From positions 1-51,769 of the forward strand of contig JANWZJ010000009.1 of the NCBI GenBank assembly GCA_025054525.1: 51,769 nt of DNA, given 5' to 3'. The notes beneath the pieces are model-generated. The model ran no database searches. It saw nothing but the letters and a program-made list of their open reading frames with translations, and was not told the DNA's origin. Position numbers and translations under genes: made by a program. Origin of the DNA: Bacteroidia bacterium. Lineage in GTDB: Bacteria > Bacteroidota > Bacteroidia > SpSt-205. Positions within the stretch are counted from its first letter, which is position 1; each line of letters starts with the position of its first letter. Positions 1 through 51,769 of the stretch are shown piece after piece.

Positions 1-601
1 AGGGAGATTTCTACGAGAGTTTCGGCATGCGCCCACGGGGAAAGTATTTCTATCAGACCTCACAGGAGACTACCAAGCCATCAATATCGCTACAGTGTGG
101 CAAGCCGTAGAAGTCCTAAGAAAGCAAGGATGGGCTATTTCGGAGGAAGCCCTAAATCAAGGCATAGCCCAAACCCAGCAAAAAGCCCCTCTCTATGGCA
201 GAGCTCAGTGGCTTCGGGTAGGAGAAAAGTGGATTTTGGCAGATGTAGCGCATAATCCCCATGGATTTGTGGCTTTACGCAGGCTTCTACAGTCAGCCCC
301 TATCCCGATGAAAGAACTTCTAATAGGGTTTTCTCGGGAGAAAGATGTGGATACCTGCTTGAAGATTTTAGCGCCTTGGCCGGGCAGGGTTTTCTTTACA
401 GCTGCGCAGTCGGAACGGGCTCTACCTGCAGACACGCTATGCAGCAAAGCAGAACAGCACGGCTATACAGGGCAAGCATACCCTACCGTAGCGGATGCCC
501 TTCATGAGGCCTTAGCTTCTCCCCTTCCCCTGCTAATTACGGGCAGCGTCTTCGTGGTGGGGGAGGCTCTTGCATTGCTCGGGGCAGTTCCCCACGAGTA
601 A
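1..601 (+). CDS. folC: Folylpolyglutamate synthase / dihydrofolate synthase, C-terminal part
   Basis: FolC adds glutamate to dihydropteroate or folates with ATP in the cytoplasm. The frame is open from base 2 with no start, so the gene enters from outside the window; only about the last 200 residues are present. Visible family motifs are the LTGDYQAINIATV segment at the window edge, the LADVAHNPHG segment (ligase C-terminal domain, around bases 235-265) and the terminal ITGSVFVVGEAL strand. The GTG at base 95 is an internal codon, not the start. The last 69 bases overlap the end of the convergent Fur-family gene. The N-terminal P-loop domain cannot be checked here. Identification is by motif recognition. 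Confidence 0.88.
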   Translation, partial: GRFLREFRHAPTGKVFLSDLTGDYQAINIATVWQAVEVLRKQGWAISEEALNQGIAQTQQKAPLYGRAQWLRVGEKWILADVAHNPHGFVALRRLLQSAPIPMKELLIGFSREKDVDTCLKILAPWPGRVFFTAAQSERALPADTLCSKAEQHGYTGQAYPTVADALHEALASPLPLLITGSVFVVGEALALLGAVPHE

Positions 602-952
602 AATCCGCTCTACTCGGCTCTTCCAGGGTTCCGCTATTTGAATGCTGCCCGCTGGTAGGCAGATACCTTTGTGACACTTTTTGCAGAAGAAGTGGGCGTG
701 CGTGTCGCCTTCCCCACGGCAAAGTACATACATCGTATCATGCCCTGGCAGATACACCTTATACACTAATCCAATCTCCTGAAGAGCTAGCAAGTTGCGA
801 TACACTGTGACGCGATCCAAGCCGGTAATTTCTACCAGTTCGGCATGGGTGCATGGTTTTTTCTCCAAGGCTTCAGTAATGCATCGCCGAGGGTGCGTAC
901 AGCGCATGCCCTCAGCATGAAGCTTGCGCCTAAGCCAGTAACGCGTACTCAT
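533..952 (-). CDS. Fur-family metal-responsive transcriptional repressor
   Basis: A 139-residue DNA-binding regulator of the Fur/Zur/PerR family. The N-terminal winged helix carries the recognition helix region LDRVTVYRNL (about 45-54). The dimerisation/metal half has HAHFFCKKC (Cys90, Cys93) and a second pair CPEQC (Cys123, Cys127), the four-cysteine structural zinc site. The HAH cluster at 85-87 is the usual regulatory-metal region. Which metal is sensed cannot be read from the sequence; the divergent tail and the neighbouring lipoprotein fit a Zur-like role, but that is inference. The start overlaps the stop of the lipoprotein gene by 4 bp (ATGA), so translation is probably coupled. It converges with folC. 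Confidence 0.88.
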   Translation of the reverse strand: MSTRYWLRRKLHAEGMRCTHPRRCITEALEKKPCTHAELVEITGLDRVTVYRNLLALQEIGLVYKVYLPGHDTMYVLCRGEGDTHAHFFCKKCHKGICLPAGSIQIAEPWKSRVERILLVGNCPEQCKSLPHHEDAARN

Positions 953-1509
953 AGACGAGGTCGTATAGGGATTTTTACATCTATATCCGAAGTACCGCGG
1001 TCTAATCCCCCCTCCTTATCCGAAGGGTCTAAGTAATGCCGCAGAATAATCCGAATACCCCCCTCGGGTGGAATAGTAGTGCCCTGACGCCATGTACCGC
1101 GGCTACTTACCAGTCTGTTGTAGTCATCTCGATCCTCTCCCTCCACCTTAAGAAACATGGTGTCTTCGGGAATCGGCAGCAGGAAAAAGCGATGGGTATT
1201 TTTCTGCTGCTCTATGATAGTTTGCGTAAGGTCTTGTACAGGATTGCCGCTTTCGTTCAGAACGCGCAGAGAATATCGGTAGAAGGTATTGACCTTAGGA
1301 CGAAGGGTATCTACAGAAGGCGGGCGGCCTCCCACGCCATCTGGGTCTTTGTACCGACCTTTGACGGTATCACTGCCTTGCACTAAATACACCTCTACCG
1401 TCGTAACTACACCATGACCCATGTCCCCTTGCTTATCTTTCTTTTCCTTGCGACATCCTATAAGCCCCCCCCCTATCGCCAGCATAAGCATTATCGCCCC
1501 GCGTTTCAT
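949..1509 (-). CDS. Lipoprotein, Bacteroidota family found near metal/TonB genes
   Basis: A 186-residue predicted lipoprotein. From the ATG at 1509 the N-terminus is a Lys-Arg pair, a hydrophobic stretch and a lipobox ending GLIGC, so it should be lipidated at Cys and exported; a longer reading from 1545 would put extra residues before the signal and is rejected. The body has the pattern VEVYLVQGSDTV...KDPDGVGG...RVLNES...ILRHYLDPSDKEGG...SDIDVKIPI, which I recognise from an uncharacterised Bacteroidota lipoprotein family often annotated as a type 1 periplasmic binding fold protein. A TATACTTG box (one mismatch to TAnnTTTG) ends 6 nt before the ATG. It is co-transcribed with, and overlaps by 4 bp, the Fur-family gene, so it is plausibly a target of that regulator. 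Function unknown. Confidence 0.72.
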   Translation of the reverse strand: MKRGAIMLMLAIGGGLIGCRKEKKDKQGDMGHGVVTTVEVYLVQGSDTVKGRYKDPDGVGGRPPSVDTLRPKVNTFYRYSLRVLNESGNPVQDLTQTIIEQQKNTHRFFLLPIPEDTMFLKVEGEDRDDYNRLVSSRGTWRQGTTIPPEGGIRIILRHYLDPSDKEGGLDRGTSDIDVKIPIRPRL

Positions 1510-1548
1510 CTGCCACAAGTATACAAAAATCAAGCCAAAACCCAAGCG

Positions 1549-2100
1549 CTATACTTTCCACTTGATAGAACAGCCCATACTGGGCAGCTGAGGAGAAGGA
1601 GGGGGCTCCCCTTGAAGGAGTTTCTCTAAAGCCTCTTTTAGTTCTTCTCGGGTTACAGCGGCTGGATTCTGCCAGTTATCGTCTAAGCGCCCGTGATAGT
1701 ATAGCCTGTGCTGCGTGTCATACACGAAAAACTCTGGCGTACATACTGCGCCGAATGCCTTTGCAACGGCTTGGGTGCTATCGTAGAGGATAGGGAAAGG
1801 ATATGCCTTCTCCCGACTGCGACGACATAAAGCTTCAGGTGAGTCTTCCTCAGGATAAAGGGAAGGGTCATTAGAGGCTATACCTACCCAGCGAACCCCT
1901 CGGGGAATAAACGCTCGGGCTAAGCTGAGAAAGCGTTCCTCTACGGCTTTTACATAGGGGCAGTGCCCGCAAAGAAAAACTACTACTACGGGGGCACCTT
2001 GAAGCGAGTCACTGCTTAGCTCTTTTTCTCCACACACCCCCATCAAAGAAAAAGCAGGCAGGGGACTGCCTAAGGCTATTTCCGTAGCGTAGGTAGGCAT
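1549..2100 (-). CDS. Thioredoxin-fold redox protein (AhpC/TSA-like)
   Basis: A 183-residue thioredoxin-superfamily protein. The motif LCGHCPYVK at about 43-51 holds a redox-active CxxC (Cys44, Cys47), followed by the family's VGIASND strand, the FPILYDSTQAVAKAFGAVCTPEFFVYD segment with the cis-Pro TPEFF, and a HGRLDD loop. The C-terminal MGCSIKW is typical of this thioredoxin-family subgroup. No signal peptide is visible, so it is probably cytoplasmic. A TTTCTTTG box ends exactly 4 nt before the ATG. Partner and substrate are unknown; bacillithiol made through bshC in the same window could be a redox partner, but that is speculation. Confidence 0.82.
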   Translation of the reverse strand: MPTYATEIALGSPLPAFSLMGVCGEKELSSDSLQGAPVVVVFLCGHCPYVKAVEERFLSLARAFIPRGVRWVGIASNDPSLYPEEDSPEALCRRSREKAYPFPILYDSTQAVAKAFGAVCTPEFFVYDTQHRLYYHGRLDDNWQNPAAVTREELKEALEKLLQGEPPPSPQLPSMGCSIKWKV

Positions 2101-2104
2101 ACTT

Positions 2105-2112
2105 CAAAGAAA
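2105..2112 (-). promoter_or_regulatory. -7 promoter box of the thioredoxin-like gene
   Basis: Read leftward: TTTCTTTG, one mismatch to TAnnTTTG, 4 nt before the ATG at 2100. The rest of 2113-2241 shows nothing I can assign. Confidence 0.5.
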
Positions 2113-2241
2113 AGCATTTTAGGGGCGTTTTCTTCCTTTCGTCAGATATCACATATGGTATAGCTGATGCGGAATAAAGGGAGGCAATGCTGTTGATATG
2201 GATTAGTCCGCAACTACTCCTGATAGGGATAATCGCTACTG

Positions 2242-3237
2242 CTACAAAAGCTCACCCATCCACTTGAGCAGCTCATTCTCATAATAGCTCCATTTATGCC
2301 ATGGCTGCACTCCTTCCCTCCGATATAACTGCCAGAAGCTATCCCATACTATACTTACTCCTTCGGTATAAAGCACGGGCACACCTAAGACAGCTGCTTC
2401 ATAGAACTTGCCCGGGATTTTCTCTCGTAGGTGCGGCAAGGGCTGATAGAAAGCATACAGAAACCGAGCATATCGCTGAAGATTTTGAATAAGCGGGTAA
2501 GGCAAAAATGATGCATGAATCAGCAGCCAGCGGGAATGGTGAGCAAGCTGGGTGCGAAGCCAGGAAGCTATCTTCTTGTCTTTGATACTGCCGGCTATCA
2601 CTAAAGGCATATTCGGATGTTGAAGCGCATGGCTCACTGCCTCTGCGATACCCCAACTCCAAGTGATATTCCCCGAGTACAGCGCATATTGACCTGCTAA
2701 GTGAGGGAGTAGGGGCGGCGCTGATTCTACTTCTATAAATGCATTAGGGAAAACCCGGCTCCTTCTGGCGGGGAATCGGAGGGTATAAGGATATTCTGCG
2801 AGCGAGTAAGACCGCACTCTGGAGAGCCACAGACGCAGAAAGGTCCATATGCCTCGGCGGACTACTCTGCCTGGAAAGCTATAGGCAGGCTCAAAACGAA
2901 AGTTCGCTTCATAGTCCTCCCATACATCCCAGAGGAGAGGACTTCGCCCTCGGAGAAAAGCCCAGGGTATGTCCAACGGGTGCATCGCTATAAGCACACC
3001 TGTTACAGGAGGGATGCCCCTCCAATCGGTATAGGTGGATATATCTTGGGGAGGGGTTGAGAGCTGGCTCCAAACGACCTTATCTATATAAGGCTGCAAA
3101 GGGCCTTCTACGCAAGCCGGAGGAAAAGGACGGCCCCACACACTCACAGAGAAGCGTCGGGCTAAGGTGCGCGCCAAGCGATAGTAACCTCGCGGATGAA
3201 AAGCCACCGCATGCCGTAGCCAAATCGTAATCTCCAC
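2242..3237 (-). CDS. Glycosyltransferase, GT4-like
   Basis: A 331-residue protein with the layout of a GT-B glycosyltransferase. The acceptor-side N-terminal half includes HAVAFHPRGYYRLARTLA; the C-terminal half has SGNITWSWGIAEAV and GKFYEAAVLGVPVLYTEG, the usual sugar-nucleotide-binding segment with E(x)7-type spacing. No transmembrane helix is evident. The start is GTG at 3237, behind a TAGCTTTA box with a 4-nt spacer. It probably adds a sugar in surface polysaccharide or LPS assembly, like the GT4 and GT87 genes further right; donor and acceptor are unknown. It diverges from the macrodomain gene with only 26 bp between starts. Confidence 0.7.
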   Translation of the reverse strand: MEITIWLRHAVAFHPRGYYRLARTLARRFSVSVWGRPFPPACVEGPLQPYIDKVVWSQLSTPPQDISTYTDWRGIPPVTGVLIAMHPLDIPWAFLRGRSPLLWDVWEDYEANFRFEPAYSFPGRVVRRGIWTFLRLWLSRVRSYSLAEYPYTLRFPARRSRVFPNAFIEVESAPPLLPHLAGQYALYSGNITWSWGIAEAVSHALQHPNMPLVIAGSIKDKKIASWLRTQLAHHSRWLLIHASFLPYPLIQNLQRYARFLYAFYQPLPHLREKIPGKFYEAAVLGVPVLYTEGVSIVWDSFWQLYRREGVQPWHKWSYYENELLKWMGELL

Positions 3238-3241
3238 TGAA

Positions 3242-3259
3242 TAAAGCTATGTAGCTTCG
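3242..3259. promoter_or_regulatory. Back-to-back promoters, glycosyltransferase and macrodomain
   Basis: Leftward TAGCTTTA (3242-3249) lies 4 nt from the GTG at 3237; rightward TAGCTTCG (3252-3259) lies 4 nt from the ATG at 3264. The two boxes are 2 bp apart, so polymerase cannot occupy both at once. Confidence 0.6.
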
Positions 3260-3263
3260 CTCT

Positions 3264-3755
3264 ATGGGAGAAGTAAAAGTCATCCGAGGAGATATTACTC
3301 AACTGGCGGTAGAAGCGATTGTGAATGCGGCAAACGAAGCCCTTCTGCCCGGGGGTGGCGTGTCGGGGGCCATTCACCGAGCAGCTGGTCCTGAGTTAGC
3401 TGCCGCTTGCAGAGAAGTAGCGCCTTGTCCTACGGGGGAAGCTCGCATTACTCCGGGCTTTCGCCTCCCTGCCAAATACGTAATCCATACCGTCGGCCCC
3501 CGATGGCAAGGAGGCACCGCTGACGAACCCGAACTCTTAGAAAAAGCCTATCGCAGTGCCTTAGCCATAGCTCGGCAGCACAACCTACGCACGGTGGCTT
3601 TCCCTTCCATCAGCACAGGAATTTATGGATTTCCATTAGAGCAAGCCGCCCCTATCGCCCTGCGCGTATTGCGAGAAGAAGCTCCGCATTTTGACACCTT
3701 GTACTTAGTAGCCTTTGATGAAAAGACCTACGAAGCCTACGCCGCCCATTTATGA
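3264..3755 (+). CDS. Macrodomain ADP-ribose hydrolase (MacroD/YmdB type)
   Basis: A 163-residue single macrodomain. Family motifs are all present: GDIT (9-12), IVNAAN (19-24) for adenine and distal-ribose binding, [13 protein letters not shown] (30-42) loop, the VIHTVGPRW strand and the phosphate loop [10 protein letters not shown]. The MacroD-type set with NAAN and GGGVSGAI is associated with removing ADP-ribose from acidic side chains or hydrolysing O-acetyl-ADP-ribose; the precise substrate is unknown. It is cytoplasmic. The ATG lies 4 nt behind TAGCTTCG. Its stop overlaps the start of the TPR gene by 4 bp (ATGA). There is no ADP-ribosyltransferase beside it, so it is not an obvious toxin-antitoxin partner. 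Confidence 0.92.
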
Positions 3756-4075
3756 GCCGCGAAGAAGAACTGCGCACCCGAGTAGAACTCTATCCAGAAG
3801 ACCCCTTCTGGCCCCATACCTTAGGAGTTTATCTTTTGGGACAGGGACGCCTCGCCGAAGCCGAAACCGCCTTCCTGGAAGCCCTACGCCGAGACCCCAA
3901 ATATCACGCCACATTCTACCAGCTGGGCCTACTCTATGAACAACTGGGCAAAGAAGCAGAAGCCATTCGCTACCTCCGCGAAGGCGAACACCTCGCCGAA
4001 GATGCCCGAGACCTCAAACTCCTCCACGATTTCCGTCGCAAACTCCAGCTATATTTAGGGCTAGATGAAACATAA
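3752..4075 (+). CDS. Small TPR protein
   Basis: A 107-residue protein made almost wholly of about two tetratricopeptide repeats: [26 protein letters not shown] (about 24-49) and [24 protein letters not shown] (about 54-78), followed by a Lys/Arg-Leu helix. It has no signal peptide. It is a protein-protein adaptor by fold; the partner is unknown. Its start overlaps the macrodomain stop by 4 bp and its end overlaps the next gene by 11 bp, so the three are one translationally linked unit. Confidence 0.75.
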
Positions 4076-4742
4076 CCTCATTAGGCTTAGCACCTGCCTG
4101 AGCCTGCTAATCGCCCAAGAAACAGGTTTTGGGGTGCGCGGCGGACTTACTTTCTACCAGTACCGAACCCCTTATGCCCAATTTTTCGCTCGGATAGGAG
4201 GCGAACTCGGAGCCACCGGGCGAATTCCCCTCTTCGCCAATCGCAAAACTCAATTGCATCACGCCCTTCAACCCGCCTTCGGTTATCTCATGGGGCACTC
4301 TCGGCTGCTGTTAGATAGCAGTATCTATATCTCTCCGCTTACGGGTAGGCCTCTCCCTTCTACCGCCAGTGCCCATACTTACACCCACTTCTTGTACATG
4401 CAGGTGTTATGGCGGCTCAGCTTTGACCGGGAGGGGGCTTTGGGATTGGCAGCTGGACTCCAACTCCTGCGCCCCATGGGTCAAACCCTCCTCTTAGAAT
4501 ACGAAACCCCCGACGGACAACCTATTCAAGAGTGGAATAGCGTTGCCCTCTCCGACTTGCGCCGCATCTTACCCGCATGGATTCTCAACGGCTGCCTCTA
4601 TGCCGATATTCGCTTCTTCAAGGGATTGCGCAGCGAATGGCTCCTTCACATACAAACCCTCCACCAAGCGAATCGTTTCTTCTGGCCAACAGGACTCCTC
4701 CTGGGAGTAAGCTGGCTTTATACAGGCGCTAATACTCTATAA
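4065..4742 (+). CDS. Predicted outer-membrane or periplasmic protein, family unknown
   Basis: A 225-residue protein that I do not recognise. The N-terminus [18 protein letters not shown] is a plausible signal peptide. Alternating hydrophobic/aromatic stretches such as FGVRGGLTFYQYR, GLAAGLQLLRP and PTGLLLGVSWLYTG are typical of beta-barrel strands, so an outer-membrane barrel is likely. The start overlaps the TPR gene by 11 bp, the end overlaps the convergent phosphatase gene by 14 bp. The linkage to a macrodomain and a TPR gene does not reveal a job. Confidence 0.62.
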   Translation: MKHNLIRLSTCLSLLIAQETGFGVRGGLTFYQYRTPYAQFFARIGGELGATGRIPLFANRKTQLHHALQPAFGYLMGHSRLLLDSSIYISPLTGRPLPSTASAHTYTHFLYMQVLWRLSFDREGALGLAAGLQLLRPMGQTLLLEYETPDGQPIQEWNSVALSDLRRILPAWILNGCLYADIRFFKGLRSEWLLHIQTLHQANRFFWPTGLLLGVSWLYTGANTL

Positions 4743-6849
4743 GCGCTCCCATCTGAACCCTACCGTATTCGCGTAGGGATTCCATGGGGAGAATCAGCAA
4801 GGTTTTATCATCATTAGCAGGGGCATCCCCCTGCCACTGCACAAGCCATTCTAATATCATCTCCTTTTGTCGTTTCACAGGCAGAAATACTACCTTCTGA
4901 CCAAGCAGAAACTGACGAAATCCTTTTTTGCCGGGGCGCTTCATCGCCGGACTCAATACATCCGTAACCCCATCCGAGAAAGCATAAAACGTAATCTGCT
5001 CTTGCAGGGTAAAAGTATAAGAGGGGAACTCATAGTCGGTAGGGGTTGCAGCTTCTATGGAGAGGCGGCCGCCATCCAGTTCTTCCAGGGCATCAGCTCC
5101 TTCCCGATAGAACCACAAGGGTCTGCCCGCCAAACCTATGTGAAGTGTTCGCTTCTCAAAATCAGCAATTCCCAGGACCACTTCTGCCCCTTGTCTAACA
5201 ATTTCTTTTTCTCCTACCTGTATAAGACGCTGGAGGCTCTGCAAAAGCCGGCTTAGGAGCACTGAGGGAGATTGAAGGGGATTTTGGAAAAAGAGGGCTT
5301 GAATGTTCGTAGAGACGATCCCCGCGAGAATCGCCCCCGAAATCCCATGCCCCGTACAATCCCCCACTGCAAAAAGCAATCGTTTGGAGAAAGCATCGGC
5401 AGCCAAAGTATAAAAATCCCCGCCCACTTCTTGGAGGGGCCTGAAAATAATAGCGCTTTTAGGTAAGATTGCTTCTATATCAGGCAGGATAGCCCGCTGG
5501 AGCCTTTCTGCCGCTGTATAAGACTGTTTGAGTTCTTCCATCGCTTCCAATAGGCTTTCCGTCATGCGAGTAAGCTCTTGGGCTTGGCGGGCAAGCTGTT
5601 GGTTCTTTTGATCTATCTCCTGGGCCTGCTGAGAGACTTTCTCCCGAAAGAGTTTTTCCTCTCGGGCACGCCGGCGATTCTGATAAGCTAGGTAGCCCGT
5701 AATTCCTAATAAGAGTAGAAAGATGCCTCCTACTAAGGCATAAACAACTCGTTCCTTCTCTTGCTGCTGCTTAGCGAGTTGGAGTTGGGATTCTCGTTGG
5801 GTGATGCCAGAGAGTACTTGCCATTGGGTGGTTCGGGCTGCCAAGACTGCTTCCGTCTGAAGCCAAATCCACTCCATAAGCCTGTCATACAGAGCAATAG
5901 CCTGATCATACTGACGGCGATAGAGATATACTTGCGCCTGAGTGCGTCCCCATTCCACCTGAAGAGGCACAGGAAGGGCTTGTTTGTAGGCTTCTCCCTG
6001 CTTGAGCAGGGCTTCGGTAACTTCAGGCCTTTTCTGCAGAAGAGCCACCTGCGCTAATCCTAAATAAGCTTGAGCTATGCCCACCGTATCCTTCTGCTCC
6101 TTTCCCCAAGTTAATGCTTGCTCATACAGAGTCTGGGCTTGGGAGAGATTATTTGTTTCTATGTAGAGGGAAGCCAGATTGGCTAAAATCGCTGTATAAA
6201 TCGTCGGCCGCGGCTCTAATAAGGGAAAATACGGGACTTCTGAGAGCGACTCTAAGAGGGTCCGGGCTTTTTGCGCTAAGGCTATCGCACGAGTATAATC
6301 GCGCTGCGCAGCTGCCGCATACGATAAAGCATTAAGGGTAAGGGCCAGCAGGATAGGATGAGGTGCTTTTTGGAGAAGCTCTTCGGCAGAAGCGGCATAT
6401 CCTGCGGCTTTGAGCGGTTCTCTTTCCGCATGGGCTATCGCCATAGAGAGATAAGCATACGCCCGCAGGAATGGGGGCGCATTCTCCGCATTAGCTACTT
6501 GACTATAAAGAAAAAGCGCACTGTCTGCCTGACGCACCTTGTAGTAGTGGAGCGCTTGAGTCAAAACTGCCCAGAAATACAACGAGTCCCCCGAAGGAAG
6601 CCGACGAAAAGCATCCTGAAGCAGATTCGGAACCCCCTCTATGAGTCCGCCCTTAATCCAAGCCTGTGCCAGTAGAATATATGCTGCCGCTTGTTCCCGC
6701 TCATTCTGGGCGTCCAGAAGTAATCTGTATGCGCATTCGCCTATGCAGGTAGGATTTTCCCTGCAAGCGCTGCAATCGTTTCTTTCCTGAGCCCATAGCC
6801 CCAGCCCCATGCCCACCATCACCCACAACCAGCATCGCAACTCCCTCAT
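4729..6849 (-). CDS. TPR-membrane-SpoIIE (PP2C) serine phosphatase
   Basis: A 706-residue sensor phosphatase. Order: signal peptide MRELRCWLWVMVGMGLGLWAQ; periplasmic TPR array (about 25-340); transmembrane helix about 366-388 (VVYALVGGIFLLLLGITGYL); coiled-coil linker rich in Gln/Glu (about 395-455); C-terminal SpoIIE-type PP2C domain. Metal-binding aspartates are seen in VGGDFY (Asp478) and GDCTGHG (Asp497), with a later SDGVTDV motif. Such proteins remove phosphate from anti-sigma antagonists or other Ser/Thr targets in the cytoplasm in response to a periplasmic signal; the target is not in the window. Its ATG overlaps the stop of the TonB-dependent receptor by 4 bp, so it is translated with the receptor. 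Confidence 0.9.
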   Translation of the reverse strand: MRELRCWLWVMVGMGLGLWAQERNDCSACRENPTCIGECAYRLLLDAQNEREQAAAYILLAQAWIKGGLIEGVPNLLQDAFRRLPSGDSLYFWAVLTQALHYYKVRQADSALFLYSQVANAENAPPFLRAYAYLSMAIAHAEREPLKAAGYAASAEELLQKAPHPILLALTLNALSYAAAAQRDYTRAIALAQKARTLLESLSEVPYFPLLEPRPTIYTAILANLASLYIETNNLSQAQTLYEQALTWGKEQKDTVGIAQAYLGLAQVALLQKRPEVTEALLKQGEAYKQALPVPLQVEWGRTQAQVYLYRRQYDQAIALYDRLMEWIWLQTEAVLAARTTQWQVLSGITQRESQLQLAKQQQEKERVVYALVGGIFLLLLGITGYLAYQNRRRAREEKLFREKVSQQAQEIDQKNQQLARQAQELTRMTESLLEAMEELKQSYTAAERLQRAILPDIEAILPKSAIIFRPLQEVGGDFYTLAADAFSKRLLFAVGDCTGHGISGAILAGIVSTNIQALFFQNPLQSPSVLLSRLLQSLQRLIQVGEKEIVRQGAEVVLGIADFEKRTLHIGLAGRPLWFYREGADALEELDGGRLSIEAATPTDYEFPSYTFTLQEQITFYAFSDGVTDVLSPAMKRPGKKGFRQFLLGQKVVFLPVKRQKEMILEWLVQWQGDAPANDDKTLLILPMESLREYGRVQMGALIEY

Positions 6850-9788
6850 AAGTCTGCCAAATTAAGGGCGTATTGTAGGTAATACAAGCCGCCTATCCGA
6901 GGCCCCCCTGCCACCTCTATATGATAGAAGTTGAGCAGGTTTTGGGCGCCTATACGCACTACACTATGCCAGCGTTCTATCTTATAGCTAACTTGCGCAT
7001 GGATAAGAGCGTAAGTAGGCACTATCCCAGAGAAAGTAGTATAATCATACCGAAAAGCATTCACCCATTGGTACCAGAGCTGGGCTTCCCAACGACCGAG
7101 ATTTTGCAGAATCAGTCCCGCCGATATCCGGTGCGGAGAAGAGTTGAAAAACACATACAAACTGGGGTCTATACTGACTGCCTGGTCTAAACCGATTGCC
7201 CGAGAGAAGCTATAGTTGGCTTGGAGAGCTAAGTACCTAAAGAGCCGATAGCTTATCGCCACGGTAGCAAACTGCCCTTGGAGCAGAGAGGGGATATTGT
7301 AATAGCGCCCATACATAGTTGAGAGGCTGTCTTTCTCCACATCATCGGGGGTGAGAGTTTTATTAGGACGATTCGGTCCGTATAACCGCACATATCCTTG
7401 AAAATCTCGGTACCATTGATGGGCATATGTAAGGTCCAAATACATCTTGCTCTCTAAGAGGAGGTGTCGTGAGCCTAATTCTAGGCTTGTTACTTTTTCG
7501 GGGCGCAGCGTTACAAGTGGAAGGCTTTTGAGATACTGGGCTGCTTTTTCGGGCGACAAACCTTGCTCCCGAGCCTTGCGATACGCTTCTACTGAACTGG
7601 CGGTGTAGTTATTCGTGCCAGCAATTCCATACTGCTTATCCGTTCGTTCCCAAGCCCCTATCAGCAGAAAGTTGGCAGGCAGACGAATGAAAAGGGCGTC
7701 CATGACGGGATTACGGAAGGCGCGTTGTAAAGCAACGCGCAGAATATGATGTTCTTGTTTGTCTATGCGCGCACTGAGCGCTATGCGGGGCGAGAAGAAG
7801 CCATATAGATACTGCCGATAATCATAGCGAATACCTACAGTAGCTTCTAAACGGTCATTCCAGAAAGTGCGTCGGCTTTGCAGGTAGGCGCCGGTTTCCC
7901 AGTTGTATAGGGGTTTGCCGCCGCTATCTATGAAGACCGCACCTTGCGAATAAATCTCAAACAGCCTCACACTGCCTCCCACGATAGTTCTGACTCCAGC
8001 AAAGGTAGGCAGTTCGTACTGGGCTTCGGCGTGATAAAAGGCGGAGTTACTGGGAAGCTGGGCGCCCCCTCGGCTAATAGGAACGCGAGTCAGCGAGTCC
8101 ACTATCTGCCGCAAACGAGGGCTATTGGGGGCAGGACGGGCTTCACCTTCCCAGCTTGCTTGCAACACACCAGGCAGATTAGCTATAGAGGGAAGCGTGC
8201 CGAGAAAACGAACATCATTATCAGCCAGCCAGCGAGCCGCTGCATGGTCTCCCCGCTTGGGCACCTCGCGCCCATATCGCTGCTCAAACGCAGCCCTATC
8301 CGCAGGCGATATAACCGCATCTATATACCCCCCATAAGCCAAAATATATTGCACAAACCAGTCGCGATGCGACTTTACTGAGGCGAGGGCATTTGCCCCC
8401 AAGGCAATCATGTTGCTCGTTCTGCCTGCATTCTCCTGCGCTGTATAAAGCCGAATGAATCCCCGAGGATGCGTAAGTTCTGCCCTATAGAGCTGATATA
8501 CAAAGTCCTTGAGCATATAGCGCATGTGGGTCTGGAAGAAGGTTTGTCCTGTGGCGATGTGATAATGGACTTTTCCCTGCCACCGCTCAGAGAACCGATA
8601 AGAGGCCTCTGCGCTAAGCTTTAATGCATAGGTGCGCGGTTCTATGAGGTCGGTTTCTAAGTATCCTGTGCGGCTTAGATAAAAAGCAGGGAGAGGCGAA
8701 TTATCGGCGGCGGGTACTCCACGGACGAAAATGCGGGCATCATAGCCGTTGCCATTCACGGGGATGTAGCCGGGATTTTGAGAGCCTGGCTGGTCAAAGG
8801 GAGGGGTAGCTCCGCCGTAGGTGCCCCGATCTGTGGTGTCCGTAGCCCACCAGTCTTGTCCCTGCATGCCATACAGCACTACCTTGAGGCCGAACCGATT
8901 GCGCCACGCATAGGCATATCGCGCCTGCAGCTCGTAAAAGGGCGCTGGATTAGACCGCTGCGAGCCTATGTGATTAATTCCTGCTCGCACCTGAGCCGAA
9001 AACCCCGGGTACTGAAAAGGGTCTTTGAGCGTGGTAAGCATCACGCCGTTGAAGGCATTGGGGCCATAGAGAGAAGAAACCGGTCCTAATACGACTTCTG
9101 TATTAGCTATATCTATGTCGGCTGCCCCCGAGAACACCCATACGGGTATACTTAGTCCCACAGAGAGTAGTTCTACCCCGTCCACCCGCTGGATAAAGCG
9201 CCCATTTTGAGTGAAGGCAAACCCCCGCGCATTGACTACGGGGAAAGTTAGGCTACTATGGACTACCTCCAGTCCGGGAAGAAAAGCCGCTGCCTGCGTG
9301 GAGAATAGGCCCGGCTGTGTGCGCAAATCTACTCCCGAAAGAGAAAAAACTTGTACGGGAGAATGCATTTGTTTTTCCTCTATGCGAGAAGCCGCTATGA
9401 CCACCTCTTGCCCAATAATCTCCTGCTCTTGAAGAGGGATAATCTCTGGCAGGCTCTCTTTGGGTTTGGGCGAAAGGGTGATACGCTTCGTCTCATACCC
9501 TACGTATGAGATTTCTACTTCTATGGGCTCGCGCAGCGTAGTGGGTAGTTCAAACTCCCCTTGAGCCCGCGTTACAGCGCCTATCACTGTGCTAGGCACC
9601 CGAACATAAGCTCCTACTAAGGGTTCTTTAGTTTTCGCATCTTGTACCCTGCCCTTAATCCAAAGGTAGGAGGGAGAGGTATCAGGAACTTGCTCTCGCT
9701 TGGGTTGAATGCGCGCAGCCCTGCGCAAAATCACCTGCCCCCAGACCACCCCTAGGCCCGCCACGATGGAAAAAATACAGGACCTCAT
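6846..9788 (-). CDS. TonB-dependent outer-membrane receptor
   Basis: A 980-residue receptor for energy-dependent uptake across the outer membrane. Signal peptide MRSCIFSIVAGLGVVWGQ; carboxypeptidase-regulatory-like beta domain (IKGRVQDAKTKEPLVGAYV to YVGYETKRITL, about 45-105); plug domain with VVIAASRIEEKQ (TonB-box-like region), VVNARGF, VDGVELL, EVVLGPVSSLYGPNAFNGV (about 130-260); then a long barrel ending in aromatic strands. The ligand is not evident; no SusD partner or periplasmic binding gene is adjacent, which argues against a glycan-utilisation locus. I chose ATG 9788; an in-frame TTG at 9794 would lie 5 nt behind the TAACTTTG box and is a real alternative. The downstream phosphatase gene overlaps it by 4 bp. 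Confidence 0.92.
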   Translation of the reverse strand: MRSCIFSIVAGLGVVWGQVILRRAARIQPKREQVPDTSPSYLWIKGRVQDAKTKEPLVGAYVRVPSTVIGAVTRAQGEFELPTTLREPIEVEISYVGYETKRITLSPKPKESLPEIIPLQEQEIIGQEVVIAASRIEEKQMHSPVQVFSLSGVDLRTQPGLFSTQAAAFLPGLEVVHSSLTFPVVNARGFAFTQNGRFIQRVDGVELLSVGLSIPVWVFSGAADIDIANTEVVLGPVSSLYGPNAFNGVMLTTLKDPFQYPGFSAQVRAGINHIGSQRSNPAPFYELQARYAYAWRNRFGLKVVLYGMQGQDWWATDTTDRGTYGGATPPFDQPGSQNPGYIPVNGNGYDARIFVRGVPAADNSPLPAFYLSRTGYLETDLIEPRTYALKLSAEASYRFSERWQGKVHYHIATGQTFFQTHMRYMLKDFVYQLYRAELTHPRGFIRLYTAQENAGRTSNMIALGANALASVKSHRDWFVQYILAYGGYIDAVISPADRAAFEQRYGREVPKRGDHAAARWLADNDVRFLGTLPSIANLPGVLQASWEGEARPAPNSPRLRQIVDSLTRVPISRGGAQLPSNSAFYHAEAQYELPTFAGVRTIVGGSVRLFEIYSQGAVFIDSGGKPLYNWETGAYLQSRRTFWNDRLEATVGIRYDYRQYLYGFFSPRIALSARIDKQEHHILRVALQRAFRNPVMDALFIRLPANFLLIGAWERTDKQYGIAGTNNYTASSVEAYRKAREQGLSPEKAAQYLKSLPLVTLRPEKVTSLELGSRHLLLESKMYLDLTYAHQWYRDFQGYVRLYGPNRPNKTLTPDDVEKDSLSTMYGRYYNIPSLLQGQFATVAISYRLFRYLALQANYSFSRAIGLDQAVSIDPSLYVFFNSSPHRISAGLILQNLGRWEAQLWYQWVNAFRYDYTTFSGIVPTYALIHAQVSYKIERWHSVVRIGAQNLLNFYHIEVAGGPRIGGLYYLQYALNLADL

Positions 9789-9799
9789 GCCCAAAGGGG

Positions 9800-9807
9800 C
9801 AAAGTTA
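9800..9807 (-). promoter_or_regulatory. -7 box of the TonB receptor gene
   Basis: Perfect TAACTTTG read leftward, 11 nt before ATG 9788 or 5 nt before the in-frame TTG 9794. The box lies in the short gap after the upstream glycosyltransferase stop. Confidence 0.6.
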
Positions 9808-11034
9808 GTTAGTACGATGCAGCTGTTGCAACTGCCGATACACCTTTTCGTACTGCTCTATTCCCACCTCTAAGGCTAAGTGGGGGCGAGCCCATTCGCG
9901 CACCTGCTGAACTGGCTGCCTCCGGAGGTCTTGAAGAAGTCGTATAATCACTTCATCGTAAGCATGGGAGGAGAAGTCTTTGACTAAGTAGAGTCCTTTT
10001 AGCTTTTGGGAAAGGACAAGCTGATCCCCTAAATCAGCTTGAGTCACTACGGGTACATTCATTGCGAGGAGTTCAGAGATTTTGACAGGGGAACAGCCTT
10101 TCCGACTAAAGCCCGGACGATAAAATATTACGGACGCATCCAAGGCCTCTATTCCTTTAGGGACCTCTGTGTGAGGCAGGTATTGGGTTTTTATGCGTTC
10201 AGCAGGCAGGCGAACCTCCTGAATAAAGGAGCTCACAAGGGTTGGGTCAGCAGGCGTAAAGAAAACAAAGAAGCTATCAGGCCTCTGTCGGAGAAGCCTT
10301 TCAAAGAAGCGTAGCATGTCTCGCACCTCGTAGAGGGCTCCTATAGACCCTACATAGCCCAAGACGAAGGCTTCTTCGGGGATTCCCAGTTGATTGCGAT
10401 AGAGTCGGCGACCTTCTCCTCTCGGACGAAAGAGCTCAAAATCTGCCACACAGGGAATAACTGTAATCTTTGACGAGGGTACGCCCCAGGTCTCTAACTC
10501 TTGTCGGGCCGCCTCGGTAAGCACCACAACATGCGCTGCAGAGCCGAGCATATGTCGTTCCCGCTTCTTCCATATCTTATACAGCCAGTCAAAAAATGGA
10601 TTGTGCGCAGGCCAGGCGCCTGTTTCTCTTCTTTCATCGGCCCAGAAGCCCCGCATATCAAAAATCCAGGGTATTCCTCTCTGAGAAGATATCCGGTGGG
10701 CTACCCAGCCCGCCACATAGCTGCGCGCATGCAGTAGGGAAATCTCCTCTCTTTGGACTATCCGCCGGGCGCTCCAGTAAAATCGGAAACTATCATAGGC
10801 TTTGGCTATGAGCGGAGGGCGCTGGGTAAAAGAAAGCGGATACCAGCTTATGCGGCGATCCTTGAGGTATTCTCGCATAGCTCTACCCTCCTTTTGCCAT
10901 CTTTCCTCCTTCTCAAAAGTCAATAGGTAGAAGGATACCCCCAGCCCCTCCTGAATCCCCTCTATGTAGGGCAAAATCTGAGATCGCCCTAAGGGGTCTA
11001 ATAAGCCATCGTAGGAAAGGTATAGCACCTTCAC
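9805..11034 (-). CDS. GT4-family glycosyltransferase
   Basis: A 409-residue GT-B enzyme. The N-terminus VLYLSYDGLLDPLGRSQILPYI is a hallmark of a bacterial GT4 subgroup. Later landmarks are HARSYVAGWVA and FDMRGFWADE (acceptor domain), VVVLTEAARQEL, the donor-domain strand FVLGYVGSIG, and the GCSPVKISELLAMNVPVV segment containing the conserved Glu. It probably transfers a sugar to a lipid-linked or surface glycan in the cytoplasm. The start is GTG at 11034, set by a perfect TACCTTTG box with a 4-nt spacer. It lies just downstream of a GT87-type membrane gene, suggesting a shared glycan pathway. Confidence 0.85.
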   Translation of the reverse strand: MKVLYLSYDGLLDPLGRSQILPYIEGIQEGLGVSFYLLTFEKEERWQKEGRAMREYLKDRRISWYPLSFTQRPPLIAKAYDSFRFYWSARRIVQREEISLLHARSYVAGWVAHRISSQRGIPWIFDMRGFWADERRETGAWPAHNPFFDWLYKIWKKRERHMLGSAAHVVVLTEAARQELETWGVPSSKITVIPCVADFELFRPRGEGRRLYRNQLGIPEEAFVLGYVGSIGALYEVRDMLRFFERLLRQRPDSFFVFFTPADPTLVSSFIQEVRLPAERIKTQYLPHTEVPKGIEALDASVIFYRPGFSRKGCSPVKISELLAMNVPVVTQADLGDQLVLSQKLKGLYLVKDFSSHAYDEVIIRLLQDLRRQPVQQVREWARPHLALEVGIEQYEKVYRQLQQLHRTN

Positions 11035-11038
11035 GCGC

Positions 11039-11046
11039 CAAAGGTA
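11039..11046 (-). promoter_or_regulatory. Leaderless-type promoter box of the GT4 gene
   Basis: TACCTTTG, read leftward, 4 nt before the GTG at 11034. Confidence 0.6.
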
Positions 11047-11058
11047 GGTTACCCTTTC

Positions 11059-12339
11059 TTAGGGCAGGGCTTGTGCTTGCCGCACTTGTCGCCAAACCTC
11101 AGGTAGAGTCAGAAGTCCTTCTCTCAAGTTATACCAGACCGCTACTCCGTATAGCATTAGCAGAGGTGCTACCTTAGGCAGGAGAATTGCGTACTTCTTC
11201 CAGAGAGCCCACTGCAGCGTAGGGTCCCAAACCTGAGGATTCTTCTCTATATCCAGTATCCCGAATGGTGTCGGCAAAGCCATCACAACTAAAGCTATTA
11301 GGATAAGCATTCTTGGGTAGCCGATACACTCAGGAGGCGTTAGCATAGAGACACCTATAAGCATTACCGCACTATAATGATGTTCCCATACTTGATGATA
11401 GGTTAGGAAGTGAGCTAACAGAAGTAGGCATGCCTGCGCCCAGATATGGCTTCGCTTGGAGAAAAGCACTATGCCTATGGAGAATAGAAACACACCGTAT
11501 TTTATGCCCCAAATAATTGGCTTTACGGCGTCTTCAGCTCCGACCGCCCCCAAACTCAATCCTATCATAGCAGCCAAGCCATAGTTGCCCGAAAAGTATA
11601 GGATGTCTCGGTCATGTATATAGAGGTTTCTTTCATATACCTCTATCATAGCGCGAGGGTGATTGGCAGTATAGGGCATGTTAGTGATAATGCCTATATC
11701 CGCACATGTAAATATCAAGAGTAATCCCCATTTTTGTCTCAGCCATGCTGGCAAAGTTATCAAGGGAAAGAGCTTTATCACTATAGCGAATGCCACAAAT
11801 ATAGGAGCTATATGTAGAAATACCCCAATAAGGTAAAGAGCTGTACTCAAGAAAGTAAATTGCCCCATGTAAAGCTCTAAGAAATAGGGGGAGTTGAGTA
11901 GGAGGAGGATAACTGCAATCAACCGAGTGTGAAGATCAGAGATGGCGTTTCCTATCAAGATGACTATGAGAATCAATACTGCCTCTAAAAGAGTTACCCA
12001 GAGGGCATAAGCTATCCAAGGGCTCAGCGCCCTTAGCGGGTATAAGCAGCATGCCACCGCTGGCAAATAGCGGTAAGAATAAGAGTATGGGGTCTTCGGG
12101 TCATGCGGACAGTTATAGAGAGTATGCGGTTCCGGTTCATAGAGGCATCGGGCTGCATGATATACAGAGAAAAAGTCAGCCCCTTTACCTTTTCTATGGA
12201 TGGTATCGTTATGAAGAGACCAAATAACAGGGTGCTTGTCGGATAGAATAGACCATACGATATAGGTATGCAGGGTTGCAGCCGAGAAAAGCATGAGGGC
12301 AGCCAAGGGGGAGGCAAACAATCGGAGCGGATTCTGCAT
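11059..12339 (-). CDS. GT87-like (DUF2029) membrane mannosyltransferase-type protein
   Basis: A 426-residue polytopic membrane protein with about ten hydrophobic helices. The first loop holds the GT-C signature around DFFSVYHAARCLYE followed by YSYSYRYLPAVAC, the pattern of GT87/DUF2029 polyprenyl-phosphate-sugar-dependent transferases, whose catalytic Asp sits in the first periplasmic loop. It would use a lipid-linked sugar on the outer face of the inner membrane. The acceptor is unknown. A TACCTTTA box ends 9 nt before the ATG. It diverges from rpmI with 68 bp between starts. Confidence 0.78.
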   Translation of the reverse strand: MQNPLRLFASPLAALMLFSAATLHTYIVWSILSDKHPVIWSLHNDTIHRKGKGADFFSVYHAARCLYEPEPHTLYNCPHDPKTPYSYSYRYLPAVACCLYPLRALSPWIAYALWVTLLEAVLILIVILIGNAISDLHTRLIAVILLLLNSPYFLELYMGQFTFLSTALYLIGVFLHIAPIFVAFAIVIKLFPLITLPAWLRQKWGLLLIFTCADIGIITNMPYTANHPRAMIEVYERNLYIHDRDILYFSGNYGLAAMIGLSLGAVGAEDAVKPIIWGIKYGVFLFSIGIVLFSKRSHIWAQACLLLLAHFLTYHQVWEHHYSAVMLIGVSMLTPPECIGYPRMLILIALVVMALPTPFGILDIEKNPQVWDPTLQWALWKKYAILLPKVAPLLMLYGVAVWYNLREGLLTLPEVWRQVRQAQALP

Positions 12340-12369
12340 AGCCTCGGCTAAAGGTAGGCGAAGTGATTA

Positions 12370-12400
12370 TTTGTACTGGCAAAGTTTTTGCCTACCTTTG
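12370..12400 (+). promoter_or_regulatory. Promoter of the rpmI-rplT-fabD operon
   Basis: The clearest two-part promoter in the window: TTTG at 12370-12373, 19 bp spacer, perfect TACCTTTG at 12393-12400, matching the Bacteroidota -33/-7 consensus. The box ends 7 nt before the ATG of rpmI, leaving little or no 5' leader. Confidence 0.7.
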
Positions 12401-12407
12401 CTGTCTC

Positions 12408-12599
12408 ATGAAAGGGCACTCGGGCAGCCAGAAACGCTTCAAGATCACTGCTACGGGCAAGGTTCTCCACAAAGCCACGGGGCGCAGGCATAACTTTGAC
12501 ACGAAGAGTATTCGGCGCAAACGCGCTCTGCGCAAAGACCGGGCTGTGAAAGGAGCGGATTTACCTCGTATTCGTTTGCTTATTACTCATATGCGATAA
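12408..12599 (+). CDS. rpmI: 50S ribosomal protein L35
   Basis: A 63-residue basic ribosomal protein. From the ATG at 12408 it reads [19 protein letters not shown] with the L35 hallmarks [24 protein letters not shown] and [11 protein letters not shown]. The longer reading from 12363 adds an unrelated 15-residue stretch over the promoter and is rejected. L35 sits in the large ribosomal subunit. The next gene is rplT, 4 bp downstream, as usual, but infC, normally just upstream in bacteria, is absent. Confidence 0.95.
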
Positions 12600-12603
12600 G
12601 TCT

Positions 12604-12951
12604 ATGCGAGCTAAGAATAGAGTAGCCTCTCGGGAGCGGCGCCGCCGCATCTTGCGCCAGGTCAAGGGATATTGGGGGCGCAAAAAGAATGTCTTTCGCC
12701 ATGCCAACAATCAGCTTCAAAAAGGCCTCGTATATGCTTATATCCACCGCCGCCGCAAAAAACGGGACTTCCGTCGCCTATGGATTCAGCGTATCAATGC
12801 AGCTGTACGGGCGCATGGGATGAGTTATAGTACCTTCATACATCGCCTCTCCCAAGCAGGAATAGCCCTGAATCGCAAGATGTTAGCGGATTTAGCCCTT
12901 ACGCAACCGGAAGCCTTTGCAGCTATCGTAGAGCGCGTCAAGGCCGCATAA
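12604..12951 (+). CDS. rplT: 50S ribosomal protein L20
   Basis: A 115-residue L20, of normal length. Hallmarks are [30 protein letters not shown] at the N-terminus and the globular part with [27 protein letters not shown]. It binds 23S rRNA early in large-subunit assembly; in enteric bacteria and firmicutes it also represses the infC-rpmI-rplT operon by binding the leader. A leader of that kind cannot exist here, because the promoter lies directly against rpmI. It overlaps fabD by one base (TAATG). Confidence 0.97.
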
Positions 12952-13835
12952 TGGGCATAGCTTTTCTTTTCCCTGGGCAGGGCTCCCAAAGCGTAGGGAT
13001 GGCTAAGCGTTTATATGAAAGCCATTCTACGCTTCAAGGGTTGTTTCTGCGCGCAGAAGAGGTGATAGGGCAGCCTTTGCGACAGCTTATGTTTGAAGGG
13101 CCCGCCGAGGCCCTACAACGCACCTCCATCACCCAGCCTGCTCTTTACCTGCATGGTTATGCCGTAGCCCAGACCCGTCCTGAAAAACCCAACGCCGTAG
13201 CGGGACACTCTTTAGGGGAATTTACAGCGTTAGCGGTGGCGGGTGTATTTTCCTTTGAAGAAGGATTAGAACTGGTCAAAGTGCGCGCACAAGGTATGCA
13301 GGAAGCCTGTGATGCTCGCCCCAGTACCATGGCGGCGATTATTGGATTAGCCGATGAAGTGGTAGAACGGTTATGCAAAGAAGCCGCTGAGGTAGGGGTG
13401 GTCGTAGCTGCTAACTACAACTCGCCTGGGCAGATAGTGATTTCAGGCGAAACTGCTGCCGTACAAGCCGTCATGGCGAAAGCCAAAAGTGCTGGTGCCC
13501 GTCTGGTCAAGCAGCTTGCCGTGAATGGGGCTTTTCATTCTCCCCTTATGGAACCAGCCCGGCAAAAACTCGCCGCAGCGATAGAACGAATCCCTTTCCG
13601 TCCCCCTCAAGTACCTGTGTATCCGAATGTCTCTGCTCGCAGCGAAAAAGACCCCGCCCGTCTCAAAGCACTCCTCATAGAACAGCTGACAGCTCCTGTT
13701 CGCTGGACCCAAACCCTGCAAGCCATGTGGTCAGATGGGATTCGTAGTTTTTATGAGCTTGGGCCTGGGAACGTGCTCACTGGGCTTGTGAAACGCACCC
13801 TTCCTGAAGCCCAGACCTTTACCTATGACTCCTGA
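12951..13835 (+). CDS. fabD: Malonyl-CoA:ACP transacylase
   Basis: A 294-residue FabD, which moves malonyl from CoA to acyl carrier protein for fatty-acid synthesis. The N-terminus has FPGQGSQSVGM (oxyanion loop), the nucleophile elbow GHSLGEF with Ser87, then a QEACDARPSTMAAI segment and the catalytic His in NGAFHSPLM. The C-terminal ELGPGNVLTGLVKR is typical. It is translationally linked to rplT by a TAATG overlap, an arrangement that ties fatty-acid supply to ribosome synthesis in expression. It is followed by a small gene with its own promoter box. Confidence 0.95.
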   Translation: MGIAFLFPGQGSQSVGMAKRLYESHSTLQGLFLRAEEVIGQPLRQLMFEGPAEALQRTSITQPALYLHGYAVAQTRPEKPNAVAGHSLGEFTALAVAGVFSFEEGLELVKVRAQGMQEACDARPSTMAAIIGLADEVVERLCKEAAEVGVVVAANYNSPGQIVISGETAAVQAVMAKAKSAGARLVKQLAVNGAFHSPLMEPARQKLAAAIERIPFRPPQVPVYPNVSARSEKDPARLKALLIEQLTAPVRWTQTLQAMWSDGIRSFYELGPGNVLTGLVKRTLPEAQTFTYDS

Positions 13836-13843
13836 AAATCCCC

Positions 13844-13851
13844 TAACTTCG
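13844..13851 (+). promoter_or_regulatory. -7 box of the 57-residue small gene
   Basis: TAACTTCG, one mismatch to TAnnTTTG and the same variant as at the macrodomain gene, ending 5 nt before the ATG at 13857. Confidence 0.5.
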
Positions 13852-13856
13852 TGCAT

Positions 13857-14030
13857 ATGGCGAGTTTAGAGGAACTCATCAAAGCCGCTCTTCAAAAACC
13901 TGACTTGCGCAAGTCCGTAAAAGGCATTTTAGAACAAGCCCTGGAGCAGCTTAGCAACCCCACGCTACCTGATGATGAGCGACAAAAACTTTTAGAGCAG
14001 GCCGAGAAGCTCGCTAAAGAATCTGCTTAG
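13857..14030 (+). CDS. Small helical protein of 57 residues, unknown function
   Basis: An open frame of 57 codons between fabD and dapF. It begins MASLEELIKAALQKPDLR, continues through a VKGILEQALEQL helix and ends EQAEKLAKESA. It looks like two or three amphipathic helices with many Leu, Glu and Lys and no Cys or membrane segment. Support for its being real: a TAACTTCG box at the standard distance, no competing gene, and a length that fills the gap exactly. It overlaps the end of convergent dapF by 4 bp. I do not recognise the family. Confidence 0.6.
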   Translation: MASLEELIKAALQKPDLRKSVKGILEQALEQLSNPTLPDDERQKLLEQAEKLAKESA

Positions 14031-14776
14031 AGAGGAGTTTTCCACTCCCCCCAGAAGACCTCTTCTACCTCGCCTATGAGCCAAATATGGGCCCCCTCCT
14101 TGCGTATGCGCAGTAAGCCGCCACGTGTATAGATTGTTAGCTCTGATTCATTGGCGAGGACTGCGAGAGCGGCGCAGGCGGTGCCACAGCTTAGCGTTTC
14201 GCTCTCCACGCCCCGCTCATATGTGCGAATATGCCAGCCTGTTTCGTCCCGAGCAAAGAAGCTTACGTTGACCCCACCTTCATCCCAGCGTGTATCGTAG
14301 CGTAGAGGAGGCGCTACTTCCTCCAATCGTAGCTTATTCAGCTCTTCTAAGGGCACTTCTATGAGCTTATGCGGCGAACCTGTATGGACAAACCACTGAT
14401 GTAATCCTATCTCTTTGGGTTGCGCATGGAGATGCAGTTGGACACTCACGAGGGGAGGCGTCGTTTGGAGAACCTGCGCGGCATGGACACCATCCGCAGC
14501 ATGAAGTACAGCATACTCCAAGTTCCAGCGCTGGTAGGCGCTCCACATAGAAGCACGCGCCCCGTTCCCACAGAAGCTCCCTAAGGCCCCATCGGCATTC
14601 CAATAATGCATGTAGATGCCAATGCCTTCGCCTTTCTCTATGAAAAGAATGCCATCCGCTCCAATCCCTATGTGCCTATCGCACAGGCGGCGCCTCTGTT
14701 CGGTGGTAAGTGCAAAAGGACTATCTTCTAATAAGATGAAGTCATTACCCGTGGCGTGCAGCTTCCGAAAGCGCAT
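14027..14776 (-). CDS. dapF: Diaminopimelate epimerase
   Basis: A 249-residue DapF, converting LL- to meso-diaminopimelate for lysine and peptidoglycan synthesis. The N-terminus [16 protein letters not shown] is diagnostic. The two catalytic cysteines are visible: Cys69 in FCGNGARA and Cys197 in ETLSCGTACAAL. It is slightly shorter than the 270-280 of many homologues. Its start lies 32 bp inside the 3' end of mscS, so it is the last gene of the tsf-pyrH-mscS-dapF unit. Confidence 0.95.
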   Translation of the reverse strand: MRFRKLHATGNDFILLEDSPFALTTEQRRRLCDRHIGIGADGILFIEKGEGIGIYMHYWNADGALGSFCGNGARASMWSAYQRWNLEYAVLHAADGVHAAQVLQTTPPLVSVQLHLHAQPKEIGLHQWFVHTGSPHKLIEVPLEELNKLRLEEVAPPLRYDTRWDEGGVNVSFFARDETGWHIRTYERGVESETLSCGTACAALAVLANESELTIYTRGGLLRIRKEGAHIWLIGEVEEVFWGEWKTPL

Positions 14777-15902
14777 GATGAGGTTGGGGGAAGCTCTCTA
14801 CATAGATCGTACGGGTAGGGAAGGCAAAAGTTGTTTGTGGTTCATATTTACGCACCGTCCGCAGAATTGTCCAGGCAACTTGGTCTTGAAAGTAGAATAT
14901 TCCTATCGGCGAGGGGTCAGACTCATCCACTTTATAGTCCGTTCGGTAAAATACAATTACTGTAACCTCTAAAGCCGAGTCCAAAAAGTTAGTGAAAAAG
15001 ACAGAGGGAGGCCGACTTAGGAAAGGAAGCGCCTCCAAAGCCCTGCGCAAATCTTGTAGGAGGCTCTCTAAAACCGCAGAAGGCGTACTATAAAGCACAC
15101 CTATTCTGAACAAAATGCGACGCTCTTTCACTTGTGTAAGATTCTCTAGAGGGGAATCCGTGAGTTTCTTGTTAGGAATAATTAGCAGGAGATTATCCAG
15201 CGTGCGAATGTGGGTGGAACGCAGCCCTATACGCTCTACTGTGCCGATAAGGTTATTATCTATGCGAATGAGGTCTCCTACTTGGAAAGGTTTATCAGAG
15301 AAAATGACAATAGCCCCGAAGAAATGCTGAAGGGTTTCTTGGGCGGCTAGAGCGACCGCCAGCCCACCTAAGCCCAGAGTTGTGAAGAAAGGGGCTACAT
15401 TGATTTTGAGCGTGTGCTCTATCATTAGAAAACCTACCAGCAAAAAGAGAACTATCCGTCCTATCGTGAAGAGCGGGTGGACCAACTGAAGTTTATAGGT
15501 TTCGCCAGCGGCTTTATAGCGGGAGGCGAGAATGGTCTCTGCTACCGCTAAGAGCCGACTCCCTACCAAGGCAAACGCAAGAAATGCTAATGCTTGAAAT
15601 ATGCGGCGTATCCATTCTACGTATTCTGGGGAAATGTGAAAGAATCTCAAAATAGCCCCCGCGCTGTAAGCTACTATAAGGAAAAGAGGCAAGAGCCATG
15701 CAGGACGCATGAGCCGATGAAGCTGTTCGGAGGAGATGTCTTGACGAGCGGTGCCTAAGGCGAGATAGAAAAGCCGACTAAGTCCATGAGCCAGTATGCG
15801 TGCGACAAAGTAGCCCAGAATGAGCAACAAAGCTGCTCCCGCCCAGTGTGCAACGGGAATTCCCCACCATTTAGTTTGCCAGAACCATTCCCACCAGCTC
15901 AT
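14745..15902 (-). CDS. MscS-family mechanosensitive channel
   Basis: A 385-residue small-conductance mechanosensitive channel protein that would release solutes at hypo-osmotic shock. Several N-terminal transmembrane helices are followed by the pore-lining helix, a Gly/Ala-rich stretch [20 protein letters not shown], and the start of the cytoplasmic beta domain [10 protein letters not shown] and [12 protein letters not shown]. The C-terminal alpha-beta vestibule follows. The start overlaps pyrH by 4 bp (ATGA); the end overlaps dapF by 32 bp. Confidence 0.92.
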
Positions 15903-16606
15903 GCACAGACCAAAGTACCTATGTTTTCTCCGGCAAGAATCCGATAGAGTGCGCGAGGTTCGTTGATATTGAAGACGGCCATGGGCAGCCCATGCTCTTG
16001 AGAGAGCGTGAAGGCAGTGAGGTCCATCACCTCTACTCGGAGGCGCAATGCTTCTTCGTAAGAAAGGCGAGCGATACGCCGAGCAGAAGCATCTTTTTCG
16101 GGGTCCGCTGTGTAAATGCCATCTACCCGAGTGCCTTTGAGCAGGAGCTCCGCCCCTATCTCAATCGCTCGCAGCGTCGCTGCGGTATCCGTAGTAAAGA
16201 ATGGATTACCAGTGCCCGCAGCGAAGATGACGACTCGCCCTTTCTCTAAGTGCCGAATCGCTCGCCGCCGAATAAACGACTCGCATATCCGCTGCATCTC
16301 AATCGCAGACTGTACCCGCGTATGAACTCCCAGCTGTTCTAAGGCATTTTGGAGGGCAAGGGCATTAATCACCGTAGCCAACATGCCCATGTAATGAGCT
16401 TGGGCTTCATCCAGCCCTTGTTCCTTGCCTTCTATGCCGCGGAAGATATTCCCCCCTCCAATCACAATAGCCATCTGCACCCCGGCGTGCACCACCTCTG
16501 AAATCTCCTCCGCATAATATCGCAGCCGAGCAGCATCTATGCCATAGCCTTTATCCCCCATGAGGGCTTCGCCGCTCAGCTTGAGTAAAACCCGCTTATA
16601 CTTCAT
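15899..16606 (-). CDS. pyrH: UMP kinase
   Basis: A 235-residue hexameric bacterial UMP kinase making UDP from UMP and ATP. Motifs are the N-terminal [14 protein letters not shown], the GGGNIFRG loop, [14 protein letters not shown], the [15 protein letters not shown] segment and [15 protein letters not shown]. The gene order tsf-pyrH is the usual bacterial one; frr, its common downstream partner, is replaced by mscS. Tsf overlaps it by 4 bp. Confidence 0.97.
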
Positions 16607-17451
16607 TTGCCCCCCACCTGCAGACGAACAAAACCTTTGACTATTAGTTTAGGAGAAACAGACTTGAGATAATCAGCCACGCTTTTCTTATCATCCTTGA
16701 AGTACTCCTGCTCCAAGAGAACCGCTTCTTTGAAGAATTTTTCCAGTTTGCCCGTGGCGATTTTCTCCAAAATGTTCTCTGGCTTGCCTTCGGCTCGGGC
16801 TTGTTCGCGGGCGATAGCCTTTTCCCGTTCTAATACATCGGCAGGCACACTATGCCTATCTACACTGATAGGGCTGAGCGCAGCAATCTGCATCGCTACA
16901 TTTTGGGCTACTTCTTCCAGCACTGTGGGGGCAATGTCCTGAGTCCCCGAAAGGGCCACCAGCACCCCTATTCGCCCTCCCAAGTGAATGTACGCTGAGA
17001 CATAGTCGCCAGATAGCTTAGCCCAGCGCGATACTTCCATTTTCTCTCCTATCTTAGCAGTAAGCTCTGCTAACTTATCCGAAAGCGCCGTCCCCTCTAT
17101 ACTAATAGAAGCAAGCTGACTGGCGTCACTGATTCCTTGCTGTAAGGCAGTTTCAGCGATTTTCCTGCCGAAAGTGCGGAAATCTTCATTTCGGGCAACG
17201 AAATCCGTTTCACAGGCTAAGAGAACTAATTGTCCTTCTTTTCGGTCTGGGCTAACGGCAGCAAAAATAGCGCCCTCGCGTGCATCACGCTCTTGGCGCG
17301 CCGCCGCCATTTTATGCCCTTTCTTGCGCAGAATCTCTATTGCTTTGTCTATATCGCCTGCCGCTTCTTCTAACGCCTTTTTACAATCCATCAGCCCGGC
17401 GCCTGTGAGGTCACGCAGGCGCTTGACTTGGTCTGCAGTTACTGTGCTCAT
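16603..17451 (-). CDS. tsf: Elongation factor Ts
   Basis: A 282-residue EF-Ts, the nucleotide exchange factor for EF-Tu. The N-terminal UBA-like part has [22 protein letters not shown]; the core has the [14 protein letters not shown] motif that contacts EF-Tu. A perfect TAACTTTG box lies 5 nt before the ATG. rpsB, normally the preceding gene, is not here: a secreted amidase gene lies upstream instead. It heads tsf-pyrH-mscS-dapF. Confidence 0.97.
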
Positions 17452-17456
17452 CTGGG

Positions 17457-17464
17457 CAAAGTTA
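17457..17464 (-). promoter_or_regulatory. Leaderless-type promoter box of tsf
   Basis: TAACTTTG read leftward, 5 nt before ATG 17451, in the 19-bp gap to the upstream stop codon. Confidence 0.6.
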
Positions 17465-17470
17465 GCCGTT

Positions 17471-20400
17471 TCAGCGCACTATCCACCGCAGCATTTGCGT
17501 AAAGTCTTCTCCCTGCACCCGAACCACATATATCCCCTCTGCCAGTTCAGGCAAGGCTAAAAAGCGCCCCACTTGTCCTTCTCCTTTCCAGACTTGCGCT
17601 CCCGTCGTAGCTAAAATTTCCACCGCATAAGGTAGTCCTTCTCTGCCTACAGAGAAGATACCCAGACGAGCAGGACCTTGCGACGGATTGGGGAGAAGGA
17701 GCGCTTCTACTTTCGTCCCATTCAGAGAAGCGCTCACGTCATAGATAAATCCATCCGAAAAAGTAGCCTCTCCCCGCATATTTACTCCATTCACCGCCCG
17801 AATGCCCACATAATAGGTCGTTCCAGCGCTAATCGTCCCCGAGGCAAGACTGACAGAGAGTCGGCTAGTATTAGACGTAGGCGTCCAGGATATCACATCA
17901 GCGGCACCTGGAGACGTACCCAAGGCATATTCATACTGGTGTATGCCAGAGTTCGTATCTTGCGCCATCGTCCACGCTGCTTCCAAGAGCGTGTTCTGTG
18001 TGATTATATCCACATCATTCGGGGGATCATTCCCGTCAAACACCTCGGGAGGAGCGGTGGGCGGCGTCCAATCTACCTTTACCCAGCGTCCTGCCAGCGT
18101 AGAAAGATTACCCGCTGTATCCTGGACGATACTGCGAATAAGCCCCGCTTCGTGGGCAGGTCCCCGCGACTGAAAGCGAATATCCCCAGTGGGCCCCACC
18201 TGCACCATAACCGTGCCATTATTGGGACGGCTGCGATATACTTTGAAGTTATTATACTCCGCGATAGCATTACCCGTTCGTAGAGAAATGTAGCTGCCTG
18301 AGCCGATGGGATTAGGGTCTTTCCAGCTTATGACGAGCTGATTGTTGATATATACTCGGTGATCGCCCGTAATGCGGTCATAACTCCACTTGAAATCATA
18401 CCAGGTATTTAGCTGAAAAGTGTAGGGAACATCTACCACAGGCCCTGACCCCCAAGAGTTACCTACTACTTTATATAACTGAGCCTTCTGATGGTCCATG
18501 CGGAAGAATACGAAGTAAGAGTTGCCTCTATTCGTAGCGGTGGGATTATCGGCGAAGATATGCAGGCCCATGCGCCGATTCGTAGAACTGCCCCCTGTGA
18601 AGCGTCCCGCCCAGTGATACAAGTAGCGATTGGATAAATCTTGCTTTAGATAAGCATACAAGTTTGTATTGTCGCCAGTGGGGGAGCTTTCGTTGCTTTG
18701 ACGCAGGACAGGGTCACCATTGCCTGGGTCTTGAATGCTCCAATTGCCTACAACAGATGTCCAGTCGGGATGTAGCGCAGGGCCTTGGAAGTTATCACTG
18801 AAGAACCCACGCTGGGCATTAGCCCGCCAGTCGCCCGCTGTATCGTACATGACGAGGTAGAAGGCTTTTTCTACTTGGCGACCACCATTATCCGCATCTT
18901 GAAACTGCACTGAAAAGTCTCCCGTTACCCACTCAGGTAGCGGTTGAATCTGTGTGGTGGGGGGAATGTTATCCGTTGCAGAGGTATTAGAACCCGTAGA
19001 GGTATAAGAAATCCGCCATCCCGGGCCATTTGTAGAACAATCAGTGCGCAGCTCTAAAAGGACAGACCCTCCATTCACTGTGAGGGTACTGGGCAGCGAA
19101 TTCCCCGTCAGCCGCCGCAGTAGCGGGTCTACCACCGAATCGCCTTCATAAATATATAGGTAGTCTCCCCCTTTGGCGGAGGGGTACGCTACCGAAAAGT
19201 TATTCTCTAAGTCAAACTGCTCAAAAGTAAGTGTAATGCTATTAGCACCGGGTGGTGCTATTTTGATGAAATAGCGTTGGAGGTCTGCATAGTTTGCGGA
19301 GGCACCCCCTGGGTCATAAATAGTGCCCGAAGGGGTCGTCAACGTCTGATTCACCATGTATTGCGGGCCATTGATGAGCCGATAGTACAAATCCCAGTTC
19401 CAATGGGGGCCTGGGTCGCTATGAGTTTGGCTCGGGTACTGCTGATGCCCTTTGATATTGACGCAGGTCTTGACATAGCACTGCTCGGTGGTACCAGTGC
19501 ATGCATTCCCAAACCATGTAGAGCGAGGATTGATGCCTCGGCGCTGCGCTATATCTCTGACTAATGCCGCCGAAGCCTGATACATCGCTTGCGTATACCA
19601 GCTTGGGTTACTAACATAGCCTTCATGTTCTAATCCGATGCTGTAGTTATTGCCCACGCCTACATGCCAGGCTCTGTCTGCCTCCCGCACCATTTGCGTG
19701 ATTTGCCCATCCGATGAGCGCAGCACGTAGTGAGCGGACACTCCAGCACTGCAATTCTTGAACCAGGAGATACAACCCGCATAACTGCCTTGGATAGTAT
19801 GCACCGTAACATGAGTAATGGAAGCGCCTGCAGGACGGCTATTATAGTTGCAGGAAGCAGCCGGATTCCAGATAGCCCCTGAATAGTCTGTGCTTTGGGT
19901 ACGATAGGTATAGCCTTCTTCGGTGCGGATTTCATCGGGCGTAATAATCACCTGGCTGGCGGAGAGTACTCGGTAGTTCTCCCGAAAAAGCTCTTTGAGG
20001 TCCACCTCCCACCGAGAAAAGCCGTATTTCTGCGCCGCCTCAGGGTCTGCCAGAAACCGATAGATTTCAAATAGCTCGCTTTGTTGAGCAAAGTCATTCA
20101 CAGGGTCAGGGCTCAACGGCAAATATCCCAACGCAATAAAAATATCTCGGTGGGCCCCATACTGCTTGGGAGCAATACCCCTCTGACGCATAAGGTATTC
20201 ATAAGCAGCGGCTAACGCCTCCACTTGTACCTGGGGAGAGGCCTTGAGCTGCTCTATAGAGTAGCCTGACAAAATAGAAATGGTCTTCAAGTTTTCTCGG
20301 AAGTAGTCTTTGCCGTCCTCTATCCAGCCAAAAAGCCCTATCCCTTGCGGTATGCCTGTACAGGAAGGCTCACTCGGGGTGAGGACACTGAAGCGGCTCT

Positions 20401-20551
20401 GTGTATAAGCAATAGCTTCCAATGCCCCCCGAGGCACAAGGGGATGTCGCTGATAGGCAGAGTCAAAAAAGGCGGCATAGGGATTTTCTGGTAGGCGCGG
20501 CGCTTGGGCCCAAACTAGGGCGAAAAACAAGGCGATACTCCAGTACCGCAT
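17471..20551 (-). CDS. Secreted multidomain N-acetylmuramoyl-L-alanine amidase with T9SS-type tail
   Basis: A 1026-residue exported protein. Order: short signal peptide (to WAQA); an N-terminal helical domain (about 20-180); an Amidase_2 zinc domain (about 235-390) with candidate ligands His251 (VTVHTIQG) and the HSDPGPHW motif (His377, His383); a CUB-like beta domain (about 405-520, with DYLYIYEGDS); a laminin-G/concanavalin-like region (about 590-780); a fibronectin-III-like part; and a C-terminal type IX sorting-like domain starting near LLPNPSQGPARL and ending IYVVRVQGEDF. It would cleave stem peptides from peptidoglycan outside the cell, as a lytic or defensive enzyme. The ATG is 4 nt behind TATCTTTG. 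Confidence 0.87.
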   Translation of the reverse strand: MRYWSIALFFALVWAQAPRLPENPYAAFFDSAYQRHPLVPRGALEAIAYTQSRFSVLTPSEPSCTGIPQGIGLFGWIEDGKDYFRENLKTISILSGYSIEQLKASPQVQVEALAAAYEYLMRQRGIAPKQYGAHRDIFIALGYLPLSPDPVNDFAQQSELFEIYRFLADPEAAQKYGFSRWEVDLKELFRENYRVLSASQVIITPDEIRTEEGYTYRTQSTDYSGAIWNPAASCNYNSRPAGASITHVTVHTIQGSYAGCISWFKNCSAGVSAHYVLRSSDGQITQMVREADRAWHVGVGNNYSIGLEHEGYVSNPSWYTQAMYQASAALVRDIAQRRGINPRSTWFGNACTGTTEQCYVKTCVNIKGHQQYPSQTHSDPGPHWNWDLYYRLINGPQYMVNQTLTTPSGTIYDPGGASANYADLQRYFIKIAPPGANSITLTFEQFDLENNFSVAYPSAKGGDYLYIYEGDSVVDPLLRRLTGNSLPSTLTVNGGSVLLELRTDCSTNGPGWRISYTSTGSNTSATDNIPPTTQIQPLPEWVTGDFSVQFQDADNGGRQVEKAFYLVMYDTAGDWRANAQRGFFSDNFQGPALHPDWTSVVGNWSIQDPGNGDPVLRQSNESSPTGDNTNLYAYLKQDLSNRYLYHWAGRFTGGSSTNRRMGLHIFADNPTATNRGNSYFVFFRMDHQKAQLYKVVGNSWGSGPVVDVPYTFQLNTWYDFKWSYDRITGDHRVYINNQLVISWKDPNPIGSGSYISLRTGNAIAEYNNFKVYRSRPNNGTVMVQVGPTGDIRFQSRGPAHEAGLIRSIVQDTAGNLSTLAGRWVKVDWTPPTAPPEVFDGNDPPNDVDIITQNTLLEAAWTMAQDTNSGIHQYEYALGTSPGAADVISWTPTSNTSRLSVSLASGTISAGTTYYVGIRAVNGVNMRGEATFSDGFIYDVSASLNGTKVEALLLPNPSQGPARLGIFSVGREGLPYAVEILATTGAQVWKGEGQVGRFLALPELAEGIYVVRVQGEDFTQMLRWIVR

Positions 20552-20555
20552 GCTA

Positions 20556-20563
20556 CAAAGATA
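20556..20563 (-). promoter_or_regulatory. Leaderless-type promoter box of the amidase gene
   Basis: TATCTTTG read leftward, 4 nt before ATG 20551, ending next to the upstream symporter stop. Confidence 0.6.
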
Positions 20564-20564
20564 A

Positions 20565-22154
20565 CTACTCGTTTCTATTACGCAGAAGGAAAAAGAATAA
20601 AGCTATTCCCCCTACCCCTCCTATTAGCAGCCAAGAGATAGTTCCCCCTTGCAAACTCAGGAGAGAACCTAAAAGCACAGCATATCCGCTACCTACCCCC
20701 CACAGCCACAAGAGAAGGAGTTTCGCTTGGACTTGGGGACGGACTTGTTCAATGAAAGTTTGCCAGCGCTGTGGGGGCGTGCCTCGCCCTAAAAACGCTG
20801 TAAGAAGCACTATCGCTGCTGTAAAGCCTACCGTTGCGATGTAGCTATACGGAAACTCCATCCTCCAGCCCCACCGAAAAATACCATATCCTATCATAGG
20901 AGCTATCAGCGCAGCGATTTCACTGAGAATAGTAATCCGCCGCCAAAACCAGCGCAGCAGTAGCACCAGTCCTGTTCCCGCTCCCGACTCAATCAGAAAG
21001 TTCCATGCGCCTGCGATACTTGTCATGAAGGGGGTAACCCCTACACTGAGCAAAGCTAACACTAGGGTAGCCCATAAGCCTGCTTGGAAACCCTTCTTTT
21101 CGTCTAATCCCAAGTCTCGTGCGATATAAGAGGCGCCCCAGTTGAAGTGGGTAGATAAGGTACTCATGTAAGCACCCGCTAAACCCACGAGAAGAAGGAT
21201 TTGCTCAGGAGGGGATAGGAATTTCTTTGCCATGAGGAGATAAGCCTCACGCGGGTCTTCTACTTGGGGTAGCACGATTAAGGAAGCCAGCGCCACGCTA
21301 TACCATGTGATAGGACGAACCGCATAATGGAGAACCTGAAACAGAGCCAAGGCTTTTTGAGCAGAAGTAGGAGAGGGCGTAGAGGCCATGCGCTGGAGAA
21401 TATATCCGCCGCCACCCGGCTCTGCTCCCGGATACCAGCTTGCCCACCACTGTAGCCCGAGGAAAGCGATTGCCATCGCCCAGTTCCATTCTCCGCCGCC
21501 AGGTACCAGCGACCATGCCTCCGCTGGGACCGCTGTCATATCTACTTGCATTAGCACTCGTACCATGAGCAGCGTAGTAGCCCCTAATGCCAAAGTAAGC
21601 TGTAGCACATCCGTCCATACCACACTCCAAAGACCACCCCATAGTGTATATAAGAGTGTAATACCTGTAGAGACACTGAGGAAGATATAGGCCTGCTTTA
21701 GCGAGAGTCCCACAAAAGCTCGTAGCACCGTGAGCATGGCGGATTGTACCCAGCCTAAGATGATGAGGTTGATGAAGACACCCAGCCATACCGCACGAAT
21801 AGCCCGCAGGATAGCGGCGGCTTCGCCTCCGTAACGAAGGGAGAGAATTTCACTGTCGGTGAGCACGCCGCTTCGGCGCCACAGCGGAGCAAAAACAACT
21901 ACGCTGAGCATGCCGCCGATGAGCATATTCCACCAGCGCCAGTTTGCAGCTAAGCCTCCCTGCCTAACATACTCGGTAATCGCCAAGGGTGTATCCACGG
22001 CGAAGGTGGTAGCTACCATGCTGAGGGCTGCAAGATACCAGGGCATTTGCCGCCCCGCTGCGAAATAGCCTTCTATAGTAGCCCGAGTGCGCTTGCGCCC
22101 CCAAAGCCCTATTCCTAAGCTCACGAGAAAGTACGCCCCTAATGCCCATACCAT
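20565..22154 (-). CDS. Sodium:solute symporter (SSS family)
   Basis: A 529-residue polytopic membrane protein with about 13 to 14 hydrophobic helices. The N-terminus MVWALGAYFLVSLGIGLWGRKR, then EGYFAAGRQMPWYLAALSMVATTFAVDTPLA, matches the SSS family, where this early region helps form the sodium site. The substrate cannot be inferred. Start choice: ATG 22154 lies 3 nt behind a TATATTTG box, while the TTG at 22160 lies inside that box and cannot be the start of a transcript from it. It diverges from pyrD with 21 bp between starts. Confidence 0.9.
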   Translation of the reverse strand: MVWALGAYFLVSLGIGLWGRKRTRATIEGYFAAGRQMPWYLAALSMVATTFAVDTPLAITEYVRQGGLAANWRWWNMLIGGMLSVVVFAPLWRRSGVLTDSEILSLRYGGEAAAILRAIRAVWLGVFINLIILGWVQSAMLTVLRAFVGLSLKQAYIFLSVSTGITLLYTLWGGLWSVVWTDVLQLTLALGATTLLMVRVLMQVDMTAVPAEAWSLVPGGGEWNWAMAIAFLGLQWWASWYPGAEPGGGGYILQRMASTPSPTSAQKALALFQVLHYAVRPITWYSVALASLIVLPQVEDPREAYLLMAKKFLSPPEQILLLVGLAGAYMSTLSTHFNWGASYIARDLGLDEKKGFQAGLWATLVLALLSVGVTPFMTSIAGAWNFLIESGAGTGLVLLLRWFWRRITILSEIAALIAPMIGYGIFRWGWRMEFPYSYIATVGFTAAIVLLTAFLGRGTPPQRWQTFIEQVRPQVQAKLLLLWLWGVGSGYAVLLGSLLSLQGGTISWLLIGGVGGIALFFFLLRNRNE

Positions 22155-22157
22155 GCC

Positions 22158-22171
22158 CAAATATACCTTCG
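22158..22171. promoter_or_regulatory. Fused bidirectional promoter, symporter and pyrD
   Basis: Leftward TATATTTG occupies 22158-22165, 3 nt before ATG 22154. Rightward TACCTTCG occupies 22164-22171, 4 nt before GTG 22176. The boxes share the palindromic TA at 22164-22165. Confidence 0.6.
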
Positions 22172-22175
22172 CTGA

Positions 22176-23150
22176 GTGTGGTGGAGAATCATACGCCCTC
22201 TTCTCTTTAGCTTACCGCCTGAGAGAGCCCATGAGCTCACTTTCTATCTCTTAGAGCAGCTCCAACGCTGGGGTTTGTGGCATAAGCCCCCTCCTAAGAT
22301 AGCCCCTTTGAATTTGTGGGGGCTTTCGTGGGCGCACCCGCTGGGCTTAGCCGCGGGTATGGACAAAAACGCTAAGCTCCTCCCTTTCTGGGCTCACTTA
22401 GGATTTGCTTTTGTGGAAGTGGGCACTGTTACGCCGCTTCCGCAGTCGGGTAACCCACGTCCTCGTCTCTTTCGCATCCCCTCCGACCAAGCCCTACTCA
22501 ATCGCATGGGCTTCAATAATGATGGAGCAGCCGCCATAGCCCGTCGGCTGGAACAGCGCCCTTCTGGGCTTATCGTCGGCATAAACATGGGCAAAAACCG
22601 CTCCACCCCTTTAGAAGAAGCACACCAGGACTATGCCCAAGTATTTTGCACCCTCAGGGATTTAGGCGATTTCTTCGTTATCAATGTCAGCTCACCTAAT
22701 ACGCCAGGACTTCGCCAACTGCAGGAGCGAGAAGCTCTCTTGCGCATCCTTCATGCTATAGACAAGCATAACCCCAATCATCGCCCTATCCTCCTCAAAC
22801 TATCCCCTGATCTATCCGCCCAGCAGATAGAGATTATAGGCAAGCTTAGCGTAGAGGAGGGAGTAGCAGGATTTGTCGCGGGAAATACTACCACTCAGAT
22901 TCAGTATCCTCATCTCGGTGAGGGAGGGATAAGTGGCGCCCCCCTCAAACCCCTTAGACTTAAGCTAATTCAAGCCCTCCTACCTTTTCAGCTTCCTATT
23001 ATAGGCGTGGGGGGAATTTTCTCATCCCATGAAGTGCTGGGGACTTTACAAGCAGGGGCTTCCCTTGTAGAAGTATATACGGGGTTTGTGTACAGAGGCC
23101 CTCTACTCGTACGAGAGGCGGTGGAAGCACTAAGCAAAAATACCCCGTAG
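22176..23150 (+). CDS. pyrD: Dihydroorotate dehydrogenase (quinone), class 2
   Basis: A 324-residue class 2 PyrD, the membrane-associated quinone-linked enzyme of pyrimidine synthesis. Visible motifs are PLGLAAGMDKNAKLL (FMN site), VGTVTPLPQSGNPRPRLFRIP, NRMGFNNDGA, INVSSPNTPGLRQLQ with the catalytic Ser of class 2 enzymes, VAGNTTT, GGISGAPLKPLRL and GVGGIFSS. The N-terminal RPLLFSLPPERAHELTF is the membrane-tunnel helix pair. The start is GTG, 4 nt behind TACCTTCG. The last three codons and stop lie inside the 3' end of the convergent tRNA-Glu gene. Confidence 0.96.
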   Translation: MWWRIIRPLLFSLPPERAHELTFYLLEQLQRWGLWHKPPPKIAPLNLWGLSWAHPLGLAAGMDKNAKLLPFWAHLGFAFVEVGTVTPLPQSGNPRPRLFRIPSDQALLNRMGFNNDGAAAIARRLEQRPSGLIVGINMGKNRSTPLEEAHQDYAQVFCTLRDLGDFFVINVSSPNTPGLRQLQEREALLRILHAIDKHNPNHRPILLKLSPDLSAQQIEIIGKLSVEEGVAGFVAGNTTTQIQYPHLGEGGISGAPLKPLRLKLIQALLPFQLPIIGVGGIFSSHEVLGTLQAGASLVEVYTGFVYRGPLLVREAVEALSKNTP

Positions 23151-23214
23151 GGGATTTGAACCCCTGTTTCCTCCTTGAAAGAGAGGTGTCCTAACCGGGC
23201 TAGACGAACGGGGC
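23141..23214 (-). tRNA. tRNA-Glu (anticodon TTC), copy 1
   Basis: A 74-base cloverleaf read leftward. The acceptor stem GCCCCGT pairs with ACGGGGT (first pair G-U), discriminator A; T arm AGGGG-TTCAAAT-CCCCT; anticodon arm CCTCT-CTTTCAA-GGAGG with TTC at the anticodon, giving Glu. CCA is not encoded. The sequence is identical to copy 2. Bases 23141-23150 also carry the end of pyrD on the other strand. Confidence 0.96.
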
Positions 23215-23301
23215 TACTTGGGAGAAAACCAAAAAGAATAACAGATAGTCCGCTTTCAGAGTTCCTCTACTGCTCTGCGCAGAGGAGTCTCTGCCCGCAA
23301 G

Positions 23302-23375
23302 TACCCCGTAGGGGATTTGAACCCCTGTTTCCTCCTTGAAAGAGAGGTGTCCTAACCGGGCTAGACGAACGGGGC
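23302..23375 (-). tRNA. tRNA-Glu (anticodon TTC), copy 2
   Basis: Identical to copy 1 over all 74 bases and placed 87 bp upstream of it, same strand. A TATCTTTG box (23384-23391) ends 8 nt before its 5' end. Copy 1 lacks a clear box of its own, so both are probably made as one precursor. No CCA is encoded. Confidence 0.96.
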
Positions 23376-23383
23376 ACGCAGGG

Positions 23384-23391
23384 CAAAGATA
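23384..23391 (-). promoter_or_regulatory. -7 box for the tRNA-Glu pair
   Basis: TATCTTTG read leftward, 8 nt before the mature 5' end of tRNA-Glu copy 2; it lies directly after the end of the histone H1-like gene. Confidence 0.55.
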
Positions 23392-23408
23392 ATACGTTTG
23401 CTCCGAAG

Positions 23409-23660
23409 CTACTTCTTCTTCGGTGGAGCTTTTTTAGGAGGGGCTTTGGGTGCTGGCTTGTCGCTCTTTTTAGGCGCCTCCTTCTCTGTTTTCGCCTTCA
23501 TGTCAGAGATTTCGCGGCGCACTTGGTGTGCCCAGTTCTTGAGAGTAAGCAAGGCTTTACGAGCACGGGTGCCAGCCGCTTTGTTTCCATCGTCGTAAAA
23601 CTTGCGCAGGTCGGTCGTGAGTTCCCCCACGAGTTGATTGAGTTCGTCGTACCGTTTCAT
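23409..23660 (-). CDS. Histone H1-like (Hc1 family) DNA-binding protein
   Basis: An 83-residue very basic protein. Residues 1-60 (MKRYDELNQLVGELTTDLRK..., with GNKAAGTRARKALLTLKNWA) match the Bacteroidota Hc1-type histone H1 N-terminal helical domain; residues 61-83 are a Lys/Pro/Ala tail (KAPPKKAPPKKK), like eukaryotic H1 tails, which bind DNA non-specifically. It probably acts in nucleoid compaction. Unusually for this window it has a leader: TACCTTTG (23686-23693) is 25 nt before the ATG, and AAAGGA, a Shine-Dalgarno-like sequence, lies 5 nt before the ATG. Confidence 0.85.
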   Translation of the reverse strand: MKRYDELNQLVGELTTDLRKFYDDGNKAAGTRARKALLTLKNWAHQVRREISDMKAKTEKEAPKKSDKPAPKAPPKKAPPKKK

Positions 23661-23693
23661 ACGCGTCCTTTTATTAGAGTTTGCTCAAAGGTA
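23661..23693 (-). promoter_or_regulatory. Promoter box and Shine-Dalgarno-like leader of histone H1 gene
   Basis: Read leftward: TACCTTTG at 23686-23693, a 25-nt spacer, and within it AAAGGA about 5 nt before the ATG. This contrasts with the near-zero leaders elsewhere. The remaining part of the gap to 23870 shows nothing assignable. Confidence 0.5.
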
Positions 23694-23881
23694 AATAAAA
23701 ATTCCAAACTTGCCCCCTGCTTTTTAGTGCCTGCTTCCACAAGCTATCCACAAAATTACCCGATTAAGCAGGGGGGGTGACTCTCTGTAGCTTTCATCAA
23801 AATATCCTGTCTAATTCCACAGAAACCCATCCCGGCCTATTGGTCGCTTTAATACTAATCAAAAAATCTTATCTTCGCCCC

Positions 23882-24811
23882 ATGAGAACTGGCTGGATTC
23901 TCCTCAGTGTGGGATGGCTGCTGGGACAACAAGCAGGTATAAAGTTTTTTCAGGGTAACTGGCAAAGCCTTTTGGAAGAAGCGCGCAAGACAGGGCGTCC
24001 CTTCTTCACTGACTTCTATACGGACTGGTGCGGTCCTTGTCGCCTCTTAGAAAGCCGCACTTTCTCCAACCCCGAAGTAGCAGAATATGTAGAGAAGCAC
24101 TTTTTAGCTTATCGTCTAGATGCAGAAAGAGGAGAAGGGCGTGAGCTTGCTTCTAAGCTTAAAGTACGCGCTTATCCTACTATTATCTTTTTCAATTCTC
24201 AGGGTGTGGAAATAGGCAAATGGGTAGGATTTATTGATGCTCCTCGTTTTCTATCCCTGCTTCAAAAGTATTACCAACAGGCTAAAGGCGATAAAGGTGA
24301 AATACTCACTCCCTCCTGGGAAAACTTCCAGAAGGCGCATAGGGCTATTTTTTATGACCTGACACGAGAGGCTTGGGAAAAAGGCTTTATTCAACGCTTC
24401 ATGGCATGGCAGCAAGGAGACGCGCCTCCCACTACCGAAGAAAAAATTTCACCTATAGGTGAAGAGACGCTACGAGCCTTAGAGTTATGGCGCTCTGGTC
24501 AAAAGGAAGCAGCCCTTCATACGCTCCATCGGCGATTGTATCAAGAGAATAAACTCACCCCTATGCAAGCCCACTGGCTTGCTTCCTACGCCCTGCTCTA
24601 CTGGGAACCCCTGCCCCCTGAAACTATCCAGTGGATTACCTACCGAACGAAAAAAGACCCTTCTGGTTATGCTTTTCTAACGCAGGCAGCTCTTCACTAC
24701 AAGCTCGGGCGCATTCCTGAAGCCAAAAGCGCCCTAAAAGAAGCCCGCTTAGACCTCGCAGAAGAAGATGCTTCTCTCGCTATCCTTAGCGCCCTTCTCT
24801 CACAGCCTTGA
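23882..24811 (+). CDS. Secreted thioredoxin-fold protein with TPR-like C-terminal domain
   Basis: A 309-residue protein. Signal peptide MRTGWILLSVGWLLGQQA; a thioredoxin domain with redox motif DWCGPCR (about residues 48-54), then VRAYPTIIFFNSQG with the cis-Pro; and a C-terminal helical region with TPR-like pairs (KLGRIPEAKSALKEARLDL). It is probably a periplasmic disulphide reductase or chaperone. The start is ATG 23882, 4 nt behind TATCTTCG (23870-23877); the longer reading from 23777 has no signal peptide and is rejected. It overlaps the convergent membrane glycosyltransferase gene by 26 bp. Confidence 0.85.
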   Translation: MRTGWILLSVGWLLGQQAGIKFFQGNWQSLLEEARKTGRPFFTDFYTDWCGPCRLLESRTFSNPEVAEYVEKHFLAYRLDAERGEGRELASKLKVRAYPTIIFFNSQGVEIGKWVGFIDAPRFLSLLQKYYQQAKGDKGEILTPSWENFQKAHRAIFYDLTREAWEKGFIQRFMAWQQGDAPPTTEEKISPIGEETLRALELWRSGQKEAALHTLHRRLYQENKLTPMQAHWLASYALLYWEPLPPETIQWITYRTKKDPSGYAFLTQAALHYKLGRIPEAKSALKEARLDLAEEDASLAILSALLSQP

Positions 24812-26432
24812 CCTTCCGTACCCAAAGCCCCGGGACCGGTGAAGGCGTAAATAATGAACAGACCTGATTAGCAATAGCGGTATTCGGAAAAGGAAATAAC
24901 TCCCGATTAGGAACATAAGCAGTCTTAGTTGCACACCGCTGGCGCAAAGAATCAAATATTCGCCATCCTCCACACCGAGGGAGATTCCAATCTCTGCCCT
25001 CATAGCAGATACGCTTGTTATTAATCATTCCTAGCACGTCCAGAATGGCATCGGCTTCTTTTAGAAGCTTCTCCCAGCCCCAACGAGTGTGTCCCGGAAA
25101 ATATATCATGTAAGGCATGGCTCCACAATAGAGAACATGCCCTGTATGCGCTATCTGAGTATCATTCTTTCCAAAAAAGTCTATCCATCGGTAGTCTCTA
25201 TTGAAGTAGGGATGGGTGCCAGCGAAACCCACTGCGACGACGCTTCCCTTGGGTACGATACCTTCTAGGCGGGTCGGCTTCACCCCGAAGAAGAAAGGAC
25301 GCGCTTGCTCATCCCAGTATCCATTCCATAGAAACTGTCGCACCGGTCCTAACAAAGCCCTCCAGCGAGCCCCTATAGTAGCGGGATATAGGGGAACCCC
25401 ATGCGCTATCAGCAAAAGCAACCCTACCTGAGCAAAAGAGTTCATTTGAGACCCTACTTCACTGGCTAAGATGAATAGCGGCGTAATCCCCAGAAATAAG
25501 AACCTACTACTACTAAATGAAACCTCCTCTAAGTCACCACCTGCATAAATGTTATATATGAAGGTGACGGCTATCCATGCGATAATATGGATGCGATAAC
25601 CCACTGCCTTCCCTAAACCCCAGAGCCCAAGGACTATCAAGGGCAAGTTGTAGATCACAAAGAATGCAGAAGCCATCGCTCCATTCACTATACGGCATAG
25701 CGTGGGCACTTCGCTAACTCGCAAGAAGTAGGTATTGGGAAGCCATGCGTCATAGTATATCCAGCGGAAAGCTGTGCATGCGGCTATCACTGAAAGAGCG
25801 GTAAAGCCCATAACCTTTGGTATTTGGAGAGTGCGGCGGATTAAGAGGGAAGATAGCAGGAAGGCACCTATCCAGAGCGCGAAATCCATACGAATGAATA
25901 CACCCAGACCTGTCCATAGGGCTATCCGGAGCATAGAGGGAGTTTCTAAGATAAGCTCCAAAAAGAGGAGGGTTAGAAGAGTGGCTAAAGAACCCGCTTC
26001 TATTCCTGCGCCGTGCCACACCCAAGTGAGGGGTAAGAGAGCCATACCCCATGCTGTGAAGGTTGCTGCGCGGCTTCCTTGTAGAAGGAAAGCGGCTTTT
26101 GCACTGGCCCAGATGTGGACTCCCAGCGTTAGGAGTCCTGTGAGGAGTATCGGTAGCGCTGCATATGCAGAAGGAATACCCAATCCATGCCACAGGGTCA
26201 TATACAAAGTCCAGCCTAAGTTGGTAATTCCCTCTACTTTCTCCGCACCGCAATACCATACTAATCCACATCCTTCCGCTAAACTTCGCGCATAGTTCAT
26301 GGAGATCATCGCTTCGTCCATAAGGAGAAAGCTGCGAAGCCGACCTCCTTCCCACTCTGCATGATACGAGAAAAGAAAAGCGAGGCTAATCAGTTCTGCG
26401 AAGACAATCGCTGCTATGATGGGGAGGCGCAT
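24786..26432 (-). CDS. GT-C membrane glycosyltransferase, arabinofuranosyltransferase-like
   Basis: A 548-residue polytopic membrane protein. The first periplasmic loop has the GT-C pattern DEAMISMNYARSLAEGCG...EGITNLGWTL, matching the DD(A)(F/Y)IS(F/Y)RYARNL...EG(Y/F)TN signature of AftB-like and PMT-like enzymes that use lipid-linked sugars; the catalytic acidic residue would be in DEAM. About ten helices follow, then a soluble periplasmic domain. The start is ATG 26432, not 26537: it touches the stop of the upstream gene (TAATG), and the extra 35 residues are not membrane-like. Confidence 0.75.
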   Translation of the reverse strand: MRLPIIAAIVFAELISLAFLFSYHAEWEGGRLRSFLLMDEAMISMNYARSLAEGCGLVWYCGAEKVEGITNLGWTLYMTLWHGLGIPSAYAALPILLTGLLTLGVHIWASAKAAFLLQGSRAATFTAWGMALLPLTWVWHGAGIEAGSLATLLTLLFLELILETPSMLRIALWTGLGVFIRMDFALWIGAFLLSSLLIRRTLQIPKVMGFTALSVIAACTAFRWIYYDAWLPNTYFLRVSEVPTLCRIVNGAMASAFFVIYNLPLIVLGLWGLGKAVGYRIHIIAWIAVTFIYNIYAGGDLEEVSFSSSRFLFLGITPLFILASEVGSQMNSFAQVGLLLLIAHGVPLYPATIGARWRALLGPVRQFLWNGYWDEQARPFFFGVKPTRLEGIVPKGSVVAVGFAGTHPYFNRDYRWIDFFGKNDTQIAHTGHVLYCGAMPYMIYFPGHTRWGWEKLLKEADAILDVLGMINNKRICYEGRDWNLPRCGGWRIFDSLRQRCATKTAYVPNRELFPFPNTAIANQVCSLFTPSPVPGLWVRKVKAVREGR

Positions 26433-27541
26433 TAGCGAGCTAAGCGCAGTTTCCCTGTGACGGGGGCATGGTCTGAAAGCGAAAAGGTTTCCATGCCCCC
26501 TTTGCTGCTGTCTTGATGAACTAAGCCTTCTATCCAAGAAGCATTCGTAAAGAGATAGTCTAATCGTCTATTCCACCAGCCCTTGCTATTGACGGTATGA
26601 GAGTAAAAGTCCTGTTCTCTGGTTTGATACACCTCCAAGGGTATCACTTCTTGATAGGAGGTATAGAAAGGAAGAAGCCAGTTCACCTCCCGAGAGTAGT
26701 CATCGGCTACGAAGCGAGGGTCTTTCTGCTGACAAGCGTTGTCATCAAAGTCCTTCACTTTTTTCGTGCTGGGGGGAATGGTATTGAAGTCGCCGCCCGC
26801 TACCCATAGCGCTCCTGCGGCACTAAGACTATCTAAAAGCCTTTTGAGGATTTGTATCTGAAAATAGCGAGTGCTGTCGGGATATGGCACATAAGCTTCT
26901 AAGTGTGTATTGAGAACCCAGAGAGGCGGGCGTTCTGGGAGGCGCACCCGAGCTGCTAAGATATTGCGCCGCAGATAGAAGAGCTTATATAAAGGATCAT
27001 ACGACTCTACTAAAGGTAGCGGTATGCGTACAGCCGTATCTATAGCCCACCGGGCGAATATAGCATTGCCTGAATTGAGCGCCCCTAAACCTCGGAAGGG
27101 GTGATAGCGCACATGCCACTGGCTCGCATAAGCCGCATAGGGCAATCCACTACTGTCAGCAAACCATTTCAGCATATCCACATAAGCTGAGCGCTTAGAC
27201 TCTATGTCCAGCTCTTGAATAAGTAGAATATCGGGATTTACCTGACGGATTTTTCGCAGAAGTCCCTCTAAGTTATGTAGGACTTCTTCTCGGGTCATAT
27301 GCACTCTATCCCCGTAGCAATCATAGAAGAAATCTATGCGTGCGCCCCCAAACTTGATATTCCATGTCATCACAGTTAGAGTATCTCGGGGCGGATAAGG
27401 GGTGGCGATGGGGGCTGTGTAGCGAAGAGCAGGTTGGGGCTTTTTGTATTGTACCACCCATAGGTCGCTGCCCCCTACGAGAGCTGTTCCAATAAGAATT
27501 AAGCCCGCGACTCCGACAGATACCCTGAGCCAGGGCTTCAT
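26432..27541 (-). CDS. Endonuclease/exonuclease/phosphatase family protein
   Basis: A 369-residue protein with an N-terminal signal anchor (WLRVSVGVAGLILIGTALVGG) and a catalytic EEP domain: MTWNIKFGG (Asn metal ligand), LLIQELD (Glu), LNTHLEA, GGDFNTIPP, and SLSDHAPVTGKL with the general-base Asp-His near the C-terminus. Substrate may be a phosphodiester of nucleic acid or of a lipid; the membrane anchor argues for an envelope substrate. It is 2 bp from kbl and joined to the following GT-C gene by a one-base overlap. Confidence 0.86.
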   Translation of the reverse strand: MKPWLRVSVGVAGLILIGTALVGGSDLWVVQYKKPQPALRYTAPIATPYPPRDTLTVMTWNIKFGGARIDFFYDCYGDRVHMTREEVLHNLEGLLRKIRQVNPDILLIQELDIESKRSAYVDMLKWFADSSGLPYAAYASQWHVRYHPFRGLGALNSGNAIFARWAIDTAVRIPLPLVESYDPLYKLFYLRRNILAARVRLPERPPLWVLNTHLEAYVPYPDSTRYFQIQILKRLLDSLSAAGALWVAGGDFNTIPPSTKKVKDFDDNACQQKDPRFVADDYSREVNWLLPFYTSYQEVIPLEVYQTREQDFYSHTVNSKGWWNRRLDYLFTNASWIEGLVHQDSSKGGMETFSLSDHAPVTGKLRLAR

Positions 27542-27543
27542 AC

Positions 27544-28749
27544 CTAAGCTACTGCGCGCTTGAGGACACCGAGCTTCTGTCCTACTCGGATAAAAGCCTC
27601 TACCGCTGCATCTATATGTTCTTTCGTATGAGCTGCGCTTAGTTGAACCCGAATACGGGCTTGTCCCTTGGGTACAACGGGATAGGAAAACCCTACTACA
27701 TAAATTCCCTCTTGGATGAGCGCCTCCGCCATCCGATGGGCTAAAACCGCATCATAAAGCATAATGGGCACAATTGGATGGTCGCCCGGCTTTACGTCAA
27801 ATCCCGCTTCTATCATGCGGCTGCGGAAATAGCGGGCATTCGCTTCCAGCCGATCCCGTAGCTCCGAAGTCTCTGAAAGCCAGGAGAAAATTTCCATCGC
27901 CGTAGCTACAATCACAGGTGATAGGGAGTTAGAGAAGAGATAGGGGCGAGACCGCTGCCGTAATAGCGCAATAATAGGCGCTAGTCCTGCTATGAAGCCC
28001 CCCATCGCCCCGCCCAAGGCTTTACCCAAAGTACTTGTAATAATGAGCCGTTCATCCCCCAAGCAGCCAAACTTTTCAGGCGTTCCTCTGCCTGTACGAC
28101 CAACGAACCCCGTAGCATGCGAATCATCCACGATTACTATTGCATCATACTGCCTCGCCAGTCGCATAATCTCATTGAGCGGCGCGTAATCCCCATCCAT
28201 AGAAAAAACCCCATCCGTAACAATAACCCGAAATCGCGCACTTGCTGCCTCTTGGAGTCGCTTTTCTAACTCCTGCATGTCTGCATGCTTGTAGATGAAC
28301 CGTCTGGCTTTGCAGAGGCGAATGCCGTCTATGAGGCTGGCGTGATTGAGTTCGTCGGAAATGATAGCGTCGTCCGACCCCAGTAGCGGCTCAAAAAACC
28401 CACCGTTTGCATCAAAACAGGCTGCATACAAAATGCTATCTTCACAGTGTAGGAAGCGGGCTATCTGGGCTTCTAACTCTTTATGGGCGCTTTGGGTGCC
28501 ACAGATAAAGCGAACTGAAGCCATTCCATAGCCCCATCTGTCCAAAGCCTTATACGCCGCTTGAAGGACCCGGGGATGCGAAGCCAACCCCAAGTAGTTA
28601 TTCGCACAGAAGTTGAGCACTTTGCGCCCATCTTGTAGAGTAATCTCCACCCCTTGGGGTGACTCTACGAGATATTCGTTTTTGTATAAGCCTGCCGCCT
28701 GTATCTCCTCAAGCTGAGCAGCTGCCCACTCTCTTAGTCGGAGCGACAT
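27544..28749 (-). CDS. kbl: 2-amino-3-ketobutyrate CoA ligase (glycine C-acetyltransferase)
   Basis: A 401-residue PLP enzyme of the alpha-oxoamine synthase family. Motifs are [14 protein letters not shown] near the N-terminus, [20 protein letters not shown], the [15 protein letters not shown] segment, VDDSHATGF (PLP-contacting Asp/His), and the Schiff-base lysine Lys243 in STLGKALGG. It makes or cleaves 2-amino-3-oxobutanoate with acetyl-CoA and glycine. Threonine dehydrogenase, its usual partner, is not adjacent. A perfect TACCTTTG box lies 4 nt before the ATG. Confidence 0.93.
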
Positions 28750-28753
28750 AAGG

Positions 28754-28795
28754 CAAAGGTATCCAGAAATATCCAGCCATTTTTCTTTATATTTG
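28754..28795. promoter_or_regulatory. Divergent promoters of kbl and the HPF-like gene
   Basis: Leftward TACCTTTG at 28754-28761 (4 nt before ATG 28749); rightward TATATTTG at 28788-28795 (8 nt before ATG 28804). The starts are 54 bp apart. Confidence 0.55.
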
Positions 28796-28803
28796 CTTTA
28801 AGT

Positions 28804-29097
28804 ATGCGATACGAACTCCATGCTGGTACAGCTAAGGTAAGCCCTGTCTTCGGGGAATATGTAGAAGTGCGCATGCAGCGGTTGCTGAGTGATTTTGGGT
28901 TTATCGTACATGGAGATATTTATCTGCAGGAGGTCGGGGCTAAAGGGAAGGCACATCAAGTGGTGATTCGCCTACAGGTGCCGGGCGAAACGGTCATCGC
29001 GGAGGAAAAAGGCATGAATTTTCAAGAAGCGTTTGATTTGGCACTGGGAGCGGTGCGTCGGCAGCTTACCCGCTATAAAGAGATATCTCGTTCCTAA
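28804..29097 (+). CDS. HPF/RaiA-type ribosome hibernation factor, short form
   Basis: A 97-residue protein resembling the S30AE ribosome-associated family. The pattern Y-x-E-x-R-x-QRLLSDFGFI, then a middle strand VVIRLQVPGETVIAEEKG (compare VxIxLxVPGxxxxAE of the family), then EAFDLALGAVRRQLTRYKE, is the second HPF helix. Such proteins inactivate 70S or 100S ribosomes in stationary phase or stress. The short length means it lacks the long-HPF dimerisation tail. It is the only gene in its unit and overlaps the convergent oxidoreductase by 4 bp. Family assignment is by pattern, not by search. Confidence 0.72.
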   Translation: MRYELHAGTAKVSPVFGEYVEVRMQRLLSDFGFIVHGDIYLQEVGAKGKAHQVVIRLQVPGETVIAEEKGMNFQEAFDLALGAVRRQLTRYKEISRS

Positions 29098-30650
29098 GAG
29101 GGTATAGAAGAGAGTTTTTGCAGCCCCCGCAAGTTTCGCTCGTAGTATATGTCGCAGCGAGGACAATAATAGAGCTGTTCGGGTTCTTTTTCGGTGAGGG
29201 TTTCGCCGCATTCGCAGACCCAGCCTATTTGCCGAGCGGGATTACCCACGACTAAGGCATGGTCGGGTACATCATATAATACCACTGCGCCAGCCCCTAT
29301 CATAGCATAGCATCCTATGCTCACGCCACACATAATCGTGGCGTTGGCGCCAATAGTGGCCCCCCGACGCACTCGCGTTTGTAAAAATTCATTCCTTCGG
29401 TCTATAAACGCGCGTGGATACTTATCGTTTGTGAAGACACACGAAGGGCCGCAGAGCACTCCATCTTCTAACTCTACTCCGTAATACAGAGAGACATTAT
29501 TTTGGATTTTGCAGTTATTGCCTACTTTCACATAAGGGCCCACCACGACATTCTGCCCCAAGACGCAATTTTTACCAATGCGGCTGCCCTTAAGGATATG
29601 GCTGAAGTGCCAAATGCGCGTGCCTTCGCCTATCTCCACGTCTTCGTCAATTACTGCCGTAGGATGCACGAAGTAAGAGCTTGGCACGGAGACGGGCATG
29701 AGCTGCTGATATAACTTTTCGGCAAGAGCGGTAATAGGAAGCAAAGAAGCTACTTGGGTACGAGGCGCACTGCGCGTTTGTATGCAGGCTAAGAAGTGTT
29801 CTACCTGAGCGGTGAGCGGTTCTATGGATGGTAGCGGCTGCGCTTGGACGGTACCTTCCTGACGAAGGGGGGTTTGTCCATTTTGCCATAAGAGCGAGTG
29901 AGAGAAAAAACGAAGCGAAGGTGCCCCTTCCTCCGAAAAAACTACCATTCCTTCTGTGCCTATGAGTGTGAGGCGCCGGCGCCGCTCAGGGAAACTCCAG
30001 CTAGCCGTAATATGTCCTTGCAGCCCTCCTTCCCACTCTAAGTGAATCCATACACTCTCCAGGAGCTTCTGGTCTGCTGAAAGTTGCCCGTGGGCTTTAT
30101 AGGTAGTAGGAGGTTTGCCCAGCAGATGGAGGCATAGCCCTATATCATGGATAGCTAATCCCCATAGCACGTCTTCTTGGAGGGGATAGCGTCCTAACCC
30201 CATTCGCTCTGCATGAATACTAAGAAGTCGTCCCAGCTTGCCCTCCCCCAGCCACTGTTGCAAAATCTCTATGGCAGGATGGTAATGGAGTACATGTCCT
30301 CCCATGAGAATGCGCCCTTGCCGCTGCGCTAAGTCCGCCAGTTCTTTGAGACGAGCGGCGGAGAAGGCTACTGGCTTTTCACAGAACACATCCTTGCCTG
30401 CCGTAAGGGCTTGCTCAATAAGGCTCTCATGCGTATGCGCAGGGGTAGCTATGACCACTCCGGTCACCTCAGACGCTCGCCATACTTCCTGTATGTCTGA
30501 GGTCCAAGTACTATTAGGATAGCTCCGCTGAAGTGCTTCATACTTCGCGGGATTGCGCGTCCATACTATCCCTAATGCCCCCTTCTGATACAAAATCCGA
30601 AGGTATTTTTCTCCCCAGCGCCCCGTGCCCAGCAGTGCGATTTTGCTCAC
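29094..30650 (-). CDS. Gfo/Idh/MocA dehydrogenase fused to a hexapeptide-repeat acyltransferase
   Basis: A 518-residue fusion. Residues 1-325 form a Gfo/Idh/MocA NAD(P) sugar dehydrogenase: MSKIALLGTGRWGEKYLR (Rossmann), FCEKPVAFS (EKP), GGHVLHYHPAIEIL and IHDIGLCLHLLG. Residues 330-485 form a left-handed beta-helix N-acyltransferase (VIDEDVEIGEGTRIWHFSHI, NNVSLYYGV, VVVGPYV, DHALVVGNPA). A four-cysteine zinc-ribbon-like end carries CEC and CPRC. The closest separate homologues are WbpB/WlbA and WbpD/WlbB, which act in UDP-2,3-diacetamido-uronate synthesis for surface glycans; this pairing is family knowledge. It is overlapped by DUF4139 by 4 bp. Confidence 0.85.
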   Translation of the reverse strand: MSKIALLGTGRWGEKYLRILYQKGALGIVWTRNPAKYEALQRSYPNSTWTSDIQEVWRASEVTGVVIATPAHTHESLIEQALTAGKDVFCEKPVAFSAARLKELADLAQRQGRILMGGHVLHYHPAIEILQQWLGEGKLGRLLSIHAERMGLGRYPLQEDVLWGLAIHDIGLCLHLLGKPPTTYKAHGQLSADQKLLESVWIHLEWEGGLQGHITASWSFPERRRRLTLIGTEGMVVFSEEGAPSLRFFSHSLLWQNGQTPLRQEGTVQAQPLPSIEPLTAQVEHFLACIQTRSAPRTQVASLLPITALAEKLYQQLMPVSVPSSYFVHPTAVIDEDVEIGEGTRIWHFSHILKGSRIGKNCVLGQNVVVGPYVKVGNNCKIQNNVSLYYGVELEDGVLCGPSCVFTNDKYPRAFIDRRNEFLQTRVRRGATIGANATIMCGVSIGCYAMIGAGAVVLYDVPDHALVVGNPARQIGWVCECGETLTEKEPEQLYYCPRCDIYYERNLRGLQKLSSIPS

Positions 30651-32236
30651 AAGCCTTCTACGCTTTTACCCTTAGGATACCGTAAGTAAAAACGAAATGT
30701 CCTTTGCCATGTGGTCTCCGGCGGTAGAATAATCTCCCAGAAGAGCTTGCCTGTGGTAGAGTCTAACTGCGCTTCGCCTGCCTCTTCCAACTCTACCTTG
30801 ATTTCGGAGGAACGGCTTACAGGAATCCGGTCCCACACCGTAACCCTGACAGGCGTGGGATACCTATGACTCAGCTTAAGCTCATAAGCGAAACGATGGA
30901 TAACTTCTCCTCCCACTAAACGACGCTCGCGACGATTGAGTACCTCGCGGCGCTCCACCTGAATAACCTGAGAAGGACCTAAGTCCACCCACATCGTATC
31001 CTCCTCAGATTGTATCTGCCACTCTATTTTGCCTACCTCTTGTCCGTCTACCTCTACCGTAGCGGGGGCTTTCTCCCATACACTAAATATGCTGGGGTCA
31101 GGCGCCGCTCGCAAATAGGCCTTGGTCTCCGCAGGGGCATTCACGAAGAAGCGAAACTGCGCCGGAAACGTATCTTCCTTGAGGAGGAACTGAACCGACG
31201 ATGCCCCCGCCAAAAGCGTCTGGGTACCCAACTCGTAAGTACGAGTGAGGGTCTGATTGGTTATGGAGGCTTCCTGGTACTCGGGAGCTGCCTCCTCTTC
31301 GGGTGTCTGGGAAGGCTCAGGAAGGGAGAGCGGGCTAATCGCACCATCAGGAGGAGCTATCTTCGCTCTAAGCTCATACCCTCTCCCTGCTACCCCCATA
31401 TCCGATTTGGGCGCGGTAATATCGCGCACGTCTACATACCAGGGAGAAAATGCAGGCATTTCCACTCGCTGGTGGGGCATGCCCGTAGAGAGGGTGAGCG
31501 TTACGCGCACCCAGTCATCTCCCGATAGATTGGACAAGAGGGCACGGCGCTGCAAGAGAAGCATCTGGGCAGCCGGCAAAGCTCTAAGGAGATACTGGGG
31601 ATACCAGTATGCTTTAGGCACATAGAGCTCTACCCGCAAGGCTGCATTCTCAGTAGTAGGGCTCCAGCAGGTCAGATACAGAGCCCGGCGCACCCGCGCT
31701 AATCCCCCGCGACGAACGGTATAGACTTCTTTCCAGCGCTCCAGCGTATCTTCCCATATCTCCAGAATATGCTGGAGCTTACTTTTCTCTTCCAGAAGAG
31801 GGGGGAGTCGCCTCTCCACATATTGGAGATAGCGTTCCACCTGCTCAGGCATCACCGCAACCTCTTCTCCTCCTAAAAGGAGTTTAGCCTTGAGCACACT
31901 CTCTTGCAGCATGACAAGCTGGAGCTTATGCTGATACCGCGCGGTCCAGGCTTGCAGCGAATCTACTCGGCGACGCAAAGCTGCTAAATCAGGAGGCTCT
32001 GCTTGCCAACCTGTAGGCGCACTCTCTATTTCTCGTCGCACGATGTATCCTTTGCTTTCCTGACTTAGACTCACTCGGAGGGAACTCAAATCTGCTGAAG
32101 GAGGTAGGCCCTGCCACACATATATTGCTTGTCCTTTCCGCAGCGGTACTATGCCAGAATAGCGGTACGTAGCCCCCTTGGGATGCACTACTACCCCTAT
32201 TAGCGAAAGAGTAATAGGAATGAGTGTATCTGCCAT
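30647..32236 (-). CDS. DUF4139 (mucoidy inhibitor A-like) protein
   Basis: A 529-residue protein with the DUF4140/DUF4139 layout. N-terminal beta domain: PITLSLIGVVVHPKGATYRYSGIVPLRKGQ, then PPSADLSSLRVS; a coiled-coil middle (about 95-170); and a beta-rich C-terminal domain with tyrosines and WEIILPPETTWQRTFRFYLRYPKG. No cleavable signal peptide is seen, although homologues are often exported. Function of the family is unknown; MuiA was linked to loss of mucoidy in Rhizobium. It begins 7 bp after the gyrA stop and overlaps the next gene by 4 bp. Confidence 0.78.
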   Translation of the reverse strand: MADTLIPITLSLIGVVVHPKGATYRYSGIVPLRKGQAIYVWQGLPPSADLSSLRVSLSQESKGYIVRREIESAPTGWQAEPPDLAALRRRVDSLQAWTARYQHKLQLVMLQESVLKAKLLLGGEEVAVMPEQVERYLQYVERRLPPLLEEKSKLQHILEIWEDTLERWKEVYTVRRGGLARVRRALYLTCWSPTTENAALRVELYVPKAYWYPQYLLRALPAAQMLLLQRRALLSNLSGDDWVRVTLTLSTGMPHQRVEMPAFSPWYVDVRDITAPKSDMGVAGRGYELRAKIAPPDGAISPLSLPEPSQTPEEEAAPEYQEASITNQTLTRTYELGTQTLLAGASSVQFLLKEDTFPAQFRFFVNAPAETKAYLRAAPDPSIFSVWEKAPATVEVDGQEVGKIEWQIQSEEDTMWVDLGPSQVIQVERREVLNRRERRLVGGEVIHRFAYELKLSHRYPTPVRVTVWDRIPVSRSSEIKVELEEAGEAQLDSTTGKLFWEIILPPETTWQRTFRFYLRYPKGKSVEGL

Positions 32237-32243
32237 AAGGCTA

Positions 32244-34685
32244 TTATTCTGCTTCTATAATCGGAGAGACACTTACCACCCTATCTCCCTCTTTCAGCCG
32301 AATCATCATGTTACCTTGCGTATCTCGCCCCAACAGCGGGATTTCCTTGGCAGGGAAGCGGATGCCCTGCCCACCTTGTGTAACTAAGAGCATATCCGAA
32401 GCTCGGTCTGAAAGGGTAAGGGCAGCCACAAGCCGACCTGTTTTAGAAGAGACGCAGAAGGTACGAACCCCCTGCCCCCCCCTGTGTGTAATGCGATATT
32501 CTTCTATGGAGGTAGCTTTTCCATACCCGAACTCTGAAAGGACAAAAAGCTCCCTTGTTTGGGGCGTGATGCCTTCTAAGGCTATCACTGCGTCCTCCGC
32601 CTCTAACTTCATACCGATTACACCTGCCGCGTCGCGTCCCATCGCTCGCACTTCCTGATGTGCGAAACGAATGGCTTGCCCTCCCGCTGAAACCATGATT
32701 ATCTCTTTCGTTTTCTGCTCGTTTACGAGAAGAACCTTCACCAGATGATCCCCTTCCCGAATAGAAACAGCAATAATACCCTTGCTACGAACATTTGTGT
32801 ATTCTTGGAGAGGCGTCTTCTTTATCATTCCGTTTTGTGTAGCAAAGAGTAGCACGTGCTGCTTCACTATGGCTTCATCCTGTAGAAACGGCACATTCAG
32901 ATAAGCGACCACTCGGTCATCCGGCGGAAGGGCTAAAAGATTCTGAATATGCCTGCCTTTCTGGGCGCGCTGAGCTTCGGGAATATCATGGACTTTGAGC
33001 CAGTAGCAGTGGCCTTTCTGCGTAAAAAGCAAAAGATAGTCGCGTAGATGGGCTATGAGCACGTCTTGAATAAAGTCTTCGTCTTTGAGTTCCATGGTAC
33101 GAACTCCACTACCCCCCCTGCCCTGCGAACGGTAAGCACTCAAATCCGTACGCTTGATGTAGCCCTGGTGCGAGATGAGTATCGCCGCAGAGGCATTCGG
33201 CAGAGTATCCTCTAAGGTAATCTCACCCGTTTCAGAGGCTATCTGGGTGCGACGCGCATCCCCATGGGTGTTATCGAGCTGTTGGAGTTCTCTTTGTATG
33301 ATAGCTCGCTGCTCGGCAGGGTCTTGTAAGACCTTGCGATAGTAAGCTATTCTTTCCAGAAGCTCTGTATGCTCTGCTTGTATTTTCTCACGCTCCAGGG
33401 CGGTAAGCCGCTGCAACCGCAAATCTAATATCGCCTGCGCTTGCACAGGCGTAAGATTGAACTGCTGGATGAGACCATTTTTGGCTTCTTCGGGCGTGCG
33501 AGAGCCCCGAATCAAAGCAATAATCGCATCTAAATGAGCCAGCGCAATTAGAAGCCCCTCCAAAATATGGGCACGCTTTTCGGCTTGCTCTAAATCATAA
33601 GCAGTACGCCGAAGAACGATTTGATTGCGGTGCTCCAAGTAGGCGGTGAGCGCATCTCGTAGGTTAAGCATTCGGGGACGACCCTTGTATAGTCCTACCC
33701 AGTAAGCATTATAGGAAATCTCCAGCATCGTATGCATGTACAGGCTATTCAATACACTGCGGGGGGTAGCATCCCGCTTGAGTTCTACTACTACGCGTAC
33801 TCCCTCGCGGTCTGACTCATCTCGTACTTCGGCTATTCCCTCTATCTTCTTATTCTCCGCTAAATGCGCAATCTGCTCTACCAGAGACGCCTTGCTGACT
33901 CGGTAAGGGATCTCAGTGATAATGACAGCGGTTTTTCCCCCGGGTAGGGTATCTATGAAGGCTTTGCCTCTGAGCCGAAGGCGCCCTCTGCCCGTGAGAT
34001 ACATTTGACGAATGCCCTCTTTCCCCAGAATCATACCCCCCGTCGGGAAATCAGGCCCTTGAATGGCTTCTATGAGGGCTTCGTCAGAAAGAGTAGGGTT
34101 CTCTAACAGCAAAATCAGTGCCCTAACAACATCAGAAAGGTTATGGGGGGGAATCTCTGTAGCCATTCCCACCGCTATACCGCTGGCACCGTTGAGCAGG
34201 AGATTGGGAAGGAGAGCTGGTAGTACTGTCGGCTCTTGTAAAGACTCATCAAAATTGGGGATGAAGTCCACGGTGTTCTTCTCTAAATCCTCCAGCATTG
34301 TAAGGGATATTGCTGCCAGGCGCGCTTCTGTGTAGCGCATGGCGGCGGGTGCATCGTCGTCCATAGAGCCGAAGTTACCCTGCCCTTCTACTAAAGGATA
34401 CCGCAAGGTCCATTCTTGGGCCATCCGAACCATCGTATCATATACCGCTGCGTCTCCATGTGGATGATATTTACCCAAAACTTCCCCCACGATACGAGCT
34501 GACTTTTTGTAGGGCTTATCTGGAGTTAGCCCTAACTCTAACATTCCATAAAGCACTCGGCGTTGCACAGGCTTGAGTCCATCTCGCACATCAGGCAGCG
34601 CCCGTGCTACGATTACGCTCATTGCATAATCTATGTAGGCGCTGCGCATCTCATCTACAATGGAACGCTCTATGACCTGACTCAC
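32244..34685 (-). CDS. gyrA: DNA gyrase subunit A
   Basis: An 813-residue type IIA topoisomerase A subunit introducing negative supercoils with GyrB. The N-terminal domain carries catalytic Tyr118 (AMRYTEARL); the quinolone region is [15 protein letters not shown], with Ala79 at the position of E. coli Ser83 and Asp83 at the position of Asp87. The C-terminal beta-pinwheel includes [11 protein letters not shown], a GyrA-box-like motif, supporting GyrA over ParC. It is shorter than E. coli GyrA (875). The start is GTG, 4 nt behind TAGTTTTG. It leads the gyrA-DUF4139-dehydrogenase operon. Confidence 0.93.
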
Positions 34686-34689
34686 CCCA

Positions 34690-34717
34690 CAAAACTACCG
34701 AAAACCTCATATCTTTG
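34690..34717. promoter_or_regulatory. Divergent promoters of gyrA and the acidic secreted protein
   Basis: Leftward TAGTTTTG at 34690-34697, 4 nt before GTG 34685. Rightward TATCTTTG at 34710-34717, 7 nt before GTG 34725. The starts are 39 bp apart. The supercoiling-sensitive gyrA promoter is thus physically tied to its neighbour's. Confidence 0.55.
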
Positions 34718-34724
34718 ACTGAGG

Positions 34725-35795
34725 GTGCTGCGATGGCTGCTTTTCTTTGGGTTATTGTGCTTAGCCTATCCTCAAGGCATCGCCTCCCCCGATGAAGATG
34801 AGCTTCTCTTAGAGGAAGCCGATTTACCAGTGGAGGAAGCGCCTATAGAAGAAGAGGAAATACAGGAGGATATAGATATAGTTGAACCTGAGGACGAGCT
34901 CCCCGAAGAGAGCACCCCCCTCATAGAAGAGGACCTCCACCCAATAGAAGAAGAAGGCATAGAGGTCTTTGAAGGTGATATAGAAGAAGGTATCCCCGAG
35001 ACCGCACGCCCTTCCACTTCAAGAGACACCCAGCCTTCCCAACCTCAGGACTCTTCTTTGGCTGCTGTAGCCGATACTACTGCAGAAGCCTTCAGTTGGC
35101 TGCCGAGACCCTCACCTCTTCCCCTTCGCCTGATTGACTCTCCGCTCAATCCTAACCTCACTACCGATAAACGCGTAAATCAAAAGATTCGCACTACCAG
35201 CCCCTTTCTCGTGCAAATAGCTCGCCCTCGGCTTCTTAACCTAAAGGGATATGCTCTGCGCCATGGCTTTGAGCAGTGGTATCTGTATATCATCGTGGCA
35301 GGGGAGATTCGCATAGCAGGCAAACCCCTCCGCTGCCAAGGACTGCCCACATATATAGCGATTGTAAGCCCGCTTCGCAAACTCCAAGAACTGCCGCCTG
35401 TGCTGGAAACCCCCGCCCTCATGCTCAAGGGAATCGTGGATTATGGGGATACTATAGTCCATCACTTCTACGCCGAAGCCCGGAGACTACGAGCCCAATT
35501 AGACAGCCTCAAAGCCCTACCCCCTCCCCCAGACGAAATCCAGGCGCAAAATCTACAAGAGCTTCTTCAAAAAACCCAAGACTCGCTTGTTTATGCAGAG
35601 GTCTATCGGAATCTCTATTGCCACTTCCAGAAAGCCAAAACCTCGCCCAAGAAGATAGTGAAGTTCTTTCTCAGCTTTCCTTTCAATCGCACACTTACTT
35701 ATTCTATCTACTCAGCCCCTTACGCACTGCCGCGCTACCTCCCCCCAGAAAATTCCTCTCCTTCCACAGCATCTCCCCACCTAAGTCAAGAATGA
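34725..35795 (+). CDS. Exported protein with long acidic low-complexity region
   Basis: A 356-residue protein that I do not recognise. GTG start 7 nt behind TATCTTTG; signal peptide MLRWLLFFGLLCLAYPQG. Residues about 22-95 are nearly all Glu, Asp, Ile, Leu and Pro with repeated EEDLP/EEEIxE-like units, followed by a Ser/Thr/Pro linker. A C-terminal part of about 200 residues (LKGYALRHGFEQWYLYIIVAG..., then a helical region LRAQLDSLKALPPPPDE) may be a folded domain. The acidic section could bind calcium or basic partners; this is inference. It reads toward the rhomboid gene without overlap. Confidence 0.65.
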   Translation: MLRWLLFFGLLCLAYPQGIASPDEDELLLEEADLPVEEAPIEEEEIQEDIDIVEPEDELPEESTPLIEEDLHPIEEEGIEVFEGDIEEGIPETARPSTSRDTQPSQPQDSSLAAVADTTAEAFSWLPRPSPLPLRLIDSPLNPNLTTDKRVNQKIRTTSPFLVQIARPRLLNLKGYALRHGFEQWYLYIIVAGEIRIAGKPLRCQGLPTYIAIVSPLRKLQELPPVLETPALMLKGIVDYGDTIVHHFYAEARRLRAQLDSLKALPPPPDEIQAQNLQELLQKTQDSLVYAEVYRNLYCHFQKAKTSPKKIVKFFLSFPFNRTLTYSIYSAPYALPRYLPPENSSPSTASPHLSQE

Positions 35796-35807
35796 AGTTT
35801 CCTACCT

Positions 35808-35815
35808 TAGCTTTG
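35808..35815 (+). promoter_or_regulatory. -7 box of the rhomboid gene
   Basis: TAGCTTTG, 7 nt before ATG 35823, just after the end of the acidic-protein gene. Confidence 0.55.
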
Positions 35816-35822
35816 CTTAGAG

Positions 35823-36374
35823 ATGGATAAGTCCGCAATACCCCATCTTATTATCATCAATAGCCTTATCTGGTTAGCGAGCTTCAAGTTTCCCGAGCTT
35901 CCTTTCTACTTAGCTGTACATAAACGGGGATTAGGATTAGAGTGGTGGCAAATTTTGACCTACTTCTTCACGCACCAGAAGTTCTGGCATATTTTCGGGA
36001 ATATGTTAGCCCTTTGGAGTTTAGGTACTGCTGTGGAAGCTGTTATGGGGACTCGGCATTTTCTGAAAATGTATCTCTTCACTGGGATAGCCTCGGGGCT
36101 GATATTAGCCTTTTTAGACCCTTCCCCTATGCCCGTGCTGGGCGCATCTACCAGTGTGAGTGGGGTGCTCACTGCATTCGCATATTACTTTCCCCGCTCT
36201 CATCTTATCCTTTTCCCTGTGCCTATACCCATTTCCGCCCGAACCTTAGCGATAGGCTTCGGACTTCTCTCGCTGGCATTATTCGTGTGGGAGCCCGTTA
36301 TGGGGGGCATCTCCCACTTGGGGCATTTGTCGGGGTTGGTCTTGGGGTGGGTGTATCTGCGGTGGCTGCGCTGA
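35823..36374 (+). CDS. Rhomboid-family intramembrane serine protease
   Basis: A 183-residue six-helix rhomboid-type protease, short for the family. Landmarks: the FWHIFGNM motif on helix 2 (His and Asn near the active site), the catalytic segment LGASTSVSGVL with nucleophile Ser109, and the last helix GHLSGLVLGW, with His168 as the probable catalytic histidine. In most rhomboids the residue after the serine is Gly; here it is Thr. Substrates are unknown. It overlaps the end of convergent scpB by 96 bp, and this overlap includes the codons of the catalytic-histidine helix. Confidence 0.85.
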   Translation: MDKSAIPHLIIINSLIWLASFKFPELPFYLAVHKRGLGLEWWQILTYFFTHQKFWHIFGNMLALWSLGTAVEAVMGTRHFLKMYLFTGIASGLILAFLDPSPMPVLGASTSVSGVLTAFAYYFPRSHLILFPVPIPISARTLAIGFGLLSLALFVWEPVMGGISHLGHLSGLVLGWVYLRWLR

Positions 36375-36899
36375 AAAGTCCTGCAAGCGAGGAAGTTCCT
36401 CTATACTACTGATGCCTAAGACTTCCAGAAACTTCTGTGTGGTACGATAGGTCAGCGGTTTTCCTGGCAGGTTAGCGCGTCCTGCTGGCTCTATGAGTTC
36501 TAACTCTAAGAGCCTTTCTACCGCATAATCGCTCTGTACCCCCCTCACATGTTGAATGAAGGGACGAGTCACGGGCTGATGGTAAGCTACCACAGCTATC
36601 GTCTCTAATAAAGGACGAGAAAGACGAACTCCCTGCTGGAGCTTGAGATATTCGGCTACTCCTTGCCCATATTCGGGGCGCGTGCGTAATGCATAGCCCC
36701 CCGCTGCGCAGATAAGCTCTATACTACTTCCTTCATAGCGACTGCGTAAAGATTGCACCCCCCCCTCTATCTCTTCTTCTGCTACCTCTCTCCCTATGAT
36801 GTGAGAGAGGGCTTTTTTTAGCTCCTCTCGGGGAAAAGGCTCAGGCTGAACAAAAAGAAGCGCTTCTATGAGATTCGCCAGCTTACCTCCATCGCTCAT
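36279..36899 (-). CDS. scpB: Segregation and condensation protein B
   Basis: A 206-residue ScpB, the winged-helix partner that joins ScpA and Smc in chromosome condensation. The N-terminal LIEALLFVQPEPFPREEL and the central RLSRPLLETIAVVAYHQPVTRPFIQHVRGV are diagnostic, as is the LLELELIEPAGRANLPGKPLTYRTT wing. The tail from about residue 175 is Pro/Gln-rich and probably unstructured; this is the part overlapping rhomboid. Its start overlaps the gcdH stop by one base. Smc and scpA are not in the window. Confidence 0.93.
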   Translation of the reverse strand: MSDGGKLANLIEALLFVQPEPFPREELKKALSHIIGREVAEEEIEGGVQSLRSRYEGSSIELICAAGGYALRTRPEYGQGVAEYLKLQQGVRLSRPLLETIAVVAYHQPVTRPFIQHVRGVQSDYAVERLLELELIEPAGRANLPGKPLTYRTTQKFLEVLGISSIEELPRLQDFSAQPPQIHPPQDQPRQMPQVGDAPHNGLPHE

Positions 36900-38080
36900 C
36901 AGACAAAGGCAGATATACCCGTAATATCCTGTCCCGTAATGAGCAGATGAACTTCATGAGTGCCTTCGTAGGTAATCACAGACTCTAAGTTCATCATATG
37001 ACGCATGATAGGATAATCTCCCATGATTCCCATGCCGCCTAAGATTTGCCGAGTGGTGCGGGCTACTTCCAGAGCCATGGCTACGTTGTTGCGCTTCGCC
37101 ATGGAAATTTGCTGAGGGGTCGCTCGTCCTTCATTCATGAGCTGACCTAATCGCAGCGCTAAAAGCTGGGCCTTTGTGATTTCGGTGAGTATCTCTGCGA
37201 GCTTTTTCTGCGTGAGCTGGAACGCAGCAATAGGCTTACCAAATTGTGTGCGTTCTAAGCTATACTTTACCGCGGTCTTATAGCAGTCTATGGCAGCTCC
37301 TATAGCCCCCCATGCGATGCCATACCGAGCGCTATTGAGACAAGAAAGTGGTCCCTTGAGTCCCACTACACCCGGAAGGAGATTTTCCTTAGGCACACGC
37401 ACCTTGTCCATGACGAGTTCGCCAGTCGCGGAGGCACGGAGCGACCACTTGCGATGGATTTCCGGAGCCGAGAAACCTTCCATTCCGCGCTCTACTATTA
37501 GGCCATAGATTTTGCCATCGGAGCCTTTTGCCCAAACAACGGCTATGTCTGCAAAAGGCGCATTAGATATCCACATTTTGCGGCCTGTGAGTACATAATA
37601 GTCCCCTTCTTCATAGAAATAGCTTTCCATTCCTGCCGGGTTAGAGCCGTGATTAGGTTCGGTAAGTCCGAAGCAGCCCATGATTTCTCCCCGAGCCAAA
37701 CGGGGCAGGTATTTGCGCCGCTGTTCCTCCGAGCCGAAGCGCCAGATAGGATACATTACCAGGGAACTTTGCACAGAAGCAATAGAGCGGATACCTGAGT
37801 CGCCCGCTTCAATCTCCTGCATGATAAGCCCATAACTAATGTAATCCAACCCAGCCCCTCCATACTCCTCTGGAATAAACGGACCGAGGATTCCCAGCTC
37901 CGCCATCTCTGGGATTAGGTGGGTGGGACACTCTGCGCGTTGGGCATAATCATCTATGATGGGCTTGATGCGAGTTTCTACCCACTGGCGCACCGTATCT
38001 CGTATCGCTCTTTGCTCAGGCGTGAAAAAGTCGTCTATCTCATAGTAATCCGTATTGATGATGCGCGTCTGCGTAAGCAT
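36899..38080 (-). CDS. gcdH: Glutaryl-CoA dehydrogenase
   Basis: A 393-residue acyl-CoA dehydrogenase of the glutaryl-CoA type: FAD enzyme that oxidises and decarboxylates glutaryl-CoA to crotonyl-CoA in lysine/tryptophan breakdown. The SVQSSLVMYPIWRFGSEEQRRKYLPRL segment, CFGLTEPNHGSNPAGME (FAD site) and catalytic Glu372 in TYEGTHEVHLL match GCDH rather than general acyl-CoA dehydrogenases. A perfect TATCTTTG box lies 4 nt before the ATG. No other beta-oxidation gene is adjacent; scpB follows with a one-base overlap. Confidence 0.88.
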   Translation of the reverse strand: MLTQTRIINTDYYEIDDFFTPEQRAIRDTVRQWVETRIKPIIDDYAQRAECPTHLIPEMAELGILGPFIPEEYGGAGLDYISYGLIMQEIEAGDSGIRSIASVQSSLVMYPIWRFGSEEQRRKYLPRLARGEIMGCFGLTEPNHGSNPAGMESYFYEEGDYYVLTGRKMWISNAPFADIAVVWAKGSDGKIYGLIVERGMEGFSAPEIHRKWSLRASATGELVMDKVRVPKENLLPGVVGLKGPLSCLNSARYGIAWGAIGAAIDCYKTAVKYSLERTQFGKPIAAFQLTQKKLAEILTEITKAQLLALRLGQLMNEGRATPQQISMAKRNNVAMALEVARTTRQILGGMGIMGDYPIMRHMMNLESVITYEGTHEVHLLITGQDITGISAFV

Positions 38081-38084
38081 AATG

Positions 38085-38092
38085 CAAAGATA
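38085..38092 (-). promoter_or_regulatory. Leaderless-type promoter box of gcdH
   Basis: TATCTTTG read leftward, 4 nt before ATG 38080. Confidence 0.6.
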
Positions 38093-38117
38093 AACAAAAC
38101 GCTCCTGCGTCCGAGGA

Positions 38118-39419
38118 TTAGGGCACCAGATAAGCGAAAGGGGTGCCCTCTACCGTTAGCCCTTGGACGATAATAGGAGCTTGATGCGGAGGATGAACTA
38201 ATTCCGAGGGGGAGACTGGTTCGCTCAAGCGCTGCTTTAGTAGTTCCCGCCCGGTTAGGTCTAACCACCGTACCTCTCTAACTAAAGCGGTTCTCTCGCT
38301 GGAGGTTAGAGCGGTAGCGAGACTAAGCGCTGCTATGCGAGGGGCCTCAGTACCCGAAGCTGTGTAGAGAAAATCCCCTCCCGCATACAGTTTGCCCTCA
38401 TAGAGGGTTATCGCGTACACGCAAAAAGGTCCCAGTCCTTCTCCTACTGCCTCCCAAGTGCTGCGAGGTGAGAAGTAGGCTATTCTGGCTACAGGTTTCC
38501 CCGCTGCAGATAGAAAGGTACCTGCTATGTAGGCAGTAGTGCCTGAGGTTGGGAGAATGGCCTGCACTGCCCCTCCTGTGGGGGCTCCTGTAAGGGTTAT
38601 CGTTCTTCCTTCGCTTAGTAGGAATACCCGTCCTAAGGCACTGCCTGTCCCAGCAAACTCCCCCCCTACCCACAAGTTTCTCCCTGCAGCGCTCAGGGTA
38701 CGCACGGGCGCACTGGGAGGAACTTCGTAGGGGGTGTAAGGCGGGATAAGGCGTGCCTGGCTCTTGCGCAGAAGGGCTAAATAGGAGTATGCGCTCTGGC
38801 CTCCTTCCGTTTCAGTAAAGGCACCTCCTATGTAAACTGAATCACCTATACAAGCCAGTGCATAGACATTCCCGCCGACGAGCAAGGTACTGCTGTGAGC
38901 GGGTACGGGCGCCCGCCAAGCCCCCCTATCCCAATAAGCTAAGGCAGCGATGGGTTGCGGTGGGTCCCCCACCTGAAGAAACCGTCCACCCACCCATAGG
39001 TCGTTCCCACATACGGCTATGGCATAAACAGGACCATCAGTACCCCCACCTATTTCACTCCACCTGCCGCTGAGGGGATCGTACATCGCCAAGTGCCGAG
39101 CCGGTATGCCATCTACGCTAGTGAAGTCTCCGCCTATTACCAGCTTACCTCGGTACTCACTGATGGCATACACGATGCCTCTGCCCCCCAGTCCAATCTC
39201 TACATGGGCTTTTTGCCAACCGCCTCTTGGGGTATAGCGGGCTATTCCCTGTGTGCGCAGGGCAGTGCCACCCACGTTTCGGAAGCTACCCCCCACATAT
39301 AATGCCCCTTGCCAGACAAAAAGTGCATACACATCGCCATCCGTGCCTCCCGCTACATTTTCCCATGTCTGCGCCCAAATAAAAAGGCTTCCAAGCATGC
39401 CGCTTGGAAGCCCACTCAA
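38118..39419 (-). CDS. Secreted propeller-type repeat protein with possible T9SS tail
   Basis: A 433-residue exported protein built from at least six repeats of the form VYAL..YVGGxF.....IAxxxP (for example LYVGGSFRNVGGT, LVIGGDFTSVDG, LWVGGRFLQVG, VYIGGAFTE, LWVGGEFAGTG, LYAGGDF), as in delta-60/propeller surface proteins. The last about 60 residues (REVRWLDLTGRELLK...) resemble a divergent type IX sorting domain. The start is uncertain: TTG 39419 gives a usable leader, ATG 39398 a very short one. No promoter box precedes it, and a terminator-like hairpin covers its start. Confidence 0.72.
   Translation of the reverse strand: MSGLPSGMLGSLFIWAQTWENVAGGTDGDVYALFVWQGALYVGGSFRNVGGTALRTQGIARYTPRGGWQKAHVEIGLGGRGIVYAISEYRGKLVIGGDFTSVDGIPARHLAMYDPLSGRWSEIGGGTDGPVYAIAVCGNDLWVGGRFLQVGDPPQPIAALAYWDRGAWRAPVPAHSSTLLVGGNVYALACIGDSVYIGGAFTETEGGQSAYSYLALLRKSQARLIPPYTPYEVPPSAPVRTLSAAGRNLWVGGEFAGTGSALGRVFLLSEGRTITLTGAPTGGAVQAILPTSGTTAYIAGTFLSAAGKPVARIAYFSPRSTWEAVGEGLGPFCVYAITLYEGKLYAGGDFLYTASGTEAPRIAALSLATALTSSERTALVREVRWLDLTGRELLKQRLSEPVSPSELVHPPHQAPIIVQGLTVEGTPFAYLVP
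39377..39412 (-). terminator. Hairpin with T-tract over the start of the propeller gene
   Basis: Read leftward: an 11-bp perfect inverted repeat (arms 39402-39412 and 39386-39396, 5-nt loop) followed by TTTTTATTT (39385-39377). This is an intrinsic-terminator shape, 24 nt after the stop of the HMA-like gene, yet it lies inside the coding region of the downstream gene. It probably acts as a leaky terminator or attenuator. Confidence 0.65.
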
Positions 39420-39436
39420 ACAAACGCTTAGCCTAA

Positions 39437-39763
39437 TCAGGAATGCTCCTCTTTGTGCTTACCCTTGCAGGAGGGATATTCTTCGTTAGAGATGAGGGTG
39501 TATTTGACGCCTGCTTCCCGAAGGGCTCCATGAATACGACTGCAGCACCCCAACGTGGGTTTGTCATAGAAAATAGTAAAGTTACCTTCTTTCTCATCAT
39601 ACTGCGTGCTCTTGATACCCTTGATAGAGGCAAGGGACTTTTGGGCGACAGCTACTTGCTCCTTGTCCATCTTGAGCACCATCTTAGAAGATTTGCCATC
39701 ATTAGCGATAGCAGTGCCAGCCCAGAACAGGGCGGCTACGATAAGTTGCCCTACGATTCGCAT
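39437..39763 (-). CDS. Small exported protein, HMA-like fold with Cys-Cys motif
   Basis: A 108-residue exported protein: signal peptide MRIVGQLIVAALFWAGTAIA, then a ferredoxin-like beta-alpha-beta pattern (SSKMVLKMDKEQVAVAQKSLASIKGIKSTQYDEKEGNFTIFYD). The classical MxCxxC metal loop is missing; instead there is a Cys-Cys in LGCCSRIH and a Cys/Lys/His/Glu-rich tail (PSCKGKHKEEHS). It may bind a metal in the periplasm or simply have the fold. The long reading to 40135 runs over the divergent kinase gene and is an artefact. A perfect TATATTTG box lies 4 nt before the ATG. Confidence 0.7.
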   Translation of the reverse strand: MRIVGQLIVAALFWAGTAIANDGKSSKMVLKMDKEQVAVAQKSLASIKGIKSTQYDEKEGNFTIFYDKPTLGCCSRIHGALREAGVKYTLISNEEYPSCKGKHKEEHS

Positions 39764-39767
39764 ACCG

Positions 39768-39810
39768 CAAATATACAACAATTTTTCCTTCCGCAACTCC
39801 TCTAACTTTG
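39768..39810. promoter_or_regulatory. Divergent promoters of HMA-like gene and sensor kinase
   Basis: Leftward TATATTTG at 39768-39775 (4 nt before ATG 39763); rightward TAACTTTG at 39803-39810 (5 nt before GTG 39816). Confidence 0.6.
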
Positions 39811-39815
39811 GTAGG

Positions 39816-42614
39816 GTGCTACCGATATTGCTGGTCGGGCTTCCAGTATGGGAAGCGTGGTCTGCTCCGTCGGGCCAGTGGAGTAGCTTGGCGTTTCCTG
39901 TGCTTACACCCCTCCACCGGGTATATGTGGTAGACGGCAGGCGAGTCTGGCGACGCTCCCGAGAAAAATGGGAGGAATGGGTGATTTTGCCTGAGGAGGT
40001 GCGCAGTGGTGTGGCTTGGTCTGAAGATACTCTCATATTAGGGGGGCTTAATGCCATCCACATCATATCGGGCAGAAGTGTATATTCCCTCGTTCTTAGT
40101 GGGGCGGGCTGGATACATCGTTTGTGGGAGAGCAATCGCTCCGTTATGGCGCGCGGAGCCCAGCGGTCTTTCAGTGTAACGTTAGAGCCGGGAGCGTGGA
40201 AAGCCTTGCCCTTAGATAGAGAAATAGTCGGGGTGTCTTCAGAAAACTTTCTTTGGCGAAAGGGAGATACTATAGGAGAAAAAAATCAGGTGCTTCTGTG
40301 GGAAAGAACCCCTTTTCTGGAACTGTACAGCACCCGAGGCAAGGTTTGGGCTATCGGGGAGAAAGGCAAAATACGAGCTTTAGGAGGGGGCGATATTCGC
40401 CTAAAGGGAGCAGCTCGTTTCTGGAGTGGCAGCTATCTTATAGAGGATAGGAAAGCCTTGCGCTGGCCTGACGGTGGAGTGGTATGGGAAGGAACGGCGT
40501 CTCTACTGGGCGCTTCCGCTCAAAAAGAGGCAATCCTGCTCTTAGAGCCAAGCCGCTGCATTCTCCTCTATGATACGAAAGGCATAGGCTGGCGCTACCG
40601 ATGGAAACAGCCTGTATCCCGGTGGGCCACTGCCAACGGAGGAGAAATAGTAGTCTGGCACGGAGAACAAGCCTGGATACGAGGAGAGTGGCATGCCTAT
40701 CCGGCTACGCTTTTGGACGCTACCCGATACAACGGACGCTGGATATGGGCTACACCCATAGGTCTTCTAAGCGAAAATGGTGAAGTCTTTGCAGCGAAAG
40801 GTTTATACATTACCTCGGTCGCAGCGTATCGTCAGCATCTATGCTGGGCCGTAGGTAAGCAGCTTTTTTGGCAGCAGGGGGCTTCTCCACCCCAAACCTA
40901 TACTTTCCCCGCTCCCATCCGCAGGCTCGCTTGGCTCACAGGAAACCTCTGGGTTTGGACAGGCGATGCTCTATATACTTTTAGCAAAGGGAAATGGCAA
41001 GGGTATCGCCTCAGCTTATATGCAGAGGATTCCATGCCGTATAATGACGCTTGGTACTTTCGCATGGGAGCCAAATGGCTGCGCTGGTCCCCTTCTCTTA
41101 GGATTGACACCCTTTCGGTACCGCCTTGGCTGGAGGATATCCCCTCTTTCCCTCACGCTTGGGGGAAACCCCTCGCCTCCTTCCGCTCCTACTCCCCTTC
41201 TCTCATTCTAACTTCTGAAGGCCTCTTAGAATACTCCCCCGAACTCCTCAAAATAACGCTGGAACTACACACACTCTTACGAGGGACTTCACTTCAGCAG
41301 ACCAGCCAGTCCTATCAGGTTTCCGCTGCTATGCCCTACATAGAACTACAGTGGACAGCGCATAGCTCTTTCCTGACCTCCCAGATAGAAGTGTATTATA
41401 CGCTAAACCAGCACGGATGGCAAAAGCTGGAGCAACCCGTACTGCTTCTATCACTCACCGAACCTGGCCAACATACCCTTCAGCTAAAGGCCGTGCATCC
41501 CTGGAGCACGCGCAGCATAGAGAAAAGCTACTCCATAGAAGTACTGCCTTTATGGTATCAGAGCTGGACTTTTCGGGTTGCTTTGATTTTGGGGATAGTT
41601 GGACTTATAGCGGGGAGTATATTCCTGAGAGAATGGCACTTTCGGCGACTGCGCTTACGGTTGGCAGAGGAACGAGAAGCCCTTATGCGCCAAACCCAAC
41701 AGCAGCAGACTCAACTGCTACGGGCAGAACGCATGGCGAACTTGGGTCTCATGGCAGCGCATATTGCCCATGAGATTAACACCCCGCTAGGAGTTATTCG
41801 CAGTAGCAGCACCGAACTTCTACAAGCCTTAGAACGGCTCATGGGCAGTTATCCTTTGCCTGCTGAGCCGCGCCCTAATGCCAATCGCATGCGAGAACTA
41901 AGAGAGGCTTGGCGTCAGAGTTACCCTAATTTATCTCTTGCTACTGTGCAGATGCTTGCCGGAATCGGCTACCTTCCTACCCAAGCCGACCAGATTCTAC
42001 CCCTCATAGCGCAGGATACCGACTGGTCGCTTCTCCAATCATTCCTTCTGGCGCGCCAAGCCGCCGAACGAGTCCAAGAAGCCGCCGAGAAGCTCCATAA
42101 TCGCGTCCAAGCCATACGCACTTATGTACGAGGCATGGAAGATACCCCCTTAGTGCCTGTCTCGTTAGCAGAGAGCCTACAAGCCACCCTTACTTTTTAT
42201 CGTCCTCTCATGCGAAAAGTAGAAGCCTCCTTAGAACTACCCGAAACGCCGCTGTATGTACTGGCTAGCCCTGCCCGGTTAGAGCAAGTATGGGCCAACC
42301 TTATCCAGAATGCCCTTCAAGCCATGCCCGAAGGCGGCAAGCTATCCATTCGCGTTCAGTCCTCTAACGGAACAGCCCATATTTTCTTCCAAGATTCTGG
42401 TAAAGGTATACCCCCCGCCCTGCGTGAGAAAATCTTTGAGCCGCTCTTCACGACTAAAGCCCCTGGCGAAGGAACAGGCTTAGGATTGCCCCTGTGCAGG
42501 CAGATTGTAGAAAGCTACAAGGGTTCATTAGCGCTGCTGCATAGCGAACCAGGCTATACACTTTTTCGGGTGATTTTACCTTTAGCAGAGAGCCCATGGG
42601 CGACACCATCGTAG
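39816..42614 (+). CDS. Propeller-type sensor histidine kinase
   Basis: A 932-residue sensor. From GTG 39816: short signal peptide ([16 protein letters not shown]), a long periplasmic beta-propeller-like part with many WxW and GxxxW segments (about 20-500), a Y_Y_Y-like beta domain (about 500-580), a transmembrane helix (about 585-607, [17 protein letters not shown]), a coiled coil, a HisKA helix with phosphoacceptor His652 ([13 protein letters not shown]), and an ATPase domain with N box ([11 protein letters not shown], about 828), DSGKGIP (about 860) and GTGLGLP (about 886). No receiver or response regulator is adjacent, so the partner is unknown. It overlaps mnmE by 19 bp. The reading from 39606 ignores the promoter box. 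Confidence 0.88.
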
Positions 42615-43939
42615 CCATAGCTACCGCTCAGGCCCCTGCGGCTATCGGAGTGGTACGTTTGAGTGGCAAGGAAGCCTTGGCTATTGCTTTGTCCTTCTGG
42701 CAAGGGGCTAAACCTCATCCCCGCACTGCCACCCTGGGCATGCTCTTAGACGGACAAACCCCCTTAGACCAGGCCCTTATCACTTATTTTCCGGCTCCTC
42801 ACTCCTACACGGGAGAAGATGTTGTTGAGATTTCTTGCCACGGAAGCCCTTATATTTTGCGGAGAGTAGTGGAGATTTGTTTGGAGCGGGGCGCGCGCTT
42901 AGCTCGCCCTGGTGAGTTTAGCCTGCGTGCCTATTTGCACCGCAAGCTCTCCTTAGACCAGGCAGAAGCCATCGCTGACCTGATTCAAGCTCGTAGTGCC
43001 GCCGCCCATCGCTTAGCCCTGAGTCAGTTCCGCGGCGCATATTACCAGAAAGTACGCGCGCTGCGCGAAAAGCTCATAGAATTCTTAGCACTTATGGAGT
43101 TAGAGATGGATTTTAGTGAAGAAGATGTGGAATTGGCTTCTAGGTCCCAGCTTCTCCTGCTTTTAGAAGCATTAGACGGCGAGGTTACGGCGCTACTCAA
43201 GGCTTATAGGATAGGGCAGGCTGTACGGGAAGGCGTGCCTGTCGCGATTGTGGGGCGCCCCAACGCCGGCAAATCCACCCTGCTAAATGCCCTGCTGGCA
43301 GAAGAGCGCGCTATTGTCTCAGACACACCTGGCACTACCCGCGATACTTTAGAAGAGCGCCTTTACTTGGGTGGGTATGAGCTGCGGCTCATAGATACTG
43401 CAGGCCTTCGCGAAAATCCCGCCGACGCAATTGAAGCAGAAGGGATTCGCCGTGCTCGCCAGAAGTTAGCCCAGGCTTTTCTTATCCTATATGTATTTGA
43501 TGTGAGTGAGGAAACCCCCACCCAAGCCCAACAACATGCTCCCCTTCTTTTAGGCACAGATTTTACGGCATCTATTCTATGGATCGCAAATAAAATAGAC
43601 AAACTATCTACACCTATCCCCTCCACAGATGGAGTTATATTTATCTCTGCCGCTCAAGGCACGGGTATGGATGCCTTAGAGAAAGCCATAGTTGAAAGTT
43701 TAGCACAGCAGGGGGCTTCTTCGGACATACTGCTTTCGCATGCCAGACATTATGAGAGCTTTATCAAAGCCCAAACTGCCGTGAAAGGCGCACTTCAGCT
43801 CCTGCGAGAAGGAGGTGGCTCCGAGCTTATCGTAGAAGAACTAAGGGCTGCTCAGCGAGCCATAGGAGAGATTACAGGAGAGATAACGCCTGATGAGATT
43901 TTGGGTCATATTTTCTCTAAGTTCTGCATCGGAAAATAA
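42596..43939 (+). CDS. mnmE: tRNA modification GTPase MnmE (TrmE)
   Basis: A 447-residue GTPase that with MnmG makes the 5-carboxymethylaminomethyl group on U34 of tRNA. N-terminal formyl-THF-binding domain ([22 protein letters not shown]), helical domain, then an inserted G domain: GRPNAGKST (about 218-226), DTPGTTRD, DTAGLRE, NKID, and the C-terminal CIGK with the catalytic cysteine Cys444. Length is normal. Its start lies 19 bp inside the end of the sensor kinase gene. Confidence 0.97.
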   Translation: MGDTIVAIATAQAPAAIGVVRLSGKEALAIALSFWQGAKPHPRTATLGMLLDGQTPLDQALITYFPAPHSYTGEDVVEISCHGSPYILRRVVEICLERGARLARPGEFSLRAYLHRKLSLDQAEAIADLIQARSAAAHRLALSQFRGAYYQKVRALREKLIEFLALMELEMDFSEEDVELASRSQLLLLLEALDGEVTALLKAYRIGQAVREGVPVAIVGRPNAGKSTLLNALLAEERAIVSDTPGTTRDTLEERLYLGGYELRLIDTAGLRENPADAIEAEGIRRARQKLAQAFLILYVFDVSEETPTQAQQHAPLLLGTDFTASILWIANKIDKLSTPIPSTDGVIFISAAQGTGMDALEKAIVESLAQQGASSDILLSHARHYESFIKAQTAVKGALQLLREGGGSELIVEELRAAQRAIGEITGEITPDEILGHIFSKFCIGK

Positions 43940-44036
43940 ACTCACCCCTTTCCCCTTTCATCTTTTTCTCATAGAAATGACTGCTTGCGCAGAAATAGAG
44001 TGTCCCTTTAGAGCAGCATAAAAGTCGGGTTCTTAT

Positions 44037-45137
44037 TCATCTACCCTGCCAGCGTAGTCGTAGTTTATACAGTATTGTTCTACCCAGTTGCCCTCTTATC
44101 CACCATACATCCTTCCCTGAAAGGGGACTAGTATAGTTGATTAGTACAAATTCTTGCCCCGAATCAGGATAAATCGCAGGAAAAGCCGTATCTCCCCACC
44201 CTGGTAAATCTTTTATCCAAACTACCTCCCGCTCAAGGGTGTCTATGCGATATAGGGCTGTACGCTTCCGACTCAAGGAGTACAGGGCGAGATTATAGTA
44301 GCGCCGCAAGATAGCGGGAAAAAACCAAGGGGCTCTATCTGCTTCCCCCAGCACATGTCGGCGTGCAATCAAGTACAGTCCATCGGGCACCTTGAAAAGC
44401 AAAGGGCTATCGTATTTGTATTCTAAAGGAGTAGCCTTCCATACCGACTCAGGGTGCACCGCATAGGATAGATAGCTTCCTCTTCCTTCTGACCGCGTAA
44501 TAGCCCATAAGTGACCATCGGGCTCTATCCAGAAGTCTGTCTCCGTAGCGTGGGGCAAACTAAGCTGGGGGGGCGTAGTAATAGGATGCCATCTCCGACC
44601 ATCTACACTTTGAAGTAAGCGTACTTGTGCCCGATGCCACAAGCTATATAAGTTTCTGCCCCAATATATAGATAGATACGCTATGCTATCTCTGCTTCTC
44701 GCTCTCCAAGGCACCCATCCCGCCCAGCCGATATGGAAGGTATCCCATCGCCCCGTCATCGCCCTAACTGCGCCTACCATACCCTCCGAGTCAAAACGCC
44801 AGCTACTTCGTGAACCTACAAAAAAGTAGAGGTATAAACTATCTTTCCATACAAGCCAGCGCGGTTCTCTAAGGTCTCTCCCTAAGCATAAGCTCGTATC
44901 GCATACCCATATACTCAAGTCTTGCGAACGCATAATCCGAAGCTCCGCCTTAGTGGAGGGGAAATGTGTTGGCGCCGTACGAAACGCCAAGTAATAATAT
45001 CCCTTATAGAAGGTCAAATCTGCATTATTATGGCTTGCATAGATGAGGCTGGATTTACATCTAAGCTCCTCTGGATGAAGCTCTTGGAAATCATATATAA
45101 CAAACTGAGCCCACAACCCCAGCCACCCTATACCCAC
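44037..45137 (-). CDS. Exported propeller-like protein, glycosidase-type fold, unknown function
   Basis: A 366-residue exported protein. GTG start at 45137, 4 nt behind a TAACTTTG box; N-terminal MGIGWLGLWAQ is a short signal-type leader. Repeated units such as ASHNNADLTFYKGYYYLAFR, LREPRWLVWKDSLYLYFFVG and HATETDFWIEPDGHLWAITRSEG look like blades of a five-bladed beta-propeller, as in some glycoside hydrolases and sialidases; I do not see a definite family or catalytic set. Gap 43940-44036 before it holds no clear terminator. Surface or periplasmic glycan binding is plausible. Confidence 0.6.
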   Translation of the reverse strand: MGIGWLGLWAQFVIYDFQELHPEELRCKSSLIYASHNNADLTFYKGYYYLAFRTAPTHFPSTKAELRIMRSQDLSIWVCDTSLCLGRDLREPRWLVWKDSLYLYFFVGSRSSWRFDSEGMVGAVRAMTGRWDTFHIGWAGWVPWRARSRDSIAYLSIYWGRNLYSLWHRAQVRLLQSVDGRRWHPITTPPQLSLPHATETDFWIEPDGHLWAITRSEGRGSYLSYAVHPESVWKATPLEYKYDSPLLFKVPDGLYLIARRHVLGEADRAPWFFPAILRRYYNLALYSLSRKRTALYRIDTLEREVVWIKDLPGWGDTAFPAIYPDSGQEFVLINYTSPLSGKDVWWIRGQLGRTILYKLRLRWQGR

Positions 45138-45141
45138 GACA

Positions 45142-45149
45142 CAAAGTTA
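45142..45149 (-). promoter_or_regulatory. Leaderless-type promoter box of the propeller-like gene
   Basis: TAACTTTG read leftward, 4 nt before GTG 45137. Confidence 0.6.
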
Positions 45150-45264
45150 CATGAGAGTTTATATTAGTACTCGTAGAGACTCTAAGTCTCGGATGTACAT
45201 ATTCAGAGGAGGCTTCAGGATCGCCGTTGGGAACTTATAGGATTATTATTCTGTTCTTAGCTTC

Positions 45265-45468
45265 ATGAAGCCAGCTCCCAATGTAGGCAAAACAGATAAA
45301 CTTATCCGCGTCGTCATCGGGGGATTTTTGGTAGGGGCAGCCACCTATTACGAAGCATGGTGGTTATTGGGCATAGGCATGCTTATAGTTCTCACCGCTG
45401 CAATCGGGCGCTGTGGATTATACTATATCTTGGGGATTAACACTTGTAGTATGGACAGCAGTCAGTAA
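45265..45468 (+). CDS. DUF2892-type small membrane protein
   Basis: A 67-residue protein. The N-terminus NVGKTDKLIRVVIGGFLVG, two hydrophobic helices (GGFLVGAATYYEAWWLLGIGMLIVL), and the AIGRCGLYYILGINTC end with two cysteines match the DUF2892/YgaP transmembrane-domain pattern. In some proteins this domain is attached to rhodanese and handles sulphur; here it stands alone. No good TAnnTTTG box is seen at a standard distance. It converges with the next gene across a strong hairpin. Confidence 0.75.
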   Translation: MKPAPNVGKTDKLIRVVIGGFLVGAATYYEAWWLLGIGMLIVLTAAIGRCGLYYILGINTCSMDSSQ

Positions 45469-45485
45469 GTCAAGCTTCACATAAT

Positions 45486-45512
45486 GCAAGGGGGGAGCTA
45501 ATCCCCCCTTGC
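45486..45512. terminator. Strong hairpin between convergent genes
   Basis: An 11-bp perfect inverted repeat with a 5-nt loop (arms 45486-45496 and 45502-45512, GC-rich core of six G-C pairs). It lies 17 nt past the DUF2892 stop and before the end of the leftward gene. There is no T-run on either side, so it would be a bidirectional stall/3'-end structure rather than a classical intrinsic terminator. Confidence 0.6.
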
Positions 45513-45560
45513 TATCACCTTGTACTTATTCAGAAGAAAAGTATTGCCCCAAGGTTACGC

Positions 45561-46019
45561 CTATCGGCGGCTAAGTACGTACCATATTGCGTGTATCAGT
45601 GCTCCTATCAGGAGTGCCACAGTACCCCAATACCCTATGCCACAGGTTACGACAAAAAGGACTATCGCCAAAATGATAATAAGAAGGTTGATAATAAAAT
45701 GGATAGCCCAGTCATTCTTCTTTAGGATGAGCCCTGCTGCCATGATAGCAAAGGGGGTGAGGCCGACCAGAGCCAGAATCAAGCCTATTATGATAGCCAG
45801 CGTCTCATCATCAGACCCCAGATACCTGTGAATCAAAAAGTTGAAGAATGCTTTGGTCCTTTGCCACCAGGAAAGCTTTTTGGGCTTGGTAGGGTGATTT
45901 TCTGCTACGGACTCATATACCTGAAGGACATTCGGATGGGAGGAGGGAGAAGTCTGCGCAAAACTCCACCCTCCAAAGATTGTAACTAAGGTTACAGGGA
46001 GAATAAGTAAATGCCGCAT
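45561..46019 (-). CDS. Exported small membrane protein, unknown function
   Basis: A 152-residue protein. ATG 46019 (TACCTTTG box ending 6 nt upstream) gives signal peptide MRHLLILPVTLVTIFGGWSFA; the longer reading from 46052 spoils it. The mature part has a short hydrophilic segment (KPKKLSWWQRTKAFF), then two or three hydrophobic helices (AIIIGLILALVGLTPFAIMAAGLIL and IHFIINLLIIILAIVLFVVTCGIGYWG). No recognised family. Confidence 0.65.
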   Translation of the reverse strand: MRHLLILPVTLVTIFGGWSFAQTSPSSHPNVLQVYESVAENHPTKPKKLSWWQRTKAFFNFLIHRYLGSDDETLAIIIGLILALVGLTPFAIMAAGLILKKNDWAIHFIINLLIIILAIVLFVVTCGIGYWGTVALLIGALIHAIWYVLSRR

Positions 46020-46025
46020 ACGGGG

Positions 46026-46033
46026 CAAAGGTA
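46026..46033 (-). promoter_or_regulatory. -7 box of the small membrane protein gene
   Basis: TACCTTTG read leftward, 6 nt before ATG 46019. The rest of 46034-46140 shows nothing assignable. Confidence 0.55.
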
Positions 46034-46140
46034 GATATTTTTCTGAGTACATAGTTCATAGCTCGTCACCTAATGTCAGCTTGATAAGCACGGAGTATTT
46101 GTACATAAGCCTTCGGTTTGTACAAGGGTTTGTGGGTATG

Positions 46141-47604
46141 TTATGACCTCATCCAACCCCACTGTGCGGCACAGAACGACACCTCCTTTATCATCCGGTG
46201 AACCCATTCTTGAGGATGCTGGGGAGCGAAAGCGTGGATATTGAGTTCTCGTTCTTGAAGCCGACCCTCGGGTTCTATGCGCAGCCGATACGCAACAGCT
46301 GCCTCTATAAGTTCTCGGTACTGATGGAACGCAGCCTTTTTGGCGACTTGATAAAGTTCTCGCTGGATGCGTTCCCAGTGCCATTCCACCATGCGGGCGG
46401 CTCGGCCCCAGAAAGGGCTCCCCTTCCATCGCTCTAATCGGGGCTGATGTTGTATGATCCAACTCCGGACCTCTTCTATGAGAGCCTCCCCCCAACTGCG
46501 TGCTAAGACAGCGCGAAGTTGCCCCACAGGATAGTTCCAAAGGTGCTCTACTTGCCAGCCCCCCGGCAAAATCGGAGGCTCTCCCCTAACTATTCTCAAA
46601 TGACCTCGGGGATAAAGCACAGGCATAGGGACCTCCATCGCCTCAAATACCCCGCGCAGCTCCAGCCAGTAGCGCACTTCGCCTGGACCCGCTACATAGG
46701 CTAAGTTGGGTAGAAGCATTTCCTGAAACACAGGACGCAGAAAGACATTAGGACTAAGAGCCTCGGGGTGGGTATAGATAATGCGTCGTAGGAGGGAGCT
46801 TTCTTCGGGATAGGGGTACCTTCTTTCCCGCTCCTTCAGCCAAAATAGATTTATAGGCTGGGCATGCAGTACGGGCTTTTCTCGGATAGCCTTGAGGTAA
46901 GAGACCGTCGGGAGATGGGCACTGCGTGTAGCTTGCTGACATACCTCTCGTTCCCAGAGGGGAAGTCCTAGTGCCTTGAGTTCCGAGTCATCGGGGGAAA
47001 TCCATACTATTCCTTTACCTGCAAAAACGGACTGCATCGCCGCCCGGAAGGCATTTTCCCATTTCTCTTCTGTTTGCCAGAACCGCTGCAGTCCCAAACT
47101 TTCTGCTTCAGGGGGAAAAGCCGCTTCAATCTCATGTCGCCCCACAGCTCCTTGCATAACTCCATTATAGCGCAGGGATTTTTCCCAATCCAGCTTTATG
47201 GAAACTACCTCTTCGACATCATGGTCTTCTGAGGCTATCCAGAAAACAGGTATGATTCGGTATTTCCCTTGGAGTTGCTGCTCTACTTCATGGGAAAGCT
47301 GGATAGTATGTACCGCTTTGATGAGCGTGTAAAGAGGACCTGTAAGCCAGCCTGGCTGCTGTCCCGTAGTAATAGTGAAGGAGTTTTCGTTTCCCAGAGC
47401 CTCAATTGCTTCACGAAGGACGGGGTCCTGAGCAAGCCAGGGCTGGTTTTGGCGCAGCAGTGCTTCTACCAGTACTCGCCGATGGAGGGGGTATGCGCGC
47501 CGCTCTTGAATCACTCGGAGCCACGGTGGGTCTCGCCATTCCCATGCGTAGAGTGGGCGCAGCGCAGGGTCTTCTGCTACATACCGAGCCCAGCGTCTAT
47601 TCAC
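46141..47604 (-). CDS. bshC: Bacillithiol synthase (cysteine-adding enzyme) BshC
   Basis: A 487-residue BshC, which adds cysteine to glucosaminyl-malate in the last step of bacillithiol synthesis. The TTGQQPGWLTGPLYTLIKA motif, the PVFWIASEDHDVEEV motif and the C-terminal coiled coil are typical. GTG start at 47604, 8 bp inside the end of the DUF445 gene. BshA and BshB are not in the window. Presence of BshC indicates bacillithiol as the main low-molecular-weight thiol, as in many Bacteroidota. Confidence 0.95.
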   Translation of the reverse strand: MNRRWARYVAEDPALRPLYAWEWRDPPWLRVIQERRAYPLHRRVLVEALLRQNQPWLAQDPVLREAIEALGNENSFTITTGQQPGWLTGPLYTLIKAVHTIQLSHEVEQQLQGKYRIIPVFWIASEDHDVEEVVSIKLDWEKSLRYNGVMQGAVGRHEIEAAFPPEAESLGLQRFWQTEEKWENAFRAAMQSVFAGKGIVWISPDDSELKALGLPLWEREVCQQATRSAHLPTVSYLKAIREKPVLHAQPINLFWLKERERRYPYPEESSLLRRIIYTHPEALSPNVFLRPVFQEMLLPNLAYVAGPGEVRYWLELRGVFEAMEVPMPVLYPRGHLRIVRGEPPILPGGWQVEHLWNYPVGQLRAVLARSWGEALIEEVRSWIIQHQPRLERWKGSPFWGRAARMVEWHWERIQRELYQVAKKAAFHQYRELIEAAVAYRLRIEPEGRLQERELNIHAFAPQHPQEWVHRMIKEVSFCAAQWGWMRS

Positions 47605-48682
47605 TCGGCCGCTGCAGTCTGTACAAAGCTTCGTCTAAAATCCACAGCCCCCCAATCGTCGTTATAGCTCCTATTAGCGATAGCCAGGGATTCATAATGA
47701 AAACTCCAGCAAGCACCCCTAACAGCGCTCCTAAGTTCTGAATAAACTCCAAATGCTCACTCGTCGTATAAAGGAAAAGCCTCTCAAGCTGCCGCTCATC
47801 AAACCCTTTGAGCTGGTTGTAGATGATGGGATAAAGCGGCACGCGAATAATGATGTTACGAATCACCTCTGCTAATAAGTCTTCCAGCTCTTGGGTATGA
47901 GATAAGATAAAAGCACGCACTTCTTCTTCGGGTAAAACAAGCCCTCGCATCGCTTCCTCAAATGCGTCGGGTATAGATACTACGACTCGGGCTAAGACTT
48001 CCTTATAGCCTTTTTCATTCAGCTGACGATAAGAACGAAATAAACTCCCCGCTATACCCGAAGGCGCCACCTGTACCAAGCGCGTATCCAGAACTTGTAC
48101 CAAGTACTTTTGCTGATTAGGATTGAGCACAAAGTCTTGCAGGGTGCGCTTTCCAGCGCGGATGATCTCTTCTCTGAATTCTGGGTCATTCAATAAGTTA
48201 GAGGTTCCCTCGGTCAGAGCGGTAGCTAAACGTTGAGCCACCCCTGCCTCGTGGAGTACGCGATGTAGGATTTCTTCATTCAAGATGTAGCGGGTGATAG
48301 CTTCGGCGAAACGCTCTACGATACGCATTTTGTAGGCGGGCACCAAGCCTTGTCCCCAAACAGGGCGCGGCTTGCGCGGGTGAAAGAGCATTTTGATAGC
48401 TAACCAGTTCGTGCCATAACCAACTAAGCCAGTAACTGAAAGCACATATGCGATTTCATACAGACGATTATAGGTGGTAGGGAGGAATGCCCACCGTTGA
48501 TGAATGAGGTAGGCGAATACCACTGCTCCTAAGAAGTGCGGGGCATAGCGAAGGATGCGCGCCATGATTTTGTAACGAAGGCGTAAGGGGGGCGCACTAC
48601 TGGGCTGAGGAAGCGTAGCAAGCGATAGTACATCCTCCAGCCGAAAATGCCGACTCAAGTAGCGGTCCAGCAGTTCCCGCAC
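47597..48682 (-). CDS. DUF445-family membrane protein
   Basis: A 361-residue protein with the DUF445 layout: an N-terminal transmembrane region (about 65-85, and near VTGLVGYGTNWLAIKMLFHPRKP, the family's diagnostic GxxTNWLAIKMLF motif), long helical middle, and a C-terminal hydrophobic pair (LGALLGVLAGVFIMNPWLSLIGAIT). Function of the family is unknown. The start is set at GTG 48682, 4 nt behind TACTTTTG; the reading from 48742 would run over the divergent promoter. It precedes bshC with an 8-bp overlap. Confidence 0.82.
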   Translation of the reverse strand: MRELLDRYLSRHFRLEDVLSLATLPQPSSAPPLRLRYKIMARILRYAPHFLGAVVFAYLIHQRWAFLPTTYNRLYEIAYVLSVTGLVGYGTNWLAIKMLFHPRKPRPVWGQGLVPAYKMRIVERFAEAITRYILNEEILHRVLHEAGVAQRLATALTEGTSNLLNDPEFREEIIRAGKRTLQDFVLNPNQQKYLVQVLDTRLVQVAPSGIAGSLFRSYRQLNEKGYKEVLARVVVSIPDAFEEAMRGLVLPEEEVRAFILSHTQELEDLLAEVIRNIIIRVPLYPIIYNQLKGFDERQLERLFLYTTSEHLEFIQNLGALLGVLAGVFIMNPWLSLIGAITTIGGLWILDEALYRLQRPSE

Positions 48683-48686
48683 CGCA

Positions 48687-48694
48687 CAAAAGTA
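48687..48694 (-). promoter_or_regulatory. Leaderless-type promoter box of the DUF445-bshC unit
   Basis: TACTTTTG read leftward, 4 nt before GTG 48682. The divergent M20 gene has a weaker CACTTTTG at 48697-48704, 9 nt before its ATG. Confidence 0.55.
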
Positions 48695-48713
48695 GGCACT
48701 TTTGCAAAGCAGA

Positions 48714-49883
48714 ATGAACTCTCTATTGGACCAGCTTATCACCTGGCGAAGGCACCTTCATCAGAACCCAGAACTATCCTTCCAAGAATATGAAACCCAA
48801 GCTTATCTCTGGCAGCAGTTGGAGCGGTTAGACGGCATTTATCTTCGCAAAGCAGCGAATACAGGTATCATAGCCGACCTAATCACTGACACGGCTGGTC
48901 CTTGGATAGCGCTACGAGCCGATATGGATGCGCTACCTATGGAAGAGACTCCCGAACGCCCCTATCGCTCCCTCTATAATGGACGCATGCATGCTTGCGG
49001 ACATGACGCGCATATGGCTATTCTGTTGGGCGCTATTTACCTTTTGTATCAGCAGCGAGCCCACTGGAAAGGCGGTATCCGATGCATATTCCAACCTGGC
49101 GAAGAAAAAGCCCCCGGCGGTGCTTCTCTCCTTCTTCAAGAAGGCATACTGCAAGAAGTGCCTATCCAGGGTATATGGGGACTGCATGTAACCCCCCAGC
49201 TCCCCGTGGGTCAGATAGGCTTGCGCTCAGGCGCATTCATGGCCGCGAGTGATGAGTTCTCCCTAATACTTCAGGGCAGAGGAGGACATGCTGCTTATCC
49301 TCATCTGAGCCGCGACCTGATTGCCATCGGAGCATCCCTCATCATGGAACTGCAAATGGTGGTCAGTCGCGCAGCGGACCCGCGCTCGCCGACTGTGCTT
49401 TCGTTCGGTCAGTTCCAAGCAGGAACTGCCGCCAATATCTTTCCCACTCAAGCCCATTTACGCGGCACCTTACGCACTTTTGACGAGAAATGGCGCCAGG
49501 ATGCACGCGCCCTCATCCAGCGGATTGTATCCCACACCGCTACCGCTTGGGAAATAGAAGCGGAACTGACGTTTCTACCGGGCTATCCTGTGCTCCAAAA
49601 TGACCCCACCCTCACTGCCCTCACCCGGCGCTGGGTCGTGGAACTCTTAGGAGAGGCTTCCACACTGGAAATGCCGCTTTGGCTTGGTTCGGAAGATTTC
49701 GCCTTCTATAGCCATGTCGTGCCTGCTTGCTTCATGCGATTGGGTACAGGCGGCGAACACCCCCATACGCGCCTGCCCGTGCATACCCCCGCTTTTGACA
49801 TAGATGAAAGAGGCTTAGAAATAGGGGCTCGTCTCTTCGCGCACATAGCCTTACGCGCGTTAGCCCACTTCCAAGCGTCTTAG
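48714..49883 (+). CDS. M20-family amidohydrolase (IAA-amino acid/N-acetyl amino acid hydrolase type)
   Basis: A 389-residue zinc peptidase of the M20D type, which removes an acyl or amide group from amino-acid conjugates. Metal-site motifs: HACGHDAHM (about 93-101), PGEEKAPGGA with Glu about 125-128, the GRGGHAAYPH lid-domain motif and the C-terminal GSEDFAFY with the last ligand. The N-terminus RRHLHQNPELSFQEYET is diagnostic. No signal peptide, so cytoplasmic. ATG 48714 is used; the TTG at 48702 is in the promoter area. Confidence 0.9.
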   Translation: MNSLLDQLITWRRHLHQNPELSFQEYETQAYLWQQLERLDGIYLRKAANTGIIADLITDTAGPWIALRADMDALPMEETPERPYRSLYNGRMHACGHDAHMAILLGAIYLLYQQRAHWKGGIRCIFQPGEEKAPGGASLLLQEGILQEVPIQGIWGLHVTPQLPVGQIGLRSGAFMAASDEFSLILQGRGGHAAYPHLSRDLIAIGASLIMELQMVVSRAADPRSPTVLSFGQFQAGTAANIFPTQAHLRGTLRTFDEKWRQDARALIQRIVSHTATAWEIEAELTFLPGYPVLQNDPTLTALTRRWVVELLGEASTLEMPLWLGSEDFAFYSHVVPACFMRLGTGGEHPHTRLPVHTPAFDIDERGLEIGARLFAHIALRALAHFQAS

Positions 49884-50410
49884 GGGATATTCCGCCGAAG
49901 CCACCTTCTTGCCGCCACACCTATATTCAAACCCAAGTGCAGCGCAAACTGTATTTTCTCGCCCGCATAGACCCCCTCTCCTCTCAAGAACGGTTCCACA
50001 CTAAATCCATACCCTTGCCGAAAGATATGCTGATACCCGACGGATAGACCCATTCCCCCCGAGTATTTTCTCTCTCGCCATCCGATTATGCCATGAAGGC
50101 CCCCCCACAGTCCTTCCAGAGCATATTTTGGTCGCAAGAAGTAATAGCGTATTCCTCCTCGCAGCAGCCATGTTCTTCTCGGATAAAAGCCCACGCCTAC
50201 TATGCTTGCCAGCCCTTCCCATCGGGCGCGTTCTACATTCGCTTGGAAAGCAGGTGCCCATGCAAAAAGCCGATATTCTCCCGTAAGCTCATATTCTCTC
50301 CAGAAAAAACTGATGAGGTTCGCTTTGAGCGCATACCGACTTGGGAGTTGAGCAAAAGCCACCCCCCAAACACTACTCCATAAGAGCAGATTTCTCACTG
50401 CCTCGCCCAT
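49880..50410 (-). CDS. Small outer-membrane beta-barrel protein
   Basis: A 176-residue protein: N-terminal signal peptide (VRNLLLWSSVWGVAFAQ), then alternating aromatic-hydrophobic strands (YALKANLISFFWREYELTGEYRL, VGVGFYPRRTWLLRGGIRYYF, GGLHGIIGWRE, GGMGLSVGYQHIF, LGLNIGVAARRW), typical of a compact outer-membrane barrel of the DUF3575 kind. The start is ATG 50410 or the in-frame GTG 50398, the latter giving a neater signal peptide. It overlaps the arginase gene by 38 bp and converges with the M20 gene by 4 bp. Confidence 0.7.
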   Translation of the reverse strand: MGEAVRNLLLWSSVWGVAFAQLPSRYALKANLISFFWREYELTGEYRLFAWAPAFQANVERARWEGLASIVGVGFYPRRTWLLRGGIRYYFLRPKYALEGLWGGLHGIIGWRERKYSGGMGLSVGYQHIFRQGYGFSVEPFLRGEGVYAGEKIQFALHLGLNIGVAARRWLRRNIP

Positions 50411-51311
50411 CTATGAAAGGTCTCACCGTGCCGTAAGCATACATAGCCGTCTGATTGTCCCTGTCAAATAGAGGATTAATCTCCGTAACTTCCACGAAAC
50501 GCACCTTTTCCCAGGCGAACACCTCCTCTAAGAAAGTGCGCACTTGGGCTATACTAAGCCCCCCAGGGGCAGGAGAACCCGTGCCGCGCGCAAAACTCGG
50601 ATCCCACACATCCACGTCTAAACTCACATACAGTGCATCCACTCTTTCTGCCAGCGCTTGTGCTTGCTGGAGAATAGGTTGAACCCCAACCGAAGCGACA
50701 CTGCGAGCAGAAAAATGAGATATGCCCTGACTCTGAATCAGCTCCATCTCAGGCGGTTCGTAACTACGAAGGCCTATCAGTATAAGGTTTTCCGCTGTTA
50801 TCACAGGGCGAACCAACTCTTCCCATAGCTTCCATGTGGCTTGAGGAACGGGATGGTAGCGATGAGTGTTCAAACCCGTAATCATCGCCAGCGTCATTCC
50901 ATGCAGATTGCCAGAAGGAGAAGTCGCCGGATTATGAAAATCCGCATGAGCATCCAGCCATATTACGCCTATCTTTTGTATTTTTTCGGCAAGTGTGGGC
51001 AGAATAACTCCTGTCCAACTATGATCCCCTGTAAGAAAAAGTACTTTTTCCTCTACGGACAGAGACATTATGCCTTCTCGTACCTTTTCAGCAAAGTTTC
51101 TCCAAGGCTCTAAACGATTCGCATAAACGTGGCTTCCTACCCCTATCCATGCAGGCTGTGAAGAGTCAGGGGATAACCACTTATGCTGGGCTTCTATCCA
51201 AGCCAAATGCTTGTAATGTAGTCCCAATGCATACCACGCTTGTACGCCTCCTATACCTCCGGGCTGCCCTGCTCCCCAGTCGCATGCCACCGCCACTACT
51301 TGCAGCCCCAT
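50373..51311 (-). CDS. Arginase-type ureohydrolase
   Basis: A 312-residue manganese ureohydrolase. Metal ligands: His97 in TGDHS, Asp120, His122 and Asp124 in DAHADFH, and Asp232, Asp234 in SLDVDVWDP. The TSPSGNLHGMTLAM segment matches arginase, not agmatinase, so the likely reaction is arginine to ornithine plus urea; an agmatine substrate is the alternative. ATG 51311 gives the family N-terminus; the TTG at 51320 is 9 nt upstream. It diverges from an arginine decarboxylase gene, which competes for the same substrate, and precedes a small outer-membrane barrel. Confidence 0.87.
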   Translation of the reverse strand: MGLQVVAVACDWGAGQPGGIGGVQAWYALGLHYKHLAWIEAQHKWLSPDSSQPAWIGVGSHVYANRLEPWRNFAEKVREGIMSLSVEEKVLFLTGDHSWTGVILPTLAEKIQKIGVIWLDAHADFHNPATSPSGNLHGMTLAMITGLNTHRYHPVPQATWKLWEELVRPVITAENLILIGLRSYEPPEMELIQSQGISHFSARSVASVGVQPILQQAQALAERVDALYVSLDVDVWDPSFARGTGSPAPGGLSIAQVRTFLEEVFAWEKVRFVEVTEINPLFDRDNQTAMYAYGTVRPFIDGRGSEKSALME

Positions 51312-51328
51312 AATATACAACTTTGTTT

Positions 51329-51336
51329 CATATTTG
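51329..51336 (+). promoter_or_regulatory. -7 box of the arginine decarboxylase gene
   Basis: CATATTTG, one mismatch to TAnnTTTG, 4 nt before GTG 51341. The leftward arginase gene shows no box at a standard distance. Confidence 0.5.
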
Positions 51337-51340
51337 CGCC

Positions 51341-51769
51341 GTGCAAAGTTATGCCGAGTTTCTGGACCTAAGCGTGGACTTCCCGCAGGATGGGTTTGAG
51401 GTTATAGACGATGAGTTGCATTTCCATGGAATAAACCTCATAGAACTCGTAGAGACCTACGGCACACCACTGCGCCTCACTTACTTGCCTATCATCGGTA
51501 AGAAAATCCAAAAAGCTCGCCTTTATTTTCAGGAAGCATTTCTCAAAAACGATTACCATGGTCAATACCATTATGCTTATTGTACCAAAAGCTCTCATTT
51601 CCGCCATATCTTAGAGGAAGTCCTCAAGCATCAAGTCCATATAGAGACTTCGTCTGCGTTTGACATGGAGATAGTGGAGACCTTAGAGCGTAGAGGGCTT
51701 ATCTCTAAGAAAGAAACTATGGTTATATGCAACGGCTACAAAACCCCCACCTACTCCCAACGCATAGTA
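51341..51769 (+). CDS. speA: Biosynthetic arginine decarboxylase, N-terminal part (runs out of window)
   Basis: An open frame of 143 codons that leaves the window without a stop. GTG 51341, 4 nt behind CATATTTG. It reads SYAEFLDLSVDFPQDGFEV, then FHGINLIELVETYGTPLRLTYLPIIG, the YHYAYCTKSSHF segment and IETSSAFDMEIVE, all typical of the Bacteroidota PLP-dependent SpeA, with YCTKSSHF containing the PLP lysine. It makes agmatine and CO2 from arginine, the first step of polyamine synthesis. The large beta and C-terminal domains lie outside. Confidence 0.92.
   Translation, partial: MQSYAEFLDLSVDFPQDGFEVIDDELHFHGINLIELVETYGTPLRLTYLPIIGKKIQKARLYFQEAFLKNDYHGQYHYAYCTKSSHFRHILEEVLKHQVHIETSSAFDMEIVETLERRGLISKKETMVICNGYKTPTYSQRIV

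Follow-up and report, generated by a model that had tools for sequence, protein, structure and literature searches.

The window, a stretch of 51,769 nucleotides from a Bacteroidia genome, carries genes for proteins such as ribosomal protein L35, EF-Ts, dihydroorotate dehydrogenase and GyrA, many of them closely preceded by an octamer of the form TAnnTTTG. The initial annotation had reported such a box 3–5 nt upstream of 18 starts, at exactly 4 nt in 14 cases. Both counts are reproduced: a box is present at 18 out of 18 starts, with a gap between box and start codon of 4 nt at 14, 5 nt at three and 3 nt at one. Eleven boxes match TAnnTTTG exactly and seven have one mismatch. Exact boxes also precede five further starts (12408, 28804, 34725, 35823, 46019), at gaps of 6–8 nt. 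Five of the 18 starts (13857, 22154, 23882, 39763, 51341) were not picked by the start caller or lie at the window edge.

Table 1. Boxes resembling the -7 element upstream of start codons in the window ("Match" refers to TAnnTTTG; "Gap" is the distance from box to start codon).
Position	Strand	Box	Match	Gap (nt)	Start	Gene and remarks
2105..2112	-	TTTCTTTG	1 mismatch	4	ATG 2100	AhpC/TSA-redoxin family gene
3242..3249	-	TAGCTTTA	1 mismatch	4	GTG 3237	back-to-back with 3252-3259
3252..3259	+	TAGCTTCG	1 mismatch	4	ATG 3264	macro-domain gene; divergent box 2 bp away
11039..11046	-	TACCTTTG	exact	4	GTG 11034	glycosyltransferase
12393..12400	+	TACCTTTG	exact	7	ATG 12408	ribosomal protein L35 (rpmI)
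13844..13851	+	TAACTTCG	1 mismatch	5	ATG 13857	57-aa ORF without Pfam match
17457..17464	-	TAACTTTG	exact	5	ATG 17451	EF-Ts
20556..20563	-	TATCTTTG	exact	4	ATG 20551	amidase/CUB protein
22158..22165	-	TATATTTG	exact	3	ATG 22154	sodium:solute symporter; two base pairs common to divergent box 22164-22171
22164..22171	+	TACCTTCG	1 mismatch	4	GTG 22176	dihydroorotate dehydrogenase
23870..23877	+	TATCTTCG	1 mismatch	4	ATG 23882	thioredoxin-like
28754..28761	-	TACCTTTG	exact	4	ATG 28749	aminotransferase
28788..28795	+	TATATTTG	exact	8	ATG 28804	S30AE-family protein; divergent from 28749
34690..34697	-	TAGTTTTG	exact	4	GTG 34685	GyrA
34710..34717	+	TATCTTTG	exact	7	GTG 34725	divergent from gyrA, boxes 12 bp apart
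35808..35815	+	TAGCTTTG	exact	7	ATG 35823	rhomboid-family gene
38085..38092	-	TATCTTTG	exact	4	ATG 38080	acyl-CoA dehydrogenase
39768..39775	-	TATATTTG	exact	4	ATG 39763	108-aa ORF without Pfam match, not picked by start caller
39803..39810	+	TAACTTTG	exact	5	GTG 39816	histidine-kinase-like ATPase
45142..45149	-	TAACTTTG	exact	4	GTG 45137	no Pfam match
46026..46033	-	TACCTTTG	exact	6	ATG 46019	
48687..48694	-	TACTTTTG	exact	4	GTG 48682	DUF445
51329..51336	+	CATATTTG	1 mismatch	4	GTG 51341	ORF extends past window edge

Start codons were taken from a simple coding-score caller, and the 43 gene starts of the window were called blind to the box. An exact box at gap 3–5 is found at 9 of the 43, with a mean of 0.04 and a maximum of 1 in 300 shuffles; when one mismatch is allowed, 15 are positive (shuffle mean 0.84, maximum 5). 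Among all 2,798 ATG and GTG of the window, in any context, 15 feature an exact box at gap 3–5 (shuffled 1.9, maximum 5) and 56 a box with no more than one mismatch (shuffled 36.1, maximum 45): outside gene starts, a one-mismatch box taken alone therefore counts for little.

Tallied over the whole genome against controls, as the initial annotation had proposed, box-to-start spacing has a peak at 4 nt. This genome has 133 sites of the pattern TAnnTTTG-N4-ATG, versus 6 for the reversed pattern; all 12 genomes of the family that were examined contain 133–223 such sites each, versus 2–23 reversed (summed, 2,023 versus 116). In 601 kb of the genome, the numbers of boxes at gaps 3 to 12 are 6, 46, 19, 14, 15, 8, 4, 5, 3 and 2; gaps 3–5 account for 71, versus 2.2 from six rearranged control boxes, while few boxes lie further out (27 at gaps 13–60, 17.3 expected). 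After subtraction of controls, and with only ATG and GTG counted as starts, 54% of the boxes leading into an ORF are at gap 3–5, 38% at gap 6–12 and 8% at gap 13–60; the corresponding figures for 80 named Bacteroidota loci are 11%, 5% and 84%, with a minority peak at gap 4 (18 boxes; 4 each at gaps 3 and 5). About 92% of the excess boxes in this genome thus imply leaders of at most ~8 nt.

The box is most frequent in front of divergently transcribed genes, where it is found, exact and at gap 3–5, in 27 out of 132 (shuffle mean 0.2), versus 22 out of 290 closely spaced same-strand starts; if the boxes mark leaderless transcripts, the latter must be internal promoters. With up to one mismatch and gaps of 3–12, 65 of the 132 divergent genes are positive (~7 expected by chance). 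About half of them are without a recognisable box, and the leaderless claim is accordingly limited to genes that have one. TTG is never used at the 42 divergent starts with gap 4 or 5, versus 41 of the 160 other starts, which would follow from a preference of RNA polymerase for a purine; the wider ORF list does contain a few TTG starts (3 of 116 at gap 4–5). TTG is also more often found among wrongly called starts. An apparent dip at gap 6, followed by another peak at gap 7, which might have been read as a forbidden 2-nt leader, proved to be an artefact: TTG had been admitted by the filter that selects the 5'-most start, and the box ends in an in-frame TTG at gaps 3, 6, 9 and 12. Whole-genome counts (677 and 676) and the repeat restricted to ATG and GTG remove the dip.

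The same element emerges when no motif is imposed: upstream of the 132 divergent starts, T-12, A-11, T at -9 to -6 and G-5 rise above background. The pooled profile of 122 aligned sites, made with the TTG-counting filter and hence with gaps 6, 9 and 12 thinly represented, features an AT-rich patch near -18 and no -33 TTTG motif; within the box, G reaches 15% at the third position and 5% at the fourth. The exact TAnnTTTG, in strong excess at starts, matches the -7 box of Sigma-ABfr-type promoters (-33/-7, TTTG/TAnnTTTG), described in Bacteroides fragilis, Flavobacterium johnsoniae, B. thetaiotaomicron and F. psychrophilum, and the register is also the same. Of 434 candidate boxes in F. johnsoniae, selected by their distance of 4–5 nt from starts predicted by RNA-seq, 241 have T-12 A-11 T-8 T-7 T-6 G-5; in F. 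psychrophilum the box occupies -12 to -5 from the transcription start. A 4-nt gap would therefore place the transcription start on the start codon. The scarcity of G at the fourth position, the AT-rich patch and the lack of an evident -33 are shared with F. johnsoniae; since there too the -33 TTTG is much less evident, its absence does not exclude Sigma-ABfr-type membership. G at the third position differs, being virtually zero in F. johnsoniae.

What sets the family apart from cultured Bacteroidota is that their Sigma-ABfr boxes usually lie further from the gene. Leaders exceed 10 nt in 87% of cases in F. johnsoniae (mean 33); most measure 23 nt in B. thetaiotaomicron, with 3.7% under 10 nt; in F. 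psychrophilum the median is 24 and 5.5% are leaderless. Overall, published transcriptomes of three cultured species put leaderless or very short leaders at 3.7–13%.

The genome is also compact. The median start-to-start distance of divergent genes, pairs with overlapping called starts included, is 39 bp versus 208 bp in the named loci, and 20 of the 43 close divergent pairs (excluding those whose starts overlap or are separated by over 300 bp) feature two back-to-back boxes. Same-strand genes in operons have a median gap of 3 bp, the commonest overlap being 4 nt.

Signals for ribosome binding were sought upstream of the same genes. Shine-Dalgarno motifs (GGAG, GAGG or AGGA, 4–16 nt upstream) are not enriched at divergent and same-strand genes (7%, versus 10% in a control stretch). 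The Kozak-like signal of Bacteroidota is marked by A at -3 and -6: upstream of the 132 divergent starts no A excess is found at these positions (0.27 and 0.18, background 0.27), while the named loci have a modest one (0.42 and 0.38, background 0.34). In the available text of PMC6847099, Bacteroidota are described as lacking Shine-Dalgarno sequences and F. johnsoniae as using Kozak-like ones; the family resembles that system in the former respect and differs in lacking the A excess. Two candidate correlates were discarded. G006, the one family member read, retains the anti-SD CCTCC at its 16S 3' end, and loss of bS21 fails as a correlate, the protein being present in 39 of the 40 genomes searched, with G009, of the same family, as the single exception.

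Conservation was evaluated on 94 reciprocal best pairs with G006 (median identity 61%), a box TAnnTT[T/C]G being accepted if it preceded a candidate start anywhere within the initial 40% of the ORF. Eight pairs have a gap of 4–5 in both genomes, versus 3.4 expected (Fisher p = 0.005), and in five of these the same start is mapped; the box occurs in one genome only in 9 + 11 of the 94 pairs, so that conservation is moderate. Six pyrD orthologues were inspected by eye, a seventh, partial one (G001) being left out: in four, the box precedes by 3–4 nt a start that coincides with the homologous N-terminus or is one codon away from it; two are without a plain box, and one has a gap of 3. Outside the family, G012, a genome of the same order, has no excess at gap 4 (50 versus 39 reversed), and in a 78-kb sample of it 12 of 21 starts have a box at gap 3–12, mostly 5–7. 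The idea that the pattern is exclusive to the family was rejected, as G051, from a second family, has 356 sites versus 75 reversed, a like excess per Mb. Together, the excess in G051 and the gaps in G012 suggest that very short leaders may also occur outside the family.

One mark of leaderless genes, a promoter element set at a constant short spacing from the start codon more often than by chance, is found here. The boxes are probably, at roughly 85%, -7 elements recognised by the Bacteroidota housekeeping sigma factor, and their placement would make RNA polymerase initiate on the start codon or within a few bases of it. The leaderless reading advanced by the initial annotation thus gains support from the sharp genome-wide peak at 4 nt, its recurrence in 12 out of 12 family genomes and the promoter register of Flavobacterium, to which may be added the paucity of upstream boxes, intergenic gaps too short for leaders and the lack of an A-rich signal before the start. 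Boxed genes are predicted to yield mRNAs beginning with 5'-AUG or 5'-GUG, or with a leader of at most ~8 nt. Ribosomes would begin at a start codon at the very 5' end, with neither a Shine-Dalgarno nor an A-rich signal before it; genes inside operons may be initiated by tight coupling. With no leader to house, many divergent genes could have moved together, leaving between their start codons little beyond the length of two back-to-back -7 boxes.

Chance or base composition is refuted by the shuffles, rearranged boxes and reversed pattern, which fall short by ~8-fold (in the weakest single genome) to 200-fold: nothing favours it for exact boxes, and only the modest surplus of one-mismatch boxes at any ATG or GTG of the window speaks for it, so that its probability is negligible. 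The boxes might instead be real promoters of genes whose true start codons lie further downstream, behind ordinary leaders. Start calls are computational, and mapped Bacteroidota leaders mostly exceed 10 nt; yet the box is locked at exactly 4 nt to the called ATG or GTG, and an unrelated upstream codon would not give such a lock. For gyrA, GTG 34685 is the 5'-most ATG, GTG or TTG of its frame, and homology to 80 named GyrA begins at residues 1–8, so that initiation further downstream would remove part of the aligned region; for 79 named gyrA genes, the nearest upstream start (only upstream ones being considered) lies 2–14 codons before the residue matching GTG 34685. The position of the pyrD boxes near the homologous N-terminus also argues against downstream starts, which are quite improbable.

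Absence of Shine-Dalgarno sequences in Bacteroidota, and the Kozak-like usage reported for F. johnsoniae, would fit a different role for the box, as a non-SD ribosome-binding element acting at the RNA level within a leader, with the promoter further upstream. This is highly improbable: the sequence matches the sigma -7 consensus together with its AT-rich patch, more distant upstream boxes hardly exceed expectation, many divergent gaps could not accommodate a second promoter plus a leader, and the preference of exact boxes for divergent over same-strand genes is a promoter bias, not a ribosome-site bias. Ordinary genome compaction, finally, may have produced merely very short leaders, the 5'-terminal start codon having no special role. 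The boxes at gap 6–12, implying leaders of ~2–8 nt, the compactness of the family throughout and the gaps of 5–7, rather than 4, in G012 are in its favour; it does not account for a sharp maximum at 4 in place of a smooth slope, nor for the minority peak in the non-compact named loci, and we regard it as unlikely.

More tentatively, leaderless initiation at the start codon could be the family default for newly started transcripts. Head-to-head pairs might then consist of overlapping promoters within ~26–60 bp, each a single bidirectional, mutually exclusive switch, and G051 may have reached a similar state, perhaps independently. Divergent promoters with both -7 elements in ~30 bp would offer a natural test of two polymerases sharing a site. 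Leaderless genes of Actinobacteria and Deinococcus-Thermus, in the available text of Zheng et al. 2011 (PMC3160421), likewise have a promoter element whose short spacing to the start codon is constant, there a TA-like Pribnow box as opposed to TAnnTTTG. According to the same text, that survey sought only Pribnow-like boxes, and leaderless genes were found in one out of 37 Bacteroidetes/Chlorobi genomes, at 2.4% of genes. A mode measured as rare in Bacteroidota is thus predicted to be frequent in a little-known family of theirs, in which starts may be misassigned by gene finders that were trained on ordinary Bacteroidota. With the anti-SD still present in G006, the lineage lends itself to comparing leadered relatives with putatively leaderless ones. 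Identity between the GyrA of the window and its nearest named counterpart is 54%.

The window (51,769 bases, 51% GC) belongs to a draft genome of 1.80 Mb, in 116 contigs and 92% complete; in a single genome-contig scan, which may omit near relatives, the nearest named match to its GyrA came from a Bacteroidia MAG (54% identity). Its family, f1, comprises 12 of the listed genomes, 11 from the window's genus and one from a second genus. The initial annotation had proposed that most TAnnTTTG boxes (the Bacteroidota -7 promoter element) lie 4 nt from the start codon, and had set beforehand, as a check, a tally of box-to-start spacing over the genome. This was performed on 601 kb of unmasked sequence, about one third of the genome (the draft genomes include masked contigs): each box was paired with the 5'-most ATG or GTG in any ORF spanning 80 codons or more, while six rearranged boxes, scaled to equal box number, served as control. 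The resulting gap shares refer to genome samples, and gene starts are those of a simple caller.

A peak at gap 4, with 46 sites in 601 kb, is found as proposed: counts for gaps 3 to 12 are 6, 46, 19, 14, 15, 8, 4, 5, 3 and 2, with nearly none from there to gap 18. Gaps 3-5 hold 54% of the excess over control (71 vs 2.2), gaps 6-12 38% (51 vs 2.4) and gaps 13-60 8% (27 vs 17.3). The corresponding shares are 62, 30 and 8% in G006, of the same genus (55, 29 and 23 sites), and 52, 37 and 11% in the other f1 members pooled (20, 15 and 10 sites). When any ATG is counted, regardless of ORF status, the 12 listed f1 genomes give 2,023, 910, 677 and 676 sites at gaps 4, 5, 6 and 7, where the reversed pattern yields 116, 111, 112 and 111 (sums added by hand from per-genome tables).

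Within the window, TAnnTTTG occurs 41 times vs 25.4 expected. All 18 starts for which a box 3-5 nt upstream had been claimed do feature one, exact in 11 cases and with one mismatch in seven, 14 of them at exactly 4 nt. Among 43 starts called by coding score alone, an exact box at gap 3-5 precedes nine (shuffle mean 0.04), and one with at most one mismatch precedes 15 (shuffle mean 0.84). TAnnTTCG accounts for four of the seven boxes with one mismatch.

Positions of boxes and genes mentioned in the text
Feature	Positions	Strand	Remark
TAnnTTCG box	3252-3259		one mismatch
TAnnTTCG box	13844-13851		one mismatch
Symporter box	22158-22165		
pyrD box, TAnnTTCG	22164-22171		one mismatch
pyrD	22176-23150		
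tRNA-Glu (UUC)	23141-23214	minus	10-bp overlap with end of pyrD
tRNA-Glu (UUC)	23301-23375	minus	tandem, 86 bp between the two
TAnnTTCG box	23870-23877		one mismatch
gyrA start	34685		GTG, exact box at gap 4
Two boxes, L011	7099-7114		abutting

In F. johnsoniae, 434 candidate boxes are reported upstream of starts predicted from RNA-seq, 241 of which, at 4-5 nt, are probable promoters (PMC6847099); these read T-12 A-11 T-8 T-7 T-6 G-5, and G is almost missing from their two free positions; patches rich in A and T lie at -18 and -28, with little to see at -33. Mapped starts in F. psychrophilum have the box at positions -12 to -5. Counting the first base of the start codon as +1, the gap-4 boxes described here are in an identical register; they are therefore read as promoters, and the 5' end of the mRNA is predicted to fall at the start codon. 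Among 122 aligned sites, G occupies the second free base in 5% and, unlike in F. johnsoniae, the first in 15%; the sequence is AT-rich at -16 to -19, and no TTTG motif shows up at -33. A motif-free profile returns the same positions. TTG starts are absent at gap 4-5 of divergent genes (0/42), vs 41/160 of their other starts, and number 3/116 at gap 4-5 in a wider ORF list; this scarcity agrees with a purine at +1; start-calling errors may widen the contrast. About half of the divergent genes have no recognisable box.

The set of 80 named gyrA loci (1.53 Mb, Bacteroidota; two are titled Chlorobiota) behaves differently, with 11, 5 and 84% of the excess at gaps 3-5, 6-12 and 13-60, and a broad hump around gap 18-30. 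This hump fits the commonest leader reported for B. thetaiotaomicron, 23 nt, and supports the method. In the whole genomes behind 26 named loci, the reversed control is exceeded at most 2.6-fold; among 48 relatives outside f1, only G020 exceeds it more than fivefold (32 vs 3). Of 295 other genomes of the phylum, six of them also among those relatives, G211 (4.2 Mb) has the top excess, 99 sites, and G031 the highest density, about 43 excess sites per Mb; f1 genomes reach 127-207 sites, about 70-104 per Mb. Four of nine f67 members stand at 5-7 times control (28-56 sites); five of the nine listed (G158, G162, G170, G193, G201) lie at about 3-7 times the reversed control, with few sites, possibly reflecting moderate leaderless use. 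A clear exception is G051 (family f41, same class, 35% GC), with 356 vs 75 sites: its roughly 97 extra TAnnTTTG-N4-ATG sites per Mb about equal f1. In its sample (L177-L186, 131 kb) 45% of the excess is at gap 3-5, with 21 of 59 starts there; its 13 divergent pairs have a median gap of 71 bp. In G012 (same order, family f2), whole-genome counts show no gap-4 excess; in its sample (L136-L138, L197-L206), 12 of 21 starts have a box at gap 3-12, mostly 5-7 and never 4, and very short leaders may accordingly be older than f1. Across the class, promoters at exactly 4 nt therefore occur as a minority; among recognised boxes they are the rule in f1.

Reported frequencies are 13% for leaders of at most 10 nt in F. 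johnsoniae, 3.7% for leaders below 10 nt in B. thetaiotaomicron, and 5.5% leaderless in F. psychrophilum; according to PMC3160421, where only Pribnow-like boxes were sought, 1 of 37 Bacteroidetes/Chlorobi genomes has leaderless genes. In these and the other sources compared (PMC7366714, PMC9723704, PMC5397173, PMC10783764, PMC9581028, PMC3155529), and among the papers listed in searches of open literature, with subscription journals and preprints mostly outside their scope, no description of a mainly leaderless Bacteroidota lineage was recognised.

Between orthologues, conservation is partial. Of 94 reciprocal best pairs between the own-genome sample and G006, eight have a box at gap 4-5 in both (3.4 expected, p = 0.005), five of these at the same start, and 20 in one genome only. 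For pyrD, the upstream sequences of orthologues (60-67% identity) in six f1 members were read by eye: an exact box is found at gap 4 in G003 and G002 and at gap 3 in G005, a one-mismatch box at gap 4 in G006, while in G004 and G008 it is not plain. Beyond these six, pyrD has a partial match in G001 and further matches outside f1. No exact box lies within 12 nt of the 79 named gyrA starts; 12 have one 23-51 nt upstream, and 67 none within 60 nt.

On the translation side, own-genome starts feature no Shine-Dalgarno excess, nor an excess of A at -3 or -6. G006 retains the anti-SD CCTCC, and bS21 is found in 11 of the 12 listed f1 genomes; G009 (same genus, 99% complete), the sole genome without a bS21 match among 40 searched, may owe this to an assembly gap.

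Genes are closely packed. Median separation is 39 bp for divergent pairs (66, overlapping calls included) vs 208 bp in named loci (155 pairs; p = 5e-19, 65 vs 155 pairs), and 3 bp vs 68 bp for same-strand pairs, 49 of 357 of which overlap by 4 nt. Facing boxes (CAAAnnTA ... TAnnTTTG, at most 80 bp apart) form 27 pairs in the own sample vs 0-7 over 20 shuffles, and 77 in named loci vs 39-64 shuffled. Convergent pairs number seven and tandem pairs eight in the own sample; named loci have 52 convergent pairs. In the own genome and G006, 20 of 43 divergent pairs with 0-60 bp between starts have boxes on both sides (at most one mismatch, gap 3-12; shuffles give 0.3, with a maximum of 2 in 100 shuffles). 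In eight divergent pairs with starts 26-33 bp apart the two boxes are 2-9 bp from each other; those of the symporter and pyrD have two base pairs in common. Two polymerases would hardly fit together on such a site, so that mutual exclusion at back-to-back promoters is likely. Two boxes abut in L011. The first of two tandem tRNA-Glu genes overlaps the end of pyrD.
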